Both the position numbers and the translations under genes were made by a program. Under the pieces are notes generated by a model, which saw nothing but the letters and a program-made list of their open reading frames with translations, did no database searches and had not been told where the DNA came from. Source: Hymenobacter gelipurpurascens (GTDB taxonomy: Bacteria; Bacteroidota; Bacteroidia; Cytophagales; Hymenobacteraceae). Taken from it: a DNA stretch of 64,000 nucleotides. The stretch lies in the NCBI RefSeq assembly GCF_900187375.1, contig NZ_FYEW01000001.1, forward strand, positions 1,860,001 through 1,924,000, read 5' to 3'. Of the stretch, positions 1-64,000 are shown in pieces. The stretch's first letter is position 1. Every line of letters begins with the position of its first letter.

Positions 1-1
1 G

Positions 2-1933
2 GATCCGCTGCCCGGTGGCAAGTTCCGCTTACACGCCGAAGCGGATAAAGCCTGGCTGGTGGATCTGCCGAGCGGCGAGTTGATGCAGGAAGTACTCGAT
101 GTAAAATTCGACAGAACGGTACAGGCCGGCGACACCCTCCGCTCCCCCATGCTCACGGCCGTGATACAAGCCGAGCCAGGCTACGAGGATGCGACTTCTA
201 AGGAGCGCTACTACTTCCAGTTGTACGACCAAGCCGATCTGGCTGACGAATACCAGAGCCGCCTGACGGTGCGCCCCGTCGATCGGGAATCGCGCATTAT
301 CGAGCTGACCAGCAAGGGCACCGTACCACAGAAGGAAGTGCAGTTTCTGGATACGCTCATGCGCGTGTTCGTGGAAGATGAACTGCGTGACAAAAATACG
401 ACGGGCCAGAAAACAGTGGCCTTCCTGAACAAGGAAATCGGGCAGCTTTCTGACTCTGTGCGTAAATCTACCGCGGCCCTGAGCTCCTTCCGCGCCGCCC
501 GGGGCATGGTGGATGTTACGGCCCAATCTTCAGCCGGTATTCAGCAGCAGGGCGAGCTGCAGATGACGCGCGCCAAAATTGCCACCAACCGCAAGTACTA
601 CCAGAATATGCTCAGCTATTTGCGGGCGAACCAGGGTGCTACCCAGATTGTGTCGCCGAGCAGCGTGGGCATTGAGGACCCTGTGGTGAACAACCTGATT
701 CTGCAGCTCACGGACCTGAACAGCCAGCGCGCAGCTCTGGGCGTGAATGCCAGCGTAGACAATCCCATGGTAACCATTCTGGATGAGCGGATCCGCTCGG
801 CAAAGCAAGCCCTAGCCGAAACCCTCATCAACATGACCCGCGCCACGGATATTGCCCTACGCGACCTAGATGCTCAGCTGGCCAAAGTGCGTGGCACCAT
901 GAACCAGCTCCCGGAAAATGAGCGCCAGCTGGCCTCCCTCAAGAGCAAAACCGATTTTAACGACAAGAACTATCAGTTCCTGATTGAGAAACGGGCCGAG
1001 GCCGCCATTGCGCTGGCCACCAACTCCACCGACAAGAAGGTAATTGACGAAGCCAGCATGACTGGTGGCGGCCCTACAGAGCCCAAGCCTGTGCTGGTAG
1101 GATTAATTGCCCTGCTGGCAGGCCTAGGTATTCCGTTTGGCATTTCGATGCTGATGGACAAAGCCAACCGCCGCATTCAGAGCAAAGAAGACCTCTCGCG
1201 CATTACTACTATCCCCATGCTAGGCGTAATTGCTCACGGCACCAAGCAGGATAAGGTAACGATGTTCACGGACCCCAAAGGGCCTATTGCTGAGTCGTTC
1301 CGCTCTATCCGCGTGAACCTGCAGTACCTTTCGGCTGGCCTAGACAAGAAAGTGATTGGCGTTACGTCGTCGGTGCCGGGTGAGGGAAAAACCTTCTGCG
1401 CAGTAAACCTGGCCGCCGAAATGGCCCAGAGTGGCCGCAAGGTGCTCCTGCTGGAATGCGACCTGCGCCGGCCTACGGTGGCAAGCTACTTCGACCTGGG
1501 CCCCAATTGCGCCGAGCATGGCCTGAGCAGCTACCTCATGGGCCTGAGCACCGTGGAGGAAGCCCGCCACGCCACCGGCGTACGCAGCCTGGACGTGATG
1601 TGCTGCGGCCCCATTCCGCCAAACCCCACTGAGCTGCTCGAAAGCCCCCGCATGACCGAGCTCATGGAACAACTGCGCACCGAGTACGAGTACGTGATTG
1701 TGGACACTCCGCCGGTCGGTTACGTGGCCGAGTTCTTTATGCTGCTGCGCCACCTCGATGCTAACATTTATGTGGTGCGCCAGAACTATACCGACAAAGG
1801 GTTGGTGAGCCACATCAATGAGCTGCACCAGGAGAAAAAAATCAAGCAGATCTATATGGTTATCAACGACGTGCACTTCACCAAGACCTACGAGTATCGC
1901 TACAAGGAAAAGGCCTACACCTACGGGTACTAG
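2..1933 (+). CDS. Wzc-like polysaccharide co-polymerase / BY-type tyrosine autokinase (5' partial)
   Basis: The frame is open to the left edge, so the N-terminus lies outside the window; the GTG at 59 is probably internal. The visible part holds the periplasmic coiled-coil Wzz/GNVR region, then a Pro-rich stretch running into a second membrane segment (about 1065-1165), then a cytoplasmic BY-kinase domain. Kinase motifs seen are Walker A SVPGEGKT (about 1370-1393), Walker A' LLLECDLRRPT (about 1445) and Walker B VIVDTPPVG (about 1695). The C-terminus is a tyrosine cluster (YEYRYKEKAYTYGY), the usual autophosphorylation tail. By family it controls export and chain length of Wzy-made polysaccharide in the inner membrane. 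It leads the exopolysaccharide locus, 47 bp ahead of the flippase. A Wza-like export gene would be expected upstream, outside the window. Confidence 0.9.
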   Translation, partial: DPLPGGKFRLHAEADKAWLVDLPSGELMQEVLDVKFDRTVQAGDTLRSPMLTAVIQAEPGYEDATSKERYYFQLYDQADLADEYQSRLTVRPVDRESRIIELTSKGTVPQKEVQFLDTLMRVFVEDELRDKNTTGQKTVAFLNKEIGQLSDSVRKSTAALSSFRAARGMVDVTAQSSAGIQQQGELQMTRAKIATNRKYYQNMLSYLRANQGATQIVSPSSVGIEDPVVNNLILQLTDLNSQRAALGVNASVDNPMVTILDERIRSAKQALAETLINMTRATDIALRDLDAQLAKVRGTMNQLPENERQLASLKSKTDFNDKNYQFLIEKRAEAAIALATNSTDKKVIDEASMTGGGPTEPKPVLVGLIALLAGLGIPFGISMLMDKANRRIQSKEDLSRITTIPMLGVIAHGTKQDKVTMFTDPKGPIAESFRSIRVNLQYLSAGLDKKVIGVTSSVPGEGKTFCAVNLAAEMAQSGRKVLLLECDLRRPTVASYFDLGPNCAEHGLSSYLMGLSTVEEARHATGVRSLDVMCCGPIPPNPTELLESPRMTELMEQLRTEYEYVIVDTPPVGYVAEFFMLLRHLDANIYVVRQNYTDKGLVSHINELHQEKKIKQIYMVINDVHFTKTYEYRYKEKAYTYGY

Positions 1934-1980
1934 CCCAAACGGTCACTTCCTTTTTCGCATAGCTACGTTCCTGCTCCCTC

Positions 1981-3537
1981 ATGGCCTCTACTCCAAAAGC
2001 GTCCCTGACTTCAGCCACCTTGCGCGGTATGCAATGGACTACGCTGGCCACGATAGCTACTGCTGTTATGCAGATTGGCTATACGGCCGTGATGGCCCGT
2101 TTGCTGGATCCTGCCGCATTCGGACTGGTGGCTATGGCGGGGGTAGTGCTACGGTTTGGCGGGTACTTTGCAGAGATGGGCCTGGGGCATGCGCTGGTGC
2201 AACGGCCCCAACTTACTCCCTATACTATCCGGGCTGTTTTCACGGCATCCATGGTGCTCGGAATAGCTGTAGCCGGCATCATGTGGCTGCTAGCTCCGCT
2301 GGCTGTTTTTTTCCTCAAAAATGAGGGAGTTGTGCCATTGGTACGAGCTCTTTCCTTGGGCTTTGTGGTGAATGCGGCGGGCATGACGGCCAGCAGCCTA
2401 TTGCGCCGGGAGTTGCAGTTTGATACGCTGGCAAAAATTGATATTGCCGCGTATGTACTGGCCTACGGGGGCTTGGGCATAGGCCTAGCCTGGGCTGGCG
2501 CCGGTGTATGGAGCCTGATTGCGGCCAGCTTGGCCCAGCAGTTTCTGGTCACGGTGTTTGCATATGCCACCGTGCGGCACTCCGTAAAGTTTTTGCTGGG
2601 GTGGGAGCATTACGCGCCTCTGCTGAGCTATGGCGGTCAGGTGTCCGTTATCAGTTTCCTGGAGTTCCTGAATACCAACATGGACACCCTGCTGATTGGA
2701 CGCTTGCTCGGCTCGGCGCCGTTGGGCATTTACAATCGGGCGTACATGCTGCTGTATTTGCCGGCGTATTTTCTCTCCTTCAGCGTTGGAAAAGTGGCGT
2801 TTCCGGCATTCAGTCAGCTGCAGGAAGACCCTCGCCGACTGGGCGCCGTGTATCTCACGTGCACCACGCTGGTGGCGTCGCTGATTTTGCCTTTGTGTGC
2901 AGGAGTAGCCATTGCCGCGCCCGAAATAGTGCGGGTATTGCTTGGCCCCCGCTGGACCGAGGCAGTACCGGTGCTGCAGGTCTTGTCGTTGGCCATTCCC
3001 CTGATCATGACCACGTTGTTTGCAGGAATTGTAGCCGATGCCCGGGCCAACCTAAGGCAAAAGATGGCACTCAACCTCCAGTACATCACCTTGCTGGTAC
3101 TCTTGTTCCTGGGGCTGTACCGCTTTGGCCTACTGGGTATTGCCGCCGCCATAGGCCTAGGAGAAATAGCCAGAGCGGGCCTCTACATGCGGCTCACTCA
3201 CCAAGATCTGCAGCTTTCCTTTCGGCAGTTGCTGGGAGTATATGGGCCAGGGCTTCGGGGCGCATTGGGTGTAGGCCTTACTCTGTTGCTGGTATCTGAA
3301 ATAATACGTCCCCTGGCGCTTCCGGGCTTGGTAGCACTCCTGCTTCAGATGGTTATGGGAGCCGTGTCGCTGGGTATTCTGCTGTTTCGCTGGCCCTCAC
3401 CAGAGTTGCGGCCGTGGCTTCTGCGAGCACTGCACGCCGTGTATCAGCAGCGCCTGGTTCCGCAGCGGATACGCATGCTGCTGGATAGGTATTTTGTTTT
3501 TCTGGAGCAGACGGAACCACAGCCCGCTGCGGCGTAG
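1981..3537 (+). CDS. Polysaccharide flippase (Wzx / MOP superfamily)
   Basis: This 518-residue, almost entirely hydrophobic protein has about 12-14 predicted membrane segments, the size and layout of Wzx/PST-type oligosaccharide flippases. The N-terminus (ATLRGMQWTTLATIATAVMQ) matches the usual start of this family, where an early Gly-rich helix is followed by a long hydrophobic run, and there is a typical internal stretch around LIGRLLGSAPLGIYNRAY. The role is translocation of undecaprenyl-linked repeat units across the inner membrane. It lies between the Wzc-like kinase and the Wzy-like polymerase, as expected for a Wzx/Wzy pathway. Start is the ATG at 1981. The symbol is not assigned because Wzx proteins diverge strongly. 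Confidence 0.88.
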   Translation: MASTPKASLTSATLRGMQWTTLATIATAVMQIGYTAVMARLLDPAAFGLVAMAGVVLRFGGYFAEMGLGHALVQRPQLTPYTIRAVFTASMVLGIAVAGIMWLLAPLAVFFLKNEGVVPLVRALSLGFVVNAAGMTASSLLRRELQFDTLAKIDIAAYVLAYGGLGIGLAWAGAGVWSLIAASLAQQFLVTVFAYATVRHSVKFLLGWEHYAPLLSYGGQVSVISFLEFLNTNMDTLLIGRLLGSAPLGIYNRAYMLLYLPAYFLSFSVGKVAFPAFSQLQEDPRRLGAVYLTCTTLVASLILPLCAGVAIAAPEIVRVLLGPRWTEAVPVLQVLSLAIPLIMTTLFAGIVADARANLRQKMALNLQYITLLVLLFLGLYRFGLLGIAAAIGLGEIARAGLYMRLTHQDLQLSFRQLLGVYGPGLRGALGVGLTLLLVSEIIRPLALPGLVALLLQMVMGAVSLGILLFRWPSPELRPWLLRALHAVYQQRLVPQRIRMLLDRYFVFLEQTEPQPAAA

Positions 3538-3567
3538 CTGCTCATCTATTATGCTACCTGAACAGGT

Positions 3568-3583
3568 AGTGGCCTAGGCCACT
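3568..3583. repeat. 16-bp perfect palindrome built on the GGCCTA motif
   Basis: AGTGGCCTAGGCCACT is a loopless perfect palindrome, 31 bp after the flippase stop codon. No T-run follows, so it is not a classical intrinsic terminator. It is one of several head-to-head pairings of the window-wide AGTGGCCTA motif found at gene ends. Confidence 0.7.
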
Positions 3584-3651
3584 CCAGATGGGTCTCATTG
3601 ACATCTGACGCTCTATCATCGGCCTGCTCCTTTACTGTTCTACTGTTCGCA

Positions 3652-4959
3652 ATGAAAATCCGGCTTCGCTTCTTGGTCATCCTCGTGATGCTGATCATCT
3701 TTTTCACGGATCAGGCATTCTGGGAGTACTATACAACTAATGAGGATGACCCACTGCTTTACCAGCTGAATTATGTGCTTGTTGCCATCAGTTCGGTGGT
3801 TTGCCTCCTATACTACCGTCATCTCCCGGTCCTGCTTCGGTGGTGGATGGGCCTGACGCTGGCCTACATCGGGTTGTTGATGCTAGAGGCCTACCAGATG
3901 CAGGGCCACTGGTTTATCTACCCGCACGTGTTTATGAAGCTGCTGGTGTTGCTCATGCCTCCTGGCGTCTACCTGCTTCACAGGCGTTTCGGAATGCCCC
4001 ATCTGCGGGTGCTGGCGGCCGTTGTGCTGCTGGTATTAATGGGCAACCTGCTGCTGTACCACCCCGATTCTTTGAGTTGGAGCGCCTTCGCCGACAACAA
4101 GCGCGGATTTATGACGCCTTCTGCTCACTTGTTCCTGCTACTAGTACTACTTAGCCTGAACTGGTATCTGCAGCGGCCATCATTTATTAGTATGGGGGTC
4201 TTTTTTCTGAGTATGGCCATGGTGTTTTTCCTTCAGCACCGCACCATTTGGGCTTGTACTGCCGTGGCCTTGCCCGTAAACCTGTTGCTGCTGCGGCGCG
4301 TGCCTACTGCCGTACTTTCCTGGCGGCGCCTCAGCTTATTGGTTACAATTCCGCTGCTCGCCATTTCCCTGGGTGGCCTAGCCACCGTTCTCGATAACCC
4401 CGCCGTAATGCGCCGGATTGATGAAAGCATCGAAGATATTCGCAACCCCAACAAGCAAGGAACCGGCGAATGGCGCCGGCTGCAGCGAGAGGCCTATACG
4501 CCTTTCGTAGAAGAGCGCCCCCTGATGGGCTGGCGGCTGGAAGGGTTTGAGCTACCTGTTCAATTCTATGACCCCAGCAGCAACCTGCCGATGTGGGAAG
4601 ATTTCACGGGCCACCATTTCCACAGCTTTTACCTCGACAGGATGTTTTACCTCGGCATCGTGGGCGTGTTGCTGACCTTGACTATCCCTATCATTCTGGT
4701 GTACAGGCGCCTACGTCAGCCCACCCCACTGACGCCCGAAATGGTGGCTCTCATCTCTTTTGGCAGCACGTTTCTGGTTTACGCGTACTCCTACGACTGG
4801 TCTTTCTATCACTATGCCTTCTTAGGATTCATGCTGGCGGCTTTGGCGGAGCCCGTTCCTGTCATGCCTCCCGTTCCGGTGCCTGCTCCGTCTCTGCCGG
4901 GCTCTGCGGCCTGGCCTCCTGCCCCCCTACCCGCTCACTTCTCAGCCCAGGAGGCCTAA
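3652..4959 (+). CDS. O-antigen/exopolysaccharide polymerase or ligase (Wzy/WaaL-like)
   Basis: A multi-spanning membrane protein of 435 residues with about 10-12 hydrophobic segments and one long soluble loop (about residues 225-330, including the RRIDESIEDIRNPNKQGTGE region). This topology is typical of the O-antigen ligase/polymerase superfamily. The chosen start is the ATG at 3652 (MKIRLRFLVI), because upstream in-frame codons give an implausible non-hydrophobic extension from a TTG. The C-terminus after the last membrane segment is a Pro/Ala/Val-rich tail of about 45 residues. In this locus it most likely polymerises flipped repeat units in the periplasm; a ligase role cannot be excluded from sequence. 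Confidence 0.78.
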   Translation: MKIRLRFLVILVMLIIFFTDQAFWEYYTTNEDDPLLYQLNYVLVAISSVVCLLYYRHLPVLLRWWMGLTLAYIGLLMLEAYQMQGHWFIYPHVFMKLLVLLMPPGVYLLHRRFGMPHLRVLAAVVLLVLMGNLLLYHPDSLSWSAFADNKRGFMTPSAHLFLLLVLLSLNWYLQRPSFISMGVFFLSMAMVFFLQHRTIWACTAVALPVNLLLLRRVPTAVLSWRRLSLLVTIPLLAISLGGLATVLDNPAVMRRIDESIEDIRNPNKQGTGEWRRLQREAYTPFVEERPLMGWRLEGFELPVQFYDPSSNLPMWEDFTGHHFHSFYLDRMFYLGIVGVLLTLTIPIILVYRRLRQPTPLTPEMVALISFGSTFLVYAYSYDWSFYHYAFLGFMLAALAEPVPVMPPVPVPAPSLPGSAAWPPAPLPAHFSAQEA

Positions 4960-5001
4960 CGCGCGCCCCAGTTCTCTCCCTAGCAGTTTGCTCTCTTCCA
5001 T

Positions 5002-6153
5002 ATGAAAGTCCTATGGCTTGCCCCTTTTCCGCACCGGAGTTATGCCGGCCACCCGGCCCCCTGGCTTACCACGCTGGCCCGTGCTCTCAGCCGACAGCCG
5101 GGGTTTGACCTGACGGTATTAAACTGGGAGCCAGCCCTGACTCAGCCAGTAGAGGAGTACGAGCAGGACGGCATTCACTTCGTATATCTGAAGACGCCTA
5201 CCACCCGCCAGGACCTGCTTTCCCTGTATCGCCAGCGCATTGCTCTAACCGCCGACTACCTGCGCCGCTACCACCGGGAGTACGATGTTATTCATGTGCA
5301 TGGCTCCGAGCTGCAGTACCAAGCCGCCGTGGCAGGCCTAGACCGGCCTGTACTTTTATCCGTGCAGGGTATCATCTCAGAGTGTCTGCGGGTGCTGCCC
5401 GAAACCCTGTCGTTGCGGCGGGTTTTCTGGACGCTGGCCAGCTACTACGAGCGTAAATATGTGCCGGGCATCCATGAGTTCTCGTGCCGTACAAACTGGG
5501 ACAAAGCACAAGTGGCGAAGCTCAGCCCCGGCAGCCGCATTCACCACAATTGGGAGATGATACGGCCAGAATTCTTTGCGCCGGTCACAGAAGATTCTGT
5601 TCCAGAGGGGCGCCCTCAGATTCTGTTTATGGGTGGCACCCAAATCATGAAAGGCTTTCACGAAACCCTGCAAGCCTTTGATGCAGTATGCCGCCAGATA
5701 CCGGCCAAGTTGGTAGTGGTAGGCGAGCAGGATGCTGAGCAGGTATTCCGCTACGTGCGACAGGCAGGCCTACACCATATTCAGCACCAAGATATTGAGT
5801 GCAGGGGCTTCCAAACGGCTCAGCAGTTGCGAGACGTATTCGCGCAATCGTTGTGCCTGCTCCATCCTTCCTACATTGATAACAGCCCCAATAGTGTGTG
5901 CGAAGCGCAGGTAGCGGGGCTGCCGGTAGTAGCCTCGCAGGTTGGCGGGGTAGATTCGCTGATTGATGATGGCCACACGGGGTTGCTTTCTTCCTTACGC
6001 CCCCAGCAGCTGGCCGACCAAGTGCTACGCCTGCACCACGCCCCCGACCTGAGTCGCCGGTTGGCAGCGCAGGCCCAGGTGGTGGCTCGCACTCGCCACG
6101 ACCCTGCTACTATCCTACAACGCGCCCTCGATATCTACCACGTGATCCAATAA
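5002..6153 (+). CDS. Glycosyltransferase family 4 (GT-B fold)
   Basis: A 383-residue GT-B enzyme. The N-terminal domain begins MKVLWLAPFPHRSYAGHPAP. The C-terminal nucleotide-sugar domain starts near QILFMGGTQIMKGFHE, a GT4 hallmark, and carries the E-x7-E type region NSVCEAQVAGLPVVA followed by GGVDSLIDDG. The gene is 42 bp downstream of the polymerase and 12 bp upstream of the acyltransferase, so it is probably in one operon. It should add one sugar to the lipid-linked repeat unit on the cytoplasmic face; donor and linkage cannot be read from the sequence. Confidence 0.85.
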   Translation: MKVLWLAPFPHRSYAGHPAPWLTTLARALSRQPGFDLTVLNWEPALTQPVEEYEQDGIHFVYLKTPTTRQDLLSLYRQRIALTADYLRRYHREYDVIHVHGSELQYQAAVAGLDRPVLLSVQGIISECLRVLPETLSLRRVFWTLASYYERKYVPGIHEFSCRTNWDKAQVAKLSPGSRIHHNWEMIRPEFFAPVTEDSVPEGRPQILFMGGTQIMKGFHETLQAFDAVCRQIPAKLVVVGEQDAEQVFRYVRQAGLHHIQHQDIECRGFQTAQQLRDVFAQSLCLLHPSYIDNSPNSVCEAQVAGLPVVASQVGGVDSLIDDGHTGLLSSLRPQQLADQVLRLHHAPDLSRRLAAQAQVVARTRHDPATILQRALDIYHVIQ

Positions 6154-6165
6154 CCACCCCACGCT

Positions 6166-6828
6166 ATGAACCCTCTCTTCCGCTTTTCCGGCCTACGGAA
6201 AGTCACGTATCTACTGCAGAACGCGGTGTTCAACTGGTTGTACGCGGGTCGGCTGGGCACTTCCATCAAGATTTTCGGGATTCCGCTCCTGCAGGTACCG
6301 AACTGGAAGAACGTGCGTGTAGGCCAGGGGGTGTGGCTAATTTCCGATTCCTACTTCAGTGAGCCCGGCATCAGCCACCCCGTTCTGATTCGTCTGCTCA
6401 ATGACTCGGCGCGACTGAGCATCGGCGACAATGTGGGTATTAGCGGTGGTGGCATTTGCGTGCAAACGGAAGTCATCATTGGGAATGATGTTATGCTAGG
6501 GGCCAACACATTTATTACGGATACCGATTTCCACCCGCTTCTTGCTGAAAACCGCCGCTTCAGCGACGCCAATATCCGAACCCGGCCGGTCCTCATTGAA
6601 GACAACGTATTCATCGGTATGAATAGCTTGATTCTCAAAGGCGTACACATCGGTCGAAACTCCGTTATTGGCGCAGGAAGCGTAGTCTCGCATGATGTTC
6701 CGGCCAATGAAATCTGGGCCGGTAACCCTGCCCGGTTTGTGAAGCGTCTGCCGGTGGGCCCTTCCGGTCCTGAAGCGGATACTGCAGCAGTAGCCGCGCA
6801 GGTTGCGGTTTTATCGTCGGCGTCTTGA
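6166..6828 (+). CDS. Hexapeptide-repeat (left-handed beta-helix) acyltransferase
   Basis: A 220-residue protein with hexapeptide repeats over about residues 85-190 (IGDNVGISGGGICVQTEVII, IEDNVFIGMNSLILKGVHIG and the following RNSVIGAGSVV). It ends in the AGNPARFVKR signature of the LacA/WbbJ/NodL class of sugar O-acetyltransferases. A catalytic histidine candidate lies in TDTDFHPL. The likely reaction is acetyl transfer from acetyl-CoA to a sugar of the polysaccharide repeat. It sits between two glycosyltransferases and the region downstream of it carries a GGCCTAG motif just after the stop. Confidence 0.87.
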   Translation: MNPLFRFSGLRKVTYLLQNAVFNWLYAGRLGTSIKIFGIPLLQVPNWKNVRVGQGVWLISDSYFSEPGISHPVLIRLLNDSARLSIGDNVGISGGGICVQTEVIIGNDVMLGANTFITDTDFHPLLAENRRFSDANIRTRPVLIEDNVFIGMNSLILKGVHIGRNSVIGAGSVVSHDVPANEIWAGNPARFVKRLPVGPSGPEADTAAVAAQVAVLSSAS

Positions 6829-6869
6829 GAGTGGCCTAGCAATTCCTTATCTGCATTCCCGATCCAATT

Positions 6870-7877
6870 ATGCTTGACTCTACCCACCTGATCACGCCCG
6901 TATTGTTGCTGCTGTTCAATCGTCCGGACACCACTCGTCGGGTGTTTGCGGCGGTGCGCCAGGCCCGGCCGAAGAGGCTGTACATCGCCGCCGACGGTCC
7001 CCGCCCCACTCACCCCACCGATGTGGCACTGTGTGCCGAAGCACGCTCTATTGTGGGAGAAATTGACTGGCCTTGCGAAGTATTTACGCTGTTTCGGTCT
7101 ACCAACCTCAACTGTGGCCTAGGTCCGGCTACAGCTATCGATTGGTTTTTTCGGGCTGAAGAAGAGGGCATTATTCTGGAAGATGACTGTGTACCTTCTC
7201 CTTCCTTCTTTACCTTCTGTGAAGAGCTGCTGGCCCGCTACCGTTCCGACACCCGCGTAATGCACATTGGCGGCAACAATTTCAGCCGCGAAGCCTGCTA
7301 CTCTCAGCGGGCAGGCTCTGACTCGTACTTTTTCTCCACTCAGGTAAACAGCTGGGGATGGGCTACCTGGCGCCGCGCCTGGCAGCTCTACGACTTTCAT
7401 CTGACGCGCTTTCAGAACCTCCACGATCAAGGCTATCTGGAGGGAAAGTACAGCTCATGGCTCGAAACCCGCTACCGCCTCAGCAAGATACAAGAGGTAC
7501 GGCACCTGCCCCAGCCGCCCGATGTGTGGGACTATCAATGGCACTTCGCGGTGCTGGCTCACTCGGGGCTGTGCATAGTGCCAGCCGTGAATCTGGTAGG
7601 AAATATCGGCTTTGGAGAGCTGGGCACGCACACCCTCGATGCACAAGACCAGCAAGCCAACCAGCCTGCCTCCGACCTGGCTTTCCCGCTGCAGCACCCA
7701 GCGCAGGTGTTGCAGGATAAGCGCCGCGACCGACAGCATTTTCGGGAGTTTTTGCTTAGTCGCGTTGCCATTAAGGCCCGCAAAATGCTGAGTCGCCCAC
7801 GTACCGCATCGGCGCCAGCCCCGGCACCACCTCCGGTTCCTACAGCGTCTGTTTCGCCTCAAACACAATTGGTATGA
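6870..7877 (+). CDS. GT-A-like nucleotide-diphospho-sugar transferase
   Basis: 335 residues with a Rossmann-like GT-A start (PVLLLLFNRPDTTRRVF), then ADGPR and an acidic metal-binding type motif LEDDCVPS near residue 105. The central segment SWGWATWRRAWQLYD is characteristic of the family often annotated as HlpA-like or nucleotide-diphospho-sugar transferase proteins. The C-terminal 30 residues are a Pro/Ala-rich low-complexity tail. Its stop overlaps the next start (ATGA at 7874-7877), which implies translational coupling. Role in exopolysaccharide assembly is inferred from the locus; the sugar is unknown. Confidence 0.75.
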   Translation: MLDSTHLITPVLLLLFNRPDTTRRVFAAVRQARPKRLYIAADGPRPTHPTDVALCAEARSIVGEIDWPCEVFTLFRSTNLNCGLGPATAIDWFFRAEEEGIILEDDCVPSPSFFTFCEELLARYRSDTRVMHIGGNNFSREACYSQRAGSDSYFFSTQVNSWGWATWRRAWQLYDFHLTRFQNLHDQGYLEGKYSSWLETRYRLSKIQEVRHLPQPPDVWDYQWHFAVLAHSGLCIVPAVNLVGNIGFGELGTHTLDAQDQQANQPASDLAFPLQHPAQVLQDKRRDRQHFREFLLSRVAIKARKMLSRPRTASAPAPAPPPVPTASVSPQTQLV

Positions 7878-9181
7878 ACGTTTTGCTATCAGCTTACGCC
7901 TGTAACCCCTCTTATGGGGGTGAAGATGGCTTCGGCTTTCACTGGACCTGGCAAACTGCTCAGCAGGGCCACCGTGTGTGGTGCCTTACCAACCCTGCTG
8001 GCGAAGCCGATATCAAGGAATACCTGACCCAACATTCCGCTGAAATACCGAATGGCCGACTGCAGTTCACTTATGTGAGAGTGCCCAATTGGGTGGAATT
8101 TCTGTACCGGTGGCAGTTTGGGGTGTACCTGCACTACCTGGTGTGGCAGTTTCTAGCTTGGCGAGTGGCGCGCCGCCTTGATGCGCAGGTAAACTTCGAC
8201 TGGGTACACCACGCTACTTTTGGCAGCCTGCAGATGGGCTCCTGGATGTGGCGACTAGGCAAACCCCTGATTTTTGGGCCTGTAGGGGGCGGCCAGCGTG
8301 CGCCCAAAGCCTTCAAGCAATACCTGCCCAACTGGTTTAAGGCCGAAACTATGCGCAATGCGGTGGGCTGGCTTCTCATGCACCTCGACCCCAACGTGCG
8401 CCAGACGTTGCGCCACGCCTCCGTGGTATTAGCCACCAACTCCGAAACGGCCAACCTGGCCCAACGCATGGGTGCCCGCCGTGTGGAGCTTTTCTTGGAT
8501 TCGGGCTTGCCCGAGGATTTTTTTCTTCAGGATTATCATGTGCGGCAGCCACAGCCAACTCTGCGCCTGTTGTGGGTTGGCCGGTTTTTCCCGCGCAAAG
8601 CGCTGCAACTGGTGCTGGAGGCGCTAGGCCAGGTAAACAAGCAAGTTCCGTTTCATCTGACCATTATCGGCTTTGGCGAGCAGGAGGTGCTGTTGCCGGG
8701 CTGGCTCACGGAGTATGGCCTAGAGCAGCACGTAACGTGGCGTGGGCAGCAACCGTGGCCGCAGGTGCGCGAAGCTCTGCTTGAGCACGATGCCTTTATG
8801 TTCGGAAGCCTACGCGACTCCTTTGCCTCACAGTTTCTGGAAGCTATGGCGAGTGGCCTACCCATCATCACCCTCGACCACCAAGGAGCCCACGACTTCA
8901 TTCCGGATTCTGCCGGGCTGAAAGTACCGGTTACCACGCCGGCCGCCACCGCAGCAGCCCTGGCCCGTGCCGTCGAGTATTTCTACCATCACCCCACGGA
9001 GCGCGAGGCCATGGGTCGGGCTGGCTATGCCTTTGCACGTACCCAAACCTGGGGGGCCAAAGCCAAACGCCTGCAGACCCTGGCGCTTGGTTTAGTGCGC
9101 CCTAGGCCAGTACCGAGTGTGGCCGCTCCCGCTTCCAGCACAATGGAAGCCGATCTGCCCCTGGAGGCGATACCCCGATAA
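7874..9181 (+). CDS. Glycosyltransferase family 4 (GT-B fold)
   Basis: A 435-residue GT-B enzyme beginning MNVLLSAYACNPSYGGEDGF, a typical N-terminus of GT4 enzymes in exopolysaccharide loci. The C-terminal domain shows RLLWVGRFFPRKALQLVLEA and the acceptor/donor loop ASQFLEAMASGLPIITLD (E-x7-E region). The start overlaps the preceding stop by 4 bp (ATGA). A Pro/Ala/Ser-rich tail of about 30 residues ends the protein, as in two neighbouring locus genes. It is expected to be cytoplasmic or peripheral to the inner membrane and to extend the repeat unit; specificity unknown. Confidence 0.86.
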   Translation: MNVLLSAYACNPSYGGEDGFGFHWTWQTAQQGHRVWCLTNPAGEADIKEYLTQHSAEIPNGRLQFTYVRVPNWVEFLYRWQFGVYLHYLVWQFLAWRVARRLDAQVNFDWVHHATFGSLQMGSWMWRLGKPLIFGPVGGGQRAPKAFKQYLPNWFKAETMRNAVGWLLMHLDPNVRQTLRHASVVLATNSETANLAQRMGARRVELFLDSGLPEDFFLQDYHVRQPQPTLRLLWVGRFFPRKALQLVLEALGQVNKQVPFHLTIIGFGEQEVLLPGWLTEYGLEQHVTWRGQQPWPQVREALLEHDAFMFGSLRDSFASQFLEAMASGLPIITLDHQGAHDFIPDSAGLKVPVTTPAATAAALARAVEYFYHHPTEREAMGRAGYAFARTQTWGAKAKRLQTLALGLVRPRPVPSVAAPASSTMEADLPLEAIPR

Positions 9182-9278
9182 GTTATTTTCCATCTAGGCC
9201 AGTATTACCATCAGCTAGCCGCTCCGCCCAGTGCCGAACTAGGGAGGGTGGCCTAGCAACACTCAGCTTTTTCTATCT

Positions 9279-10118
9279 ATGCTGTATCTCGTCATTCCTG
9301 TTTTCAATCGGTGGGCTTTTACGCGGGAGTGCCTGCTTTCCCTGCGCCGTCAGACGGTGCAGGGCTTTCGGGTGGTGGTAGTAGATGATGGCTCCACCGA
9401 TGGTACGGGCGCTAAGCTTCGCGAAGAGTTTCCGGATGTCATCATCGTGGAAGGCGACGGCAACCTGTTCTGGACAGCCGGAGTGAATGCCGGCATTCGG
9501 CGTGCCATGGAGCTGGGCGCCACACGCGTCATGACCCTCAACAATGACGTGATAGCCGCCCCCGACTTTGTAGCGCAGATGCTGATATGGGCCGAGCGCT
9601 TACCAGATGCCGTGCTGGGTGCCCTGGAGCTGGATGTTGCCACTAGCACACCCATATACGGTGGCGAAACGCTGGACTGGCGCACCAATACCCGCCGCGA
9701 CCTGCTGGAAACCCTGCCAACGGAAAAGCGGCATGGCCTACACCCCGTTACGTACTTACCAGGCCGTGGGCTCCTGATTCCGCGCCGCGTGCTCGATACC
9801 ATTGGGCTGTTTGATGAAAAGCGCCTCCCCCACTACCTCGCCGATTATGACTATACCAGCGTAGCACGTCGGCACGGTTTCCCGGTGTACTGCAACTACG
9901 ACGCTCACCTCAGCACCTACCCCGATGAAAGCGGGCAGGAAATAACCCGCCGACACCGCAGCCTCAAAGGATACTACCAGCACCTTTTTGGCATCCGGGG
10001 CGGAGGCAATCTGCGCAATTTCACGCATTTCAGCCTTAAAAACTGTCCTAAGCCCTACTTGCCCTATTTCCTGCTCAATGGCTACGCCCGCCGTCTGGTA
10101 GGGTATTTTCTGCACTGA
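9279..10118 (+). CDS. Glycosyltransferase family 2 (GT-A fold)
   Basis: 279 residues. The nucleotide-binding start is YLVIPVFNRWAFTRECLLSL, followed by VVVDDGSTDGTG and the metal-binding region MTLNNDVIAAPDF. The middle part PIYGGETLDWRTNTRRD and the late LPHYLADYDYTSVARRHGF resemble the WcaA/rhamnosyl-type GT2 group. It is 97 bp downstream of the GT4 gene, with GGCCTAG motifs in the gap, and 45 bp upstream of the first beta-helix gene. It is likely part of the repeat-unit assembly set; donor sugar unknown. Confidence 0.85.
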   Translation: MLYLVIPVFNRWAFTRECLLSLRRQTVQGFRVVVVDDGSTDGTGAKLREEFPDVIIVEGDGNLFWTAGVNAGIRRAMELGATRVMTLNNDVIAAPDFVAQMLIWAERLPDAVLGALELDVATSTPIYGGETLDWRTNTRRDLLETLPTEKRHGLHPVTYLPGRGLLIPRRVLDTIGLFDEKRLPHYLADYDYTSVARRHGFPVYCNYDAHLSTYPDESGQEITRRHRSLKGYYQHLFGIRGGGNLRNFTHFSLKNCPKPYLPYFLLNGYARRLVGYFLH

Positions 10119-10163
10119 GACCATTGAGAGCTCTCTCTGCCGTGGCCTGATTTCCTGTACCCT

Positions 10164-11384
10164 ATGAAAACCCATCTTCGTGCTTTGCCCATTGGGCTGG
10201 GCTTTTTACTGATAGCCGGCATCCTTTCCGGTATCTGGTACAAAATTTTGGATGAACGGGCCATTCTTGTCATCACGAAAGGCGGGACGTACACGGGTAA
10301 CTTCCGTTCGACAGAATCGGGCAAGCCCGTGGTACTCATTGAAACCACGCAGCTCGTCATTCTGGAAAACTGCACGCTAACGGGCGCAGGCGACATCATT
10401 CAGGCGGCAAATGGGCAAGCCGACCTGATTGTGCGCAATTGCACGGCCTACGGTCTGACGCCTTCAGAGGATAAAAAGGACCGAGGGACCTTTCTGCGCG
10501 TTGCTGAAGCACGCAGGCTTACTGTCGAACACAACTATATCGAGCATCTTAATGGGCTTATAGTGTACCGTTGGGGCGGAGACGGGTCGGCGCAGCAGAC
10601 GATGACGGTGCGCTACAACTCGGTCAAGAACCTGGATGCGCGCCGCCGCGACGGCAGCTACCCCCGCCAGGGCGCCGCTTTCGTGCTGCTCAACTCCGTG
10701 CGCAACCTGGCCGGCATCGACATCAGCTTCAACCAGGTCATCAACGAGCCCGACCAGAGCACCGTCTTCGACAACATCAACTTCTACAACTCCAGCGGCA
10801 CGGCCCAGAGTTGGGCCAAGGTGCACGACAACTACGTGCAGGGCGCCTACCCCTTCCCCTCCACATCCAGCGAGTTCTCTGGCTCGGGCATGACCACCGA
10901 CGGCGACGGCTCGACGGCGCAGTCCACCGTGGCCTTCTTGGAGGCCTACAACAACCAGTTCGTGAGCACCTGCAACGCAGCCATGAACATTGCCGCCGGC
11001 CACGACATCTACTTCCACCACAACCGCATGGTCACCAGTGGCCTGCGCAAAGATGGGGTCCGCCTCAATTCTACCTTCGCGGCGGCTTCTATTTTTAACA
11101 GCTATAAGAAGGATACCCTAACGGTATTTGTGCGTCACCGCATGCTTGACAATACCATTGGCTACGTTCGGATCGGGGTATCTTTCCCATACAAAAACCG
11201 GCAGGACCAGGACGTAACAACGGGCCTGAACCGTATGCCCAAAACAGGGAATAATCATCTTCCGAATCCTATAACGCTGGCCACCGAACAGAACGAATGG
11301 ACCTTGTGGCAGCAGAAGCTCAGTAAGCAAGGAGTGCAGGTAGGGCCACTCACTCGGGCCACTGTAAAGGCAGGTTATGAATAA
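10164..11384 (+). CDS. Membrane-anchored or secreted right-handed parallel beta-helix protein (paralogue 1)
   Basis: 406 residues with an N-terminal hydrophobic segment (LPIGLGFLLIAGILSGIW) that acts as a signal anchor or uncleaved signal. A repetitive beta-helix body of the pectate-lyase/polysaccharide-binding type follows, with stacked Asn/Val/Ile-rich turns such as VILENCTLTGAGDIIQA and LIVRNCTAYGL. Codons for residues about 139-301 are identical at DNA level to those of the next gene (10578-11065 versus 12490-12977), while both flanks are diverged. Unlike its neighbour it has no C-terminal carbohydrate-binding modules. A role in polysaccharide binding, cleavage or epimerisation is inferred from fold and locus only; no catalytic residues can be assigned. 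An intrinsic terminator follows at 11432. Confidence 0.75.
   Translation: MKTHLRALPIGLGFLLIAGILSGIWYKILDERAILVITKGGTYTGNFRSTESGKPVVLIETTQLVILENCTLTGAGDIIQAANGQADLIVRNCTAYGLTPSEDKKDRGTFLRVAEARRLTVEHNYIEHLNGLIVYRWGGDGSAQQTMTVRYNSVKNLDARRRDGSYPRQGAAFVLLNSVRNLAGIDISFNQVINEPDQSTVFDNINFYNSSGTAQSWAKVHDNYVQGAYPFPSTSSEFSGSGMTTDGDGSTAQSTVAFLEAYNNQFVSTCNAAMNIAAGHDIYFHHNRMVTSGLRKDGVRLNSTFAAASIFNSYKKDTLTVFVRHRMLDNTIGYVRIGVSFPYKNRQDQDVTTGLNRMPKTGNNHLPNPITLATEQNEWTLWQQKLSKQGVQVGPLTRATVKAGYE
10578..11065 (+). repeat. 488-bp perfect direct repeat, copy 1
   Basis: This stretch matches 12490-12977 base for base at a constant offset of 1912 bp (read through line by line). The first mismatches are C10577 versus T12489 on the left and C11066 versus T12978 on the right. 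It lies entirely inside the beta-helix coding region. Confidence 0.92.
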
Positions 11385-11431
11385 GCCCCCGCTTGAACCA
11401 TCATTCAGTAAGACACTTACAAATTTTCTAG

Positions 11432-11458
11432 GCTTTCCTTCAGCGGAAAGCTTTTTTT
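11432..11458 (+). terminator. Intrinsic terminator after beta-helix gene 1
   Basis: Stem GCTTTCC (11432-11438) pairs with GGAAAGC (11445-11451) and is followed directly by seven T residues (11452-11458). Confidence 0.75.
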
Positions 11459-11528
11459 ATGCCCGTAGCTCAACGGTAAATCGTCGCTGATGACGTGCTA
11501 GGCCTATAATTTGTTGCATCAAAATACT

Positions 11529-11561
11529 TTTGATTAAAAAAATCCTATTTATATAATTTTG
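11529..11561 (+). promoter_or_regulatory. Putative Bacteroidota primary-sigma promoter
   Basis: TTTG at 11529-11532, a 21-bp gap, then TAATTTTG at 11554-11561, an exact TAnnTTTG -7 element. The predicted start would be near 11567. It faces the malectin/beta-helix gene at 12025. Confidence 0.6.
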
Positions 11562-11630
11562 GTGTGCTGCTTTTTAAAAAATGTTTTTTATACATTTGTA
11601 ACGAACCAAGCCTCAAGCATTATAACAATT

Positions 11631-11646
11631 TCAAGTTATAACTTGA
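11631..11646. promoter_or_regulatory. 16-bp perfect palindrome, operator-like
   Basis: TCAAGTTATAACTTGA reads the same on both strands. It lies about 65 bp downstream of the predicted start from the 11529-11561 promoter and 33 bp after a second -7-like box. It could be a regulator site or an RNA hairpin; no regulator can be named. Confidence 0.4.
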
Positions 11647-12024
11647 GTTACCGTTTCTTAAGAAGTAGTAAGCACCCAACAGTTTTATGGTTGGTCTCTA
11701 CTCAGACACGGGGTGTAGGTAGCAGCAGAGTGGCGCTGCTATAGCAAGAAGTTGGAAGCGTGCGGAAGATTAACCACTTACTTACCCTCAGGAAGACCTT
11801 TTTTCTTTTCTACGACAAGCTTTCTGCTGTTGCTGACACTTAGCCTTGCCACTACTTTGTGCCATCTCCTCTGTAGTACTGGCCGGTGTTTTTCCAACAG
11901 ATAAGGCAAAACCACACTCAGGCACAATAGAAGGAATTCAATAATCAAAAATCTGATAAATTGAATTTACTATCTAGCTGCCACACCATTTACCTCAACA
12001 CACCTTTCACCAAAACACTTCGGA

Positions 12025-14523
12025 ATGCAAAATGCTGTTGGTTTTATGGGTTTAGCTACCCGCCGGGAAGAGTTTTCCGGTTCTGTGCGCCCTTCTTGGG
12101 CTTGGATATTTGCTTTCCTAATGAGCCTTCCTGCGCTGTCTTTCGCGCAGGCTCCTAATGTAACCTATAAGGCCCCGCTTGTTATCACGCAAGGCGGCAC
12201 GTATTCGGGCAATTTCCGAAGCGACGACTCCAATACGCCCGTAATCCGCATCCAGACCACGCAGCCCGTCATTCTGGAAAACTGCACGCTGGCGGGTGCC
12301 GGCGACATCATCCATGCTATTAATGGGCAGGCCGATGTGATTGTGCGCAACGTTAGTGCGTATGGCCTCACGCCTTCGCAGACTGGCCTAGAGCGTGGCC
12401 ACTTCTTTCGTACCGTTGATGCCCGACGCGTTACGGCTGAGCGCAACTACTTTGAAAGCATGAGTGGCTTTATCTTCTACCGTTGGGGTGGAGACGGGTC
12501 GGCGCAGCAGACGATGACGGTGCGCTACAACTCGGTCAAGAACCTGGATGCGCGCCGCCGCGACGGCAGCTACCCCCGCCAGGGCGCCGCTTTCGTGCTG
12601 CTCAACTCCGTGCGCAACCTGGCCGGCATCGACATCAGCTTCAACCAGGTCATCAACGAGCCCGACCAGAGCACCGTCTTCGACAACATCAACTTCTACA
12701 ACTCCAGCGGCACGGCCCAGAGTTGGGCCAAGGTGCACGACAACTACGTGCAGGGCGCCTACCCCTTCCCCTCCACATCCAGCGAGTTCTCTGGCTCGGG
12801 CATGACCACCGACGGCGACGGCTCGACGGCGCAGTCCACCGTGGCCTTCTTGGAGGCCTACAACAACCAGTTCGTGAGCACCTGCAACGCAGCCATGAAC
12901 ATTGCCGCCGGCCACGACATCTACTTCCACCACAACCGCATGGTCACCAGTGGCCTGCGCAAAGATGGGGTCCGCCTTAACTCTACCTACGCAGCTACTT
13001 CGAGCCTGAACCAGTATCAGATGCCAAGCAACGTATTTTACAATAACCGCACGGAGAACAACACCATCGGATTTGTAAAATGGGGATATAATGTTCCATT
13101 CCCTGATCGTCATGACCTGAGCGTTGGCGCGTGTGCTACCTGCACCGGTACTACGCACCTGCCGAACCCCATCACGCTCCAGACGGAGGCCAACGAGTGG
13201 ACTCTGTGGCAGCAGAAGCTGCAGCAGAATGGTGTAGCCGTAGGTCCGAACGGTTCTATCCCTGTCGCACCAGCACCAGCACCAGCACCAGCGCCTGCTC
13301 CGGCACCAACGCCAGCACCAGCGCCCGCTCCAGCACCCACCGGCGCTACTTTCGTACGTGCTATTAACGTAAATGGCAGCGCTCAAACAATTGATGGCAA
13401 AGCCTGGGAAGCCGGCAATGCTACCGGTGTTTCGATCAACGGTTCTACCTGGGAAGCTCAGAGCACAGCCCTGAACCCCGCTACCGACGCAGCCCGTGCT
13501 ACTATGATTCGCTCCATGAAGTATGGTTCGAATCTGACGGCCAACGTGAGTGTGAGCAATGGCACGTATCAGGTGTACACCTACGTATGGGAGGATAACT
13601 ATGCTCAGACGTTCAACATCGCGCTGGAAGGCAAGATTGTACAGAGCAACTACAACAGCGGCGCCGCTGGCCACTGGGACCGTTTAGGCCCGTTCACGGC
13701 CAACGTAACGGACGGCAACATTACGCTGAACCTCACGGGTGGCGACGCTAACCTTTCGGGCATTGAGATCTGGAAGCAGGATGGTACTACCAGTGCTCCT
13801 GCTCCTGCTCCTGCCCCTACTACTCCTACCACCACGGCTGGTTTCTACCGGGCTATCAACCTGAACGGCTCTGCTACCTCTATTGATGGCAACGCTTGGG
13901 AAGGCCGCTCGGCTGCCAACTACACCACCAACGGTGCTACCTGGGACGCGCAAAACGTTACCCTGACGACTGCTACAGACGCTAGCCGTGCTTCCATGAT
14001 TCGCTCGATGGTGTACTCGCGGAACCTGAGCTTCACGATGACAGCCGTACCGAATGGCGACTACGATGTGTATGCGTATGTGTGGGAAGATAACTACGCC
14101 CAGACTGTTAGCCTGACCGTAAACGGCAAAGCTGCCCTCACTAACTACAACACGGGTACTGCCGGTACCTGGAAAAAAGTAGGTCCGATTGCCGTAACGG
14201 TTACCAATGGCACCATCCAGCTGAACGGCACCGGTGGCGACCTGAACCTCTCGGGTGTGGAAGTATGGAAGAAGTCGACCACTGCTTTCCTGACTTCACC
14301 AGCTTCTGGCAGCCAAACCCTTTCGGGTGCACTTGCTCCACAACAGCAGGTAGCCGCAACGGCTCCTTCTTTGCAGATGTCAGCTTTGGCTGCTGCTAAG
14401 GTTGAGTTGCCGCTAGGCCAGTCAACGTCTGCTCAGACGTCAGTCGCTACCACTACTCGCCCTTTTGCTACGGAGCAGCGTGTATCTGCCCTGGCCCGAG
14501 TATTGACGCCACGCCTTATTTAG
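12025..14523 (+). CDS. Secreted beta-helix protein with two malectin-like carbohydrate-binding modules (paralogue 2)
   Basis: 832 residues. A signal peptide is visible (WAWIFAFLMSLPALSFAQ then APN), with a rather long polar N-terminal stretch before it. Residues about 50-400 are the beta-helix body shared with the preceding gene, including a block identical at DNA level. A (AP)n linker (about 413-438, 13262-13340) leads to module A (about 442-583), a second AP/T linker (about 586-604) and module B (about 606-750). The two modules are clearly homologous, sharing RAIN-NG, DG-AWE, YVWEDNYAQT and GGD-NLSG-E-WK, which fits malectin-like or CBM sugar-binding domains. A Ser/Ala/Gln-rich tail follows. 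No canonical type IX sorting tail is evident. A role in binding or trimming the exopolysaccharide is inferred. Confidence 0.77.
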   Translation: MQNAVGFMGLATRREEFSGSVRPSWAWIFAFLMSLPALSFAQAPNVTYKAPLVITQGGTYSGNFRSDDSNTPVIRIQTTQPVILENCTLAGAGDIIHAINGQADVIVRNVSAYGLTPSQTGLERGHFFRTVDARRVTAERNYFESMSGFIFYRWGGDGSAQQTMTVRYNSVKNLDARRRDGSYPRQGAAFVLLNSVRNLAGIDISFNQVINEPDQSTVFDNINFYNSSGTAQSWAKVHDNYVQGAYPFPSTSSEFSGSGMTTDGDGSTAQSTVAFLEAYNNQFVSTCNAAMNIAAGHDIYFHHNRMVTSGLRKDGVRLNSTYAATSSLNQYQMPSNVFYNNRTENNTIGFVKWGYNVPFPDRHDLSVGACATCTGTTHLPNPITLQTEANEWTLWQQKLQQNGVAVGPNGSIPVAPAPAPAPAPAPAPTPAPAPAPAPTGATFVRAINVNGSAQTIDGKAWEAGNATGVSINGSTWEAQSTALNPATDAARATMIRSMKYGSNLTANVSVSNGTYQVYTYVWEDNYAQTFNIALEGKIVQSNYNSGAAGHWDRLGPFTANVTDGNITLNLTGGDANLSGIEIWKQDGTTSAPAPAPAPTTPTTTAGFYRAINLNGSATSIDGNAWEGRSAANYTTNGATWDAQNVTLTTATDASRASMIRSMVYSRNLSFTMTAVPNGDYDVYAYVWEDNYAQTVSLTVNGKAALTNYNTGTAGTWKKVGPIAVTVTNGTIQLNGTGGDLNLSGVEVWKKSTTAFLTSPASGSQTLSGALAPQQQVAATAPSLQMSALAAAKVELPLGQSTSAQTSVATTTRPFATEQRVSALARVLTPRLI
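12490..12977 (+). repeat. 488-bp perfect direct repeat, copy 2
   Basis: Identical to 10578-11065 (offset 1912 bp). It encodes residues about 156-318 of the malectin/beta-helix protein. Sequence on both sides drops abruptly to paralogue-level divergence. Confidence 0.92.
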
Positions 14524-14566
14524 CATAAGCCTTGCTGGGAGAGGCCTAGCAAGAACTTAGTTTTCG

Positions 14567-14602
14567 AAAAGCCTGACTCTAGCAAGAGTCAGGCTTTTTT
14601 TT
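14567..14602 (+). terminator. Intrinsic terminator after the malectin/beta-helix gene
   Basis: AAAAGCCTGACTCT (14567-14580) pairs with AGAGTCAGGCTTTT (14585-14598) around an AGCA loop and runs into eight T residues (14595-14602). Confidence 0.9.
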
Positions 14603-14794
14603 CTGCAGATAACATAAACAGAACCATTCCACCACGGATACGTAGCATAACACCACTTTCATTTATCTTATATTATTGATAAATATTTTTACAAATATGG
14701 TTTGATATATGATTTATAATGCAATAATTTGTCACTAAAGTTCTAAACGAGCTTTAGCGTGGATTGTTCTATCTCATCTTCTACTTTCTGTTAT

Positions 14795-15907
14795 ATGAAG
14801 CGTGCTCTCATTACAGGCATCACAGGCCAGGACGGCTCCTATCTGGCCGAACTGCTTCTCAGTAAAGGCTACGAAGTGCACGGCATCAAGCGCCGTTCGT
14901 CTATGTTCAACACCGAGCGCATCGACCATCTGTATCAAGATCCGCACGAGAGGAATATTCGGTTTAAGTTGCACTACGGTGATTTGACGGACTCCACGAA
15001 CCTGATCCGAATTGTGCAGGAGGTGCAGCCCGACGAGATTTACAACCTGGGGGCCATGTCGCACGTGAAGGTCTCGTTTGATACCCCGGAGTACACGGCC
15101 GATGTGGATGGTATCGGCACGCTGCGGCTGCTGGAGGCGGTGCGCATTCTGGGCCTGACGCACAAGACGCGCATCTACCAGGCCAGCACCTCGGAGCTCT
15201 ACGGGCTAGTGCAAGAAGTGCCACAGCGCGAAACGACACCTTTCTACCCTCGCTCGCCCTATGCCGTGGCTAAGCTCTACGGCTTCTGGATTACGGTCAA
15301 CTACCGCGAGGCCTACGGCATGTATGCCTGCAACGGCATCCTGTTCAACCACGAGAGCCCACAACGGGGCGAAACCTTCGTGACGCGCAAGATTACGCGG
15401 GCGGCGGCTCGCATTGCGCTGGGCCTGCAGGAGAAGCTGTATCTGGGCAACCTGGATGCCAAGCGCGACTGGGGCCACGCCAAAGACTATGTGGAGGCTA
15501 TGTGGCGCATGCTCCAGCAAGAGCAGCCCCGCGACTACGTGGTGGCCACGGGCGTCACGACCACGGTGCGCGAGTTTGTGCGCCTGGCATTTGCTGAGTT
15601 AGGCATTGAGGTCAGCTTCAGTGGCGAGGGAGCCCAGGAAAGGGGCTTTGTGGCAGCCTGCCACCACCCCGATTTCCAACTGCCGCTAGGCCAGGAGGTG
15701 GTGGCCGTAGACCCGGCTTACTTCCGCCCGACCGAAGTAGAACTGCTCATCGGCGACCCTACCCGCGTCAAAACTGAATTAGGCTGGGAGCCCCAGTACG
15801 ATCTGCCCGCATTGGTGCAGGACATGGTGCAATCAGACCTGCGCCTGTTCCGCCGGGATGCCGTGCTGCTGGAAGCAGGTCACCAAATTATGTATCATGA
15901 TGAGTAG
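14795..15907 (+). CDS. gmd: GDP-mannose 4,6-dehydratase
   Basis: Converts GDP-D-mannose to GDP-4-keto-6-deoxy-D-mannose, the first step to GDP-L-fucose and related deoxysugars. The 370-residue extended SDR has the NADP-binding motif [15 protein letters not shown], the STSELYG active-site region and the catalytic [10 protein letters not shown] (Y-x3-K), followed by [16 protein letters not shown], a signature of Gmd. Start is the ATG at 14795; an in-frame GTG further upstream would add a non-conserved leader. The gene follows a 271-bp AT-rich gap with a terminator and a promoter-like TTTG-N20-TAATTTG (14701-14731). It stands 110 bp ahead of fcl. Confidence 0.96.
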
Positions 15908-15927
15908 GCCAGTGCCGCTGGTGACGG

Positions 15928-15945
15928 AGGTGGCCTAGGCCACCT
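15928..15945. repeat. 18-bp perfect palindrome built on GGCCTAGGCC
   Basis: AGGTGGCCTAGGCCACCT lies between gmd and fcl, 20 bp after the gmd stop. That stop is itself in TAGGCC. No T-run follows. Confidence 0.7.
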
Positions 15946-16017
15946 GTCCCCGCCTACCCTTCCACAACTATACTAGTAAAGTCAGCCTACCGCTTATACT
16001 CTTACTCCCTTGACTTT

Positions 16018-16977
16018 ATGGAACTTAATGCCCGAATATATGTAGCCGGCCATCGTGGGATGGTAGGCGCGGCTCTGGTTCGCCGATTAAAACAAGCCGG
16101 TTACTTCAACCTCATCACCCGCTCTTCACAGGAGCTCGACCTGCGGGACCAAGGCGCGGTGGAGGACTTCTTTTCCCTGGAAAATCCGGAGTACGTGCTA
16201 CTGGCCGCGGCCAAGGTAGGCGGCATCCTGGCCAACAATACCTACCGTGCCGACTTCCTGTATGACAACCTGATGATTCAGAGCAACGTGTTGCGGGAAA
16301 GTCAGCGGCGCGGCGTGAAGAAGTTGCTGTTTCTGGGGTCTTCGTGCATATACCCCAAGATGGCGCCGCAGCCTATCAAAGAGGACTACCTACTGACCGG
16401 CCCGCTGGAGCCCACCAACGAGCCCTACGCCATTGCCAAAATCGCGGGCCTAAAACTCTGCGAGGCTTACCGCGAACAGTACGACTGCAACTTCATTACG
16501 GCCATGCCCACCAACCTGTATGGCCCCGGCGACAACTATCATCCGCAAAACTCGCACGTGCTGCCGGCGCTGCTGCGCCGTTTTGCTGAAGCGCAGGCCC
16601 TAGGCCACCCGCGCGTAGTGGTGTGGGGCACGGGCACACCCCGCCGCGAGTTTTTGCACGTGGATGACCTAGCCGATGCGTGCCTGCACCTGATGCTACA
16701 CTACAATGAGGTAGCTCCCGTGAATATTGGTACCGGCCGCGACATCAGCATTCAGGAACTGGCTGAACTGGTAACCGAACTGACGGGCTACCTCGGCGAA
16801 ACCGTCTTCGACTTCTCGCACCCCGATGGCACACCCCGCAAACTTCTCGATGTCAGCCGTCTGCATGCCCTGGGTTGGCAGCACTCCATAGGCCTACGCG
16901 AAGGTATTGAGGCTGTGCTGCAGTCAGAGGACTGGCGACGGGCTACATCCGCCTCTTCCTTGTCGGTGGTGGCATAA
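16018..16977 (+). CDS. fcl: GDP-L-fucose synthase
   Basis: Bifunctional 3,5-epimerase/4-reductase that turns the Gmd product into GDP-L-fucose. The 319-residue length is normal for the family. Visible motifs are the NADP-binding VAGHRGMVGAALVRRL, the active-site SSCIYPK with the conserved Cys, the catalytic PYAIAKIAGLK (Y-x3-K), and GTGTPRREFLHVDDLADA. Together with gmd it makes the fucose donor for the glycosyltransferases of this locus. The downstream gene starts 36 bp later, so co-transcription is likely. Confidence 0.95.
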   Translation: MELNARIYVAGHRGMVGAALVRRLKQAGYFNLITRSSQELDLRDQGAVEDFFSLENPEYVLLAAAKVGGILANNTYRADFLYDNLMIQSNVLRESQRRGVKKLLFLGSSCIYPKMAPQPIKEDYLLTGPLEPTNEPYAIAKIAGLKLCEAYREQYDCNFITAMPTNLYGPGDNYHPQNSHVLPALLRRFAEAQALGHPRVVVWGTGTPRREFLHVDDLADACLHLMLHYNEVAPVNIGTGRDISIQELAELVTELTGYLGETVFDFSHPDGTPRKLLDVSRLHALGWQHSIGLREGIEAVLQSEDWRRATSASSLSVVA

Positions 16978-17013
16978 AAACGCACTGGTTTCTCACGCCA
17001 ACCCTCTCCTCTT

Positions 17014-18270
17014 ATGCGCAACTATATTACTCGCTTACAGCATTTCATGCAGAATGAACCTTACGCTCGTACTCGGCGGAAGGTGAGTAGGATGTTGCGC
17101 GAAGTAGTGCCGCATAACCAGCAGTACCGGCCTACGGGTATGTGCCCGAGCAGCCGCGAGTTAGCCGCCCAGCCCGGTAGCGGGGTGGCCTACTACGGCT
17201 TGGTGCCCGCCCACACCTCTACCCTGGCGGTGCCCGACGACTTCTATGAGCACACGTCGCAGTTTATTGGCCTGCATACCAAGCCAAACCGCCAGGAAGA
17301 AGTGCCGGAGGCATTCGTGGTAACACTCGACCACGGTCGCCTATACGCAGATAATTTCACGAGCATTGCCATTATTACCAAAGGCAATAAGCTAGTAGGC
17401 GATGCCTCATTTCAGTTTGCCAACCGCGACCTGTGCCGGCCCGAGGACAACAACATTTTCCGGCAACGCTATTTCCTGGAGCCTCAGGAAGTGGATGGCA
17501 CAGTGTTCAGTCTGCTTTCGGGAGGAGGAGCCGGAGAAGGCAACTTCTTTCACTGGCTAATTGACTCGCTTCCGCGCCTGCATCTGATTCGGGAAGCGGG
17601 CCTGCTAGACCAGATCGAATACTTTCTGGTGTATGATAAAACCCGGCGCTTCATGCTCGACACGCTGGCCCCCCTGGGCATCGGGCCCGAGAAACTACTG
17701 GATCTAAGCACTCACCGCCACCTACAGGCGCGCCGGCTGGTAGTAACCTCCACCGTGCGTGGCCGGCTTACGCACACCCCCAGCTGGGCTCTGCAGTTTC
17801 TACGCGATACGATGCTGCCAGCGGCAACACCCCGCGAGTCCTTTAGTCCCTATATTTTCGTAAGCCGCCGCGATGCTCGTTTCCGACATATTCTCAATGA
17901 GCCCGAGGTGGAAGCTATGCTGCAAGAATATGGCTTCCAAACGCACGTACTCACCCCCTACTCACAAGCTGAAAAAGTGGCCCTGTTTGCCCAGGCAAAA
18001 GTAGTAGTTACCACAGTGGGAGCAGGTCTGACCAACCTGATTTTCTGCCAGCCCGATGCTCATATCATTGAGCTATTGCCCAAGAGCTTTGTGGTGCCGG
18101 AATACCAGATGCTGGCGGCTCGCCTAGGCATCTCATACCGCCATTTGGTTTGCGAATCGACGCGCGACAGTACGGTGTATTCTGATGCCGTGAATGACCA
18201 CCTGACGGTGGACCTTGCGGCCTTGCGTCAGCTTTTAGAACAAGTGCTAGAACCTGAGTCTGTCCGCTAA
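17014..18270 (+). CDS. Glycosyltransferase family 61 protein
   Basis: 418 residues. The GT61 (DUF563) core is recognised by GEGNFFHWLIDSLPRLHLI near residue 175, FVSRRDARFRHILNE near 285, and the C-terminal VVTTVGAGLTNLIFCQPDAH with the following EL. These enzymes use a GT-B-like fold and transfer pentoses or other sugars onto glycans. The gene follows fcl by 36 bp and precedes a GT2 gene by 47 bp, so it probably transfers a sugar within the exopolysaccharide repeat. Donor and acceptor are unknown. Confidence 0.85.
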   Translation: MRNYITRLQHFMQNEPYARTRRKVSRMLREVVPHNQQYRPTGMCPSSRELAAQPGSGVAYYGLVPAHTSTLAVPDDFYEHTSQFIGLHTKPNRQEEVPEAFVVTLDHGRLYADNFTSIAIITKGNKLVGDASFQFANRDLCRPEDNNIFRQRYFLEPQEVDGTVFSLLSGGGAGEGNFFHWLIDSLPRLHLIREAGLLDQIEYFLVYDKTRRFMLDTLAPLGIGPEKLLDLSTHRHLQARRLVVTSTVRGRLTHTPSWALQFLRDTMLPAATPRESFSPYIFVSRRDARFRHILNEPEVEAMLQEYGFQTHVLTPYSQAEKVALFAQAKVVVTTVGAGLTNLIFCQPDAHIIELLPKSFVVPEYQMLAARLGISYRHLVCESTRDSTVYSDAVNDHLTVDLAALRQLLEQVLEPESVR

Positions 18271-18317
18271 CTCTTTCCCCTCTACGGTATACGATCTTTC
18301 TTTTCTACTTCCCTGCT

Positions 18318-19415
18318 ATGATGATGAATATGCCACTAGCTTTCACGCAGTCTGCCCTTGCGGGCTCTCCTACTGCGGGGGTGGAGGTGCCCGAGCGACG
18401 TGCCGCTCCCGCTTCGCCAGCTGCCCCCAACGAGGAACCCCTGCTTAGCATTTGTATTCCTACCTACCACCGGCCCGAGCTTCTGGCCCGCGCCCTGAAC
18501 TCGGTACTGCCTCTACCGCCGGAAGTAGAGCTTATTATTTCCGATAACTCTACCGCCAACAGCGAAAGTGAGCACACTACCTGCCGTGTTCTTGCTGATC
18601 AGCCGACCTCCCGCTGGACCTATTATCACAACCCACCCGGTGGCAGTGGCGGTACCAACTGGGTAGCCTGCGTGAAGCGTGCACGAGGCCATTATGTTCT
18701 CATGCTTCACGACGATGACTACCTGCTACCCGGCAGCGTGGAGGCCATGCTAACAGTGTTGCGTCAAGTGCGAGGAAAGTACCATTCGGTGCTTTTTGGC
18801 GTAGATGTAGTAGATGTGCAGCGGCGGGTTCTGCAGAAACAGACGCCCTCCCGCACCAATTATTTGCCGCCCGCCGTTGCCGTAGAAGCGCTGCTCACCA
18901 ACTCATCGCTCATTCGGGTGCCGGCCATGGCTGTCAGCCGCGAGGTGTATCGCAGCACGGGAGGCCCCGACCCTTCTCAGAGCACCACCGACGACACCGA
19001 TTTGTGGCTCCGTGTATTCGCGGCGGCAGGCGTATACCGGGTGCCCATTACCACATGCGCTTATACGGTCCACGATGGTGCCGTCACAACGGGCGTATTC
19101 AATCAGACGACGGTACAACTGCTGCTTCAGATCTTCAATAAGGCACGGGGCCACAACCTGTTATCCGAAGACCGGCTGCAGCGGGCACAGGCTCACTTTT
19201 TTCACCAGTTTGTACTGGCGGGGGCCTATCGCTCCCTATGTCGCCGCGATACCTCGGCGGCCCGGCAAGTACTGCAACTTCTAAACCTGCCTGAGCTGAA
19301 GCAACTGCCTACCCCGGCGCGCTGGCTTCCGGTTCGGCTAGGCCTGTCGTTGTGCGCTCGTCTCAATTTTGTCCCACCTCTTCTGCCAAACCACTCTCAA
19401 CGCCAGTCAGGATAG
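18318..19415 (+). CDS. Glycosyltransferase family 2 (GT-A fold)
   Basis: 365 residues. The catalytic domain starts around residue 45 with LLSICIPTYHRPELLARAL, then ELIISDNS and the metal-binding MLHDDDYLLPGSVEAML. Before it lies an unusual 40-residue Ala/Pro-rich extension. Start could be any of the clustered ATGs at 18318, 18321 or 18327. The C-terminal third is helical with no recognisable second domain. It likely adds a sugar to the repeat unit; it ends the first glycosyltransferase block, and an AT-rich gap follows. Confidence 0.83.
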   Translation: MMMNMPLAFTQSALAGSPTAGVEVPERRAAPASPAAPNEEPLLSICIPTYHRPELLARALNSVLPLPPEVELIISDNSTANSESEHTTCRVLADQPTSRWTYYHNPPGGSGGTNWVACVKRARGHYVLMLHDDDYLLPGSVEAMLTVLRQVRGKYHSVLFGVDVVDVQRRVLQKQTPSRTNYLPPAVAVEALLTNSSLIRVPAMAVSREVYRSTGGPDPSQSTTDDTDLWLRVFAAAGVYRVPITTCAYTVHDGAVTTGVFNQTTVQLLLQIFNKARGHNLLSEDRLQRAQAHFFHQFVLAGAYRSLCRRDTSAARQVLQLLNLPELKQLPTPARWLPVRLGLSLCARLNFVPPLLPNHSQRQSG

Positions 19416-19523
19416 CCCTACCTAAATAAAAAGTAAATATTATTTGCATTATTATATAATTAACACAACAATATTTAGGATATTACACGAAAGGTTTCCC
19501 GTTTCCCTTATTACCCGCATCAT

Positions 19524-20837
19524 ATGTTCATTCTTGACAAATCGTTACAGGCTCGCGAACGGGCCGGAAACCCTATTCGAGTAGGATTGTGGGGAGCAGG
19601 CCAAATGGCTCAAGGCTTGGTGAATCAGGTGATGCGCTACACTCCCGGCATGGAGATAGCCGTAATTGCCAATCGAACGATCAGTAAGGCGCATGAGGCC
19701 TACGACTACGCCGGCTATACTGCCTCGGAGTGTAATGACCTAGCAACCTTGCAAGCCTGCGTATCGGCGGGGGGCTATGCCGTGACGGAAAACGCCGAGC
19801 TTCTTTGCGAGCTGGAGGGGCTGGATATCCTGGTGGAATGCACAGGTACAATCCATTACGCCGCCAACCTTATAATGAAGGCTATCGAGAACAAGAAGCA
19901 TGTTCTCCTCTTCAACCCGGAGGTAGATGCCACCATTGGGCCAATACTGAAGGTATACGCCGACAAGGCTGGGGTAATGCTCAGCGGCTGCGACGGCGAC
20001 CAGCCGGGCGTCATCATGAACCTGTACCGCTTTGTGAAAGGGCTAGGCCTCACGCCACTCATTTGTGGCAATATCAAGGGATTACAGGATTTCTACCGCA
20101 ACCCTACTACGCAGGCTGGTTTTGCTGCCCGATGGCAGCTGACGCCCGAAATGGTGACCTGCTTTGCTGATGGCACCAAAATATCTATTGAGCAGGCCTG
20201 CGTAGCCAATGCCACGGGCATGGGTGTGGCCAAGCGCGGCATGCTGGGCTACACCCACGATGGCCACATTGATGACATGACGGGCCTCTACGATGTGGAG
20301 GAACTCAAGCGACTGGGCGGCATTGTCGATTATGTGGTAGGCCCCAAACCAGGCCCTGGCGTTTTTGTGTTTGCCACTACCGACGACCCCAAGGTGCGTC
20401 ATTACCTGGAGTACGGCAAGCTGGGCACGGGCCCTCTGTATAGCTTCTATACTCCCTATCACCTGATTTACGCCGAAATCCCGATTTCCATCGCCCGCAT
20501 GGTGCTCTTCCAGGACATTATCATGGAACCCTTGGGTGGCCCGGTGGTAGAGGTAATTACGTTGGCCAAAACGCCCTTAAAGGCGGGGCAAACGCTCGAT
20601 GGCCTTGGTGGCTACGACACGTATGGCCAGTGCGAAAATGCCCAGGTAGCTCGGCAGGAAAACTTGCTACCGGTAGGCCTAGCCGAAGGTGCTACCGTAA
20701 AATACGACCTACCGCGCGACCATGTGCTCACGTTTGATGACGTAGACCTGCCTGCCGACAACCTCGTGCAACGCCTCTACCGCGAGCAAACAACCCTATT
20801 CTTTCCGGAGCTACAGCCCAAGACCGTGCTGGCTTAG
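19524..20837 (+). CDS. Homoserine-dehydrogenase-like NAD(P)-binding protein with C-terminal SAF domain
   Basis: 437 residues. An N-terminal Rossmann fold (VGLWGAGQMAQGLVNQVM) is followed by a central catalytic-like region (ECTGTIHYAANL; GVMLSGCDGDQPGVIMNLYR). The C-terminal SAF domain starts near TPLKAGQTLDGLGGYDTYG and ends near DHVLTFDDVDLP. The combination is that of homoserine-dehydrogenase-like oxidoreductases often found in surface-polysaccharide loci; no reaction is established to my knowledge. It begins a new unit after an AT-rich 108-bp gap and is followed 54 bp later by a UXS-like SDR and then UDP-glucose dehydrogenase. I infer a role in making an unusual sugar donor; it is unlikely to make homoserine here. 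Confidence 0.78.
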   Translation: MFILDKSLQARERAGNPIRVGLWGAGQMAQGLVNQVMRYTPGMEIAVIANRTISKAHEAYDYAGYTASECNDLATLQACVSAGGYAVTENAELLCELEGLDILVECTGTIHYAANLIMKAIENKKHVLLFNPEVDATIGPILKVYADKAGVMLSGCDGDQPGVIMNLYRFVKGLGLTPLICGNIKGLQDFYRNPTTQAGFAARWQLTPEMVTCFADGTKISIEQACVANATGMGVAKRGMLGYTHDGHIDDMTGLYDVEELKRLGGIVDYVVGPKPGPGVFVFATTDDPKVRHYLEYGKLGTGPLYSFYTPYHLIYAEIPISIARMVLFQDIIMEPLGGPVVEVITLAKTPLKAGQTLDGLGGYDTYGQCENAQVARQENLLPVGLAEGATVKYDLPRDHVLTFDDVDLPADNLVQRLYREQTTLFFPELQPKTVLA

Positions 20838-20891
20838 GCCACTTTATATTCCTCGATACTCCCCTCTATCTGACTTTTACTCCCTGAAGCC

Positions 20892-22010
20892 ATGATTGAA
20901 GCTATTGCCACTCAGGTGGAAAACCGCATTTTGCGGGAAGACATGCAAACTATCTATCAGCACCTTTCTGAGCAGGAAAAGGACAAGCTCCGCGACTCTA
21001 CCATTCTGCTAACGGGTTGTGGGGGGTTTCTGGGCTACTACTTCATGCATTTCTTTGCGCAGTATGCTGAGGAGCTAAATATTCAGCGCATTATTGGCCT
21101 AGAGAACTTTCTGACCGGCACTAAAGACTGGCTGGATAACCTAGTAGCAAGTAATCCGGAGGTTATTAAGCTGCACGAGTTCAATGTCATTACCGACTCG
21201 GTGGAAGATATTCCGGGTGCAGCGGAGGCAAACCTGGTGATTCATATGGCCTCCATTGCCTCACCTACATTCTACCGCATCTACCCTATTGAGACGGTGG
21301 ATGCCAACATAACTGGCCTACGTCGGCTCCTGGATTTTTACGCCGATAAGCAGCTGCGCGGGTTTTTGTTTTTCTCCAGCAGCGAAATCTACGGCGACCC
21401 ATTTCCGGAGTTTATTCCAACCAGCGAAGACTACCGGGGCAACGTGGCCACCATTGGCCCCCGCGCCTGCTACGATGAAGCGAAGCGCTTTGGCGAAACG
21501 CTGTGCTACCTATTTTCGCAGAAGCACAACATGCCTATTGGCATTGCACGGCCATTCAACAATTATGGCCCCGGCATGAGCATCCACGACAAGCGCCTCC
21601 CCGCCGATTTTGCGAAAGCAGTGGTAGAAGGCCGCGACCTGGAAATCCTATCGGATGGCACGCCTACGCGCACGTTCTGCTACATCTCCGATGCTATTAC
21701 CGGCTACCTAAAAGTGCTGCTCCATGGCCAGTTTGATGTTTTTAACATCGGAATGGATAAGCCAGAGCTCTCGGTACGGGATTTTGCAGGGTTCTTTAAT
21801 ACCCAAGGAAAAGCTATCTTCAACTATCAGGGAAAGATATCCTTCAATACGTCTCAGGACAAAGAATACCTTACTGATAATCCGAACCGCCGCTGTCCCA
21901 ATATCAGCAAAGCCCGTCAGCTACTGGCCTATGAGCCCCAGATGGGGGTAGAAGAAGGTATCAGGCGCTACCTGGAATTTCTCTTCATCAATAAAGAGCA
22001 GGCATTATGA
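20892..22010 (+). CDS. Extended SDR, UDP-glucuronate decarboxylase-like (UXS family)
   Basis: 372 residues. It has a glycine-rich nucleotide-binding loop (GCGGFLGYYFM), LENFLTGTKDWLDNL, the active-site SSSEIYGDPFPEF and the catalytic region GPRACYDEAKRFGETLCY. The last is close to the GPRSCYDEGKR signature of UXS. An N-terminal extension of about 30 residues is longer than usual. UXS oxidises and decarboxylates UDP-glucuronate to UDP-xylose. The adjacent gene makes UDP-glucuronate, which supports this, but related SDRs with other products exist. Its stop overlaps the next start (ATGA at 22007). Confidence 0.78.
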   Translation: MIEAIATQVENRILREDMQTIYQHLSEQEKDKLRDSTILLTGCGGFLGYYFMHFFAQYAEELNIQRIIGLENFLTGTKDWLDNLVASNPEVIKLHEFNVITDSVEDIPGAAEANLVIHMASIASPTFYRIYPIETVDANITGLRRLLDFYADKQLRGFLFFSSSEIYGDPFPEFIPTSEDYRGNVATIGPRACYDEAKRFGETLCYLFSQKHNMPIGIARPFNNYGPGMSIHDKRLPADFAKAVVEGRDLEILSDGTPTRTFCYISDAITGYLKVLLHGQFDVFNIGMDKPELSVRDFAGFFNTQGKAIFNYQGKISFNTSQDKEYLTDNPNRRCPNISKARQLLAYEPQMGVEEGIRRYLEFLFINKEQAL

Positions 22011-23299
22011 TTACCGTACTCGGACTTGGCTTTGTGGGGTTAACCACGGCGTTAGGATTCAGCAAGAAAGGCTTTAAGGTCTACGGTATCGACGTAAACC
22101 AGGAGCGCGTAGAGAAGCTACGAGGGTATGAGGTGCCCTTTTATGAGCCGCATTTAGATGAGGCGCTACGTCAGCAGCTCGGACACAACTTTTGGCTGGA
22201 TGTTCCTCTGGTCGAGGCTGTCCGCAACAGTAAGGTGATTATTCTGTGCGTAGGCACACCTGGCAACCCCGATGGCAGCGCCGACCTGACGTATTTGCTC
22301 CAGGCAGTGCATGATGTATTTGAGGCTAGCTCCGGCGAGTTCAAAGTCATCGTGACCAAATCGACGGTGCCGCCTTCCACCGTGACCAACAAGGTAAAGC
22401 CGTATGTGGAAGAGCTGAACCGGCAATACAATAAGCCCATCGGGTTGGCCTCTAATCCCGAGTTCCTGCGCGAGGGCTATGCCTGGGACGATTTCATGCA
22501 CCCTGACCGCATAGTAATTGGGGTGGAAGATGAAGACTCGAAAGAGGTGCTTAACGAAATCTACCAGCCCTTCCATGCGCCGGTGCATTATGTAAGCTTC
22601 AACTCTGCCGAGTTCATTAAATACCTATCAAACACACTCTTATCCACCCTGATTAGTTTTTCAAACGAAATGGCCATGATTGCCGAGCACATTGGCGGCA
22701 TTGATGTGGCAGGCGCATTCAAGATTCTGCATCAAGACAAGCGCTGGTTTGGGGCGCCGGCCGCCATGGCCAGCTACGTATACCCCGGCTGCGGATACGG
22801 CGGCTATTGTCTGCCCAAAGACACGGCCGCCTTGGTCAGCATTGCGCAGGAGCATGGCTTCACGCCGCACATTCTGGCGGGCAACCTCCAGATCAATGAA
22901 GAAATCAAGGATTTTGTGGTCAGCAAAATTATGGCAGCAGTGCCTGCCAGCAGTACCATTGGCATTTTAGGACTCGCTTTCAAGAGCGGCTCCGATGATG
23001 TGCGCCTGAGTCCTAGCAAGAGTATCATTGAAAAGCTGCTGGCGCAAGGTTACTCGCGCATAGTGGCCTACGACCCGATGGCCAACGAGATTTTCGCTCA
23101 AGAGTATGGGTTGCCCATCACGTACACTAATACACTGGAAGACCTGGTAGAACAGGCCGATGAATTGGTGCTCCTGACCGGGTGGCCGGAATTTCGGCAA
23201 AACAAACACCTGATTACCAGTAAGCGGCTGTTCGACTTCCGCCATACCCTGGCGGAACTACCTCAAGCTCCCATTTTGAAAGCCGAGGAAGTGGCCTAG
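22007..23299 (+). CDS. UDP-glucose 6-dehydrogenase / nucleotide-sugar dehydrogenase
   Basis: 430 residues, standard length. The N-terminal NAD domain begins ITVLGLGFVGLTTALGFSKK; the central helices include NPEFLREGYAWDDFMHPDR. The catalytic cysteine lies in GCGYGGYCLPKDTAAL, and a C-terminal UDP-binding domain contains GLAFKSGSDDVRLSPS. It oxidises UDP-glucose to UDP-glucuronate, the presumed substrate of the UXS-like enzyme with which it overlaps by 4 bp. The stop codon lies in GTGGCCTAG. GDP-mannose or another hexose donor cannot be strictly excluded. Confidence 0.88.
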   Translation: MITVLGLGFVGLTTALGFSKKGFKVYGIDVNQERVEKLRGYEVPFYEPHLDEALRQQLGHNFWLDVPLVEAVRNSKVIILCVGTPGNPDGSADLTYLLQAVHDVFEASSGEFKVIVTKSTVPPSTVTNKVKPYVEELNRQYNKPIGLASNPEFLREGYAWDDFMHPDRIVIGVEDEDSKEVLNEIYQPFHAPVHYVSFNSAEFIKYLSNTLLSTLISFSNEMAMIAEHIGGIDVAGAFKILHQDKRWFGAPAAMASYVYPGCGYGGYCLPKDTAALVSIAQEHGFTPHILAGNLQINEEIKDFVVSKIMAAVPASSTIGILGLAFKSGSDDVRLSPSKSIIEKLLAQGYSRIVAYDPMANEIFAQEYGLPITYTNTLEDLVEQADELVLLTGWPEFRQNKHLITSKRLFDFRHTLAELPQAPILKAEEVA

Positions 23300-23329
23300 C
23301 CCGAATAGTCTTATTGCTTTACTTAGTCT

Positions 23330-23364
23330 AGGCCAGTTCTGCTCACTAGCAGGACTGGCCTTTT
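23330..23364 (+). terminator. Intrinsic terminator after UDP-glucose dehydrogenase
   Basis: AGGCCAGTTCTGCT (23330-23343) pairs with AGCAGGACTGGCCT (23348-23361), one G-T pair, loop CACT, then a T-run. The left arm starts inside a CTAGGCC motif. Confidence 0.85.
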
Positions 23365-23467
23365 GCTCATACCGCTAAACCGCTTCTCGACCAAAGGGCC
23401 GCAAAAAGGCCCGGACTTTCAGCAAGTGCCAAAAGGCCGGGCCTCTGAAGGTAAGTGCTGGTGCTGG

Positions 23468-24853
23468 TTAGTTGCGGGTCCGGTAAACGGGCTGCACAGG
23501 CCTACCGTGCAAGTACTTCTCCACTCCCTCATCCAGTGCCCGCCGATAGACGGCTAAAGCTTCGTGCACGCGCTCGGCGGTTTGCTCTACCTCGGCGGGC
23601 CGGTGTGCGTTGCTGATGATAAAGGACGGTAGCAGCAACCCGCGCCGCAACGTCTCCTGCATAAACAGCGTGCGGAACGCCTGCGACGGCTGACCATCGG
23701 CATCTCGGGTGCCATACACCAGGCATTGGGGCTGACCGAGCAGCAGAAATTGGTTTTGCAAGCCATGCTCCAGCACACTCTGGTTCAGCAATTTGCGCAG
23801 ATATTGCCCTGCCTCGTGCATGGTTTCTATGACGGGCTCTCGGCGGTAGGTGGCCAGCACTTCGCGCATGGCCGCCAGGGCATGGCTTTCGGCTCCGTAG
23901 GTGGTAGAAAGCAGGAAAACGCGCTCCTGCTGGTGGTGTAGGCCACCCAGTTCCATCAGTTCCCGCTTCCCGGTAAGGGCCGCGATGCTGAACCCATTGC
24001 CCAGCGCCTTGCCCCAGGTGCTCAGATCGGGCCGGATGCCATGCACGGCCTGGGCGCCGCCTACATGCCAGCGCAGACCCGCGATTATCTCATCGAAAAT
24101 AAGTACGGTGCCGTGTTGAGTACATAGGTCGCGCACGCCCTGCAGAAACCCTGGCTCAGGTGCAACTTCCTTTTCCACCTCCAGAATCAGGCAGGCTACC
24201 TCTCCGGCGTTTTCCGTGAACAGCTGCCGCACGCTGTCCAGATTGTTATACCGAAACGACACCGTGAGGCGGCGCACAGCCTCGGGCACACCCGCGCCCA
24301 CGGCCGTAGTCCCGATAAACCAATCATCAGTGGAAAAGAACGGGTGGTCGGTGCAGAGTGCAACGAGGGGCCGACCTGTAGCGGCGCGGGCCAGCTTTAC
24401 GGCGGCGGTAGTAACATCGGAGCCATTTTTAGCGAATTTCACCATGTCGCCGGCGCCGGTTGTGTGCAGGAAATCTTCGGCAGCCTTCAGTTCCAGCACC
24501 GTAGGCCTGCCTAGGTTGGTAGTGCCGCGCCACATTTCGCGCTGAGCAGCGCGCAACACCGGCGCATACGCATGGCCCAACGTGACGGCCCGCAGGCCCA
24601 TTCCGTACTCGATATACTCGTTGCCATCTACATCCCACACGCGGCAACCTTTGCCCCGCACCAGATACGGCGCCATATTCTCCGGAAACTGGTCGTCGCC
24701 TTTGGCATACGTGTGGCAACCCGCCGGAATTGCCGCATGAAACCGCGCATCAAGGGCGCGTGAGCCCGCTACTGTGGGCGCTGCTGACTCAGGCGTAGTT
24801 ATGGACTGCACATCTGGGGCAGCGCTTTCAAGCAGACTAGTGAGGGAAGACAT
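23468..24853 (-). CDS. Class III PLP-dependent aminotransferase (glutamate-1-semialdehyde aminomutase-like)
   Basis: 461 residues. The PLP lysine is visible in TWGKALGNGFSIAAL, the upstream LIFDEIIAGLR holds the Asp that contacts the pyridine nitrogen, and KNGSDVTTAAVKLARAATG is a class III signature. It resembles GSA aminomutase, but it lies last in a six-gene sugar-modification string, so amination of a sugar or transfer of an amino group to a glycan precursor is more likely than heme synthesis. The N-terminal 40 residues are extra. It converges with the UDP-glucose dehydrogenase gene. A 32-bp palindrome separates it from the preceding gene. Confidence 0.82.
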   Translation of the reverse strand: MSSLTSLLESAAPDVQSITTPESAAPTVAGSRALDARFHAAIPAGCHTYAKGDDQFPENMAPYLVRGKGCRVWDVDGNEYIEYGMGLRAVTLGHAYAPVLRAAQREMWRGTTNLGRPTVLELKAAEDFLHTTGAGDMVKFAKNGSDVTTAAVKLARAATGRPLVALCTDHPFFSTDDWFIGTTAVGAGVPEAVRRLTVSFRYNNLDSVRQLFTENAGEVACLILEVEKEVAPEPGFLQGVRDLCTQHGTVLIFDEIIAGLRWHVGGAQAVHGIRPDLSTWGKALGNGFSIAALTGKRELMELGGLHHQQERVFLLSTTYGAESHALAAMREVLATYRREPVIETMHEAGQYLRKLLNQSVLEHGLQNQFLLLGQPQCLVYGTRDADGQPSQAFRTLFMQETLRRGLLLPSFIISNAHRPAEVEQTAERVHEALAVYRRALDEGVEKYLHGRPVQPVYRTRN

Positions 24854-24880
24854 AGCCGGAGCGGTTAGAAAATGGGGAGC

Positions 24881-24912
24881 GGTACCAGCGTGGCCTAGGC
24901 CACGCTGGTACC
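24881..24912. repeat. 32-bp perfect palindrome centred on GGCCTAGGCC
   Basis: Each arm is 16 bp (GGTACCAGCGTGGCCT and its exact complement), with no loop. It fills the 66-bp gap between the DUF4910 gene end and the aminotransferase start on the - strand. On the - strand no T-run follows. Confidence 0.9.
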
Positions 24913-24919
24913 CTAAAAA

Positions 24920-26251
24920 TCAGGCAAGTAACTGGGTGGCGCGCAAGGCTACGGCAGCCTTGTGCAGCAGCTGAAACGGTAAGCCAGAGCGCTCGGCAAT
25001 ATCCAGCAGGCTGTGGCGCCCATCCGATTGGTTAAGCACCCACAGCAGCACCATTTGCCACTGCTGGCCGTCTAGGCCACCTCCTACCGTTTTGTACAGG
25101 CCCCGGCGGCCCAGTTGCGGCTCGCCGTAGGGGCTTAGGTTCTGGTAAGTCTGGTTCTGCTCCAGCACGCGGCACACACGGCGCAGCAGGCGCAGGGAGC
25201 CGGTAAGTTGCTGTTGTGTAACAAAGTCGGGGTTATCGGCGGAGGTATGGTACTCTGGGAATTCGCCGAACGGCGTGCGCGTGAGGCACCCTACCGGCAG
25301 CCGAAAACCCGGCGAGCAATACTGGCGCTCATCGTAACCGTAGGGGCTGAACAGGCGCAGCTCATGTGGCTCGTGTAGGTCGCGGAGGGCCAGGGCTACG
25401 GCGCGGTCTACCTCGGCGGCACCGGCTTCTGATGCCTTGTAGGTAAATTGCCCTGGCCCGCCCAGCAAGGAAAGCACCAGTCCATGCCGCACACACGGTA
25501 CGGCGGTTTCCTGGTGTTGGGCCAGCCACGTAATAGCGCCTATGGTAGCAGGCACAAACAAAAATCGATAGGAATAGCGCCTAGGCCTATCGGCAAGCCA
25601 GTTAGCCAATGCCGTGGCCACCACCAGCCCCGAAATGTTGTCGTTGGCCAGGGAAGGGTGGCAGAGATGACACGAAATCAGAACCTCTTCCTCGCTAGAC
25701 CCCGGCAACAGGAGCTGCCCATACGTGAGCGAGCCAGCAGGATCGTGGGTGGCGTCAATACATACTTCGTACACCTCATCCTGGAGCTGCTCGCGCTGCC
25801 GATGGGCCAGACAAAAGCCCCAGGAAGCACCGTAGTAGCTCGTTCGGTACGGGATGAGGTCAGGCTGCTCGGGCAGGGAGTGCAGATGCTCCTCCAACTC
25901 GGCACGCGTAAACCAGCCCGCCACAGGCTGGCTGTAGCCTACTACATGCAGATTGTGGTTGGCAAAATCAATAACGTGCCTCCCCTGCGTATCTCGCACG
26001 TAGGCCTGCCGGATGTTCCACTCGGGCGGTACCACCCAATCGAGCACGGGCGTGCCGCTGGGCACCTCCTGCACTTGCAGGCCCGCTGGCAGGTACTGCT
26101 CCAGCATGCGCAGCGTCTGCCGTACACCCTCGCCCGTAATGCTGCGCCCAATGGGGTAAAGCTTGCGCAGCAGCCGGTGCATGGCCACCGACTGGCCTAC
26201 GGGCTTGCCTGTAGGCGGCGCCAGAAAGGCAGCTTCAGATGTGGACGACAT
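24920..26251 (-). CDS. DUF4910/M28-aminopeptidase-like protein with C-terminal winged helix
   Basis: About 443 residues from the chosen ATG at 26251, which overlaps the methyltransferase stop by 17 bp. Residues near the N-terminus (LYPIGRSITGEGVRQTL) are a hallmark of this family. Metal-ligand candidates are SCHLCHPSLANDNISG, YDERQYCSPGFRLPVG and FPEYHTSADNPDF. The last 65 residues (LLWVLNQSDGRHSLLDIAER) form a small winged-helix-like domain. Members occur in surface-polysaccharide loci of several phyla, and to my knowledge their substrate is not established. A hydrolase acting on an amide or acyl group of a modified sugar is an inference from the M28-like fold and the neighbouring aminotransferase. 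Confidence 0.75.
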   Translation of the reverse strand: MSSTSEAAFLAPPTGKPVGQSVAMHRLLRKLYPIGRSITGEGVRQTLRMLEQYLPAGLQVQEVPSGTPVLDWVVPPEWNIRQAYVRDTQGRHVIDFANHNLHVVGYSQPVAGWFTRAELEEHLHSLPEQPDLIPYRTSYYGASWGFCLAHRQREQLQDEVYEVCIDATHDPAGSLTYGQLLLPGSSEEEVLISCHLCHPSLANDNISGLVVATALANWLADRPRRYSYRFLFVPATIGAITWLAQHQETAVPCVRHGLVLSLLGGPGQFTYKASEAGAAEVDRAVALALRDLHEPHELRLFSPYGYDERQYCSPGFRLPVGCLTRTPFGEFPEYHTSADNPDFVTQQQLTGSLRLLRRVCRVLEQNQTYQNLSPYGEPQLGRRGLYKTVGGGLDGQQWQMVLLWVLNQSDGRHSLLDIAERSGLPFQLLHKAAVALRATQLLA

Positions 26252-27500
26252 CGGCGGTAGCAGGCGTGTAGCTGAAGATTTCCAGCGCCGGAATGGCCAC
26301 CACAAACTGCCCGCCCCACTCACTGATAGCAGCAAACCGTTCCGATACCTCTTCCCGGATGTTCCAGGGCAGAACCACCACGTAATCGGGGCGCTCCACC
26401 TGAATCATGTCGGGGTGCAGCACCGGAATGTGGCTGCCAGGCAGGTATTTGTTCTGCTTGTGCGGGGAGGCATCTACTACAAACGTCATCAGATCGGTGC
26501 CCTGAATGCCGCAGTAGTTGAGCAGCGTATTGCCTTTGGCAGCGGCCCCGTAGCCGACAACCCGACGGCCCAGGCGTTTTTGTTTCAGCAGAAACTCCAG
26601 AAAATTGGCCCGCACTTCATCAATGCGCGGCTGGAAGTTCTGGTAGTAGGCCACCGTATCCATGCCTTCGCTCCGCTCGCGGGCCAGCAGTTCTTTTACG
26701 GCGCCGGAAACCGGCTTGGTATCATCGGCCGTATGGCGGGCAAAGACGCGTAGGGAGCCTCCATGAGTAGGAAGTTCCTCCACATCAAACACTGTGAGGC
26801 CTTTGGAGGCAAAAATTCGGTTTACCGTTGTGAGCGACAGATAAGAGAAATGCTCGTGATAAATGGTGTCGAACTGGCATTGCTGCACCAGGTTCAGCAG
26901 GTGCGGAAACTCCAGCGTTACCACTCCCTGCGGCTTTAGCAGCAGCGGTAGGCCAGTCACAAAGTCGTTGATATCGGGCACGTGCGCCAACACGTTGTTG
27001 GCAATCAGCAGATCGGTCTGCTGGCCTTCGGCGGCCATTTCCTGCGCCAGATTGGTCGTGAAGAAGTTTACCCGGGTTTTTACGCCCCGCTGGGCCGCCA
27101 TACGGGCCGTGTTTGCAGTAGGGTCGATACCGAGCACGGGTATTCCGTAGCCATGGAAATATTGTAGCAGATAGCCGTCGTTCGAGGCTACTTCCACAAC
27201 CAAGGAATCGGAAGTGTAGCCGAAGCGCTGCATCATCATATCTACATAGCGCTCTGCATGTTGTAGCCAGCTCGTAGAATAAGAAGAGAAATACGTGTAT
27301 TCATCACCGAAGATTTCAACGGCCTTTTTCACTTCCCCGATTTGCACCAGAAAGCAACTTTCACAGACATAAATTTTGAGAGGATAATGCTGCTCTGGCT
27401 CATCCAACTGCTTTTGCGTCAGCATGGAATTAGAAGGCGGGCAGTGACCTAGATCGGCAAATACATGGTGAAGCGATGTTCCACAATGACGGCAGTTCAT
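26235..27500 (-). CDS. SAM-dependent sugar C-methyltransferase (NovU/TylC3-like)
   Basis: 421 residues. An N-terminal zinc-binding module is visible (CRHCGTSLHHVFADLG then CESCFLVQIG, four Cys), followed by a class I SAM domain (VVEVASNDGYLLQYF; LGIDPTANTA) and the C-terminal Methyltransf_14-type domain (YGAAAKGNTLLNYCGI). This three-part layout is that of sugar-3-C-methyltransferases acting on nucleotide-linked 4-keto-deoxysugars. The His-Glu motif YHEHFSYLSL seen here is the usual catalytic pair region. It follows the RmlC-like gene by 75 bp and overlaps the next gene by 17 bp. A branched, C-methylated sugar is therefore predicted in the polysaccharide. Confidence 0.85.
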   Translation of the reverse strand: MNCRHCGTSLHHVFADLGHCPPSNSMLTQKQLDEPEQHYPLKIYVCESCFLVQIGEVKKAVEIFGDEYTYFSSYSTSWLQHAERYVDMMMQRFGYTSDSLVVEVASNDGYLLQYFHGYGIPVLGIDPTANTARMAAQRGVKTRVNFFTTNLAQEMAAEGQQTDLLIANNVLAHVPDINDFVTGLPLLLKPQGVVTLEFPHLLNLVQQCQFDTIYHEHFSYLSLTTVNRIFASKGLTVFDVEELPTHGGSLRVFARHTADDTKPVSGAVKELLARERSEGMDTVAYYQNFQPRIDEVRANFLEFLLKQKRLGRRVVGYGAAAKGNTLLNYCGIQGTDLMTFVVDASPHKQNKYLPGSHIPVLHPDMIQVERPDYVVVLPWNIREEVSERFAAISEWGGQFVVAIPALEIFSYTPATADVVHI

Positions 27501-27575
27501 AGCAAGCGAGTAATGGTGAGGAGAGAAAACAGGGAACGGAGAACTTGCTGAGGTGTGAAAGGGCTAGTAATCCAG

Positions 27576-28118
27576 CTATTGGGTTACCAGTAGGTGGATA
27601 TCGGGGTGGCTTTGGTCTTTTTCGGAGATTAGCACAGGCTCCGTAGGCCACTGAATACCGATGGCCGGATCGTTCCAGCGGAGGCCGCGCTCGTGGCCCG
27701 GCGCGTACTTAGCCGACACCTGGTAGCACACATCGGTATTATCGCGCAGCGTAAGAAACCCATGCGCGAAACGAGCTGGCACAAATAGCATCCGGAAGGA
27801 GTCGGCGGTGAGCTCAATTCCCAGCCACTGTCCGTAGGTAGGCGACTCTTCGCGCAGGTCTACAATTACATCGTAAATGGCGCCGCGCGTGCACCGGACC
27901 AGCTTGGTTTCCTCGTAAGGAGCCAGCTGAAAGTGCATACCGCGCAAGGTGCCTTTGGTAGGGTTCGAGGACACATTGGCCTGCAGCGGCGGCATCAGGA
28001 TGCCATGCGCGGCAAATTCGTCTTCGCACCAGGAGCGCGCGAAAAAGCCGCGCTCATCGGCCATACGGTCAACATCAATAATAAACGCGCCGGCTAACTC
28101 GGTTTCGGTGAAAATCAT
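27576..28118 (-). CDS. RmlC-like nucleotide-4-keto-sugar 3,5-epimerase
   Basis: 180 residues, a normal length for the cupin-fold RmlC family. The catalytic His is in GTLRGMHFQLAPYEE, an Asp/Tyr region follows in VCYQVSAKYAPGHERGL, and the family motif PARFAHGFLTL is present. RmlC epimerises C3 and C5 of dTDP-4-keto-6-deoxyglucose. No dTDP-glucose genes are visible here, and a CDP-glucose-forming gene lies two genes upstream, so the substrate may be a CDP-linked 4-keto sugar. Position between the SDR and the C-methyltransferase fits a deoxysugar pathway. Confidence 0.85.
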   Translation of the reverse strand: MIFTETELAGAFIIDVDRMADERGFFARSWCEDEFAAHGILMPPLQANVSSNPTKGTLRGMHFQLAPYEETKLVRCTRGAIYDVIVDLREESPTYGQWLGIELTADSFRMLFVPARFAHGFLTLRDNTDVCYQVSAKYAPGHERGLRWNDPAIGIQWPTEPVLISEKDQSHPDIHLLVTQ

Positions 28119-28189
28119 AACAAAGGATGTGCAGGTGTAGTGGTAGTGAACAAGGGCGTTTTAATAGAGAACCCGGGGCAAAATATACC

Positions 28190-29299
28190 CTACAGAGCGA
28201 GAGCTGCGTACTCCGGCGTTTCTATAGGGGGCAAGGTAGTGGCGGCGGGCAGTGCCCAGCGAAGCGCGGCGTTTAGCTCGCCGGTTTCGCGCAAGGCAGT
28301 CAGCACCCGAAGGCGCATTAGCTGCGATGTGCGGAAGCTGCCGTCGCGGAAGTTCATGCTCATCAGCCCGTCGCGCAGCTCTGCAATGGTATCGGGCAGG
28401 GTGCGTTGCGGCTGGTGCTCGGGCGCGAGCTGTTGGTACAGGCTAAAATCGACGCGGTAGGAGCGCTTATCGGGGGGCGCCGCCGCGTTCAGGCTTACCC
28501 GGGTTCCGGGCAGCGCCTCGGCCACAGCGTAGGCCAGGTCGCGCACTTGGTAGTTCCAGACTTCGGCACCCGTATTGATGGCCAGGAAGGCCGCCCCGCA
28601 GCCGCACCGGGGGCGCTGGACGGCCCACCCGATAGCGCGGGCCATATCCTGCACATGAATAAGGGGGCGCCAAGGGGTTCCATCGCTGAGGATGCTGATT
28701 TCGCCCGAGGCCACTGCCCCGGCCACAAAATCGTTGACCACCAGATCCAGTCGCAGCCGGTGGCTCCAGCCACACGCGGTGGCAAAGCGCAAACAGGTTA
28801 TCTGAAACTGCTCATCGGCCAAGGGCTCCAGTGCCTGCTCGCTCAATACCTTGGAGCGGGCATAGGCCGTCAGCGGATTCAGGGGTGAGTTTTCCGACTT
28901 GGCCTCGTCGCCGCCTGCGCCATACATGCTGCAGGAGCTGGCAAATACGAAGCGCTCGACGCCGGCCTCCTTGGCCAGCCGGGCCAACCGTACGCCAGCG
29001 AGGTAATTTACATCCAGCGTAATCTGCTCATAGGTCTGGCCCATGGGGTCGTTGCTGATGGCAGCCAGATTCACGACTACATCAATGCCCTGCAGCAAGG
29101 CAACTGGCAGCTCGCGTATATCCCCGAACAGTTGGCGGTCCAGGCACAGCTCCGGCAACCGGGTAGCGCCCGTCAGACAATGCGCAAAGAAACCTGTATC
29201 GTAGCCAATTAGCTCCGCTTGCGGGTACTCTTGCCGTAAGTATCGGACTACGCCGGGGCCTACATAGCCCATGTTACCAGTAATGAGAATACGAGGCAT
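28190..29299 (-). CDS. Extended SDR (NAD-dependent epimerase/4-ketoreductase-like)
   Basis: 369 residues. The NAD-binding loop is ITGNMGYVGPGVVRYLRQ. The active site shows SSCSMYGAGGDEAK and the Y-x3-K TAYARSKVLSEQAL. Sugar-nucleotide 4,6-dehydratases carry a Thr-Asp-Glu triad at this place (TDEVYG type), which is absent, so this is more likely an epimerase or 4-ketoreductase finishing the sugar. It lies 98 bp after the cytidylyltransferase gene and 71 bp before the RmlC-like gene. Substrate not determinable. Confidence 0.8.
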   Translation of the reverse strand: MPRILITGNMGYVGPGVVRYLRQEYPQAELIGYDTGFFAHCLTGATRLPELCLDRQLFGDIRELPVALLQGIDVVVNLAAISNDPMGQTYEQITLDVNYLAGVRLARLAKEAGVERFVFASSCSMYGAGGDEAKSENSPLNPLTAYARSKVLSEQALEPLADEQFQITCLRFATACGWSHRLRLDLVVNDFVAGAVASGEISILSDGTPWRPLIHVQDMARAIGWAVQRPRCGCGAAFLAINTGAEVWNYQVRDLAYAVAEALPGTRVSLNAAAPPDKRSYRVDFSLYQQLAPEHQPQRTLPDTIAELRDGLMSMNFRDGSFRTSQLMRLRVLTALRETGELNAALRWALPAATTLPPIETPEYAALAL

Positions 29300-29397
29300 A
29301 AAAGGAGTATCAGGTAAAGCTCCGGCAGTACCAGAACCTTGAAGTAGAACTGATTGGGTGGCCTAGGCACCAGCCATAGAGCCATAATTGGTTGCTG

Positions 29398-30288
29398 TTA
29401 ACTGGCCGGAACAATGGTCGGGGCCGCTACCCGCTCGTTGGCCGGCGCCATTACCGGCGAAGTCATAATATCAGCTAGTACAGAATCGGTTGTGAGAGGC
29501 TTAGGCGCATCGTTCCACACTTTCCAGCGGGCACGGCCCTGGTGCCACATTTCTTCCAGCAGGTTTTTATCGCGCAGGGTATCCATGGGTTGCCAGAACC
29601 CCTCATGCCGGAAAGCGGCCAGCTTGCCACCCGAGGCCAAGCTCTCCAATGGCGCCTTTTCCCACACAGTATCATCACTGTCAATATAATCGAGCACGGA
29701 GGGCTCCAGCACAAAGAAGCCACCGTTAATCCAGGGCGTTTCGCCGCCTTCGGGCTTTTCCGTGAAGCTGGAAACCAGGCTGCTTTCCTCCGTGAGGTTA
29801 AACACGCCAAAGCGGCCGGGCTGCCGCACCGCCGTGAGCGTAGCCAACGCTTTTTGCTCTTGGTGGTAGCGAATAGAAGCCCGTATATCCACGTCCCCTA
29901 CTCCATCACCATAAGTCAGGCAGAAGGTTTCGTTATCCAGGTACTCCCGCACCCGGCGTAATCGCCCGCCCGTCATGGTTTCTAGGCCAGTGTCTACCAG
30001 CGTTACCGTCCAGGGCTCAGCGTTGTTGCGGTGAATCTGCATTTCGTTGCGGTCCATCCGGAACGTAACGTCTGAGTTGTGCAGGAAATAATCAGAGAAA
30101 TACTGCTTAATCATATGGCCCTTATAGCCGCAGCAGATCACAAAATCGGTGATGCCGTGGTGGGCATAAATCTTTAGAATATGCCATAATATTGGCTTTC
30201 CACCTACTTCCACCATCGGTTTCGGGCGTACGCCGCTTTCTTCACTAATGCGAGTTCCGTAGCCGCCCGCGAGTATTACTGCTTTCAT
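29398..30288 (-). CDS. rfbF: Glucose-1-phosphate cytidylyltransferase
   Basis: Makes CDP-glucose from CTP and glucose-1-phosphate, the entry to CDP-deoxysugars. Residues 1-30 show the nucleotidyltransferase signature [20 protein letters not shown]. The family-specific [19 protein letters not shown] and the [13 protein letters not shown] region identify RfbF rather than the dTDP-glucose enzyme. Start is the ATG at 30288; a longer frame to 30477 encodes a Phe/Ile-rich stretch from AT-rich DNA and is unlikely. At 296 residues it is about 40 longer than usual, because of a Pro/Ala/Val-rich tail. Confidence 0.92.
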
Positions 30289-30570
30289 AGTAGGAAACGT
30301 TATGACACTGGAAAAGTGAGCTGAAGTCAGCGAGATAGTTAGTAATAGCTCTTTACACTGTACTAACCCATCATAGAATAGTACCGATGGAAAGATAAAT
30401 AATATTATAACAATGGCAATAAAAAATATAATCTTATTTAATACATACCAATAAAAAATATTCAAGGTACCATACATTCCTAGCTGGCACTATGTGCTGA
30501 GAATGATATAGCATCATGCCTTTTACTGGCCTAGGCATCCTAACACATTCACTTGTAGCCAGCTACACTA

Positions 30571-31395
30571 CTAGAGCACAATGTGTTCTGACTCAGGGGC
30601 AGGCACTGAGTACGAGAAAGCAGGGGTTCGCGGCACTGGCCGGCCAGCCAGCATGGCCAGACTTCGGCGCACCATCATATACACGAATTGTGTGTTCGTT
30701 ACAAGGTAGCGCTTACCTAAGCGGCGCGGTTCCAGCCAGAGCCGGTAGGCCCATTCCAGCCAGAGCTGCCGGGCCCAAGTTGGCAAACGGCGCTCTAGGC
30801 CCGCATAGACCGGAAATGCCTGGCCTACACCCAGCATGCACGCCCGAATGCGGCCCTGATGCACCGCCATCCAACGTTCTTGGCGGGGGCAGCCTAGGGC
30901 TACAAACAGCAAATCGGGGTCGGCGGCGTTGATGGCGGCTACTTCGGCGGCATCCTCTTCGGGTGTAAGCTGTCGGAAGGGGGGCGAATGGGTACCTACT
31001 ACGCGCAGGGTGGGCAACTCGCGGCGGGCTCTTTCCACCATGGCGGTAAGTACCGGCTCGGTGGTGCCATAAAAATACACTGACTGCCCTCGCTCAGCGG
31101 CAGCGGCTAGCAGCTGCGGCATCAAATCCATGCCAGCTACGCGGGCCTGCCGCTTTCCTCGGTTAAACCACCCCACTGCTGCTGCTACTGGGCTCCCATC
31201 GGGCGCTACAATGGCGGCGTGCTCCAGCACCCGGCGGAACGAGGCGTCGTGCTGGGCCTCCACCACCATATGTACGTTGGCAAAGCATACGTAGGCCGAG
31301 CAGCGGGCCTTACCCAAGCTCAGCACCGCCTCCACAAAGCTGGTAGGCGCACCGGTAGAAATCCAGGAATCCAGAACGGGTAGCTTTGGGAGCAT
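30571..31395 (-). CDS. WecB/TagA/CpsF-family glycosyltransferase (GT26)
   Basis: 274 residues. Typical features are CFANVHMVVEAQHD, APDGSPVAAAVGW with the conserved Asp, and ALGCPRQERWM near residue 180. Family members transfer N-acetylmannosaminuronate, ManNAc or glucose onto an undecaprenyl-linked sugar, usually as the second step of repeat-unit assembly. It lies 199 bp downstream of the initiating transferase gene, which fits that order. The stretch from 30289 to 30570 towards rfbF is AT-rich and holds no gene I can support. Confidence 0.88.
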   Translation of the reverse strand: MLPKLPVLDSWISTGAPTSFVEAVLSLGKARCSAYVCFANVHMVVEAQHDASFRRVLEHAAIVAPDGSPVAAAVGWFNRGKRQARVAGMDLMPQLLAAAAERGQSVYFYGTTEPVLTAMVERARRELPTLRVVGTHSPPFRQLTPEEDAAEVAAINAADPDLLFVALGCPRQERWMAVHQGRIRACMLGVGQAFPVYAGLERRLPTWARQLWLEWAYRLWLEPRRLGKRYLVTNTQFVYMMVRRSLAMLAGRPVPRTPAFSYSVPAPESEHIVL

Positions 31396-31594
31396 ACGCT
31401 ACATACTTAGGTATAACAGGCTGATTAAGAGAATCTAATAAAGAAACAATATGGAGCAGTGCCGCGCCAAAACAAAGTCGGCAGTGTGGACTAAGGACGC
31501 GCCGGCCTGTGCCAGTGGGCGGCATAAGGCGCATGCCATTAGCCCACCGTATAGGAGGGTTTGCCCAAATCGGGCGGCGCCGCGGTACAGGCGG

Positions 31595-32998
31595 TTAATA
31601 GGCGTTCTTTTCTCCCCGCACCATATTCCAGACGGTCTGGCCGATGATTTTCAGATCAAGCCCAAACGACCAGTTTTCAACGTATTTCAGGTCGTACTCT
31701 ACGCGCTTTTCCATGGTCCCCGCTTCGCGGGTTTCGCCACGGTAGCCATTCACCTGGGCATAGCCCGTAATGCCGGGCGTAACTGCGTGGCGCATCTGGT
31801 AGGTGCGGATGTGCTTGCTGTATTCTTCGAGCTGCGAAATCATGTTGGGACGCGGGCCTACCACTGACATGTGGCCTAGCAGCACATTAAAGAACTGCGG
31901 CAGCTCATCTAGATTATACTTGCGCAGATACTTGCCCACGCGGGTGATGCGTGGATCGGCTTTGGTGGCCTGCAGCTCTGCCTGGCCATGATCGGTGCGC
32001 ATGGTGCGCAGTTTGTAGCACGGAAAGAGCTGGTTGCGCTTGCCCGGCCGCATCTGGCGGAAGAATATAGGACCCGGCGAATCGAGCTTGATAAGGATAG
32101 CCAGCGTAGTGAGCAGCACCGGAAACACGCCTACAATAATCAGCAGCGAGAAGACTACATCGAATACCCGCTTGAGGGCCAGGTTGGTTTGAATCCCCAG
32201 GGGCTCGTGCCGAATAGTGAGGATGGGCAGATGGTCGTAGAAGTATACGTTCACGTCTTTACGAACTGTGCCCCGGAAATCGGGCACGATACGGAAGGAT
32301 AAGAAATGCTCATCGGCGAAGCGCGACAGGTCCTCAATCAGCTGGCGCCGGTCCAGCGGAAGCGCGAAATAAATGGCCTCTACCTGGTGGTGCAGGCAGT
32401 AATTCTTCATTTCAGAAAGCCGGCCGCGCACCAGCGCGCGTAGGCCTGCCGGCACAGGGTCAGTGTCATCGGCGAAGAACCCCATGAACTGATTGGCAAT
32501 GGGATCATGCGACTCCAGAAAACGGTACAGCTCCTGCCCGCTTGGCCCGGCTCCCACAATAATGAAGCGGCTCTGCGCCTGCCCGAAGTGCTTGTGGTAT
32601 GTCCGGTACAGAAACGTCATCAGGAAGCGGCCCGAAATCACGACCCCCATTGACAGGCTATAAACGGAGAACAGGTAGCGCATCGGGACCCAATAGATGC
32701 CGAGTGCTACTACCCCCAGCAGTACCAGGAAGGCATGCAGCATAAAGGTGCGCAGCAGATACAGCAGCTTCTCCGGATAGGTGATGAGCCGGTCTACGCG
32801 GTATAGGTTCGCGAACTGGCCCGACAGAATCCACCAGAGCAGCGCGTATATAACAAAGAAGAAGGGATAGTACCCCTGGAAGTGCCAGTGGCCTAGCAGC
32901 AAATAACCCGCCATCCGGAAGGCCCCGAAAATCAGCAACAGATCTACTGCAGGAAGAATAAAGCGGGAAGTATCAGTGTAGTGTCTGTAACGTTCCAT
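31595..32998 (-). CDS. Undecaprenyl-phosphate sugar phosphotransferase (WcaJ-type initiating enzyme)
   Basis: 467 residues. Four N-terminal membrane helices (residues about 10-130) precede a Rossmann-like domain (FIIVGAGPSGQELYRFLE). A further hydrophobic segment then leads into the C-terminal Bac_transf domain. Catalytic-domain motifs are KRVFDVVFSLLIIVGVFP, SPGPIFFRQMRPGKRN, YKLRTMR, and LRKYNLDELPQFFNVLLG, with the Asp-Glu pair. It transfers a sugar-1-phosphate, commonly glucose, to undecaprenyl phosphate and so starts repeat-unit synthesis at the inner membrane. It heads the - strand part of the locus; the upstream 470 bp contain its presumed promoter. Confidence 0.93.
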   Translation of the reverse strand: MERYRHYTDTSRFILPAVDLLLIFGAFRMAGYLLLGHWHFQGYYPFFFVIYALLWWILSGQFANLYRVDRLITYPEKLLYLLRTFMLHAFLVLLGVVALGIYWVPMRYLFSVYSLSMGVVISGRFLMTFLYRTYHKHFGQAQSRFIIVGAGPSGQELYRFLESHDPIANQFMGFFADDTDPVPAGLRALVRGRLSEMKNYCLHHQVEAIYFALPLDRRQLIEDLSRFADEHFLSFRIVPDFRGTVRKDVNVYFYDHLPILTIRHEPLGIQTNLALKRVFDVVFSLLIIVGVFPVLLTTLAILIKLDSPGPIFFRQMRPGKRNQLFPCYKLRTMRTDHGQAELQATKADPRITRVGKYLRKYNLDELPQFFNVLLGHMSVVGPRPNMISQLEEYSKHIRTYQMRHAVTPGITGYAQVNGYRGETREAGTMEKRVEYDLKYVENWSFGLDLKIIGQTVWNMVRGEKNAY

Positions 32999-33474
32999 AG
33001 CAAAGCAGAGAGCATGAGAGGAGAGAGAAAGCAGAGTTCATGCACTATTACTGAATAGTACTAGCAGATACAAAGTAAACCATTTTTGGTGTTTAATCGA
33101 TATTTAATTGAACTTTGTTACATATTTTTTCTATTAAAAATTTAATACTTACTACTAAACTTCCACACCTCAGTCTTGTTACATCATCTTACAATCACAC
33201 AACAAACTAATTATCAGTTATTTATATAGCATAAGAACGATGTTACAAGTAGGTACAGCAATGCAATGGCTTGTATTGGCACCTTAGGCTGCTTTTTTGG
33301 GTAGCGGGCTTTAAGTGCTGCTGAACCTGAGCCCGGACTCCGGTGGGTACCACAGGCTGCAGCACGGGAGTGGCTGGCCCGCCGCGTGCCCGTTGGGCCA
33401 TAAAAAAGCGCTAGGCCACTCACCAGTATGTTGCTGATGAGTGGCCTAGCGCTGGTAGGACTATTCTTATCGGG
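32999..33474. other. 476-bp intergenic region upstream of the WcaJ-type gene
   Basis: No supported gene. The part next to the WcaJ-type start is AT-rich and has, on the - strand, a near-consensus -7 box TTACTTTG (33071-33078). The part next to the USP gene end is GC-rich and ends in the terminator at 33402-33453. A 69-codon - strand frame (33214-33423) starts inside that terminator, so I did not call it. Confidence 0.5.
33402..33453 (-). terminator. Intrinsic terminator made from two inverted AGTGGCCTAG motifs
   Basis: TGAGTGGCCTAGCGCT (33438-33453) and its perfect complement (33407-33422) form a 16-bp stem with a 15-nt loop. On the - strand it is followed by six U residues (33402-33407), 22 bp after the USP stop codon. 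The motif pair is thus used as a terminator stem. Confidence 0.85.
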
Positions 33475-34293
33475 TTACTTGGCGGGCACTACCAGCACAG
33501 GCAGCGGGCTATGCAGCAGCACCTGAGCCGTTACGCTATGATGGAACAGCTTTCCCAGGAAGCTGCGGGGGCGGGCCACCAGCACCACCATGTCGTACGC
33601 ATCGGGGGTAGCCGCCGCCAGAATTCCGTCGGCAGGACTGGCATTCAGCACGGTGCGCGTGTATACGGGCTGCAGATCTACGGCTAGGCCAGTCTGCAGC
33701 ACCGAGCTCAGGGCATCGGCTACGGTTTGGTGCCCTCCGGTTTCAGGCGCCACGTGCAGCACCGTCAGTTCGCACTGCAACGAGGTGAGGATGTGCCGAA
33801 TGCTGCCCGCGTATTCGCCCAAGGTAAAGGCCTCGCCATCAACGGCCATCAGTATACGCTTTGGCAGGGCAATATCGACGATGGAATGCGGCACCACCAG
33901 CATTGGGTAGGGCGAGGTGCGAAGGATATCGAGGGAGGTAGTCTGCACCAGCTCATCGGGGGTTCCGGAGTAGTCGGGGCGGCCTAGCACAATCAGGGCC
34001 GGCTGGTGCCGGCTTACCGCATCGGCCACGGCAAATGCCACGCGCCCGTGGCCCACCTCAGCCACTACCGGCACCGTGAGCCCCTCGGCCAGGCTGTTCA
34101 TGGCTAGGTCCATGGCTTCCTTGCTTAAGTTAGAAAGCTGCCCGGTAAACATTTCCGCGTCCAGCACAGAGTCGCGGCGCACATGCAGCAGCACCAGGCG
34201 CGCGCCGAGCGGGCCTGCCAGGTTAGTGGCGTAGTTGAGGGCGCGGTTGGAAGCCTGGAAAAAATCGGTGAGGATAAGCAGCGAGGTGGCCAT
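33475..34293 (-). CDS. Tandem-domain universal stress protein
   Basis: 272 residues with two USP folds: domain 1 (about 1-140, LLILTDFFQASNRALNYAT) and domain 2 (about 145-272, starting RILMAVDGEAFTL). The C-terminal signature is ARPRSFLGKLFHHSVTAQVL. In ATP-binding USPs this position reads G-x2-G-x9-G-S/T; here the glycines are replaced (Val, Pro, His). It is therefore probably a non-ATP-binding USP. It is divergently transcribed from the MBL hydrolase gene across a 159-bp gap that contains an FNR-like site. Confidence 0.9.
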   Translation of the reverse strand: MATSLLILTDFFQASNRALNYATNLAGPLGARLVLLHVRRDSVLDAEMFTGQLSNLSKEAMDLAMNSLAEGLTVPVVAEVGHGRVAFAVADAVSRHQPALIVLGRPDYSGTPDELVQTTSLDILRTSPYPMLVVPHSIVDIALPKRILMAVDGEAFTLGEYAGSIRHILTSLQCELTVLHVAPETGGHQTVADALSSVLQTGLAVDLQPVYTRTVLNASPADGILAAATPDAYDMVVLVARPRSFLGKLFHHSVTAQVLLHSPLPVLVVPAK

Positions 34294-34380
34294 AAGCTGA
34301 AGTGTACAAACGAGTGAGAACAGATAAGCAAAGGACCGGCTCAGCGGCTGCCGGGGCTATGCGCCAGGTTAGGACGGCAC

Positions 34381-34394
34381 ATGACAAATGTCAT
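34381..34394. promoter_or_regulatory. FNR/Crp-type inverted repeat between USP and MBL genes
   Basis: ATGACAAATGTCAT is TGAC-N4-GTCA with symmetrical flanking A/T. A -7-like TAATCTTG lies at 34417-34424, which would place the repeat near -42 for the MBL gene, the class II activator position. Regulator identity is inferred from site type only. Confidence 0.5.
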
Positions 34395-34452
34395 TGGCCC
34401 AGAGGAGACGGGGCTGTAATCTTGTGATAATCTACTCCTTTTAGATCCTATT

Positions 34453-35850
34453 ATGAACGTCCGGCTGCAATTTCTTGGCGCGGCCCATTGCGTAACGGGC
34501 TCAAAGTATTGGCTCACCCTGGATGGCCTGCCCACACCCCACCACGTGCTAATCGACTGCGGGCTGTTTCAGGGGCTGAAGGAGCTGCGGCTGCGTAACC
34601 GCGAGGAGTTGCCCCTCGACCCAAGCCTGCTGGATCCCGTCATCCTGACCCACGCCCACATCGACCACACCGGCTACCTGCCCAAGCTGGTGCATAATGG
34701 GTTTCGGGGACGCATTTTCTGCACGGAGCCCACTGCCGACCTGCTCAGCATTATGCTCCTCGACTCGGCCAAGCTCCAGGAAGAAGAAGCGGCTTTTGCG
34801 AATGCCAAAGGCTACTCCAGCCACCACCCGGCCGTGGCGCTCTACACCCAAACCGATGTACTGCAGGTGCTGCCCCTGGTAGAGAGTGTGGCCTACGACT
34901 CGGAGTTGACCTTGTGCGAGGGCGCCCTGACCCTCACGTACCGCGAGGCTGGCCATATTCTGGGGTCGGCCATTGCTGAGCTAACCGTGCAGGGCGCCAC
35001 CCAGCGCAAGCAGCTGGTATTTTCCGGCGACTTAGGCCGCTACGATAACCCGGTGATGCACGCCCCGGCCGTCATCAGGGAGGCCGATGTGTTGCTGGTA
35101 GAGTCTACCTACGGCGACCGGGATACGCACCTGCAGAACCCGGAAGAGGAACTGGCAAACGTGGTGAATGAAGCGCTACGCCGTGGGGGCGTACTAGTGG
35201 TGGCCGCCTTTGCCGTGGGGCGCACCCAAAGCCTGCTCTACTACCTGAAAAAGCTACGCCAGGAAGGCCGCGTGCCGCAGGCACCAGTTTACGTGGATAG
35301 CCCGATGGGTATTCGGGTCTCGGACCTGTACCCCCGCCACCCCTCGGCACATAGGCTGGGGCATGGTAACGTGTTTGATTTCAGTGGCCTACGCTTCGTT
35401 ACAGAGTCGTGGGAATCGAAGGCCCTGAACGATAAATCCGGGCCGGCTATCATCATTTCGGCCAGTGGCATGTGCACCGGAGGCCGCATTATGCACCATC
35501 TGTATCATCGTTTGCCAAAGCCCCAGGACACGCTGCTGCTGATTGGCTACCAGGCCGAAGGCACGCGCGGCCGCGACCTGCAGGAGGGCGCTGCTTCCGT
35601 GAAAATATTTGGCGCGGCGGTACCCGTACACTGCCAAGTGCAGCACCTCGATGGCTTTTCGGCCCACGCCGACCGGCAGGATCTGTTGCGCTGGCTAGAC
35701 CAGTTCCGGCACCCTCCCCAGCAAACCTTTGTGGTACACGGAGAGCCCGCCGCCGCCGATGCGCTGGCCACCACTCTCCGGCAGCGAGGTTGGTCGAATG
35801 TGCGGGTTCCAGGCTACCTGGACCACGTGCTGCTCTTTGAAAATATCTGA
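34453..35850 (+). CDS. MBL-fold/beta-CASP hydrolase with RNA-specificity (RMMBL) domain
   Basis: 465 residues. The zinc-binding motif is in LTHAHIDHTGYLPKLV, further ligands in EAGHILGSAIAEL and FSGDLGRYD. The beta-CASP part holds VVAAFAVGRTQSLLYYL and SASGMCTGGRIMHHL, and the C-terminal RMMBL part GFSAHADRQDLLRWL and FVVHGEPAAADALA. The layout is that of bacterial Ysh1/CPSF73-like exonuclease-type proteins, possibly acting on RNA. It is the first + strand gene of the stress island and is followed 26 bp later by a DUF6544-type gene. Substrate is not established from sequence. Confidence 0.88.
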   Translation: MNVRLQFLGAAHCVTGSKYWLTLDGLPTPHHVLIDCGLFQGLKELRLRNREELPLDPSLLDPVILTHAHIDHTGYLPKLVHNGFRGRIFCTEPTADLLSIMLLDSAKLQEEEAAFANAKGYSSHHPAVALYTQTDVLQVLPLVESVAYDSELTLCEGALTLTYREAGHILGSAIAELTVQGATQRKQLVFSGDLGRYDNPVMHAPAVIREADVLLVESTYGDRDTHLQNPEEELANVVNEALRRGGVLVVAAFAVGRTQSLLYYLKKLRQEGRVPQAPVYVDSPMGIRVSDLYPRHPSAHRLGHGNVFDFSGLRFVTESWESKALNDKSGPAIIISASGMCTGGRIMHHLYHRLPKPQDTLLLIGYQAEGTRGRDLQEGAASVKIFGAAVPVHCQVQHLDGFSAHADRQDLLRWLDQFRHPPQQTFVVHGEPAAADALATTLRQRGWSNVRVPGYLDHVLLFENI

Positions 35851-35876
35851 CCGCATCTGGTTTCCCTTAGCCCTTT

Positions 35877-36719
35877 ATGCTCCCGCACCCGCGCTTCCCG
35901 CGCCTTATACCGCTCCTCGCTTCCGTAGGCCTAGCCACCGCGGCAGGCCTATGGTGGAGCAGATATCAGGCCCACCGCCAACTACGCCGGAAAGTGGCAC
36001 AGCTCTTCGCTCAGGCTGAGCCCAGCCCGGAAGTTTACGTGGAGGCACGACTGGCGGGGCTGCCGGCACCGGTGCAGCGGTATTTCCGGCACGTGCTGCG
36101 CGAGGGGCAGCCGTACTTGAGTGGCCTACGCCTGCGCCACACCGGGCAGTTTAAAACCGATTTAAAGAAAGACTGGCTTTCCATTGAGGGCGAGCAGTAT
36201 AGTACGGCCAATCCGCCTGGCTTTATCTGGCAGGGCACCACCCGTTTGTTTACAGCCCAGGATGAGTACCTGGATGGCCATGGCCGACTTGCCGTGCGGC
36301 TGCTGGGGGCCATTCCGCTTATGCAGGGCGAGGGCATCCGCTACGACCAGGGTGAGCTGCTCCGCTGGCTGGGCGAATGCGTGTGGCTGCCCACCGCCCT
36401 ACTGCCCGCCCCCCACCTGCGCTGGACCGCCGCCCCCGACGACCACTCGGCCCACCTTACCCTGACGCACCACGGGCAAACCGTGTCCTACCTCGTGCGC
36501 TTCAACGAGCAGGACGGAATGGTACAGTGCGAAACCCAACGCTATCAAGGAGATACTACCCTGCTGCCTTGGGTGGGGCGCTTCAGCCGGTACCGCGTGC
36601 TGCACGGCGTGCGCGTGCCCACTAGGCTGGAAGCCAGCTGGGTAGTAGACGGGCAGCGCCTGCCCTACGCCCGCTTTCGGGTGCTGGAACTGGCCTACCA
36701 CGAGCTGCATCTTTTCTGA
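35877..36719 (+). CDS. DUF6544 (DUF6920)-like membrane-anchored protein
   Basis: 280 residues. A hydrophobic N-terminal segment (LIPLLASVGLATAAGLWW) probably anchors it in the membrane. The rest matches the DUF6544 pattern LPAPVQRYFRHVLREGQP, then LSIEGEQYSTANPPGFIW and GELLRWLGECVWLPTALL. To my knowledge no function is established. It is tightly packed between the MBL hydrolase and the hydroxyacid dehydrogenase (26 and 71 bp). Confidence 0.75.
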   Translation: MLPHPRFPRLIPLLASVGLATAAGLWWSRYQAHRQLRRKVAQLFAQAEPSPEVYVEARLAGLPAPVQRYFRHVLREGQPYLSGLRLRHTGQFKTDLKKDWLSIEGEQYSTANPPGFIWQGTTRLFTAQDEYLDGHGRLAVRLLGAIPLMQGEGIRYDQGELLRWLGECVWLPTALLPAPHLRWTAAPDDHSAHLTLTHHGQTVSYLVRFNEQDGMVQCETQRYQGDTTLLPWVGRFSRYRVLHGVRVPTRLEASWVVDGQRLPYARFRVLELAYHELHLF

Positions 36720-36790
36720 CTTCTTCTACCTGCTTTTGTATGCTGCCTTTGCTGCAGCATTTCTCCCTTTCCACTACTTGCCACCTCCTG

Positions 36791-37777
36791 ATGAAGGTAC
36801 TTATATACAGCGCCCACGAGTACGAACGCCCTTTCCTGACGCACGCGGCCCAGGGCAAACACGAGCTGCAGTTGGAAAGCCGGGCCCTAGGCGCGGCCAC
36901 CGCAGAGCTGGCGCGCGGCTATGAGGCAGTTGTGATTTTCACCAATGATGATGCCTCGGCCCCGGTACTGGAACAGCTGCAGGCACTGGGGGTCCGGTAC
37001 GTAGCCGTGCGGGCGGCAGGCCACGACCAGGTAGACTCGGCGGCGGCCCAGCGGCTGGGCTTGCGCGTGTGCAATGTGCCTAACTACTCGCCCTATGCCG
37101 TGGCCGAGCACACCGTAGCACTTATGCTGGCCCTAAACCGCCAGCTGCTGCGCGCCCAGGCAAATATGCGCCGCTCCGACTTCCGCCTGGATCAGCTGGT
37201 GGGCTTCAACCTGCACGGCAAAACGGTGGGCATTATCGGCTGCGGGAAGATTGGAGGAGTGCTGGCGGGTATCCTGCAGGGTTTTGGGTGCCAGCTACTG
37301 GCCTACGACCTGTACCCCAACCCTGAGTTCGTACAGCGCTATGGCCTGCGCTATGTGCCTTTCGAGGAGCTGTGTGCCACCTCCGATATCATCAGCCTTC
37401 ATGTGCCGCTTGTGCCAGCCACGCACTACCTGATGAATGCCGATACGCTGGCCCGTTGCAAATCGACCGCCATGCTCATCAATACGGGCCGGGGTGGCCT
37501 AGTCGATACGCGCGCCGCCCTGGCGGCCTTGCGCGCCGGCCGCCTCGGCTACCTGGGCCTCGATGTGTATGAGTTCGAGAAAGGCCGGTTCTTCGAAGAC
37601 CACTCGCAGGATGCCGCCCCCGATCCGCTCCTGGAGGAACTGCTGGCCGAGCCTAATGTATTAGTTACTGGCCACCAGGCGTTTCTGACAAACGAGGCCC
37701 TCACCGACATCTTCACTACCACCATGGCCAGCCTCGATGCCTGGGCGCAGGGCCAGCCTTCAGAGCACGAGCTCTAG
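36791..37777 (+). CDS. ldhA: D-2-hydroxyacid dehydrogenase, D-lactate dehydrogenase type
   Basis: 328 residues from the ATG at 36791 (MKVLIYSAHEYERPFL); the upstream ATG at 36740 would add 17 non-conserved residues. The NAD-binding motif is GKTVGIIGCGKIGGVLAG. The catalytic set is seen as INTGRGGLVDTRAALAAL (Arg), the following GLDVYEFEKG (Asp/Glu) and TGHQAFLTNEAL (His). These, with the YSPYAVAEHTVALMLAL helix, place it in the fermentative D-LDH group that reduces pyruvate with NADH. This fits an island switched on when oxygen is low. The stop is in TAGGCC. Confidence 0.88.
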   Translation: MKVLIYSAHEYERPFLTHAAQGKHELQLESRALGAATAELARGYEAVVIFTNDDASAPVLEQLQALGVRYVAVRAAGHDQVDSAAAQRLGLRVCNVPNYSPYAVAEHTVALMLALNRQLLRAQANMRRSDFRLDQLVGFNLHGKTVGIIGCGKIGGVLAGILQGFGCQLLAYDLYPNPEFVQRYGLRYVPFEELCATSDIISLHVPLVPATHYLMNADTLARCKSTAMLINTGRGGLVDTRAALAALRAGRLGYLGLDVYEFEKGRFFEDHSQDAAPDPLLEELLAEPNVLVTGHQAFLTNEALTDIFTTTMASLDAWAQGQPSEHEL

Positions 37778-37878
37778 GCCACTCCCCTTCTCTATACATC
37801 TGACCCGCTAGGCCACTTTCCTCCGCTTACAGCCATATCGGGTGCTTTGTACGCTGGGCGGGGACACTCCATGCCACC

Positions 37879-39384
37879 ATGCGCTCCGCTCTCCTCCTCG
37901 ATATCCGGCTGTTGTGCTGCTTTACCCTGGCCCTCACGCTACCGCGCTGCGAGTCAGGTACCGGGGCAGGCCCGAATGGTACTGCTCCGGGGATTATTGC
38001 CGCCGACACCCTCCGGCGCGTTCAGGCAGTGCCCGTGTCTTCCCTGATTCGGGCACTACTTGATACGACCACCGAAGACCGCCGCACCCCGCCAAGCCTG
38101 CTGATGGGCGCCGAGGTGCGGGCTTTCTACGACAGCACCTACACCCCGGCCTGGAGTGCGCCGCCTTCCGATGGTCTTACACCCGATGCACACCGGGCCC
38201 TGGACCTCCTGGCCCGGGCGCAGGAGTATGGCCTTCGCCCCTCCGATTACACAACTCCCAGCCTGCTTCAACTTCAGGACTCCTTGCAGCAACCAGCTAC
38301 CGCCCCACAGCGGGCGCAGCAGCTGGCCTTGCTGGATGTGTACCTCTCCGATGCCGCCTTGCGCTTCATGCGCGATGTAAGCCGGGGCCGGCTCCATCCC
38401 TACACACTTTCGGGGCTGGAGAAAGCCCGGAAACAGGCCTGGCAGCCAGCGGCGGTGCTGCGGGCGGCCGTAGGCCAGGGTGCCGTGCCGGCCGCCATGC
38501 TGGCTGGGCAGCCGCAAAACCGCGAGTACCGCCAGCTCCAGCAGGCGCTGGCCCGTTGGCTGGCGCGGGCGGTTCTGCCAGATTCGGCCGCCTTGCACCA
38601 GGCCCTCTACGAGCAGGTAGCCCTCAATCTGGAGCGCTGGCGCTGGGAGTCTTTCCTGCCCGAAAACGAGTATCTGCTGATTAACCTGCCGGCCTTTGAG
38701 TTGCAGGCAGTGGCCCACGACTCCGTCCTGCGCCGCCACCGTGTAATTGTAGGCCGGTTTCAAACGCCCACGCCTACGCTCAGCAGTACCATCCGGTACT
38801 TCACGCTGGCCCCCAACTGGCATGTGCCCCACTCTATTGCCATCAAGGAAATTCTGCCGCGCCTGCAAAACGATGCCAGCTACCTGGAGCGCAACAACTA
38901 CGCCCTCTACAACAGCCGAGGCCAGCTACAGGACCCCTACCGCATCAGGTGGGAGCAGGTAACGGCCCAAAACTTCCCATATTCCATCCGGCAGTCGGCG
39001 GGGTGCGATAATGCCCTCGGCAACATTGTGTTTCGGTTTGCCAACCCCTACTCCGTTTACCTGCACGACACGCCCATGCGGCAGTTTTTTCAGCAGCCCT
39101 ATCGTGCCCTCAGCCACGGCTGCATGCGCCTGGAACATCCGTTGCAACTGGCGGCCTACCTGCTGCGGCGCGAAGGCCGGACCGAGAAATTGCCCAGCGA
39201 AGAAGCCTGTGCCCTGCAGCCTCGCCCCCGCGATGTGCGCCTTCGGCGCCACAGCCCGCTCTACGTGCGCTACGCCACCTGCACAGCCGAAAAGGGCCAG
39301 CTGCGCTTTCTGCCCGATATCTACCACCAGGATGCGGCGCTGCGGCGGCGGCTGTTTGGCTCCCAAGACGGCGCTACCCGCTAG
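37879..39384 (+). CDS. L,D-transpeptidase (YcbB/LdtD-like)
   Basis: 501 residues with an N-terminal signal-like segment (LLCCFTLALTLP, followed by RCESG, a poor lipobox). A peptidoglycan-binding-like helical part spans about 70-250. The YkuD catalytic domain spans about 270-430, with the active-site YRALSHGCMRLEHPLQ containing the conserved His and Cys. The preceding NYALYNSRGQLQDPYRI and PYSVYLHDTPMRQFF are typical of the long periplasmic YcbB group. It forms 3-3 cross-links in peptidoglycan, a modification associated with stress and stationary phase. A 100-bp gap separates it from ldhA. Confidence 0.88.
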   Translation: MRSALLLDIRLLCCFTLALTLPRCESGTGAGPNGTAPGIIAADTLRRVQAVPVSSLIRALLDTTTEDRRTPPSLLMGAEVRAFYDSTYTPAWSAPPSDGLTPDAHRALDLLARAQEYGLRPSDYTTPSLLQLQDSLQQPATAPQRAQQLALLDVYLSDAALRFMRDVSRGRLHPYTLSGLEKARKQAWQPAAVLRAAVGQGAVPAAMLAGQPQNREYRQLQQALARWLARAVLPDSAALHQALYEQVALNLERWRWESFLPENEYLLINLPAFELQAVAHDSVLRRHRVIVGRFQTPTPTLSSTIRYFTLAPNWHVPHSIAIKEILPRLQNDASYLERNNYALYNSRGQLQDPYRIRWEQVTAQNFPYSIRQSAGCDNALGNIVFRFANPYSVYLHDTPMRQFFQQPYRALSHGCMRLEHPLQLAAYLLRREGRTEKLPSEEACALQPRPRDVRLRRHSPLYVRYATCTAEKGQLRFLPDIYHQDAALRRRLFGSQDGATR

Positions 39385-39404
39385 ACCGTAATGGTGGCAC
39401 CAGG

Positions 39405-39418
39405 ATGATGAAAATCAT
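39405..39418. promoter_or_regulatory. FNR-type inverted repeat (site 1)
   Basis: ATGATGAAAATCAT is ATGAT-N4-ATCAT, close to the FNR TTGAT-N4-ATCAA pattern. It lies in an AT-rich gap 21 bp after the L,D-transpeptidase stop and upstream of the small ORF and BON gene. Confidence 0.5.
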
Positions 39419-39427
39419 ATGCCAATA

Positions 39428-39439
39428 TGATGTTTATCA
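39428..39439. promoter_or_regulatory. FNR-type inverted repeat (site 2)
   Basis: TGATGTTTATCA is TGAT-N4-ATCA. Its centre is 22 bp, about two helical turns, from that of site 1, so both face the same side of the DNA. Confidence 0.5.
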
Positions 39440-39524
39440 GTATATTACAAGATAATCATACCGAATTTTAGGCTCTCAATATGTTCCACTGCGGGTGGTA
39501 CGCTGCCCCTAACTCTCCTCTGGT

Positions 39525-39620
39525 ATGGTAACGCCCACTTTCCTGTTCACTGTGTTGCTGGTGGCGGCCCTGGCTGCTGTTGGCCTGCAACTGCGCAGCG
39601 CTCAGCGCTCCGCCTTCTAG
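39525..39620 (+). CDS. Small single-membrane-span protein (31 aa), possible
   Basis: ATG at 39525 gives 31 codons: a short polar start, a continuous hydrophobic stretch (FLFTVLLVAALAAVGLQL), then a basic end (RSAQRSAF) and a TAG inside TAGGCC. The charge pattern suggests a single transmembrane helix. It lies downstream of two FNR-like sites and 51 bp before the BON gene. No family recognised; chance occurrence is possible. Confidence 0.4.
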   Translation: MVTPTFLFTVLLVAALAAVGLQLRSAQRSAF

Positions 39621-39671
39621 GCCACTGGGCCTCGTGCTGTTCCTTCACTTTCCTAAGCAAGCCACACTCCT

Positions 39672-40796
39672 ATGCCGTCTTCGCATGCCCTGCTTCTCCC
39701 AACTGAGCTGAATCCAGCCACTGATGCGAGCACTACGGCCGCGGTCCGGATGCTTTTCAGTCAACACCAGGAGCTGATTTCACAAGCGGTGGACGTGGCC
39801 ACCCGCGAGGGCATAGTGCAGCTGACGGGTTTCGCCGATACCCCGCAGATCCGGCAACGGGCGGCAGAACTAGCGCTGTCGGTTAGCGGTGTGCGCGGCC
39901 TCAACAACCTGTTGCTTTGTACAGATGAGGCCCGGAAGCCCAGGTCGCGGGGCGGACACCTCAGCCAGCATAAGCGCCGCAGCACACCCGGAAGCCACTG
40001 CCTGAGCTCCGATGAAACGCTGACCACCCAGATCTGGAAGCTGCTGGAGTATGATAGCGGCATCAACAGCGGGCAGGTGCAGATTCGCACGGCCAGCCAG
40101 GTGGTCACCCTGACCGGCACAGTGGCCACGGCCGCTGAGAAAGCCCGCCTGATTGCTACTGCCTACCAGGCCGGGGCCTCCCGCGTAGTCTCCCACGACC
40201 TGCAAGTGGCCTACTGGTTTGCCTACCGCCCCGACGATTACCTGGCCCAACTGGTGCGCGATGCCCTCCATGCCAGCCCGCAGCTGCCCGCCACCGAGCC
40301 GCTGGTGCAGGTACAGGACGGCATCGTGACGCTGGCTGGGGTAGTTGCAACCCTCCACTCGAGGCAGGTCGCCGAGCAGATAGCGCAGGGGGTACAGGGA
40401 GTTCGCCAAGTGCGCAACCTACTGAAAGTGCGCGCCAGACAGTCTGCCCCCGACGATACTATCCGCCGCTCTGTGGCGGATGCTCTGGCCCGTAACGTGC
40501 ATGTAGGCCGGTTCTTTTTTCGCGTGAGCGTCCGCTTCGGCAAAGTGCACCTCTCCGGAGTAGTGGATACTGCCTTTGAGCAGAGAGAGGCCGAGCATGT
40601 GGCCGCTGGAATTGAGGGCGTGGTAGCGGTAGAAAACGAGGTAGAAGTTCGGGGCTACCCAGGCGCCGGCAGCCTTCCGCCCTTCTCACTGGGTACTACT
40701 CCTGCTTTCCTTCCAGCCGAAACCCGCAAACGCCCGCCCTTCCAGCCTTCCTTACCCTCGGCAGCATCTGCCGTAGGCCACTTCCTACTGACATGA
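39672..40796 (+). CDS. Protein with four BON domains
   Basis: 374 residues. Four repeats of the BON fold, each ending in a G-V/TL-G-V motif, can be aligned at about 20-85 (GIVQLTGFADTPQIRQRAAE), 110-180 (VVTLTGTVATAAEKARLIAT), 190-260 (GIVTLAGVVATLHSRQVAEQ) and 265-330 (GKVHLSGVVDTAFEQREAEH). BON domains bind membranes or large ligands, and BON proteins such as OsmY are stress-induced. There is no signal peptide, so it is probably cytoplasmic. A low-complexity tail ends the protein. Its stop overlaps the next possible start (ATGA at 40793). Confidence 0.85.
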   Translation: MPSSHALLLPTELNPATDASTTAAVRMLFSQHQELISQAVDVATREGIVQLTGFADTPQIRQRAAELALSVSGVRGLNNLLLCTDEARKPRSRGGHLSQHKRRSTPGSHCLSSDETLTTQIWKLLEYDSGINSGQVQIRTASQVVTLTGTVATAAEKARLIATAYQAGASRVVSHDLQVAYWFAYRPDDYLAQLVRDALHASPQLPATEPLVQVQDGIVTLAGVVATLHSRQVAEQIAQGVQGVRQVRNLLKVRARQSAPDDTIRRSVADALARNVHVGRFFFRVSVRFGKVHLSGVVDTAFEQREAEHVAAGIEGVVAVENEVEVRGYPGAGSLPPFSLGTTPAFLPAETRKRPPFQPSLPSAASAVGHFLLT

Positions 40797-41014
40797 AATC
40801 CTTGCCACGAGAATCGTATTCCATCGGGGCTCACCACGGCTACGCTGCTCCCAGACGTACCCGGCAAATGGTTAGCTCCGCTACTCAGCAAACGGCTGAG
40901 CAGGCCGATAGCTGCATGATGCCGGATATATGGGCCTGCAACTACCCCCATACGGAAGTACTTCCACGGCCCGCCACCCAGCCCGACCAGCCGCTGCGGT
41001 TTGCCCCAGAATAA
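40793..41014 (+). CDS. Possible small hypothetical protein (73 aa)
   Basis: This frame starts in an ATGA overlap with the BON gene stop, the arrangement of coupled genes, and fills most of the otherwise empty 276 bp to the next USP gene. The product is polar with no recognised motif. The overlap is the only support, so it may be untranslated. Confidence 0.3.
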   Translation: MKSLPRESYSIGAHHGYAAPRRTRQMVSSATQQTAEQADSCMMPDIWACNYPHTEVLPRPATQPDQPLRFAPE

Positions 41015-41072
41015 ACTGGCGGCGCTTCGCACTGGCCTATGCAACTCCCCCGTCCTTTAGAGCCTCGCCACT

Positions 41073-41930
41073 ATGACTCCGTCCGTTGTAGTACTCACCA
41101 ATTTATCGGCCACGGCCGAGCGGGCTGCGCGGTACGCCGCCATCTTGGCGGCTCCGCTGCACCTGCCGCTGGCGTTGCTGCATCTCTACCACGACCCCGT
41201 TCTGGACCCGGAGCTGGTAACGGTAACCGTTTCGCAGGCCTACCGCAACCAGGCCGAAACCATGGGTGCCCTGCAGGAGTTGGCGGCCCGGCTGCCCACG
41301 CCGGCCGCCATTACGGTATCGGTGCAGCCGCTTACGCAAGCCGTGGAAGATGCCATAGATCAGTACAAAGCCGGTTTGCTGGCTATGGGTCTGAGCACGG
41401 AGTATGACCTGCTTGACCACGTGCTGCACAACCAGGCACTCCCCATTTTGCGGGCCACGCCTCAGCCTCTGCTGCTAGTACCCGAAGCCGCGGAAGCTTC
41501 CTGGCTACCCCGCCGTATTTCCTTGGCCTTGGATGCCGACCCTTTTACCCTGAGCGAGCCTTCCCGCCGTCTGTTGCCCCTGCTGCACTCTTGGAGCGCC
41601 GACTTTACGGTGGTGCACACAGCCGCCCCCCACGAGAAAGAGGCGTTTCGGGGCCAGCGGGCGCTTGCACAGGCCCATCTGAATGCGCTGCTGCCGGCCG
41701 GCAAACCCGCCGAGCTCTACGAGGAGTACGACCTAGCCCCAGGCCCAGGCATACTGCACGCCCTCGAAGACACGCAGGCAGATATGCTGGTGCTCATTGC
41801 CCGGCCGCACAGCTTCCTAGGCCACCTGTTTCATCGCAGCGTCACGAGCCAGGTGTTGCGCCAGTGCCAAGTGCCGGTGCTGCTGCTGCCCGCCAAGGAA
41901 CAGTCTGGCTGGATGCCTGCGCTTAGCTAG
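41073..41930 (+). CDS. Tandem-domain universal stress protein
   Basis: 285 residues, two USP folds (domain 1 about 1-140, VVVLTNLSATAERAARYAA; domain 2 from about 145, RRISLALDADPFTLSEPSRR). The C-terminal signature ARPHSFLGHLFHRSVTSQVL is nearly the same as in the USP at 33475. Again the ATP-binding glycines are lost (Pro, Arg replacing Gly). It is the first of three consecutive USP genes spaced 43 and 86 bp apart. Function inferred as stress protein without nucleotide binding in the second domain. Confidence 0.89.
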   Translation: MTPSVVVLTNLSATAERAARYAAILAAPLHLPLALLHLYHDPVLDPELVTVTVSQAYRNQAETMGALQELAARLPTPAAITVSVQPLTQAVEDAIDQYKAGLLAMGLSTEYDLLDHVLHNQALPILRATPQPLLLVPEAAEASWLPRRISLALDADPFTLSEPSRRLLPLLHSWSADFTVVHTAAPHEKEAFRGQRALAQAHLNALLPAGKPAELYEEYDLAPGPGILHALEDTQADMLVLIARPHSFLGHLFHRSVTSQVLRQCQVPVLLLPAKEQSGWMPALS

Positions 41931-41973
41931 CGGGCATCTGCCACTTCCCGCCTACGTTTATATCTAGTTCATT

Positions 41974-42819
41974 ATGAAGCCGAACCTGCTTGTCCTGACT
42001 GATTTTTCGCCGGCTGCCGAGCGTGCCCGTGCCTACGCGGCCGCGCTGGCCGCCGCGCTGGATGCGGAGCTGCACTTGATGCATGTGTTTGCGCCGCTGC
42101 CCATCCCAACGGAAGCCGGCCTGGTGGTGCCCGTAGCCGATGAGCGCGCGATGCTGGAAAGCCGCAGCACGCTGGAGCAGGTGGCGGCCGCCCTGCCCGT
42201 GCCCGCCACCGCCGAGCTGCTGGAAACCGACTGGCTGGAAGCGGTGCAGCAGGCCCTGCAGAAATACCGCCCAATACTGCTGGTAGCAGGCCTCACCACC
42301 ACGCACGGCCTCGTGGACGAATGGCTCAGCAACCGCGCCCTGCCTCTGCCCCACCAAACGGGCTACCCAGTGCTGCTGGTGCCGGAGCATCTCCCCGACG
42401 AGGCCCTGCAGCCACCTAAGCGTATTGCCCTCTCCGTAGAAGACCGGCCTTTTGTGCTGGGCCCTAAGGCGGCAGCTTTGGCGCCTTTTCTGGATACTCT
42501 GGGCACCGATGTGGTGACTATATGCGTGCTTCCCTGGGAAGACCGGGCCGGCGGCTGGGTGGGCGCGCAAGCGGCCCAGCAGTGCGGGCTCACAGGCCGC
42601 ATGCAGCGCAGTGGCCTACATAAGGTGGTACATGAGGAGCCAGCAGTGGGTATTCAGCAAGCCATAAATGAGCTGAACTCCGATATGCTGGTTCTCCTCG
42701 ACCAAGGACACGGCTGGCTGCATAAGATATTCAGTGGCAGCATCATCGGGGAGGTACTGCCGCACATGCATGTTCCGGTGCTGCTGCTGCCGGCCCGCAC
42801 GCTGCCATATAAAGACTGA
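41974..42819 (+). CDS. Tandem-domain universal stress protein, divergent
   Basis: 281 residues. Domain 1 starts LLVLTDFSPAAERARAYAAA and domain 2 at about 148 (RIALSVEDRPFVLGPKAAAL). The usual C-terminal signature is degraded here to LLDQGHGWLHKIFSGSIIGE, so it is the most divergent of the four USPs in the island. A GS pair remains at the last motif position, but the other glycines are missing. Followed by a hairpin at 42839-42875. Confidence 0.86.
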   Translation: MKPNLLVLTDFSPAAERARAYAAALAAALDAELHLMHVFAPLPIPTEAGLVVPVADERAMLESRSTLEQVAAALPVPATAELLETDWLEAVQQALQKYRPILLVAGLTTTHGLVDEWLSNRALPLPHQTGYPVLLVPEHLPDEALQPPKRIALSVEDRPFVLGPKAAALAPFLDTLGTDVVTICVLPWEDRAGGWVGAQAAQQCGLTGRMQRSGLHKVVHEEPAVGIQQAINELNSDMLVLLDQGHGWLHKIFSGSIIGEVLPHMHVPVLLLPARTLPYKD

Positions 42820-42838
42820 GGCTTGGCTTCACTTCTCT

Positions 42839-42875
42839 GCCAGAGCCCCGGCACTAGTTGCATAGGGGCTCTGGC
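42839..42875 (+). terminator. Hairpin between the second and third tandem USP genes
   Basis: GCCAGAGCCCC (42839-42849) pairs with GGGGCTCTGGC (42865-42875), then TTTGCTTTT. It may attenuate rather than end transcription, because the next USP begins 30 bp later. Confidence 0.65.
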
Positions 42876-42905
42876 TTTGCTTTTATCACCCTATTTGCCT
42901 GCGCC

Positions 42906-43739
42906 ATGTCTCTCAACTTGATTGTTGTTTCGGGCTTTTATCCGGCAGCCCGCCATGCCGTAGCCTACGCCGACCAGCTGGCCCAGGCTCTGCACGGCAG
43001 CGTGGTACTGCTGCATGTCAATCGGGCTTCCGTATTCGATCCGTATGAGATGATGGGCGAAAAGTACCGCCAGGAGGAGCTAAGCCGCCAAACGGATACG
43101 GCGGCGGCCCTCTACCAGCAGGCGGAGGCCCTGCACGCCCCGGCCACCGTGGAAGTATCCACCGATTTGCTACCGAAACTGGCGCAGGATCTGGCTAAAC
43201 GCCACCGGCCGGCGTGCTTTGTGCTAGGCCAGTCGGGGGCCTCGAAACTGGATGAGGGCAGCCTGACGGAAGCCTGTGAGGAACTATTGCGGGCGGGTCA
43301 GCACGCCATGTTGGTGGTGCCAGCCACGGCTCCCCTAGAGCTACCGCGCCGTATTCTGGTGGCCGCCGATGCCGAGCCCTTTACCTTGGCGCCCAATGCC
43401 CGCCCTATTGCGCAGCAGCTGCCCCAGCTGGGCTCCGTGGTGACGGTGGTGCACGTTTCGGAGGGGGTAGAGGATGATGCGGGCTGCGCCGCGGCGCTCC
43501 GGGCTGTGCAGGCCAGTGGCCTGGTTGCCGGCCTACCCACCCCCGAACTGCGCGGCTACACGCACGACGACCATGCCCTAGGCCTATTGGCCGCCGTGCA
43601 GGACACGCAGCCCGATCTGGTGCTAGTGCTGGCCCGGCCGCGCGGCTACCTCAGCGAGCTGTTTCACCGCAGCATCACGAGTCGCCTGCTCGAACGCTGC
43701 CCGGTGCCCGTGCTGGTGCTGCCCACTATGGTCTCCTGA
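42906..43739 (+). CDS. Tandem-domain universal stress protein
   Basis: 277 residues from the ATG at 42906 (MSLNLIVVSGFYPAARHAV). An in-frame ATG at 42858 would start within the terminator-like hairpin and adds 16 non-USP residues. Two USP folds are seen, with domain 2 from about 150 (RRILVAADAEPFTLAPNARP). The C-terminal signature is ARPRGYLSELFHRSITSRLL, without ATP-binding glycines. The gene lies 50 bp before the P-type ATPase gene. Confidence 0.88.
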   Translation: MSLNLIVVSGFYPAARHAVAYADQLAQALHGSVVLLHVNRASVFDPYEMMGEKYRQEELSRQTDTAAALYQQAEALHAPATVEVSTDLLPKLAQDLAKRHRPACFVLGQSGASKLDEGSLTEACEELLRAGQHAMLVVPATAPLELPRRILVAADAEPFTLAPNARPIAQQLPQLGSVVTVVHVSEGVEDDAGCAAALRAVQASGLVAGLPTPELRGYTHDDHALGLLAAVQDTQPDLVLVLARPRGYLSELFHRSITSRLLERCPVPVLVLPTMVS

Positions 43740-43789
43740 CAGCACTACTGGCCTAGTCGTTTCTCATCTCGTATTCTACTCCCCTGCTC

Positions 43790-46333
43790 ATGGCTGTTTC
43801 CGCACCGGAGTCTCCTCGCACTACCTCATTACCAGCTGGGCTTGCTCCCGCCGAGGTGCAGCGGCAGCGGCAGCGCTTCGGCCCTAATATCCTGACTTCC
43901 CCCAACCAGCACCGGCTCTGGTCCATCATCCGCGGCATCGTAACTGAGCCCATGTTTGTGCTGCTGGTGCTCACGGCCGGCGTGTATCTGCTCATAGGCA
44001 GCCGCTCCGAGGCCTACGTACTGCTGGTGGCTACCGCGCTGGTGGCGGGCATTTCTTTTTACCAGGAGGCCCGCTCCGACCGCGCCCTGCAGGCCTTGCA
44101 GCAGCTCACGCAGCCGCTGGCCCGCGTGTGGCGTAGCGGACAGGAAGCGCAAATTCCGGCCGAGGAAATTGTGGTGGACGACATCCTGCTGGTGGCCGAA
44201 GGCGAGCAGGTGGGCGCCGATGGCCTACTGCTGGAAGCCCACGACCTACAAACCGACGAGTCATTTCTGACGGGCGAATCGCAGCCCGTAACGAAGGCAG
44301 CTGATGGTGTTCAATTGCTCTACGCGGGCTCTTCCGTGAGTGGCGGCACCGGCGTAGTGCGCGTATCAGCCGTCGGTAGCCAGACGCGGCTAGGCCTCAT
44401 CGGGGGCCTGATGCAGCAAGTGAATACGCCTCCTACGCCCCTTCAGCAGCAGGTAAGAGCCTTTGTGCGGCGCATGGCGCTGGTGGGCGCTACGGCGTTT
44501 GTGATGGTCTGGAGCTACAACTGGTGGGAGTCGGGGAGCTTCGTGCATGGGCTTTTGCATGGCCTCACCATTGCTATGGCAGTGCTGCCCGAGGAAATTC
44601 CGGTGGCGCTTTCCTCCTTTATGGCCTTGGGCGCCTGGCGCCTGATGCGGCAGCGCATTCTCACCAAACAACCCCAAACCGTAGAAACGCTGGGTTCCGC
44701 CACCGTCATCTGTGTCGATAAAACGGGCACACTCACCCAGAACCGGATGGCCCTCAGCCACCTGTACTGCCCCACCGACGCTGCTGGACCGCAGCCTTTT
44801 GTGCTAGGCCAGTCGCTTTCCTCTGCCGCGTCGCAGCTACTGGAAACTGCCATGTGGGCCAGTGAGCCGCAGCCCTTCGACCCCATGGAGCAAGCTCTGC
44901 ACCTGGCCTACGCGGCCACCGCGGCCCACGACGAACGGCCCGCCTATACTTTGGTGCACGAGTATCCGCTGGGCGGCCATCCGCCCATAATGACCCACAT
45001 TTTCGCTAACGCTGTCGGCCAACGACTAGTAGCCTGCAAGGGCGCACCTGAAGGTATTATTGCGCGGTGCCACCTGCCGGCCGCGGCCCGGGCGGCAGCC
45101 CTGGCAACGCTGGAAGAACTAGCCACCACGGGCCTGCGCGTTCTGGGCGTGGCCCAGTGCTTGGTGCCGCCCGCCACCTACCCCGCCGATCAGGAAGAGT
45201 TTGCGTGGGAGTTTGTGGGGCTGGTTGCCTTCACCGATCCGCCCAAACCTGGCACAGCAGCCGTCCTCCAACAATTCTATGGGGCTGGCCTACAAGTAAA
45301 AATGATTACCGGCGACAATGCCGTGACGGCCGCCGCCATTGCCCGCCAGATAGGCCTACGCCACCCCGAGCCCGTTTTGTCGGGCGCCGAGGTTCTGCAA
45401 CTCAGTCCGGCGGCTTTGCGCCAGCGTGTGCCCGATGTGGATTTGTATGCCCGTATGTTTCCGGAGGCGAAGCTGCGGGTGGTGGAAGCCCTGAAAGCCA
45501 ACGGCGCAGTGGTAGCCATGACCGGCGACGGCATCAATGATGGCCCGGCCCTGAAGGCCGCTCACATCGGGGTGGCTATGGGGCAGCGCGGCACGGAGCT
45601 GGCCCGGCAGGCGGCGGCCCTTATTCTTCTGGATGATGAGCTGAGTGGCATGGTAACGGCCGTCGGCTTTGGCCGCAAAATCTATGACAACCTAAAAAAG
45701 GCTGTTCAATACATCATTGCCATTCACATCCCCCTGATTCTGACCGTACTGGTGCCTTCCCTGCTGGCCTGGCAATATCCGGTGCTGCTGGGTCCGGTGC
45801 ATGTTATTTTGCTGGAGCTCCTGATGGGCCCAACTTGTTCTATAGTATTCGAGAATGAGCCCATGGAAGCGGATACTCTGCAACGCCCGCCGCGGGTGGC
45901 GGCCTCGTCGTTTCTGCAGCTGCGGGAGCTGGGCAGCAGCCTGGTCCAAGGCTTGGTAATTGCGGCGGGCGTGCTGGGAGTAGCCGCCTACGCCCAATCT
46001 GCGGGCTACTCTGAGACGCTGACGCGCACCCTCACATTTACTACGTTGCTACTGGCCAACGTGCTACTTACCCTCGTCAGCCGCTCCCGGCGGCACACAC
46101 TGCTTACCACCCTGCGCTACCATAATGCGCTGTTGCCCCTCATGCTGGGCCTTACGCTGCTCCTATTGGCGCTGTGCCTCACGATTCCGGCGTTGCAGCA
46201 GCTGTTTCAGCTACAACCCCTGACGGGGAGGCAGCTGGCCTTATGCAGCGCCGTGGCCTTGGCCAGCACGGGGTGGTTTGAAGTGTATAAAGCCCTGCGC
46301 CACTCGCAAAGCCCTAACAACAAAGTGGCCTAG
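43790..46333 (+). CDS. P-type cation-transporting ATPase (P2-like)
   Basis: 847 residues. Cation-ATPase N-terminal domain, then the actuator motif LTGESQPVTK (about 160), the PEEIPVALSS helix (about 266), phosphorylation site CVDKTGTLTQN (about 310), hinge AMTGDGINDGPALK (about 580) and six C-terminal membrane segments. The residues that define Ca2+ specificity in SERCA (PEGL, NLVTDG) are replaced by PEEIP and LLELLMGPTCSIVFENEP. Ca2+ export is therefore not assured; the transported ion is unknown. It closes the USP island, and its stop is in GTGGCCTAG. Confidence 0.9.
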   Translation: MAVSAPESPRTTSLPAGLAPAEVQRQRQRFGPNILTSPNQHRLWSIIRGIVTEPMFVLLVLTAGVYLLIGSRSEAYVLLVATALVAGISFYQEARSDRALQALQQLTQPLARVWRSGQEAQIPAEEIVVDDILLVAEGEQVGADGLLLEAHDLQTDESFLTGESQPVTKAADGVQLLYAGSSVSGGTGVVRVSAVGSQTRLGLIGGLMQQVNTPPTPLQQQVRAFVRRMALVGATAFVMVWSYNWWESGSFVHGLLHGLTIAMAVLPEEIPVALSSFMALGAWRLMRQRILTKQPQTVETLGSATVICVDKTGTLTQNRMALSHLYCPTDAAGPQPFVLGQSLSSAASQLLETAMWASEPQPFDPMEQALHLAYAATAAHDERPAYTLVHEYPLGGHPPIMTHIFANAVGQRLVACKGAPEGIIARCHLPAAARAAALATLEELATTGLRVLGVAQCLVPPATYPADQEEFAWEFVGLVAFTDPPKPGTAAVLQQFYGAGLQVKMITGDNAVTAAAIARQIGLRHPEPVLSGAEVLQLSPAALRQRVPDVDLYARMFPEAKLRVVEALKANGAVVAMTGDGINDGPALKAAHIGVAMGQRGTELARQAAALILLDDELSGMVTAVGFGRKIYDNLKKAVQYIIAIHIPLILTVLVPSLLAWQYPVLLGPVHVILLELLMGPTCSIVFENEPMEADTLQRPPRVAASSFLQLRELGSSLVQGLVIAAGVLGVAAYAQSAGYSETLTRTLTFTTLLLANVLLTLVSRSRRHTLLTTLRYHNALLPLMLGLTLLLLALCLTIPALQQLFQLQPLTGRQLALCSAVALASTGWFEVYKALRHSQSPNNKVA

Positions 46334-46807
46334 CAGCGCCTAAAACATCTTTTTTTTGCACAATGCCCCTAGGCCTATCTCCCGGAAGCTGGATGCTGTG
46401 CTGTAGCTGCTGCCGGCAGCTTTCACCCGATTTTCCCTGCAGGTGCCCTGGCATGGCGCTTATCATGTTCGCATCATGTTGCGGCAGTAGGTTGCGCACA
46501 TCTAGGCCATTCCCTAATACTCTCGGCCCAGATGCGCATACCTATTGCAATAGAAGAGGCCCCGGGTTGTAGTCGGGGCCTTTTCGTTTTCTAGGCCTAC
46601 TCCGGCTCGTCAGTGTGCTCTACGCCCTTTCTCGAATACGGAATAAGGCGGTCGGTAAACAGCAGAGTACCTCAACCGGCCTATGTAGTGGCCTAGGAAG
46701 ATGCTTGGACCACATCAGTGCGTTCTGGCAGCCAGTGATGAAATGACGGCACCTGTTTTCCCGAGAAACTGTTGCTGCGCCGCGCTATTCATCTGGCAAA
46801 CCGCCGT
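46334..46807. other. 474-bp intergenic region after the P-type ATPase
   Basis: No protein gene is supported; short frames here lack family signatures. It contains several GGCCTA/TAGGCC motifs and one terminator hairpin (46557-46585) well away from the ATPase stop, so a non-coding transcript ending there is possible. Confidence 0.45.
46557..46585 (+). terminator. Intrinsic terminator-like hairpin
   Basis: AGGCCCCG (46557-46564) pairs with CGGGGCCT (46574-46581), followed by TTTCGTTTT. No annotated gene lies immediately upstream. Confidence 0.6.
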
Positions 46808-47218
46808 TTACTTCACCTTCACGGTGGGCACCAGCGGCACCGTCTCAACGAGCTCCAGCGACTTGACCATTTCGGTGGTGCCGTTCTTGTACTTCAGGAA
46901 GTGGGGCGTGAGCAAATGGGCCTGGTAGGCCGCTGTGCTGGCGTATATTTCCAGAATGGTAATGCGGCACGGGTTGGCCTTCTCCGACACTGCGTACAAC
47001 GTTAGCACACCGGGCTCCAGTCGCAGTGAATTCTCAATTTCCTCCTTTAGAGCAGCCTTGTAGCACACTAGCTGCGCAGGATAAATTTCCAGCTTGGCCA
47101 GCCGCACAAGCTGATTGCTCGGCGGCCGCAGGGCGGCCGCAGGGCTGCTCGCTGCCAGCGCCAGCAGTCCCGCCGGAAGAAGTAGAAACAGGCAGCGGTA
47201 AAGTGCTTTCATCTTCAT
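46808..47218 (-). CDS. Exported antibiotic-biosynthesis-monooxygenase (ABM)-domain protein
   Basis: 136 residues. An N-terminal signal peptide is visible (LFLLLPAGLLALAASSPAAA). The mature part (VRLAKLEIYPAQLVCYKAAL; LRLEPGVLTLYAVSEKANPC; ILEIYASTAAYQAHL) matches the small ABM/YgiN ferredoxin-like fold, which acts on quinone or aromatic compounds. Cleavage near Ala28 puts it in the periplasm. An alternative start two codons in (47212) is possible. Confidence 0.8.
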   Translation of the reverse strand: MKMKALYRCLFLLLPAGLLALAASSPAAALRPPSNQLVRLAKLEIYPAQLVCYKAALKEEIENSLRLEPGVLTLYAVSEKANPCRITILEIYASTAAYQAHLLTPHFLKYKNGTTEMVKSLELVETVPLVPTVKVK

Positions 47219-47366
47219 GACGAATGGAAATTATGTGGTACGTGTGTCAGGCGCTTTCGTCAAGATAGCCCCGGCAGTGTTATGACCGCGCAACCTGGCA
47301 TTCTTCGTCGGTGACGGGCCCCAGAATGCACAGTTTCGGAATATTGCCCTGGGAGCTGTACTGCGG

Positions 47367-47416
47367 AAAAAGAAAAAAGCTCGATAACAGGTTGGTTAAA
47401 ACCTGTTATCGAGCTT
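47367..47416 (-). terminator. Intrinsic terminator of the tRNA gene
   Basis: AAGCTCGATAACAGGTT (47377-47393) pairs perfectly with 47400-47416. Reading the - strand, the stem is followed by U-runs (complement of 47367-47378), directly after the tRNA 3' end. Confidence 0.88.
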
Positions 47417-47418
47417 CT

Positions 47419-47495
47419 TGGTGGGCCCAACTGGAATCGAACCAGTGACCTGCTGATTATGAGTCAGCTGCTCTAACCGATTGAGCTATAGGCCC
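47419..47495 (-). tRNA. tRNA-Met (anticodon CAT), CCA encoded
   Basis: 77 nt including an encoded CCA. The acceptor stem GGGCCTA pairs with TGGGCCC (one G-U), the D arm is AGCTCAATCGGTTAGAGC, the anticodon stem-loop is GCTGA-CTCATAA-TCAGC and the T arm has GGTTCGAATCC. CAT could be elongator Met or a lysidine-modified Ile tRNA. The G-C start pair argues against the initiator type, which has an unpaired 1-72 position. Isolated gene with its own terminator. Confidence 0.93.
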
Positions 47496-47657
47496 GGCGT
47501 GCTTCCGACCAGCTTGCTGACGGGTTCCGCTGCGCAAACTTCGAATTTTGTGAGCGGAATTGCAATTCCCGTCCCATATTTCAGCCATTACTCTGAGAAG
47601 TTGGTTTAGCTTTTCCTGACTATTGTAGTCTGACTGTTCCGTTTATCTCTGCTACTT

Positions 47658-48302
47658 ATGCCCACACGCAAACCAAACCTGCTCTTCGATTTTGGAGGCG
47701 TACTGATTGATATTGACTACCAGCGCACGCTGGAGGCCATGCGGCGCCTGCATCGGCATGGCGGCACCATTGAGTTTACCCAAGCCGCTCAGGCCGAGCT
47801 GTTTGATGCCATGGAAACGGGCCGCCTGACGCCCGAGGAGTTCCGGGCAGGCCTACGCACCCACTACGAGCTGGAAGCCACCGATGAGGAGCTGGACGCC
47901 GCCTGGAACGCGCTGCTGCTAGAAGTACCCGCCGAGCGGCTGGCCCTCGTGGCCGAGCTGCGCGCCCAGGGCCACGAAACGGCCTTACTTTCCAACACAA
48001 ACCAACTGCATATCACCGCCATCAATAAGAAGCTGCGGGAGCAATACGGCTTTGCCAACGGCATTGCCGATGCGCTGGACCGTGTGTTTTACTCGCAGGA
48101 AGTAGGTCTACGTAAGCCCGGCGAAGAAATTTTCCGGCATGCGCTACGCGAGATGAACTGGAAGCCGGAGGAAACGCTTTTCATCGAAGACAGCCCGCAG
48201 CACATTGAAACGGCCCAACGCCTGGGTCTGCATACGCTGTACTTAGCTCCGCCCCTTACTCTCACCGACGCTCTGCCCGACGCCCTCCGTGCCTTCTCCT
48301 GA
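47658..48302 (+). CDS. HAD-superfamily phosphatase (subclass IA)
   Basis: 214 residues. HAD motif I is seen in LLFDFGGVLIDIDYQRTL, motif II in ALLSNTNQLH, motif III around GLRKPGEEIFRHAL and motif IV in FIEDSPQHIETA. A helical cap follows motif I. Motif I reads D-F-G, not D-x-D, so the second acid is replaced, as in many YihX/epoxide-hydrolase-N-like members. The substrate is unknown. The M50 gene starts 14 bp before this stop. Confidence 0.87.
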   Translation: MPTRKPNLLFDFGGVLIDIDYQRTLEAMRRLHRHGGTIEFTQAAQAELFDAMETGRLTPEEFRAGLRTHYELEATDEELDAAWNALLLEVPAERLALVAELRAQGHETALLSNTNQLHITAINKKLREQYGFANGIADALDRVFYSQEVGLRKPGEEIFRHALREMNWKPEETLFIEDSPQHIETAQRLGLHTLYLAPPLTLTDALPDALRAFS

Positions 48303-49530
48303 GAATCCTCCGCTCCTGCCCTTTCCTGATGCTCCGGCGCCCACCGACCTGTCTCCTTACGAGGACGCCATGGCGGCTTTCACGCGCTATGAGCGGCCTA
48401 CACCTCGCTGGCGCCGCTATTTGCTGCACGTAGGCCTTTTCCTGCTCACGCTGCTCACTACCACCCTGATGGGAGTGGCACTGGTTGGGGTAAAAGATTT
48501 CGATTTAGAGCTGCCGTACGAGGTGCTGCTGCAGCCTTGGCCAGCTATGTGGCAGGCGCTACGGCCGGGGTTGTGGTATTCGCTGCCGTTTCTGGGGGTG
48601 CTCACGGTGCATGAGTTCGGACACTATTTTACGGCCCGGTTCTACCATATTCGAGCTACACTGCCATTTTTCATTCCGTTTCCGCTGGGGTTTGGCACAT
48701 TTGGGGCAGTCATTCGCATCAAGGACCGGATTTTCTCGCGCAAGGAGTTTTTCGATGTGGGTCTGGCTGGGCCACTAGCCGGTTTTGTGGTAGCAGTGGG
48801 TGTACTGGCCTACGGCCTGACGCACCTTCCACCGCTGGAATATCTGTTTCAGTTGCACCCGGAGTACCGCCCATACGGCGCCGACTATGCCCGTTATGTA
48901 TATCCGGCCGGGCAGAAACTAGGCCTGGTACTTGCCCAGCCGTTGCTGTTTCAAGGCCTTGCCTCTTTACTGGCCGACCCAGGCCGCATGCCGCACCCCA
49001 ATGAGCTGATGCACTATCCGGTGTTGGTGGCGGGTGTACTCTCCTTATTCTTTACGGCTCTCAATCTGTTGCCCATTGGCCAGCTAGACGGAGGCCATAT
49101 TCTGTATGGCCTGCTAGGCCAGCGGCGGGCAAGTCGGTTGTCGGGGCTGTTTTTTATTGGCTTTATTTTCTACGCGGGCCTAGGCCTGTTCACCCTCCAG
49201 ACGAGCGGCAAAAACTGGCTGTATTGGGCCGGGCCCTATTTTGTATACCTCCTGGCGGCTTTCTGGCGTGCCTTACCCACCAAGCGACGGGTGCTGATGC
49301 TGGCTCTGGCCGTGTGGGCCGCCCAAATTGTGGTGGCCTCTGCCTGGCCTGGCCTAGAAGGCAACCCAGGGTGGCTGATTTTTGGACTGATTCTGGGGCG
49401 GGTAACCGGGATATATCACCCGGGTGCCCCCGATGAGCGCCCCCTCACACCGGGCCGAAAGGTGCTGGGCTGGGTGATGCTCCTTATTTTTGTGCTTTGT
49501 TTCACGCCAGCGCCCTTACTACTTCAGTAG
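48289..49530 (+). CDS. Site-2-protease-type metalloprotease (M50 family)
   Basis: 413 residues with about 7-8 membrane helices. The zinc site is in LTVHEFGHYFTARFYH (HExxH) and the second motif in NLLPIGQLDGGHILYGLLGQ. The GTG start at 48289 overlaps the HAD gene by 14 bp; an in-frame ATG at 48370 is the alternative. S2P enzymes cut membrane-bound substrates, often anti-sigma factors, within the bilayer. The lack of an obvious PDZ domain places it in the shorter group. Substrate unknown. Confidence 0.88.
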   Translation: MPSPENPPLLPFPDAPAPTDLSPYEDAMAAFTRYERPTPRWRRYLLHVGLFLLTLLTTTLMGVALVGVKDFDLELPYEVLLQPWPAMWQALRPGLWYSLPFLGVLTVHEFGHYFTARFYHIRATLPFFIPFPLGFGTFGAVIRIKDRIFSRKEFFDVGLAGPLAGFVVAVGVLAYGLTHLPPLEYLFQLHPEYRPYGADYARYVYPAGQKLGLVLAQPLLFQGLASLLADPGRMPHPNELMHYPVLVAGVLSLFFTALNLLPIGQLDGGHILYGLLGQRRASRLSGLFFIGFIFYAGLGLFTLQTSGKNWLYWAGPYFVYLLAAFWRALPTKRRVLMLALAVWAAQIVVASAWPGLEGNPGWLIFGLILGRVTGIYHPGAPDERPLTPGRKVLGWVMLLIFVLCFTPAPLLLQ

Positions 49531-49565
49531 CATTCTGCTACCCGGCCTGGCGTTTTCCCTCCCTC

Positions 49566-50204
49566 ATGGATCTTACGTATCAGCATCCTTTTCTGTATCA
49601 AACCCATTTGTCGTTGCGGGAGCAAAGCATGTATGTGCGGCGCAGTAACTCGCAGTGGCAGCCGAGCCTGGAGCTTGCGGTGCCATTTGAGGAGATTCTG
49701 CCGTTGCGCACCGAAAAAGTACGCCATGTCCCGAAGCAGCGCCTCGTAGGCCTGTTGTTCTTCCTGGTCTGGCTAGGCCAGGACATTCTGCGCCATCCTT
49801 CCCTGGATGGTCAGCTTACCCCCGAGGCGCAAGTGTATGGCGGCATGATGCTGCTGATAGTGGCCTACTGCGTGTACGGTTGGTTTAACTGGTGGAACGT
49901 GTGGCAGCTGCGCACTCCGCACCTCTCGCTCACGCTCCCCGACTGGCCTAGTCGCCGCGCTCCATTTCAGCAATTTGCCTTCGCTCTGGAGCAGCGTGCC
50001 CACGACTACTTGCGCCAGGAGTATGCTGACGTTAATCCACTAGGCCCCATTGAGCTACAACTGCACCGCCTGAACTGGCTTCACCGCTTAGGTGTGCTTT
50101 CCAAACAAGAGCTTCAAACCCTGAGCACGCGCCTCACCGGTCGCATTTCTCTTGACCCGCTTACCCTAATGGGCCAGGAGCTGGAAACGCCGTATGTGAA
50201 TTAA
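49566..50204 (+). CDS. Hypothetical membrane protein with two hydrophobic segments
   Basis: 212 residues. I do not recognise the family. The N-terminal part reads MDLTYQHPFLYQTHLSLREQ; two adjacent hydrophobic segments lie at about 75-125 (LVGLLFFLVWLGQDIL and MMLLIVAYCVYGWF). The C-terminus is helical, with a short-coil appearance (LSKQELQTLSTRLTGR). It follows the M50 gene by 35 bp and probably belongs to that operon. An upstream in-frame GTG/ATG region was not chosen, since its 23 residues overlap the M50 end. Confidence 0.6.
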   Translation: MDLTYQHPFLYQTHLSLREQSMYVRRSNSQWQPSLELAVPFEEILPLRTEKVRHVPKQRLVGLLFFLVWLGQDILRHPSLDGQLTPEAQVYGGMMLLIVAYCVYGWFNWWNVWQLRTPHLSLTLPDWPSRRAPFQQFAFALEQRAHDYLRQEYADVNPLGPIELQLHRLNWLHRLGVLSKQELQTLSTRLTGRISLDPLTLMGQELETPYVN

Positions 50205-50220
50205 CAACTAGCTCCAGCCC

Positions 50221-50410
50221 GTCATTGCGAGGAAGCACGACGAAGCAATCTTTCCTTCAAGTCGCGCCAATTGTTAGCTAACTGAAAAGCCCTTACCTCC
50301 ACTGTAGAGGTAAGGGCTTTTCGTTTACATTAGAAATGCTGCAAACAACCAGGAAAGATTGCTTCGTTGTGCCTCCTTGTCATTGCAAGGAGGCACAACG
50401 AAGCAATGAC
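50221..50410. repeat. REP-like inverted elements of the GTCATTGCGAG type, with internal terminator
   Basis: One unit at 50221-50256 (GTCATTGCGAGGAAGCACGA...), an inverted, diverged copy at 50351-50386, and a third at 50379-50410. The last two form a hairpin with 22-bp perfect arms (50358-50379 and 50386-50407, loop TCATTG). They lie between the convergent genes 49566-50204 and pgk. Such units are likely non-autonomous, mobile palindromic repeats. Confidence 0.8.
50284..50322. terminator. Intrinsic terminator between convergent genes
   Basis: GAAAAGCCCTTACCTC (50284-50299) pairs perfectly with 50307-50322, loop CACTGTA. The stem carries A and T tracts on both sides, so it may work in both directions. 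It sits between the REP-like arms. Confidence 0.85.
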
Positions 50411-50420
50411 AAGGAGTGGC

Positions 50421-51611
50421 CTAGCGGCCTTCCAAGGCAGCTACGCCGGGCAGCTCTTTGCCTTCCATGTACTCCAGCAGGGCGCCGCCGCCGGTGCTGA
50501 TGTAGGAAACTTGATCGGAGAAGCCGAGCTGGTTGACTGCCGCCGCGGAGTCGCCGCCGCCGATGAGGCTGAAGGCACCGGCTTTGGTGGCTTCCGCAAT
50601 GGCCTGAGCCACGGTTTCGGTGCCTTTGGCGAAGTTGCTCATCTCAAACACACCCATCGGGCCATTCCACAAGATGGTTTTCGACTTGCGCACGATGTCA
50701 GCAAACACCTGCTGCGACTCGGGGCCGAGGTCTAGGCCCATCCAGCCGTCTGGGATTTGGCTGTTGGAGGCTACTTTGGTCTGGGCGTCGTTGGCGAATT
50801 TATCGGCGATGATGCTGTCGGTGGGCAATACTAGGTTCACGCCTTTGGCTTTGGCCTTCTCGATCAGGCTCAGGGCCAGATCCATCTTATCGGCTTCCAG
50901 CAACGAGCCCCCGATGCTGCCGCCCTGGGCTTTAGCAAACGTGTAGGCCATGCCACCCCCGATGAGCAGGTTGTCTACCTTATCAAGCAGCTTCTCAATC
51001 AGCAGAATTTTATCCGAGATTTTGGCGCCGCCCATAATGGCCGTGAAGGGGCGCTCGGCCTCTTCCAGCACTTTCTTGGCGTTGTCCAGCTCGCTTTGCA
51101 GCAGGTAGCCCGCCACGCGGTCTTCGGGCGCGAAGCTGCTGGCCATAACCGCCGTAGAAGCGTGCTTGCGGTGCGCGGCTCCGAAGGCGTCGTTTACATA
51201 TACATCACCGAGCTTGGCGAGCTGCTTCGCAAATTCGGCGTCGCCTTTCTCTTCTTCGCCATAGAAACGCACGTTTTCTACCAGCAGAATTTGGCCGGGC
51301 TGCAGGGCCTTGGCTTTGTCCTCCGCTTTCAGGGCGTCGTCGGCAAACTGCACCTGCGTGCCGTACTCTTGGCCTAGGCGAGCCACAATGTGCTGCAGCG
51401 AGTATTTATTTTCCGGTCCACCCTTTGGACGGCCCAGGTGCGAGAGCAGCACCACGGAGCCGCCATCGGCCAGAATTTTCTTGATAGTAGGCGTTGCGGC
51501 CCGGATCCGCGTGTCGTCCGTGATGCGGAAATCCTTGTCGAGCGGCACGTTGAAGTCCACACGTACCACGGCACGCTTGCCGGCGAAGTTGTACTGATCG
51601 AGGGTTTTCAT
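50421..51611 (-). CDS. pgk: Phosphoglycerate kinase
   Basis: 396 residues; converts 1,3-bisphosphoglycerate and ADP to 3-phosphoglycerate and ATP in glycolysis. Signatures are [45 protein letters not shown] and GPMGVFEM, with the ATP site GGGDSAAAV. Start is the ATG at 51611; an in-frame extension to 51677 adds an unrelated leader. A near-consensus TACCTTCG -7 box lies a little upstream. The stop is in TAGGCC. Confidence 0.97.
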
Positions 51612-51842
51612 GGAATAGAAATGGGGTTGGATACGGCGAAGGTAAGATTTCATGACTGAGTTAGGACCCGAAATCATCTAGTTTGCTAAGCGAAACCGAA
51701 GCAGCTCTACTTCTGCCTGACCAAACTGCTAGCTCTCGAAACAGTAACTATAGTTCAGCTTTGCTGAGCATGACACGTTATTTGTCGATTGTTTGTTCTC
51801 GGCCATCAACTACTGATTGACTTACCTCACCTCTCGAAATAC

Positions 51843-51850
51843 TACCTTTG
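51843..51850 (+). promoter_or_regulatory. -7 box TACCTTTG placed only 8 bp before the Ddl start
   Basis: Exact match to TAnnTTTG; an upstream TTG is at 51817-51819. Transcription would start at about 51856, giving a leaderless or near-leaderless mRNA for the ATG at 51859. Confidence 0.5.
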
Positions 51851-51858
51851 CGGCACGT

Positions 51859-54558
51859 ATGAAAATAGGCATCTTCTTCGGCGGCCCGTCGCGCGAGCGG
51901 GAAATTTCCTTTGCGGGCGGCCGCACTGTATATGATAACCTGGATAAGTCCTTGTTTGAGGCGGTACCCGTGTTCGTGGACAGCCTCGGCAACTTTATCC
52001 TGCTGGATTGGCACTTCATTTATAAAGGCACCATCCGCGACTTTTACCCACCCGTATCGGCGCTGCCGCGCACGGAGCTGCCGGTGCAGATGTACCTGGA
52101 AAGCCTGGGCGAGCTGAGCCTGGAGGAGCAGGACCGCATTATTGCGGAAGTAGGCCGGCGCGTGCTGCCTCACGAGCTGCCCCAGCTCATCGACTTCGCG
52201 TTCCTGGCTCTGCACGGCCCCGGTGGCGAAGATGGCGCTATTCAGGGCCTGTTTGAGTGGTACGGCATTCCGTATTCGGGCTCCGGCATTCTGCCCTCGG
52301 CATTTGGTATCGATAAAATTGCTCAAAAGAAGCTCCTAACGGCGCTGAATAGGCCTACACCCGCTTTCCGCCAGATTACGGCCGAAGAATGGGATGCCGC
52401 CGACCACGCCGCTACGCTGGAGTATCTGGTGCGCGAGCTAGGCCTGCCGCTGGTGTTCAAAGCGCCGCGCCAAGGCTCTAGCATCGGCATCAGCATCCTG
52501 CGCGAAGCGGACTTGGCGAAGTTTGAGACGGCTGTAGAGCGCAGCTTGTTCCGCAAAACTGTGACCAAGCAGGAGTGGCTAGGCCTATCGGAGCAGAAAC
52601 GCATCATGTGGCTGCAGCAGCTGGTGGATATCCGCGAGGGTATTGGCCTGCCGGTTGTGCTCAATGAGGAGCCAGAGCTGATTTACCAGCCGGAGCAACT
52701 GCTGAACATCCTGAACGAGCGCCTGCAAACGACCGAAAGCGTGCGCCTTACCAGCGTGGAGGGCGAAACGCAGGTGCTGGTGGAAAGCTTCGTGCATGGC
52801 CGCGAGTTTTCCTGCATTGTGGTAGAAGACCCCACCGGCAAGCCGTTGGCGCTGCCGCCCACCGAAATTGTGAAGGGCGAGGAGATGTTCGACTACCGAT
52901 CGAAATACCTGCCTGGCCTAGCGCGCAAAATCACGCCCATTGACCTGCCCGAAGCCGAAATTCAGCGCATTCGGGAAGCGTGCGAGGAGATGTTCAACAC
53001 CTTCGGCTTCCAGGTGTATGCCCGTCTCGACGGCTTTATTGGGCGCGATGGCAACCTCTTCCTGAACGACCCGAACACGACGTCGGGCATGTTGCCAGCT
53101 TCGTTCTTCTTCCATCAGGCAGCTGAAATCGGCCTGAACCCGTCGCAGTTTCTCACTTACTTGATACGCACTTCATTGGCAGCTCGCCGCCGAGGTGGCC
53201 TACGGCCAGTGAAGCTGGCGAGCCTGCTGGCGCAGCTGGATGCTGCTGTGGCGGCGCGGGCCAGTGAGGAGCGCACCCGCATTAAGGTGGCCGTCATTAT
53301 GGGTGGCTACTCTTCGGAGCGTCACATTTCGGTGGAAAGCGGCCGTAATATATACGAGAAGCTGAGCTCCTCGGTGAAGTATGAGCCGGTGCCTGTGTTC
53401 CTGACCGGCAACAGCCAGGAGTTCCGCCTGTATGTGCTGCCCATCAACGTGATGCTGAAGGACAACGCCGACGACATCCGGGAGAAAGTGGAGCACATGG
53501 AAGCCGGCCACGGCCTGCACCCGGTGCTGGCCCGCATCCGGCAGGAAGCCCAGGAAATCACGAATACCTACGCGGGTCAGCCCACGGCCCAGCCCCGGCG
53601 CGTGTCGTTTGAGGAGTTGGCCGGCATGGTAGATGAGGTGTTTATTGCCCTGCACGGCCGCCCCGGCGAGGATGGTGCCCTACAGCGCGAGTTGGAGAAG
53701 CTGGGCCTGCCTTACAACGGTTCGGGCGTAGCCAGCAGCTCTGTCACTATTAATAAGTTCGAGACCAACCGCCGCCTGCGCGAAGCTGGCCTACGCGTGG
53801 CCGAGCACCGCATGGCCAACCGCCTGGAGTGGGACGCCGATGCCGAAGGCTTTTACCGCAGCCTCGAAACGCAGTTCCCCTACCCCTTCATTGCCAAGCC
53901 CGCCGACGACGGCTGCTCTTCGGCAGTAAAGAAAATCAAGAACCGCGCAGAGCTGGAAGCTTTCACTAAGCTCATCTTCCGTGAGCAGGAAGACCTCATG
54001 ATTGCAGATGCGCAGACGTTGCATCTGGGCTTTAAGGAGGAATTTCCGCAGAAAGACGCTTTCCTGGTGGAAACCCTGATTGAGCGCGATGGCGCTGCCC
54101 ACTTCCTCGAAGTAACTGGTGGCCTACTAACGCACTGGGGCGAAAACGGCGAGCTGCAGATAGAAGTATTTGAGGCGTCTGAAGCACTGGCTACAGGCGA
54201 AGTACTGAGCCTGGAAGAGAAGTTTCTGGCCGGGGAAGGCCAGAACATTACGCCGGCCCGCTACGCCACCGAAGCAACTGAGCGCCAACGCATTTCTGAT
54301 GAAGTGAAACAGGAGCTGCGCCGCGTGGCTGAAGTGCTGAACATCCAGGGCTACGCCCGCATCGATGCATTTGTGCGGGTGCGGCAGAACGGAGCCGTGG
54401 AAGTGCTCATCATCGAGGTCAACTCGCTGCCCGGCATGACGCCCGCCACCTGCATCTTCCACCAGACCGCCCTGGCCGGCTACACGCCCTACGACTTCAT
54501 CGACCAGATTCTGGAGTTCGGCAAAGCCCGCCAGGAGAAGGCAGGCGTGCAGCAATAA
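51859..54558 (+). CDS. Tandem D-alanine--D-alanine ligase fusion protein
   Basis: 899 residues, about 2.5 times a normal Ddl (roughly 310-360). Module 1 (about 1-450) begins IGIFFGGPSREREISFAGG, has ALHGPGGEDGAIQGL, the ATP-grasp loop KAPRQGSSIGISIL and ends FLNDPNTTSGMLPASFFFHQ. Module 2 (about 475-885) begins VAVIMGGYSSERHISVESG, has ALHGRPGEDGALQRELE, the loop KPADDGCSSAVKKIK and ends IIEVNSLPGMTPATCIFHQ. Both modules keep the substrate-binding acid and metal ligands, although module 1 has Asp for Glu (DPNT). It should make D-Ala-D-Ala or a related dipeptide for peptidoglycan. Start is the ATG at 51859 after a -7 box. The PASTA gene is next. Confidence 0.88.
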   Translation: MKIGIFFGGPSREREISFAGGRTVYDNLDKSLFEAVPVFVDSLGNFILLDWHFIYKGTIRDFYPPVSALPRTELPVQMYLESLGELSLEEQDRIIAEVGRRVLPHELPQLIDFAFLALHGPGGEDGAIQGLFEWYGIPYSGSGILPSAFGIDKIAQKKLLTALNRPTPAFRQITAEEWDAADHAATLEYLVRELGLPLVFKAPRQGSSIGISILREADLAKFETAVERSLFRKTVTKQEWLGLSEQKRIMWLQQLVDIREGIGLPVVLNEEPELIYQPEQLLNILNERLQTTESVRLTSVEGETQVLVESFVHGREFSCIVVEDPTGKPLALPPTEIVKGEEMFDYRSKYLPGLARKITPIDLPEAEIQRIREACEEMFNTFGFQVYARLDGFIGRDGNLFLNDPNTTSGMLPASFFFHQAAEIGLNPSQFLTYLIRTSLAARRRGGLRPVKLASLLAQLDAAVAARASEERTRIKVAVIMGGYSSERHISVESGRNIYEKLSSSVKYEPVPVFLTGNSQEFRLYVLPINVMLKDNADDIREKVEHMEAGHGLHPVLARIRQEAQEITNTYAGQPTAQPRRVSFEELAGMVDEVFIALHGRPGEDGALQRELEKLGLPYNGSGVASSSVTINKFETNRRLREAGLRVAEHRMANRLEWDADAEGFYRSLETQFPYPFIAKPADDGCSSAVKKIKNRAELEAFTKLIFREQEDLMIADAQTLHLGFKEEFPQKDAFLVETLIERDGAAHFLEVTGGLLTHWGENGELQIEVFEASEALATGEVLSLEEKFLAGEGQNITPARYATEATERQRISDEVKQELRRVAEVLNIQGYARIDAFVRVRQNGAVEVLIIEVNSLPGMTPATCIFHQTALAGYTPYDFIDQILEFGKARQEKAGVQQ

Positions 54559-54580
54559 TGCATAAGAATATGCAATAGAA

Positions 54581-54677
54581 CGTCATTCCGAGCGTAGTCG
54601 AGGAATCTCGCGTGCTGATGTATGAATACTATCACAACGTCAGCACGCGAGATTCCTCGACTACGCTCGGAATGACG
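54581..54677. repeat. REP-like inverted repeat of the GTCATTCCGAG type, 41-bp arms
   Basis: Left arm 54581-54621 (CGTCATTCCGAGCGTAGTCG...) and right arm 54637-54677 are complementary with one mismatch and a 15-nt loop. It lies between the Ddl gene and the PASTA gene. It shares the CGTCATT-CGAG start with the 50221 element but is otherwise a separate type. Confidence 0.85.
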
Positions 54678-54724
54678 TTTTTGTCTCAGCTTGCTTTCAA
54701 GCTTCACACTAGCTCCCAAATTCC

Positions 54725-54732
54725 TAGTTTTG
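54725..54732 (+). promoter_or_regulatory. -7 box TAGTTTTG upstream of the PASTA gene
   Basis: Exact TAnnTTTG match, giving a predicted start at about 54738 and a 5' leader near 44 nt. No clear -33 element at the right distance. Confidence 0.4.
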
Positions 54733-54781
54733 TCGGTGGCTTCTAGCTCCTGACGTCTAGCTTCTAACTTCTCCCAAAAGA

Positions 54782-55567
54782 ATGTCCTTTTTCAAATCTG
54801 ATACACCGGCCGACGTACTGAAACACTTGGTGGTGATTCTGGTGGCGGCCGGAATGCTCTTGTTCGGGTTCTTCTACGTGTATCTGCCCCTAACTACCAA
54901 TCACGGCGAGGTGATTGAGGTGCCCAAAATCACGGGCATGCAGCAGACCGATCTGGAGGATTATTTGGATGAGCGCAACCTGGCGTATTTCGTGGATGAC
55001 AGCACTTACCGGCCCGAAATAAAGCCGGGCACAGTACTCAACCAGGAGCCCAAGCCCGGCGAGAAGGTGAAGGAAGGCCGCAAGCTCTACATCACGGTGG
55101 CCATGAAAAACCCGCCGGTTATCAAGATGCCCAAGCTCACGGATGGCTCGCTGAAAAACGCGCAGATGATTCTAAAGAGCTATGATCTGGTGATTGGCCA
55201 GATCAAGTTGGTACCCAATATTCAGCAAAACGCGGTCCTGAAGCAGTTCGCCAACGGCAAGGAAATTGCTCCTGGCGCACCCATTGCCAAGAATACCAAG
55301 GTAGATCTGGAAGTAGGCGACGGCCTAGGCAACCAGGAATTTCCGGTTCCGAACCTCGTGAACATGCCGGCCGATGAGGCCGTAACGCTGCTAGCGGGCC
55401 AAGGTTTGCAGGTAGGCGAGCGGTTCTATCAGGAGCCGGCCGAGGGCGAAACGGAAGGCAGTGTTGTGAAGCAGCGGCCCGTTCCCGGACCCGGCGCCAC
55501 CATCCGGATGGGCCAGCTCGTGGACCTCTGGATTGCGGGCAAAGAACCTATTCAGGAAGTGAAGTAG
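54782..55567 (+). CDS. Membrane-anchored PASTA-domain protein
   Basis: 261 residues. The N-terminus (LKHLVVILVAAGMLLFGFFY) is a single membrane anchor. Three PASTA repeats follow (about 45-115, 116-185 and 190-260), each with the pattern IEVPKITGMQQTDLEDYLDE, VIKMPKLTDGSLKNAQMIL or PVPNLVNMPADEAVTLLAGQ. PASTA domains bind uncross-linked peptidoglycan. There is no kinase or transpeptidase domain, so it is a stand-alone PASTA protein. Location after the Ddl gene suggests a cell-wall function, a known Bacteroidota pairing to my recollection only. Confidence 0.88.
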   Translation: MSFFKSDTPADVLKHLVVILVAAGMLLFGFFYVYLPLTTNHGEVIEVPKITGMQQTDLEDYLDERNLAYFVDDSTYRPEIKPGTVLNQEPKPGEKVKEGRKLYITVAMKNPPVIKMPKLTDGSLKNAQMILKSYDLVIGQIKLVPNIQQNAVLKQFANGKEIAPGAPIAKNTKVDLEVGDGLGNQEFPVPNLVNMPADEAVTLLAGQGLQVGERFYQEPAEGETEGSVVKQRPVPGPGATIRMGQLVDLWIAGKEPIQEVK

Positions 55568-55603
55568 AGCGGCCTAGCGCCCCTGTTTAAAAGAAACTGA
55601 AGG

Positions 55604-55635
55604 AAGGTTCGTTGTAGTAGCAGCGGACCTTTTTT
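55604..55635 (+). terminator. Intrinsic terminator after the PASTA gene
   Basis: AAGGTTCG (55604-55611) pairs with CGGACCTT (55624-55631; one T-G pair), then a T-run to 55635. Confidence 0.7.
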
Positions 55636-55732
55636 CATTTCCGTACGTGTAAGGAACCCTGGGCCGCTGCTGTAGTTAGCGCGTAGTTCCGACCTTCGCG
55701 GCTGGGCCGCTTTGCTCTCGTTATATTCCTCT

Positions 55733-57601
55733 ATGCCTCGTTTCTTACGCTTCGTTACTAGTCTGGCAACCGCCGCGCTAGGCCTGTTTCCGCTCCTGGG
55801 CCAGGGCCAGGTAGTGGGGCCACTTTCCTCGGGCACACCGCTGCCGCCCGCCCCGGCTACCGCCCGCCGCCTGCAGGCCCTCACGCTGCCGTTTTTCGAT
55901 GATTTTTCCGGGCAAGGCGAGGGCCGCCCCGCCGAGCAGAACTGGCTCCAGACCGGCGGCACCTTGGTTAATAACCGCTTTGCTCGGCGCCCACCCTCCA
56001 AAGGCGTGGCTACCTTCGATGGGTTTCGGGCCGATGGGCGCTCTTACGGGGGCGTATCGGCGGTGGGTGCTACAGATTCGCTGACTTCTCAAGTCATTGA
56101 TTTGAGTGGCCTAGGGACCACTGATAATGTGTTCCTGAGCTTCTTTTGGCAGGCGGGCACGCTGCAAGGTCCGCCGGCGCCGGCTACCAGCTCCCGCCCC
56201 ATTGGGTTATATGTCGATTTTAAGGACGTGACCGGCAACTGGCGCGAGGTAGGCCAGATTCGGAGCGCTGGCGATACCACCAATTTCCGGTTTCGGGCCG
56301 TGGCTATCAATCAGACGAGCTACCTGCACAAGGATTTCCAGTTCCGGTTCCGGGTATTTGGCTACCAGTACAACGGCCGCGACGCCTGGAGCATCGACTA
56401 CGTACGGCTCGACCGCAACCGCTCGGCCACCGACTCCACCTTCCGCGATATTGCCCTGAGCCAACCCCTGCCTAGTGCCCTGCGCCGCTACACGGCCATG
56501 CCCGTAGGCCAGTTCAACCAGAACCCTACCCAGGAGTTGGCTGCCCGCACGCGCACCACCATGAACAACTTCGACGCCGGCCCTGCCCCTACGCCCATCA
56601 GCTGGACGGGCACGCTGGACGTGCTGCCAACGGGGCCTACCACGCAGTTTCTCACCGGAATTCGGTCCCTGGATGCTGGCCCGGGAGGTCAGCAGCAGCC
56701 TATCATCGGCAACCCGCAGCTGGCCACGGTACCGGTATCGGCCACGCCAAAGCGTCTGCGTCAGCGTATTACGCTGCTCACCAATGAAACCAACCCGCTC
56801 ACGCTGGCCAACGATACCATTTCGCGCGTTACGGAGCTAGCGGACTATTATGCCTATGATGATGGCAGCGCCGAAGCCAGCCTGAGTCTGCCCGCCGCCT
56901 CTACGGGGCCGGCCACGTACCTGGCCACCCGCTATGAGCTCAACCAGCCCGATGTGGTGCGCGCCATCCGGATTTATCCGCTGGCCACGGCGCTGGGCCG
57001 GACTATTACCGTCAATATCTGGGAAGACGCGAACAATCAGCCGGCCGCTACGCCCAAAGCGTCGCAGAGTATTCCGATTCCGAACCCGCTGCCCAACGGA
57101 CAGGCCTACCTCGACGTTCCTTTCGCGGCTCCGGTGCCCGTAAGCGGACGTTTCTACGCCGGCTACGGGCAGGCATCTACTTTGCAGAACGTGGAGTTTG
57201 GCGTCGATCTGAATAACGCGCCGCCAGCCGGCTATCTGTTCACCAGCCAGTTCGGCGCCTGGAGCCCAGTTAAGCTGGCCACTACCAAAAGCCCCGAAGG
57301 CGCCCTGATGCTGCGGCCGCTGATGGGTACGGCCGTGCTCACGGCAACCACTCTAGCCACTGTAGCGGCGGGCTATACGCTGTACCCCAACCCCTCAGCC
57401 GATGGCCTAGTGCAGGTGCAGGGCCGCTATGTGCGCGCAACGGTGCTCGATGCTTTGGGCCGGGTGGTGTGGGAGCAGCCCGCCGGCGAAGCGGGCAAAG
57501 CGCAGCTTTCCTTACAGCAACTTCGGCCCGGCGTGTATTTCGTGCGCCTTACTCTCGCTGGCGGCCTCACCGTCACGAAACAGCTGGTGCGGCAGAACTA
57601 G
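55733..57601 (+). CDS. Secreted protein with type IX secretion (T9SS) C-terminal sorting domain
   Basis: 622 residues from the ATG at 55733. A signal peptide is visible (FLRFVTSLATAALGLFPL, cleavage after GQGQ). The middle part is repetitive beta-sandwich-like with no named enzyme domain; SYGGVSAVGATDSLTSQVID resembles a jelly-roll/carbohydrate-binding region. The last 75 residues form a type A T9SS tail (YTLYPNPSADGLVQVQG, then LDALGRVVWE and RPGVYFVRLTLAGGLTVTKQ). It is therefore predicted to be exported across the outer membrane. The function of the mature part is unknown. Confidence 0.85.
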   Translation: MPRFLRFVTSLATAALGLFPLLGQGQVVGPLSSGTPLPPAPATARRLQALTLPFFDDFSGQGEGRPAEQNWLQTGGTLVNNRFARRPPSKGVATFDGFRADGRSYGGVSAVGATDSLTSQVIDLSGLGTTDNVFLSFFWQAGTLQGPPAPATSSRPIGLYVDFKDVTGNWREVGQIRSAGDTTNFRFRAVAINQTSYLHKDFQFRFRVFGYQYNGRDAWSIDYVRLDRNRSATDSTFRDIALSQPLPSALRRYTAMPVGQFNQNPTQELAARTRTTMNNFDAGPAPTPISWTGTLDVLPTGPTTQFLTGIRSLDAGPGGQQQPIIGNPQLATVPVSATPKRLRQRITLLTNETNPLTLANDTISRVTELADYYAYDDGSAEASLSLPAASTGPATYLATRYELNQPDVVRAIRIYPLATALGRTITVNIWEDANNQPAATPKASQSIPIPNPLPNGQAYLDVPFAAPVPVSGRFYAGYGQASTLQNVEFGVDLNNAPPAGYLFTSQFGAWSPVKLATTKSPEGALMLRPLMGTAVLTATTLATVAAGYTLYPNPSADGLVQVQGRYVRATVLDALGRVVWEQPAGEAGKAQLSLQQLRPGVYFVRLTLAGGLTVTKQLVRQN

Positions 57602-57657
57602 GGTTGGCGAGGCCTTTGCCGATCCTTCGGCAAGCTACTGATGTGCTTTCTATTCAG

Positions 57658-57665
57658 TAGGTTTG
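57658..57665 (+). promoter_or_regulatory. -7 box TAGGTTTG upstream of the rhodanese gene
   Basis: Exact TAnnTTTG match; transcription would start near 57671, giving a leader of about 27 nt. Confidence 0.45.
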
Positions 57666-57697
57666 TGTTCCGCTCCCCATTAACATTCCTCTTTTCT

Positions 57698-57997
57698 ATG
57701 AACGACATCACTTCTGCTGAGTTAAAAGAACGCCAGGCAAACGGTAACGCACCCGTCATCATTGATGTGCGCGAAACTTGGGAAAACGAAGAATCCCGCA
57801 TTGAAGGCAGCCAGAATATTCCGCTCGGCACTCTCCCCCAAAAACTCGACGACCTCGACGACCTGAAAGAGCAGGAAGTAGTGGTGCACTGCAAAGGCGG
57901 TGGCCGCTCGGCTTCGGCCAAGGCATTCCTTTCGCAGCAGGGTTTCCAGAAAGTGCGCAACCTGATTGGTGGCATTCAGGCCTACCAACAGGCCTAG
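57698..57997 (+). CDS. Single-domain rhodanese-like protein
   Basis: 99 residues from the ATG at 57698 (MNDITSAELKERQANG). The active-site loop is VVVHCKGGGRSASAKAFL, with the catalytic Cys; INDxRE-type residues are seen in VIIDVRETWENEE. Rhodaneses transfer sulfur, for example from thiosulfate. A TAnnTTTG box lies upstream, the stop is in GGCCTAG, and a bidirectional terminator follows. Confidence 0.9.
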   Translation: MNDITSAELKERQANGNAPVIIDVRETWENEESRIEGSQNIPLGTLPQKLDDLDDLKEQEVVVHCKGGGRSASAKAFLSQQGFQKVRNLIGGIQAYQQA

Positions 57998-58024
57998 AGC
58001 CAGCTTTCTGCTGAAGGTTTTTTT

Positions 58025-58108
58025 GCGAGTCCAGGCAAACGCTGGGCGGAATTTGGTGACTGGCCTAGCAGCTGGTTCCAATTCCTCCCGGCGTTTGCCT
58101 GGACTCGC
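58025..58108. terminator. Bidirectional terminator between convergent genes
   Basis: Arms of 29 bp (58025-58053 and 58080-58108) pair with two mismatches. T-runs lie on both outer sides. A GGCCTAG motif is in the loop. Confidence 0.88.
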
Positions 58109-58112
58109 TTTT

Positions 58113-59429
58113 TCAGTGGCTGGTTCTGAACTTGATGAGGCGCGGCTGTAGCGGAAGCCCTCGTTGCAGGGACTGAAAATTGTCACCTGTTAGCAGGAAT
58201 TCGTAGTCGTGGTCGGGCTGTAACACCGCTTTGTAGGTGACAGTTTTTTTGTCTGGCGAGAAACGGCCATACCCTACTAGCGGCCACATGGCCTTCCCAC
58301 CGGGGCCATAATCAATAGAGGTATAAGGGGCCATCGGCTCCGAAAACTCGATGGTGAGCTCCTGCAGACTGGCTTCAACGGATTGGTTGCCGACTGGCAA
58401 CTGCCGAACTCCTACCACCGTGGGCCGCTGACGCGCGTAGGCCTCTTTGAGCCTAGGCATAGCTTCTGAAGCGTAATACCCCGACTTTAGCAGGAAGGCC
58501 TCCACGGCCTGGTCGTTGGTATAGTCCAGCTCTACCATTTCCCGAATGGCGCGCGGCTTATCCTTGGCCCGGCGGTAGTACGTCCGACAGATGCTATAGC
58601 CCATGTAGTAGCCGAGGTCCGGCACATGGTGGGGGTCAGTAGATTCCTGATTATAGAACCAATGCCCGAAGTTGGGGTTGAACATTTCACTGCCAAAGCG
58701 CTCTTTCAGCTCAGTCTCATGTTTGGGGCCATAGGTCATGTACAGTTGGGGCACCGGTTTGCCGGTAGCCAACTCCGCCAGCAGGTCGCAGGTACCTTCA
58801 TAGATAGCCTGGCCTAGCACACGGTTTCCGGGGCCTTTGAGCTGGGTATGCACGTACTCGTGCACGTTCAGCGGAATAAAGTCCCGGAGAGGATCGAGCT
58901 GGAAATGCCGCTTTAGATACGCCTGCTTACCGGGCGCAAACTCCGAAATATCCACGCTGGTGTTGCCTGTTGCCAACTCCGTCCCAATCAGCACAAGGCT
59001 ATCCTTCGTGGTGCCGCCGGAACTCAGCGCGCCAATGGTGAAGTACAGGCTGGCCGGACGCAGAGGCGGATACAGCTGCTGGAGCTTGCCCAGATATGGC
59101 GCAATGCCAGCGGCAGCGGTTTTAGCCAGCTGCGTGCGTGGCCGGATAGAGGCCCAGAAACGGGGGTAGCGCCGCACGGCACTCACCCAATCTTCGGCCT
59201 TATACTCTTTAGCGTCCATAAGCGCCCGCAAGCCCGGCGTGCCGCGCTTGATGTATAAGGCATTAATGTACTGCAGTTGGCGCAAGCTATCCGTGGTGGT
59301 GCGCATACTGTCGTAGGCCACCCAAAAGCGGTCAATGTCGGAGAAGATGATGCGGGGCGGCCGCTGCTGGCCTACTGCGCTCAGGGTAGTAAACAGTAAA
59401 ACAAGTCCGGCAAGAGTGCGCTGCAGCAT
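58113..59429 (-). CDS. Exported zinc-metallopeptidase-like protein (DUF2268-like) with Ig-like C-terminus
   Basis: 438 residues. A signal peptide is visible (LQRTLAGLVLLFTTLSAVG). A zinc-site motif is in NVHEYVHTQLKG (HExxH), with a third ligand candidate in AIYEGTCDLLAEL, the arrangement of DUF2268-type predicted Zn proteases. The C-terminal 90 residues (ELTIEFSEPMAPYTSIDYG; KKTVTYKAVLQPDHDYEFLL) resemble an Ig-like SbsA-type domain. Activity is not demonstrated by sequence. A near-consensus TTAGTTTG -7 box lies upstream at 59472-59479. Confidence 0.75.
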   Translation of the reverse strand: MLQRTLAGLVLLFTTLSAVGQQRPPRIIFSDIDRFWVAYDSMRTTTDSLRQLQYINALYIKRGTPGLRALMDAKEYKAEDWVSAVRRYPRFWASIRPRTQLAKTAAAGIAPYLGKLQQLYPPLRPASLYFTIGALSSGGTTKDSLVLIGTELATGNTSVDISEFAPGKQAYLKRHFQLDPLRDFIPLNVHEYVHTQLKGPGNRVLGQAIYEGTCDLLAELATGKPVPQLYMTYGPKHETELKERFGSEMFNPNFGHWFYNQESTDPHHVPDLGYYMGYSICRTYYRRAKDKPRAIREMVELDYTNDQAVEAFLLKSGYYASEAMPRLKEAYARQRPTVVGVRQLPVGNQSVEASLQELTIEFSEPMAPYTSIDYGPGGKAMWPLVGYGRFSPDKKTVTYKAVLQPDHDYEFLLTGDNFQSLQRGLPLQPRLIKFRTSH

Positions 59430-59656
59430 AGGGGTAACGGAATAAGAATTATGGGATTAATAGATCAGGTGCAAACTAAGTATTCGTCTGCCGTTACCAC
59501 CAGTTCCAGCCCGGAGCATTCCTGCTACTCCTGGTACTTGACACCAACACAACCCTCATAAATTTCGCAGACTACGCACCTACACCCTACCACAGCTAGC
59601 CGACAGAAAATTTTTATATTGGTTTTCAGCAAGCTGGACCATTATTTTCATTTTTA

Positions 59657-59683
59657 GTTGTGCGCAATTAAACATTACGCAAC
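59657..59683. promoter_or_regulatory. Imperfect inverted repeat upstream of the OhrR-like gene
   Basis: GTTGTGCGCAAT (59657-59668) and ATTACGCAAC (59674-59683) are an imperfect dyad, 28 bp before the start. It is a candidate autoregulatory operator of the MarR-type protein. Confidence 0.35.
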
Positions 59684-59710
59684 CATTACCCGTTTACCAA
59701 CCAGAAGGAT

Positions 59711-60163
59711 ATGAAAACAGAACCCATCCATAACGCCATCAACCCGCTACAGCAACTGGACAACCAGTTGTGCTTCCCGCTGTATGCCCTCTCGCGGATG
59801 ATTACCAAGGCCTACCAACCCCTGCTACAGGAGCTGGACCTGACGTATCCGCAGTACCTGGTATTTCTGCTGCTATGGGAGCATCAGGAACTGACGGTGA
59901 AAGAGCTGGGCGAGAAACTGCTGCTGGATTCTGGCACGCTCACGCCCCTGCTCAAGCGCCTGGAGCAGAAACAATGGATCAGCAGGCGGCGCGACCCGCG
60001 CGATGAGCGCTCCGTGATTATCGGGCTGCTGCCGGCGGGGCGTGCGTTGCAGCAGCAGGCGTGTAGCATTCCGGAAAGCGTTTTCGCCCAACTCAATATG
60101 TCACAGGCGGAGTTTGAAACCCTTCGCACGCAACTGAAACACCTCTTAACCCAACTGGCCTAG
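59711..60163 (+). CDS. ohrR: MarR-family regulator, OhrR-like
   Basis: 150 residues. A peroxide-sensing Cys is placed as in OhrR (LDNQLCFPLYALSRM, residue about 22). The winged helix is VKELGEKLLLDSGTLTPLLK, then RRDPRDERSVIIGLL. OhrR represses ohr until Cys is oxidised by organic peroxide. The neighbouring ohr gene begins 35 bp downstream. Stop in CTGGCCTAG. Confidence 0.9.
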   Translation: MKTEPIHNAINPLQQLDNQLCFPLYALSRMITKAYQPLLQELDLTYPQYLVFLLLWEHQELTVKELGEKLLLDSGTLTPLLKRLEQKQWISRRRDPRDERSVIIGLLPAGRALQQQACSIPESVFAQLNMSQAEFETLRTQLKHLLTQLA

Positions 60164-60197
60164 GCCAGTATTTTTTTACTTTTCTTCTCTACTACCG

Positions 60198-60638
60198 ATG
60201 AAAATCGTTGAAAAATTCTTCACCGCGCAAGCCAAAGCCAAAGGTGGCCGCGACGGTGCCGTTACCACCAACAACAATGCGCTGACCGTTGACCTGAGCA
60301 CGCCCAAAGAAATGGGCGGCCCCGGCAAAGCCGGCGCTACCAACCCCGAGCAGTTGTTCGCCGCTGGCTATGCCGCCTGCTTTGAAGGCGCCCTGGGCGT
60401 TGCGGCCCGCCAGGCCAGCGTGAAGCTGGAAGGCGTGACGGTGGAAGCACTCATCGGTTTCGGCAAGGCGGAGGATGGCGGCTACGGCATCTCGGCCGAT
60501 CTGCACGTGAACCTTCCCGGCCTGGAGCAGAAGCAGGCCGAGCAGCTGGTAGAAGCGGCGCACGGCATTTGCCCCTATTCGCGCGCTACCAAAGGCAACA
60601 TTGAAGTGGCCCTCACCACAACTACCCACGCCGCCTAG
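60198..60638 (+). CDS. ohr: Organic hydroperoxide resistance protein (Ohr, OsmC family)
   Basis: 146 residues. The two redox Cys are in AAGYAACFEGALGV and GICPYSRATKGN. The dithiol reduces organic hydroperoxides. Adjacent to the OhrR-like gene, consistent with peroxide control. Stop in CCTAGGCC. Confidence 0.94.
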   Translation: MKIVEKFFTAQAKAKGGRDGAVTTNNNALTVDLSTPKEMGGPGKAGATNPEQLFAAGYAACFEGALGVAARQASVKLEGVTVEALIGFGKAEDGGYGISADLHVNLPGLEQKQAEQLVEAAHGICPYSRATKGNIEVALTTTTHAA

Positions 60639-60807
60639 GCCACTTGGCCGGCTAACGAGCTGTCATCCGGAGCGAACCGCATACATGGCGGTAGTGCAGA
60701 AACTCACGCCCGCTAACTGAACGCCACCTTGTGGGTTGTTCTATTGGGCAGGTTCTGCGTTCAGCTCCAGATGACAGCTTTGTTTTTCACTCCTCTTACC
60801 TCTCGCT

Positions 60808-61803
60808 ATGCAAAACCAAACCATCCGGCTGGCCAGCCGCCCAACCGGCGCCCCAACTGCCGAAACTTTCCAGTTTACCACTTCCGAAGCTCCTACGCCG
60901 ACTCCCGGCCAGGTGCTGCTCAAAACGCGCTACGTGTCCGTTGACCCCTATATGCGGGGCCGAATGAGCGCGGCGAAGTCGTACGTTGCGCCGTTTGAAG
61001 TAGGCGAGCCGATTGCGGGCGGCGTGGTGGCCGAAGTAGTGGAAAGCAACCTCGACAAACTCCCTGTCGGCAGCTTGGTAGTGGGCAACCTGCCGTGGCA
61101 GCAGTACACCGTTTCAGATGGGAAAGGCCTGCAGCAAATTCCGGCGGGCCCTGCACCCATCAGCTATTTCCTGGGCTTGCTGGGTATGCCCGGCCTGACG
61201 GCGTATTTCGGCCTGCTCGATATCTGTCAGCCCAAAGCCGGCGAAACGGTAGTGGTTTCCGGTGCGGCCGGAGCCGTGGGCATGGTCGTAGGCCAGTTGG
61301 CCAAAATAAAAGGGGCCCGCGTGATTGGTACCGCCGGCTCCGATGAGAAAGTGGCCTACCTGAAAGAGTTGGGTTTCGATGAAGCCATCAACTACAAAAC
61401 TGCCAACATCGCGGAGGCGCTGGCGGCGGCCGCGCCCAATGGCGTTGACTGCTACTTTGATAACGTGGGTGGTGAAATCACCGATGCGGTGTATGATTTG
61501 CTGAATAAGCACGCCCGCATTGCCCTCTGCGGCCAGATTGCCAGCTACAACGCCACCGAAGCACCTGTTGGCCCGCGCCCCGAAGGTAAGCTCCTCAAAA
61601 CCAGCGCCAAGCTGCAGGGCTTTATCGTTAGTGATTACCTGCCGCAATGGCCTGAGGGCGTGAAGCAGCTTACGGAATGGTATAGCCAAGGCAAGCTCCG
61701 GTTTGAGGAAACCATTACGGAAGGTTTCGACCAGATTCCGAACGCATTCCTGGGCCTGTTCAAGGGCGAAAACACCGGTAAAGCCCTTGTGAAAGTGGCC
61801 TAG
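60808..61803 (+). CDS. NADP-dependent zinc-free MDR-family oxidoreductase (CurA/leukotriene-B4-DH-like)
   Basis: 331 residues. The N-terminal GroES-like part has SVDPYMRGRMSAAKSY. The NADP-binding domain has ETVVVSGAAGAVGMVVGQLA and the following ARVIGTAGSDEKVAYLKE. No structural or catalytic zinc cysteines are visible. Such enzymes reduce alpha,beta-unsaturated aldehydes and ketones, which fits the peroxide/electrophile stress set. The gap of 169 bp to ohr holds no gene I can support. Confidence 0.9.
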   Translation: MQNQTIRLASRPTGAPTAETFQFTTSEAPTPTPGQVLLKTRYVSVDPYMRGRMSAAKSYVAPFEVGEPIAGGVVAEVVESNLDKLPVGSLVVGNLPWQQYTVSDGKGLQQIPAGPAPISYFLGLLGMPGLTAYFGLLDICQPKAGETVVVSGAAGAVGMVVGQLAKIKGARVIGTAGSDEKVAYLKELGFDEAINYKTANIAEALAAAAPNGVDCYFDNVGGEITDAVYDLLNKHARIALCGQIASYNATEAPVGPRPEGKLLKTSAKLQGFIVSDYLPQWPEGVKQLTEWYSQGKLRFEETITEGFDQIPNAFLGLFKGENTGKALVKVA

Positions 61804-61826
61804 GCAACCCCCCTCTCTTTTTCCTT

Positions 61827-62135
61827 ATGTCAACTTCAGCTGAAATTCTGTGCATCGTGGCCGAATGGCGCACCCGGCCCGAGCACGCCGAAACCGTACG
61901 CCAACTCATGGCGCAAGCCGCTGCGGCTGTTCGCCAGCACGAGCCCGGCAACCTGCTCTACGTAGGCCACCAGGACCCCAAAGACCCGGCGCATTTCCTG
62001 TTCTATGAGCAGTACGCCAACCAGGCGGCGCTCGATGCGCACGTGGCTTCGGCCCACTACAAGGAACTGGTAGCCGGCCAAATTGTGCCGCTCCTGACCG
62101 AGCGCACGGTTTCACTGTATAAGCTACTGGCCTAG
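61827..62135 (+). CDS. ABM-domain putative quinol monooxygenase
   Basis: 102 residues, the full YgiN-like fold: LCIVAEWRTRPEHAETVRQL, GNLLYVGHQDPKDPAHFLF, then YEQYANQAALDAHVAS. Cytoplasmic; no signal peptide, unlike the ABM protein at 46808. It is 23 bp after the MDR gene and 42 bp before the DJ-1 gene, so an operon is likely. Confidence 0.87.
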   Translation: MSTSAEILCIVAEWRTRPEHAETVRQLMAQAAAAVRQHEPGNLLYVGHQDPKDPAHFLFYEQYANQAALDAHVASAHYKELVAGQIVPLLTERTVSLYKLLA

Positions 62136-62177
62136 CGCCTGTTGCACGTTTTATTCTCACCCTTACACCCTACACAC

Positions 62178-62858
62178 ATGAACATTCTGATGGTTCTGAC
62201 TTCGCACGATCAGCTCGGCGACACAGGTCATAAAACCGGCTTCTGGCTGGAAGAATTCGCGGCGCCTTACTACGTGTTTAAGGATGCCGGTGCCACCCTT
62301 ACCATCGCCTCGCCCAAAGGCGGCCAGCCACCCCTCGACCCCAAAAGCGACGACCCCAGCGCCCAGACCGACGCCACCAAACGCTTCAAGCAGGATCCGG
62401 AGTCGCAGAAAGTCTTGGCCAATACGGTAAAGCTCGACTCGGTTTCAGCGGCTGATTTTGATGCTGTGTTCTACCCCGGCGGCCACGGCCCGTTGTGGGA
62501 TCTGGCCGAAGACAAGCAGTCTATTGCGCTGATTGAAACCATGTATAACGCCGGCAAGCCCGTGGCGGCTGTGTGCCATGCGCCCGGCGTGCTGCGCCAT
62601 GTGAAAGCCTCTGACGGCACGTCGCTGGTGAAAGGTAAATCAGTAGCCGGCTTCACGAACACCGAGGAAGAAGCTGTGCAGCTGACCAACGTGGTGCCGT
62701 TCCTGGTGGAAGACATGCTGAAAGAAAACGGCGGCAACTACTCCAAAGGCCCCGATTGGGCTCCGTATGTGGTTAGCGCCGGCAACCTCATCACGGGCCA
62801 AAACCCTGCTTCTTCTGAGAAGGCAGCAGAAGAGCTGCTGCAACTGCTGAAGAAGTAG
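62178..62858 (+). CDS. DJ-1/PfpI-family protein (type 1 glutamine amidotransferase-like, Hsp31-like)
   Basis: 226 residues from the ATG at 62178. The catalytic Cys is in PVAAVCHAPGVLRHV, an acid candidate in TGFWLEEFAAPYYVFKDAG, and the strand YPGGHGPLWDLAED is typical of YhbO/Hsp31 members. Family roles include glyoxalase, deglycase and chaperone activity against carbonyl stress. The upstream in-frame ATG at 62142 adds 12 residues that overlap the region just after the ABM stop. Confidence 0.9.
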   Translation: MNILMVLTSHDQLGDTGHKTGFWLEEFAAPYYVFKDAGATLTIASPKGGQPPLDPKSDDPSAQTDATKRFKQDPESQKVLANTVKLDSVSAADFDAVFYPGGHGPLWDLAEDKQSIALIETMYNAGKPVAAVCHAPGVLRHVKASDGTSLVKGKSVAGFTNTEEEAVQLTNVVPFLVEDMLKENGGNYSKGPDWAPYVVSAGNLITGQNPASSEKAAEELLQLLKK

Positions 62859-62860
62859 GC

Positions 62861-62945
62861 CTAGGCCACTTCCCGAACGACAACGCCTCCCCTATTTCCG
62901 ATAAACGGAGATAAGGGAGGCGTTGTCGTTCAGGAAGTGGCCTAG
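62861..62945. terminator. Bidirectional terminator with 40-bp arms carrying the AGTGGCCTAG motif
   Basis: Arms 62861-62900 and 62906-62945 pair with three mismatches around a 5-nt loop (ATAAA). Each arm's outer end carries a CTAGGCCACTTCC motif or its complement. It lies between the convergent DJ-1 and LacI genes. Confidence 0.88.
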
Positions 62946-62964
62946 AAACTTTATTTACGGCTGA

Positions 62965-64000
62965 TCAGCCAGTTACATTACCCGCAAATTTGGCTGCCGG
63001 ATCTCGTACCGGGCTGGGCAATGCTCCTTCTGTGCGGGCCGAGGAGCCGCGCACCAGCAGCTCGGGGCGCAAGGCAATGTGCCGCGGCGCAAAGGGGCGG
63101 CCGTCGGCCTCAATCAGCTCCAGCAGCAGGCGCACGGCCGCCTGGCCCATTTCTTCGCAACGCTGGTCGATGGTAGTGATGGGGGGCTCCGTGATGGTCG
63201 TGAAGGTCTCGTTGCTAAACCCTGTGATGGCCACATCCTGCGGCACCTGTAGGCCTAGGCGGTGCGCTTCCTGCATGGCCCCGAGGGCGCTGTAGTCGCC
63301 GGCGGCAAACACGCCATCCGGTGGGTTCGGGAGAGCCATGAGCTGCCGAAGTGCTTCAGCACCTTGGTCCTGGGCCATTTCGGTATAGATGATCAGGCTT
63401 TCATCCTCGGGCAGCCCAGCTTCGCGCAAAGCATCGAGGTAGCCCTGCCGACGGTTTTTGTAGATATTCAGGTGCTGCGGACCGGCCAGATGCGCAATGC
63501 GGTGGCACCCCTGCTGCAGCAAGTGCCGCGTAGAAACGTAGCCACCCTCCTGGTCGTCGAGCACTACAGCATTCACGTTCTCGCCCTCTACCACGCGGTC
63601 GAAAAACACTAGTGGCAGGCCGCGGCTACGCACTTTCTCGAAGTGCCGAAAGTCGCGCGTAGTGCGCGACAACGACACCAATACGCCTGCTACCTGCGCA
63701 CTAAGCAGGATATCGAGGTTGCGCCGCTCCTGTGCCACATCTTCGTTCGACTGGCAGATAATAACGTTGTAGCCTGCTTTGCTGGCCGCCGACTCAATTC
63801 CGTGCACTACCGAGGGAAAGAACCGGCCCTCAATGTACGGCACCACAATGCCCAGCAGCTGGCTTTTGCCTTTGCGGAGCGCTGATGCTAGGCGGTTGGG
63901 CTGGTAGTTATACTTCTTGGCCAGCTTGAGCACTTTTTGCTTCATGGCGGGCCCAATGCTATGATGGTCGCTCAGGGCCCGCGAGATGGTCGTCATGGAT
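62965..64000 (-). CDS. LacI-family transcriptional regulator (5' partial)
   Basis: The coding frame continues through the right edge. The visible first residues SMTTISRALSDHHSIG are helix 2-3 of the LacI headpiece, so roughly 15-20 N-terminal residues are missing, and the ATG at 63996 is internal. The hinge is YNYQPNRLASALRKGKSQLL, followed by a periplasmic-binding-protein-like effector domain (IVVPYIEGRFFPSVVHGIE; GVFAAGDYSALGAMQEA). It probably responds to a sugar-type ligand; target genes lie outside the window. Confidence 0.93.
   Translation of the reverse strand, partial: SMTTISRALSDHHSIGPAMKQKVLKLAKKYNYQPNRLASALRKGKSQLLGIVVPYIEGRFFPSVVHGIESAASKAGYNVIICQSNEDVAQERRNLDILLSAQVAGVLVSLSRTTRDFRHFEKVRSRGLPLVFFDRVVEGENVNAVVLDDQEGGYVSTRHLLQQGCHRIAHLAGPQHLNIYKNRRQGYLDALREAGLPEDESLIIYTEMAQDQGAEALRQLMALPNPPDGVFAAGDYSALGAMQEAHRLGLQVPQDVAITGFSNETFTTITEPPITTIDQRCEEMGQAAVRLLLELIEADGRPFAPRHIALRPELLVRGSSARTEGALPSPVRDPAAKFAGNVTG

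Follow-up and report, generated by a model that had tools for sequence, protein, structure and literature searches.

The hexamer GGCCTA and its complement TAGGCC recur on both strands, in genes and in gaps, over the whole stretch of DNA analysed here (1..64000; 64,000 nucleotides, the window) at a density of about 3.2 per kb, which raises the question of whether this abundance is a by-product of composition or the mark of something that reads the word. A preliminary description had called the pair hyper-abundant, and exact counting bore this out: 117 copies of GGCCTA and 85 of TAGGCC made 202, 4.1-fold above the order-1 Markov expectation of 48.7, and its hand count of about 10 copies in 33001-36000 was reproduced by an exact recount (10). 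The longer word TGGCCTA was found 105 times in the window compared to 11.5 expected, while AGTGGCCTAG and ACTGGCCTAG were found 18 and 16 times, with an expectation of 0.2 for each. When the whole genome was counted (5,060,948 bp, 9 contigs), TGGCCTAG occurred 2169 times forward and 2137 times reverse (4306), compared to 40 and 51 (91) for a control consisting of the same word reversed.

The repeated unit and codon usage

In non-coding DNA, the motif unit was the non-palindromic 10-mer ASTGGCCTAG (A-S-T-GGCCTA-G). The excess first ascribed to GGCCTA thus stands, but the real unit is longer and asymmetric, and CTAGGCC, which had been called a palindrome, is not one. Since the unit is asymmetric and graded, it resembles a protein-binding site. 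Exact 10-mers in the window, including two perfect inverted pairs, lie as follows.

3568..3583, unstranded, perfect inverted pair AGTGGCCTAGGCCACT, two exact 10-mers, in the gap after ORF 1981-3537
6830..6839, plus, exact 10-mer
9102..9111, minus, exact 10-mer
9194..9203, minus, exact 10-mer
12382..12391, plus, exact 10-mer
14413..14422, minus, exact 10-mer
23290..23299, plus, exact 10-mer, TAG stop of ORF 22007-23299
23328..23337, minus, exact 10-mer
29982..29991, minus, exact 10-mer
30525..30534, plus, exact 10-mer
32887..32896, plus, exact 10-mer
33411..33420, minus, exact 10-mer
33440..33449, plus, exact 10-mer
33684..33693, minus, exact 10-mer
37774..37783, minus, exact 10-mer
37808..37817, minus, exact 10-mer
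39617..39626, minus, exact 10-mer
43224..43233, minus, exact 10-mer
43747..43756, plus, exact 10-mer
44804..44813, minus, exact 10-mer
46324..46333, plus, exact 10-mer, TAG stop of ORF 43790-46333
46687..46696, plus, exact 10-mer
49942..49951, plus, exact 10-mer
50415..50424, plus, exact 10-mer, overlapping the 3' end of the PGK gene (50421-51677, minus)
56105..56114, plus, exact 10-mer
58059..58068, plus, exact 10-mer
60154..60169, unstranded, perfect inverted pair ACTGGCCTAGGCCAGT, two exact 10-mers, the TAG of the first copy ending ORF 59711-60163
60635..60644, minus, exact 10-mer
61794..61803, plus, exact 10-mer, TAG stop of ORF 60808-61803
62126..62135, plus, exact 10-mer
62861..62870, minus, exact 10-mer
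62936..62945, plus, exact 10-mer

Some of the other top words were coding-driven, as would be expected if the excess were an artefact of composition or codon usage, but this account is refuted for the motif by three comparisons and is extremely improbable. Its density in non-coding DNA (407 sites in 85.3 kb from three genomes) was about 10 times that of the sister species (7 in 14.1 kb), a genome of nearly equal GC that, like most of the genus, does not have the motif. In 212 genes with an orthologue, the motif occupied five coding phases at 2.4-10 times the level after synonymous-codon shuffling; because it was enriched in each permitted phase, the motif is not codon usage, and the earlier statement that it occurs in every phase holds for the five phases without an internal stop. 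The excess therefore stands against the synonymous shuffle as well as the Markov expectation. Gaps between convergent genes had the highest density, with 33 sites in 5.5 kb. A difference between strain-specific and conserved genes was also considered and rejected, as genes with and without an orthologue had the same density in the compared regions (2.42 per kb both).

One-off forms were not clearly in excess compared to the sister genome, though decayed tags might be expected: near-miss words stood at 1.01-1.10 times the sister level in the four genomes that carry the motif (G000, G412, G318 and G404), with control-word medians of 0.91-0.97. A first look at the window had suggested that near-misses were depleted, which would have pointed to directed conversion; the sister comparison gave neither depletion nor clear enrichment.

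Spread, maintenance and spacing

ASTGGCCTAG (dialect 1) was carried by only these four among 120 Hymenobacter genomes, and on the marker tree they form one clade; most of the genus and the sister species lack the GGCCTA word. A second word, CCTAGG (dialect 2), whose core is palindromic, was found in six other genomes of the 120, and 'intermediate' genomes that had been regarded as weak carriers of the dialect-1 word proved to have CCTAGG instead. In addition, AAGTATAA was present in 6,600-6,900 copies in each of two Pontibacter genomes. These distinct words in relatives are clade-specific dialects. Further dialects may exist, since the survey for other words in genomes without either word used short samples (23 loci plus the window, the best 30 of 80 loci) and 400 kb of G361.

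The copies of G000 were preferentially retained at orthologous sites, 275 of 496 being intact in G412 and 264 of 495 in G318, compared to 32% for composition-matched words, and conservation varied with the flanking base at −1 (T 64%, A 51%, C 23%, G 21%). The words of other dialects were not conserved above average everywhere; ACCTAG was conserved at 18 of 30 sites between G363 and G379 (0.60 vs 0.51), and CCTAGG at 6 of 17 between G379 and G347 (0.35 vs 0.32). Losses and gains of the dialect-1 word were polarised on a five-genome tree and compared by Fisher tests. The word is actively kept in two lineages, with losses of 15% in G412 and 18% in G318 vs 25% and 28% for the controls. G404 lost 37% of its copies vs 28% for controls and gained only 18, vs 52 in G412 and 44 in G318, suggesting that the reader of the word may have been lost or weakened in this lineage. 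A comparison aimed at a candidate reader gave 17 genes found in G412 and G318 and not in G404 within the compared regions (about 8% of the genome), several of them at a region edge.

Spacing was unusually even in two of the four carriers: in 5-kb bins the motif ranked first of 84 words in G000 and first of 79 in G412 (7th and 8th, respectively, at 20 kb). G318 and G404 lacked this evenness, in part owing to deserts, and the motif was sparse in a prophage region of G318. There was no strand bias, GGCCTA and TAGGCC being balanced in 400 kb of G000 (560/548) and in G412 (514/507), G318 (464/441) and G404 (343/331). The evenness in G000 and G412, the high density, the maintenance and the freedom from codon phase are equally well fitted by a site, one per few hundred bases, for a protein of chromosome organisation, replication, recombination or repair unrelated to DNA uptake. 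However, for a core function it would be unusual that most of the genus lacks the word and that relatives use other words instead, and the lack of strand bias is unlike Chi or KOPS; we consider this explanation rather unlikely.

Searches for a reader of the word

The reading of uptake sequences in Neisseria involves parts of the type IV pilus. The ATPase family of type IV pili and type II secretion (PF00437; PilB/PilT/GspE) was over the cut-off in none of the 33 genomes searched, with sub-cut-off matches in five (G410 and G413-G416), while 14 of 14 control genomes gave matches, 13 of them over the cut-off. By this search the known tag-reading machinery is missing, and a type IV pilus was rejected as the reader. 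The inner-membrane channel ComEC was found in all 33 genomes, and since genomes with no known motif have it just as well, its presence is not discriminating. A literature search on Hymenobacter and natural transformation gave nothing on topic, as judged by title.

PMC4390886 describes HIP elements as palindromes that go together with a matching methyltransferase, and HIP1 and its alternates behave similarly to the present words and switch between genomes. In a comparable explanation, following Elhai's model, an orphan DNA methyltransferase would modify the motif, and the copies would be ratcheted up through mismatch repair directed by methylation, or through some other methyl-dependent function. 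The palindromic core of dialect 2 is in keeping with this, as are one MmeI-type enzyme and a second MmeI-like protein in G000. Furthermore, transitions at the cytosines of GGCC, counted as a possible sign of cytosine deamination, accounted for 15 of 36 polarised one-step losses (4 of 10 in G000, 4 of 12 in G412 and 7 of 14 in G318), so the loss pattern leaves room for a modified cytosine; in G404 they made up 5 of 38 such losses, which were chiefly A-to-G (18) and T-to-C (9). However, the dialect-1 unit is non-palindromic, and none of the four kinds of methyltransferase searched (PF00145, PF01555, PF02384 and MmeI-like) was common to all four carriers. The C5 methylase PF00145 was missing in G000, in G404 and in five of the six dialect-2 genomes, while present in 7 of 12 other genomes; HaeIII-like C5 methylation of GGCC was rejected because two of the four carriers have no PF00145. 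PF01555 was found in G000 only among the carriers, PF02384 was missing in G404, and MmeI-like proteins were missing in G318 and G412, so that all three were rejected as a shared partner. We regard methylation-driven accumulation as rather unlikely.

A self-DNA tag and known iterated words

We tentatively favour ASTGGCCTAG as a clade-specific self-DNA tag, a plausible reading if still short of a probable one. It is supported by the graded, asymmetric unit and its flank-dependent conservation, the retention of copies, the even spacing in G000 and G412, the density in convergent gaps, the motif-poor prophage, the dialects and the presence of ComEC; the PF00437 result, the non-discriminating distribution of ComEC, the lack of evenness in G318 and G404, the lower ranks at 20 kb, the equal density in genes with and without orthologues and the missing excess of one-off forms speak against it. 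A putative sequence-specific DNA-binding factor would recognise the 10-mer in double-stranded DNA, and selection or drive would act most likely through DNA uptake. Ordinary point mutations would create new copies at scattered sites, and these would be retained because tagged DNA is favoured, most likely in that cells take up or recombine tagged DNA from kin in preference, much as happens with DNA uptake sequences; entry might be by a machine of the outer membrane distinct from type IV pili, which would pass the DNA on to the ComEC channel. A broader proposal is that the self-DNA tags of Hymenobacteraceae form a family, its dialects numbering at least three (ASTGGCCTAG, CCTAGG and AAAGTATAAA), and that their reader is a methylation-independent uptake or self-recognition machine other than type IV pili; this is possible but somewhat doubtful.

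The best-known examples of genome-wide iterated words with dialects come from Neisseriaceae, Pasteurellaceae and cyanobacteria, where the partner is a pilus receptor or a methyltransferase. Part of this background is given in PMC4390886 and PMC3630211. Here the same behaviour is seen in Bacteroidota, and neither kind of partner was found in the searches above. The clade offers a natural comparison, with three full-density lineages, one nested lineage that is losing the word and close sisters that lack it. Any gene that the keepers have and G404 has lost would be a candidate reader, so that the question could become testable from gene content alone.

Chi and KOPS are likewise short, over-represented recognition words; they are strand-polar and less dense, whereas the Hymenobacter motif has no strand bias and is absent from the sister species. 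DNA uptake sequences are also less dense. The resemblance to HIP1 and uptake sequences that had been proposed at the outset holds for behaviour (genome-wide, both strands, all permitted phases, dialects by clade and, in two of the four carriers, even spacing), while membership in either class is not supported, given the results for PF00437 and for the four kinds of methyltransferase searched. Like HIP1 and the alternate HIPs of cyanobacteria, as described in PMC4390886, the motif recurs throughout the genome, within genes and between them, and is switched among relatives; unlike them, its dialect-1 unit is asymmetric and its carriers share no methyltransferase of the kinds searched. The motif differs from the uptake sequences of Neisseriaceae (DUS) and Pasteurellaceae (USS) in its Bacteroidota host, in the PF00437 result and in having no known receptor. 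It resembles them as a short non-palindromic word in thousands of copies on both strands, with dialects by clade, as also exist for DUS of Neisseriaceae according to PMC3630211, with evolutionary retention and with some copies arranged as inverted pairs in gaps.

Abundance, shape and carriers of the GGCCTA word

The window holds 202 copies of GGCCTA or its complement TAGGCC against 48.7 expected from dinucleotide composition, and the hand count of about 10 copies at 33001-36000 in the preliminary description was reproduced exactly by a recount (10). The longer TGGCCTA occurs 105 times in the window (11.5 expected), and AGTGGCCTAG and ACTGGCCTAG occur 18 and 16 times (0.2 expected for each). 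Across the 5.06-Mb genome of Hymenobacter gelipurpurascens (G000), TGGCCTAG totals 4306 copies, split 2169 and 2137 between the strands, compared to 91 for the word read backwards. One protein has its closest named match in Hymenobacter perfusus, at 86% over 310 residues, in a search that may omit the window's own record. In 400-kb stretches, GGCCTA was counted on both strands 1108 times in G000 (2.77 per kb) and 192 times in the close sister species G361, which lacks the motif. GATC-containing words, which are unrelated to the motif, were strongly avoided in such stretches of G000, G361 and G412 (sampled loci L168-187 and L208-247); CGATCG, for example, occurred 8, 2 and 2 times against 174, 178 and 125 expected, respectively.

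A phylum survey of 296 genomes, G000 included, found thousands of TGGCCTAG in G000 only (runner-up 120, with a control of 94). Among 120 genomes of the genus, the word was frequent in G318 (4554), G412 (4381), G000 (4306) and G404 (2587), and the remainder had at most 544. By phosphoglycerate kinase (PGK), G412, G404 and G318 are the closest to G000 (92%), while the next genomes (90%) are without the word, and a 35-genome PGK tree, built from G000 with its closest relatives (30 genomes together) and five of the CCTAGG genomes, placed the four carriers in a single clade with support of 0.985.

Noncoding DNA of G000, G412 and G318 contained 4.77 copies per kb (407 sites, 85.3 kb), with 2.72 in G404 (65 sites, 23.9 kb) and 0.50 in G361 (7 sites, 14.1 kb). 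After removal of 100 of these 407 noncoding sites, which overlap another copy, the remaining ones, partly non-independent since the three genomes are related, gave the consensus A (73%), S (91%), T (79%), GGCCTA, G (78%), which is the asymmetric 10-mer ASTGGCCTAG. Density was 5.95 per kb in convergent gaps (33 sites), 4.70 in tandem gaps (148) and 3.01 in divergent gaps (23), and two perfect inverted pairs of the 10-mer lie within the window. The window also carries a long polysaccharide-type cluster (1-33000; flippase, glycosyltransferases, GDP-fucose and dTDP-sugar genes), three adjacent universal stress protein genes by a P-type ATPase gene with a fourth farther upstream (41073-43739 and 33475-34293), and, at 51817-54558 on the plus strand, a 913-aa ORF with D-alanine--D-alanine ligase matches in either half, resembling a two-ligase fusion.

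Codon usage is not the source of the word. In 212 genes with an orthologue, it was present in all five coding phases free of an internal stop (168, 39, 144, 203 and 20 copies), and shuffling synonymous codons within genes left 45, 8, 60, 42 and 2. Codons under the motif differed from G361 in amino acid slightly more than others did (225 of 948, 23.7%, compared to 10235 of 52369, 19.5%). Stop codons often come from the word: the gene end is GGCCTAG in 13/239 genes of G000, 15/280 of G412, 13/254 of G318, 12/228 of G404 and 1/219 of G361.

When compared to words of similar abundance in 5-kb bins, clusters of GGCCTA had the lowest variance-to-mean ratio in G000 (0.49, 84 words) and G412 (0.70, 79 words); several words ranked just behind it share bases with the motif by overlap, and in 20-kb bins its evenness ranked 7th and 8th, respectively. 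Ratios in 5-kb and 20-kb bins were unremarkable or over-dispersed in G318 (1.30 and 2.97) and G404 (0.86 and 2.19). G318 has a motif-poor stretch at ~875-910 kb, and seven ORFs scanned at 880-900 kb gave three matches to portal, head-protease and tail families, one to a PHROG without known function and three without a match, indicating that this stretch is a prophage. A motif-poor stretch of G404 lies at 3.06-3.10 Mb, where the six ORFs scanned included AbiEi/AbiEii and an ImpB/MucB-type polymerase.

Maintenance and decay of the word

Orthologous genes from five 400-kb regions were codon-aligned, with coding identities to G000 of 81.0% (G404), 80.3% (G412), 80.3% (G318) and 75.9% (G361). Of the G000 motifs, 275 of 496 were unchanged in G412 (rank 2 of 1339 words) and 264 of 495 in G318 (rank 9 of 1357), compared to 32% for control words matched in composition. 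In G404 the figure was 207 of 478 against 32% for controls (rank 126 of 1287), and in G361 it was 37 of 365 against 25% (rank 1020 of 1055); most of the changed sites in G361 were 1-2 substitutions off. Maintenance in G412 and G318, pooled, follows the full unit: the motif was kept in 64% of cases with T at position -1 (A 51%, C 23%, G 21%), 59-60% with C or G at -2 (otherwise 38-40%), 63% with A at -3 (otherwise 45-49%) and 62% with G at +6 (C 51%, T 39%, A 6/10).

A tree from 131,544 aligned sites in 122 genes, rooted with G361, gave (G000,(G404,(G412,G318))) with both inner splits at 1.000; the tree from PGK only differs, grouping G404 with G412 (0.785). Where the other three carriers have GGCCTA, it was lost at 15 of 100 sites in G412 (controls 25%), 19 of 104 in G318 (28%), 26 of 111 in G000 (35%) and 50 of 135 in G404 (28%); the controls were 101 words matched in composition, including some that overlap the motif. 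Copies confined to a single tip numbered 52 in G412, 44 in G318, 18 in G404 and 81 in G000, the last of which may be older, and single-tip control words were near equal (2504 in G412, 2376 in G318, 2514 in G404). With sites taken as independent and a single outgroup, loss exceeded that of controls in G404 (p 0.02) and stayed below it in G412 and G318 (p 0.002); relative to these two sisters, G404 also showed higher loss (p 3e-5) and lower gain (p 2e-5). The word was thus built up within the clade, continues to be maintained and acquired in two lineages, and is decaying in G404.

Other words in the family

The five genomes ranking directly under the carriers in TGGCCTAG count, together with G307, have CCTAGG as their own word. 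MCCTAGG, counted on both strands so that a single site may count twice, reached 12154 in G363, 12121 in G379, 10520 in G347, 9966 in G307, 8198 in G313 and 8058 in G398. The remaining 114 genomes of the genus had at most 1213, and the two highest were G318 and G412, in which the native motif overlaps that word. The PGK tree united five of the six CCTAGG genomes in a single clade (support 1.000), within a sample picked by nearness to G000 and not to these five. Neither Hymenobacter word is at high count in 110 of the 120 genomes.

Among ten genomes counted for AAGTATAA, Pontibacter chinhatensis had 6884 and P. flavimaris 6609 (controls 82 and 88), P. fetidus 2125 (133), P. burrus 790 (141) and two further Pontibacter 474 (124) and 509 (138). 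Counts were low in Solirubrum (50, control 33) and two Hymenobacter (57 and 69, controls 48 and 45), and a Cesiribacteraceae genome had 369 with a higher control of 538. In 20-kb samples, the top word of P. burrus and P. fetidus was AACTATAG. The family thus holds at least three clade-specific words. In short samples counted over both strands, two other Bacteroidota loci showed iterated words of their own, TTCCGGAA in L044 (11 kb; 28 against 0.9) and AGTTATTC in L051 (21 kb; 14 against 0.7).

These other words were mostly kept above the average hexamer, judged on small numbers. CCTAGG was kept at 9 of 14 sites between G398 and G313 (mean 0.33), 23 of 28 between G363 and G379 (0.51) and 6 of 17 between G379 and G347 (0.32), and ACCTAG at 20 of 40 between G398 and G313 and at 18 of 30 between G363 and G379. 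One Pontibacter pair kept AAGTAT at 17 of 35 and AGTATA at 14 of 37 (mean 0.25), and a second kept ACTATA at 7 of 20 and CTATAG at 2 of 9 (mean 0.15).

Candidate readers of the word

An origin like that of HIP, the methyltransferase-linked iterated palindrome of cyanobacteria (PMC4390886), is unlikely in our estimation. C-to-T losses, read cautiously, tilt slightly its way. Of the four methyltransferase kinds searched (PF00145, PF01555, PF02384 and MmeI-like), none is common to all four carriers. PF00145 (C5 methylase) was present in G318, where the sole match sits inside the motif-poor prophage, and in G412, and not in G000 or G404; it occurred in G307 only among the CCTAGG genomes and in 7 of 12 other genomes. 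PF01555 was found in G000 alone among the carriers and also in G361. PF02384 was not detected in G404, and its single weak match in G000 was that genome's own MmeI-type enzyme. Two proteins of G000 are MmeI-like:

Contig C8, 2-2575, minus strand: MmeI-type restriction-modification enzyme (loci L158/L293), running off the contig end
Contig C1, 1700883-1704341, plus strand: second MmeI-like protein, 1152 aa (in L168)

The first has N-terminal, helical, methyltransferase and target-recognition domains; full-length relatives were found in G315, G420 and G347 and in none of the three other carriers. The second (~1150 residues) was present in G000, G404 and G361, not in G318 or G412, with relatives in further Hymenobacter and Pontibacter genomes.

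From the graded asymmetric 10-mer, its freedom from phase and strand, even spacing in two genomes, the dialects, scarcity in a prophage, and maintenance alongside a decaying lineage, we infer that a tag read by a putative DNA-binding protein fits the anatomy better than a methylation site. That the word is a site for some other chromosomal binding protein likewise seems improbable. Tags of this sort are best known for their use in DNA uptake. Our tentative reading is a self-DNA tag read by a putative binding protein, most likely used in DNA uptake, and such use would require the assumption of competence without type IV pili. PF00437, the type IV pilus/T2SS ATPase family, was above cut-off in none of 33 genomes (15 counted as motif carriers, of which G418 was judged from just a 20-kb sample, plus 18 others; the set has at least one duplicate, G323 and G421 giving identical coordinates). 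Short sub-cut-off matches occurred in five genomes (G410 and four Pontibacter), and the family was detected in 14 of 14 control genomes, 13 of them above cut-off. ComEC was found in all 33 genomes. Among the titles listed, with most subscription journals outside the scope, there was no published account of words of this kind in Hymenobacter or Pontibacter, nor one of transformation in either genus. A study of other Bacteroidota describes over-represented k-mers in three Flavobacteriaceae as putative uptake words whose function was untested, and reports that Riemerella columbina favours its own DNA (PMC7965970).
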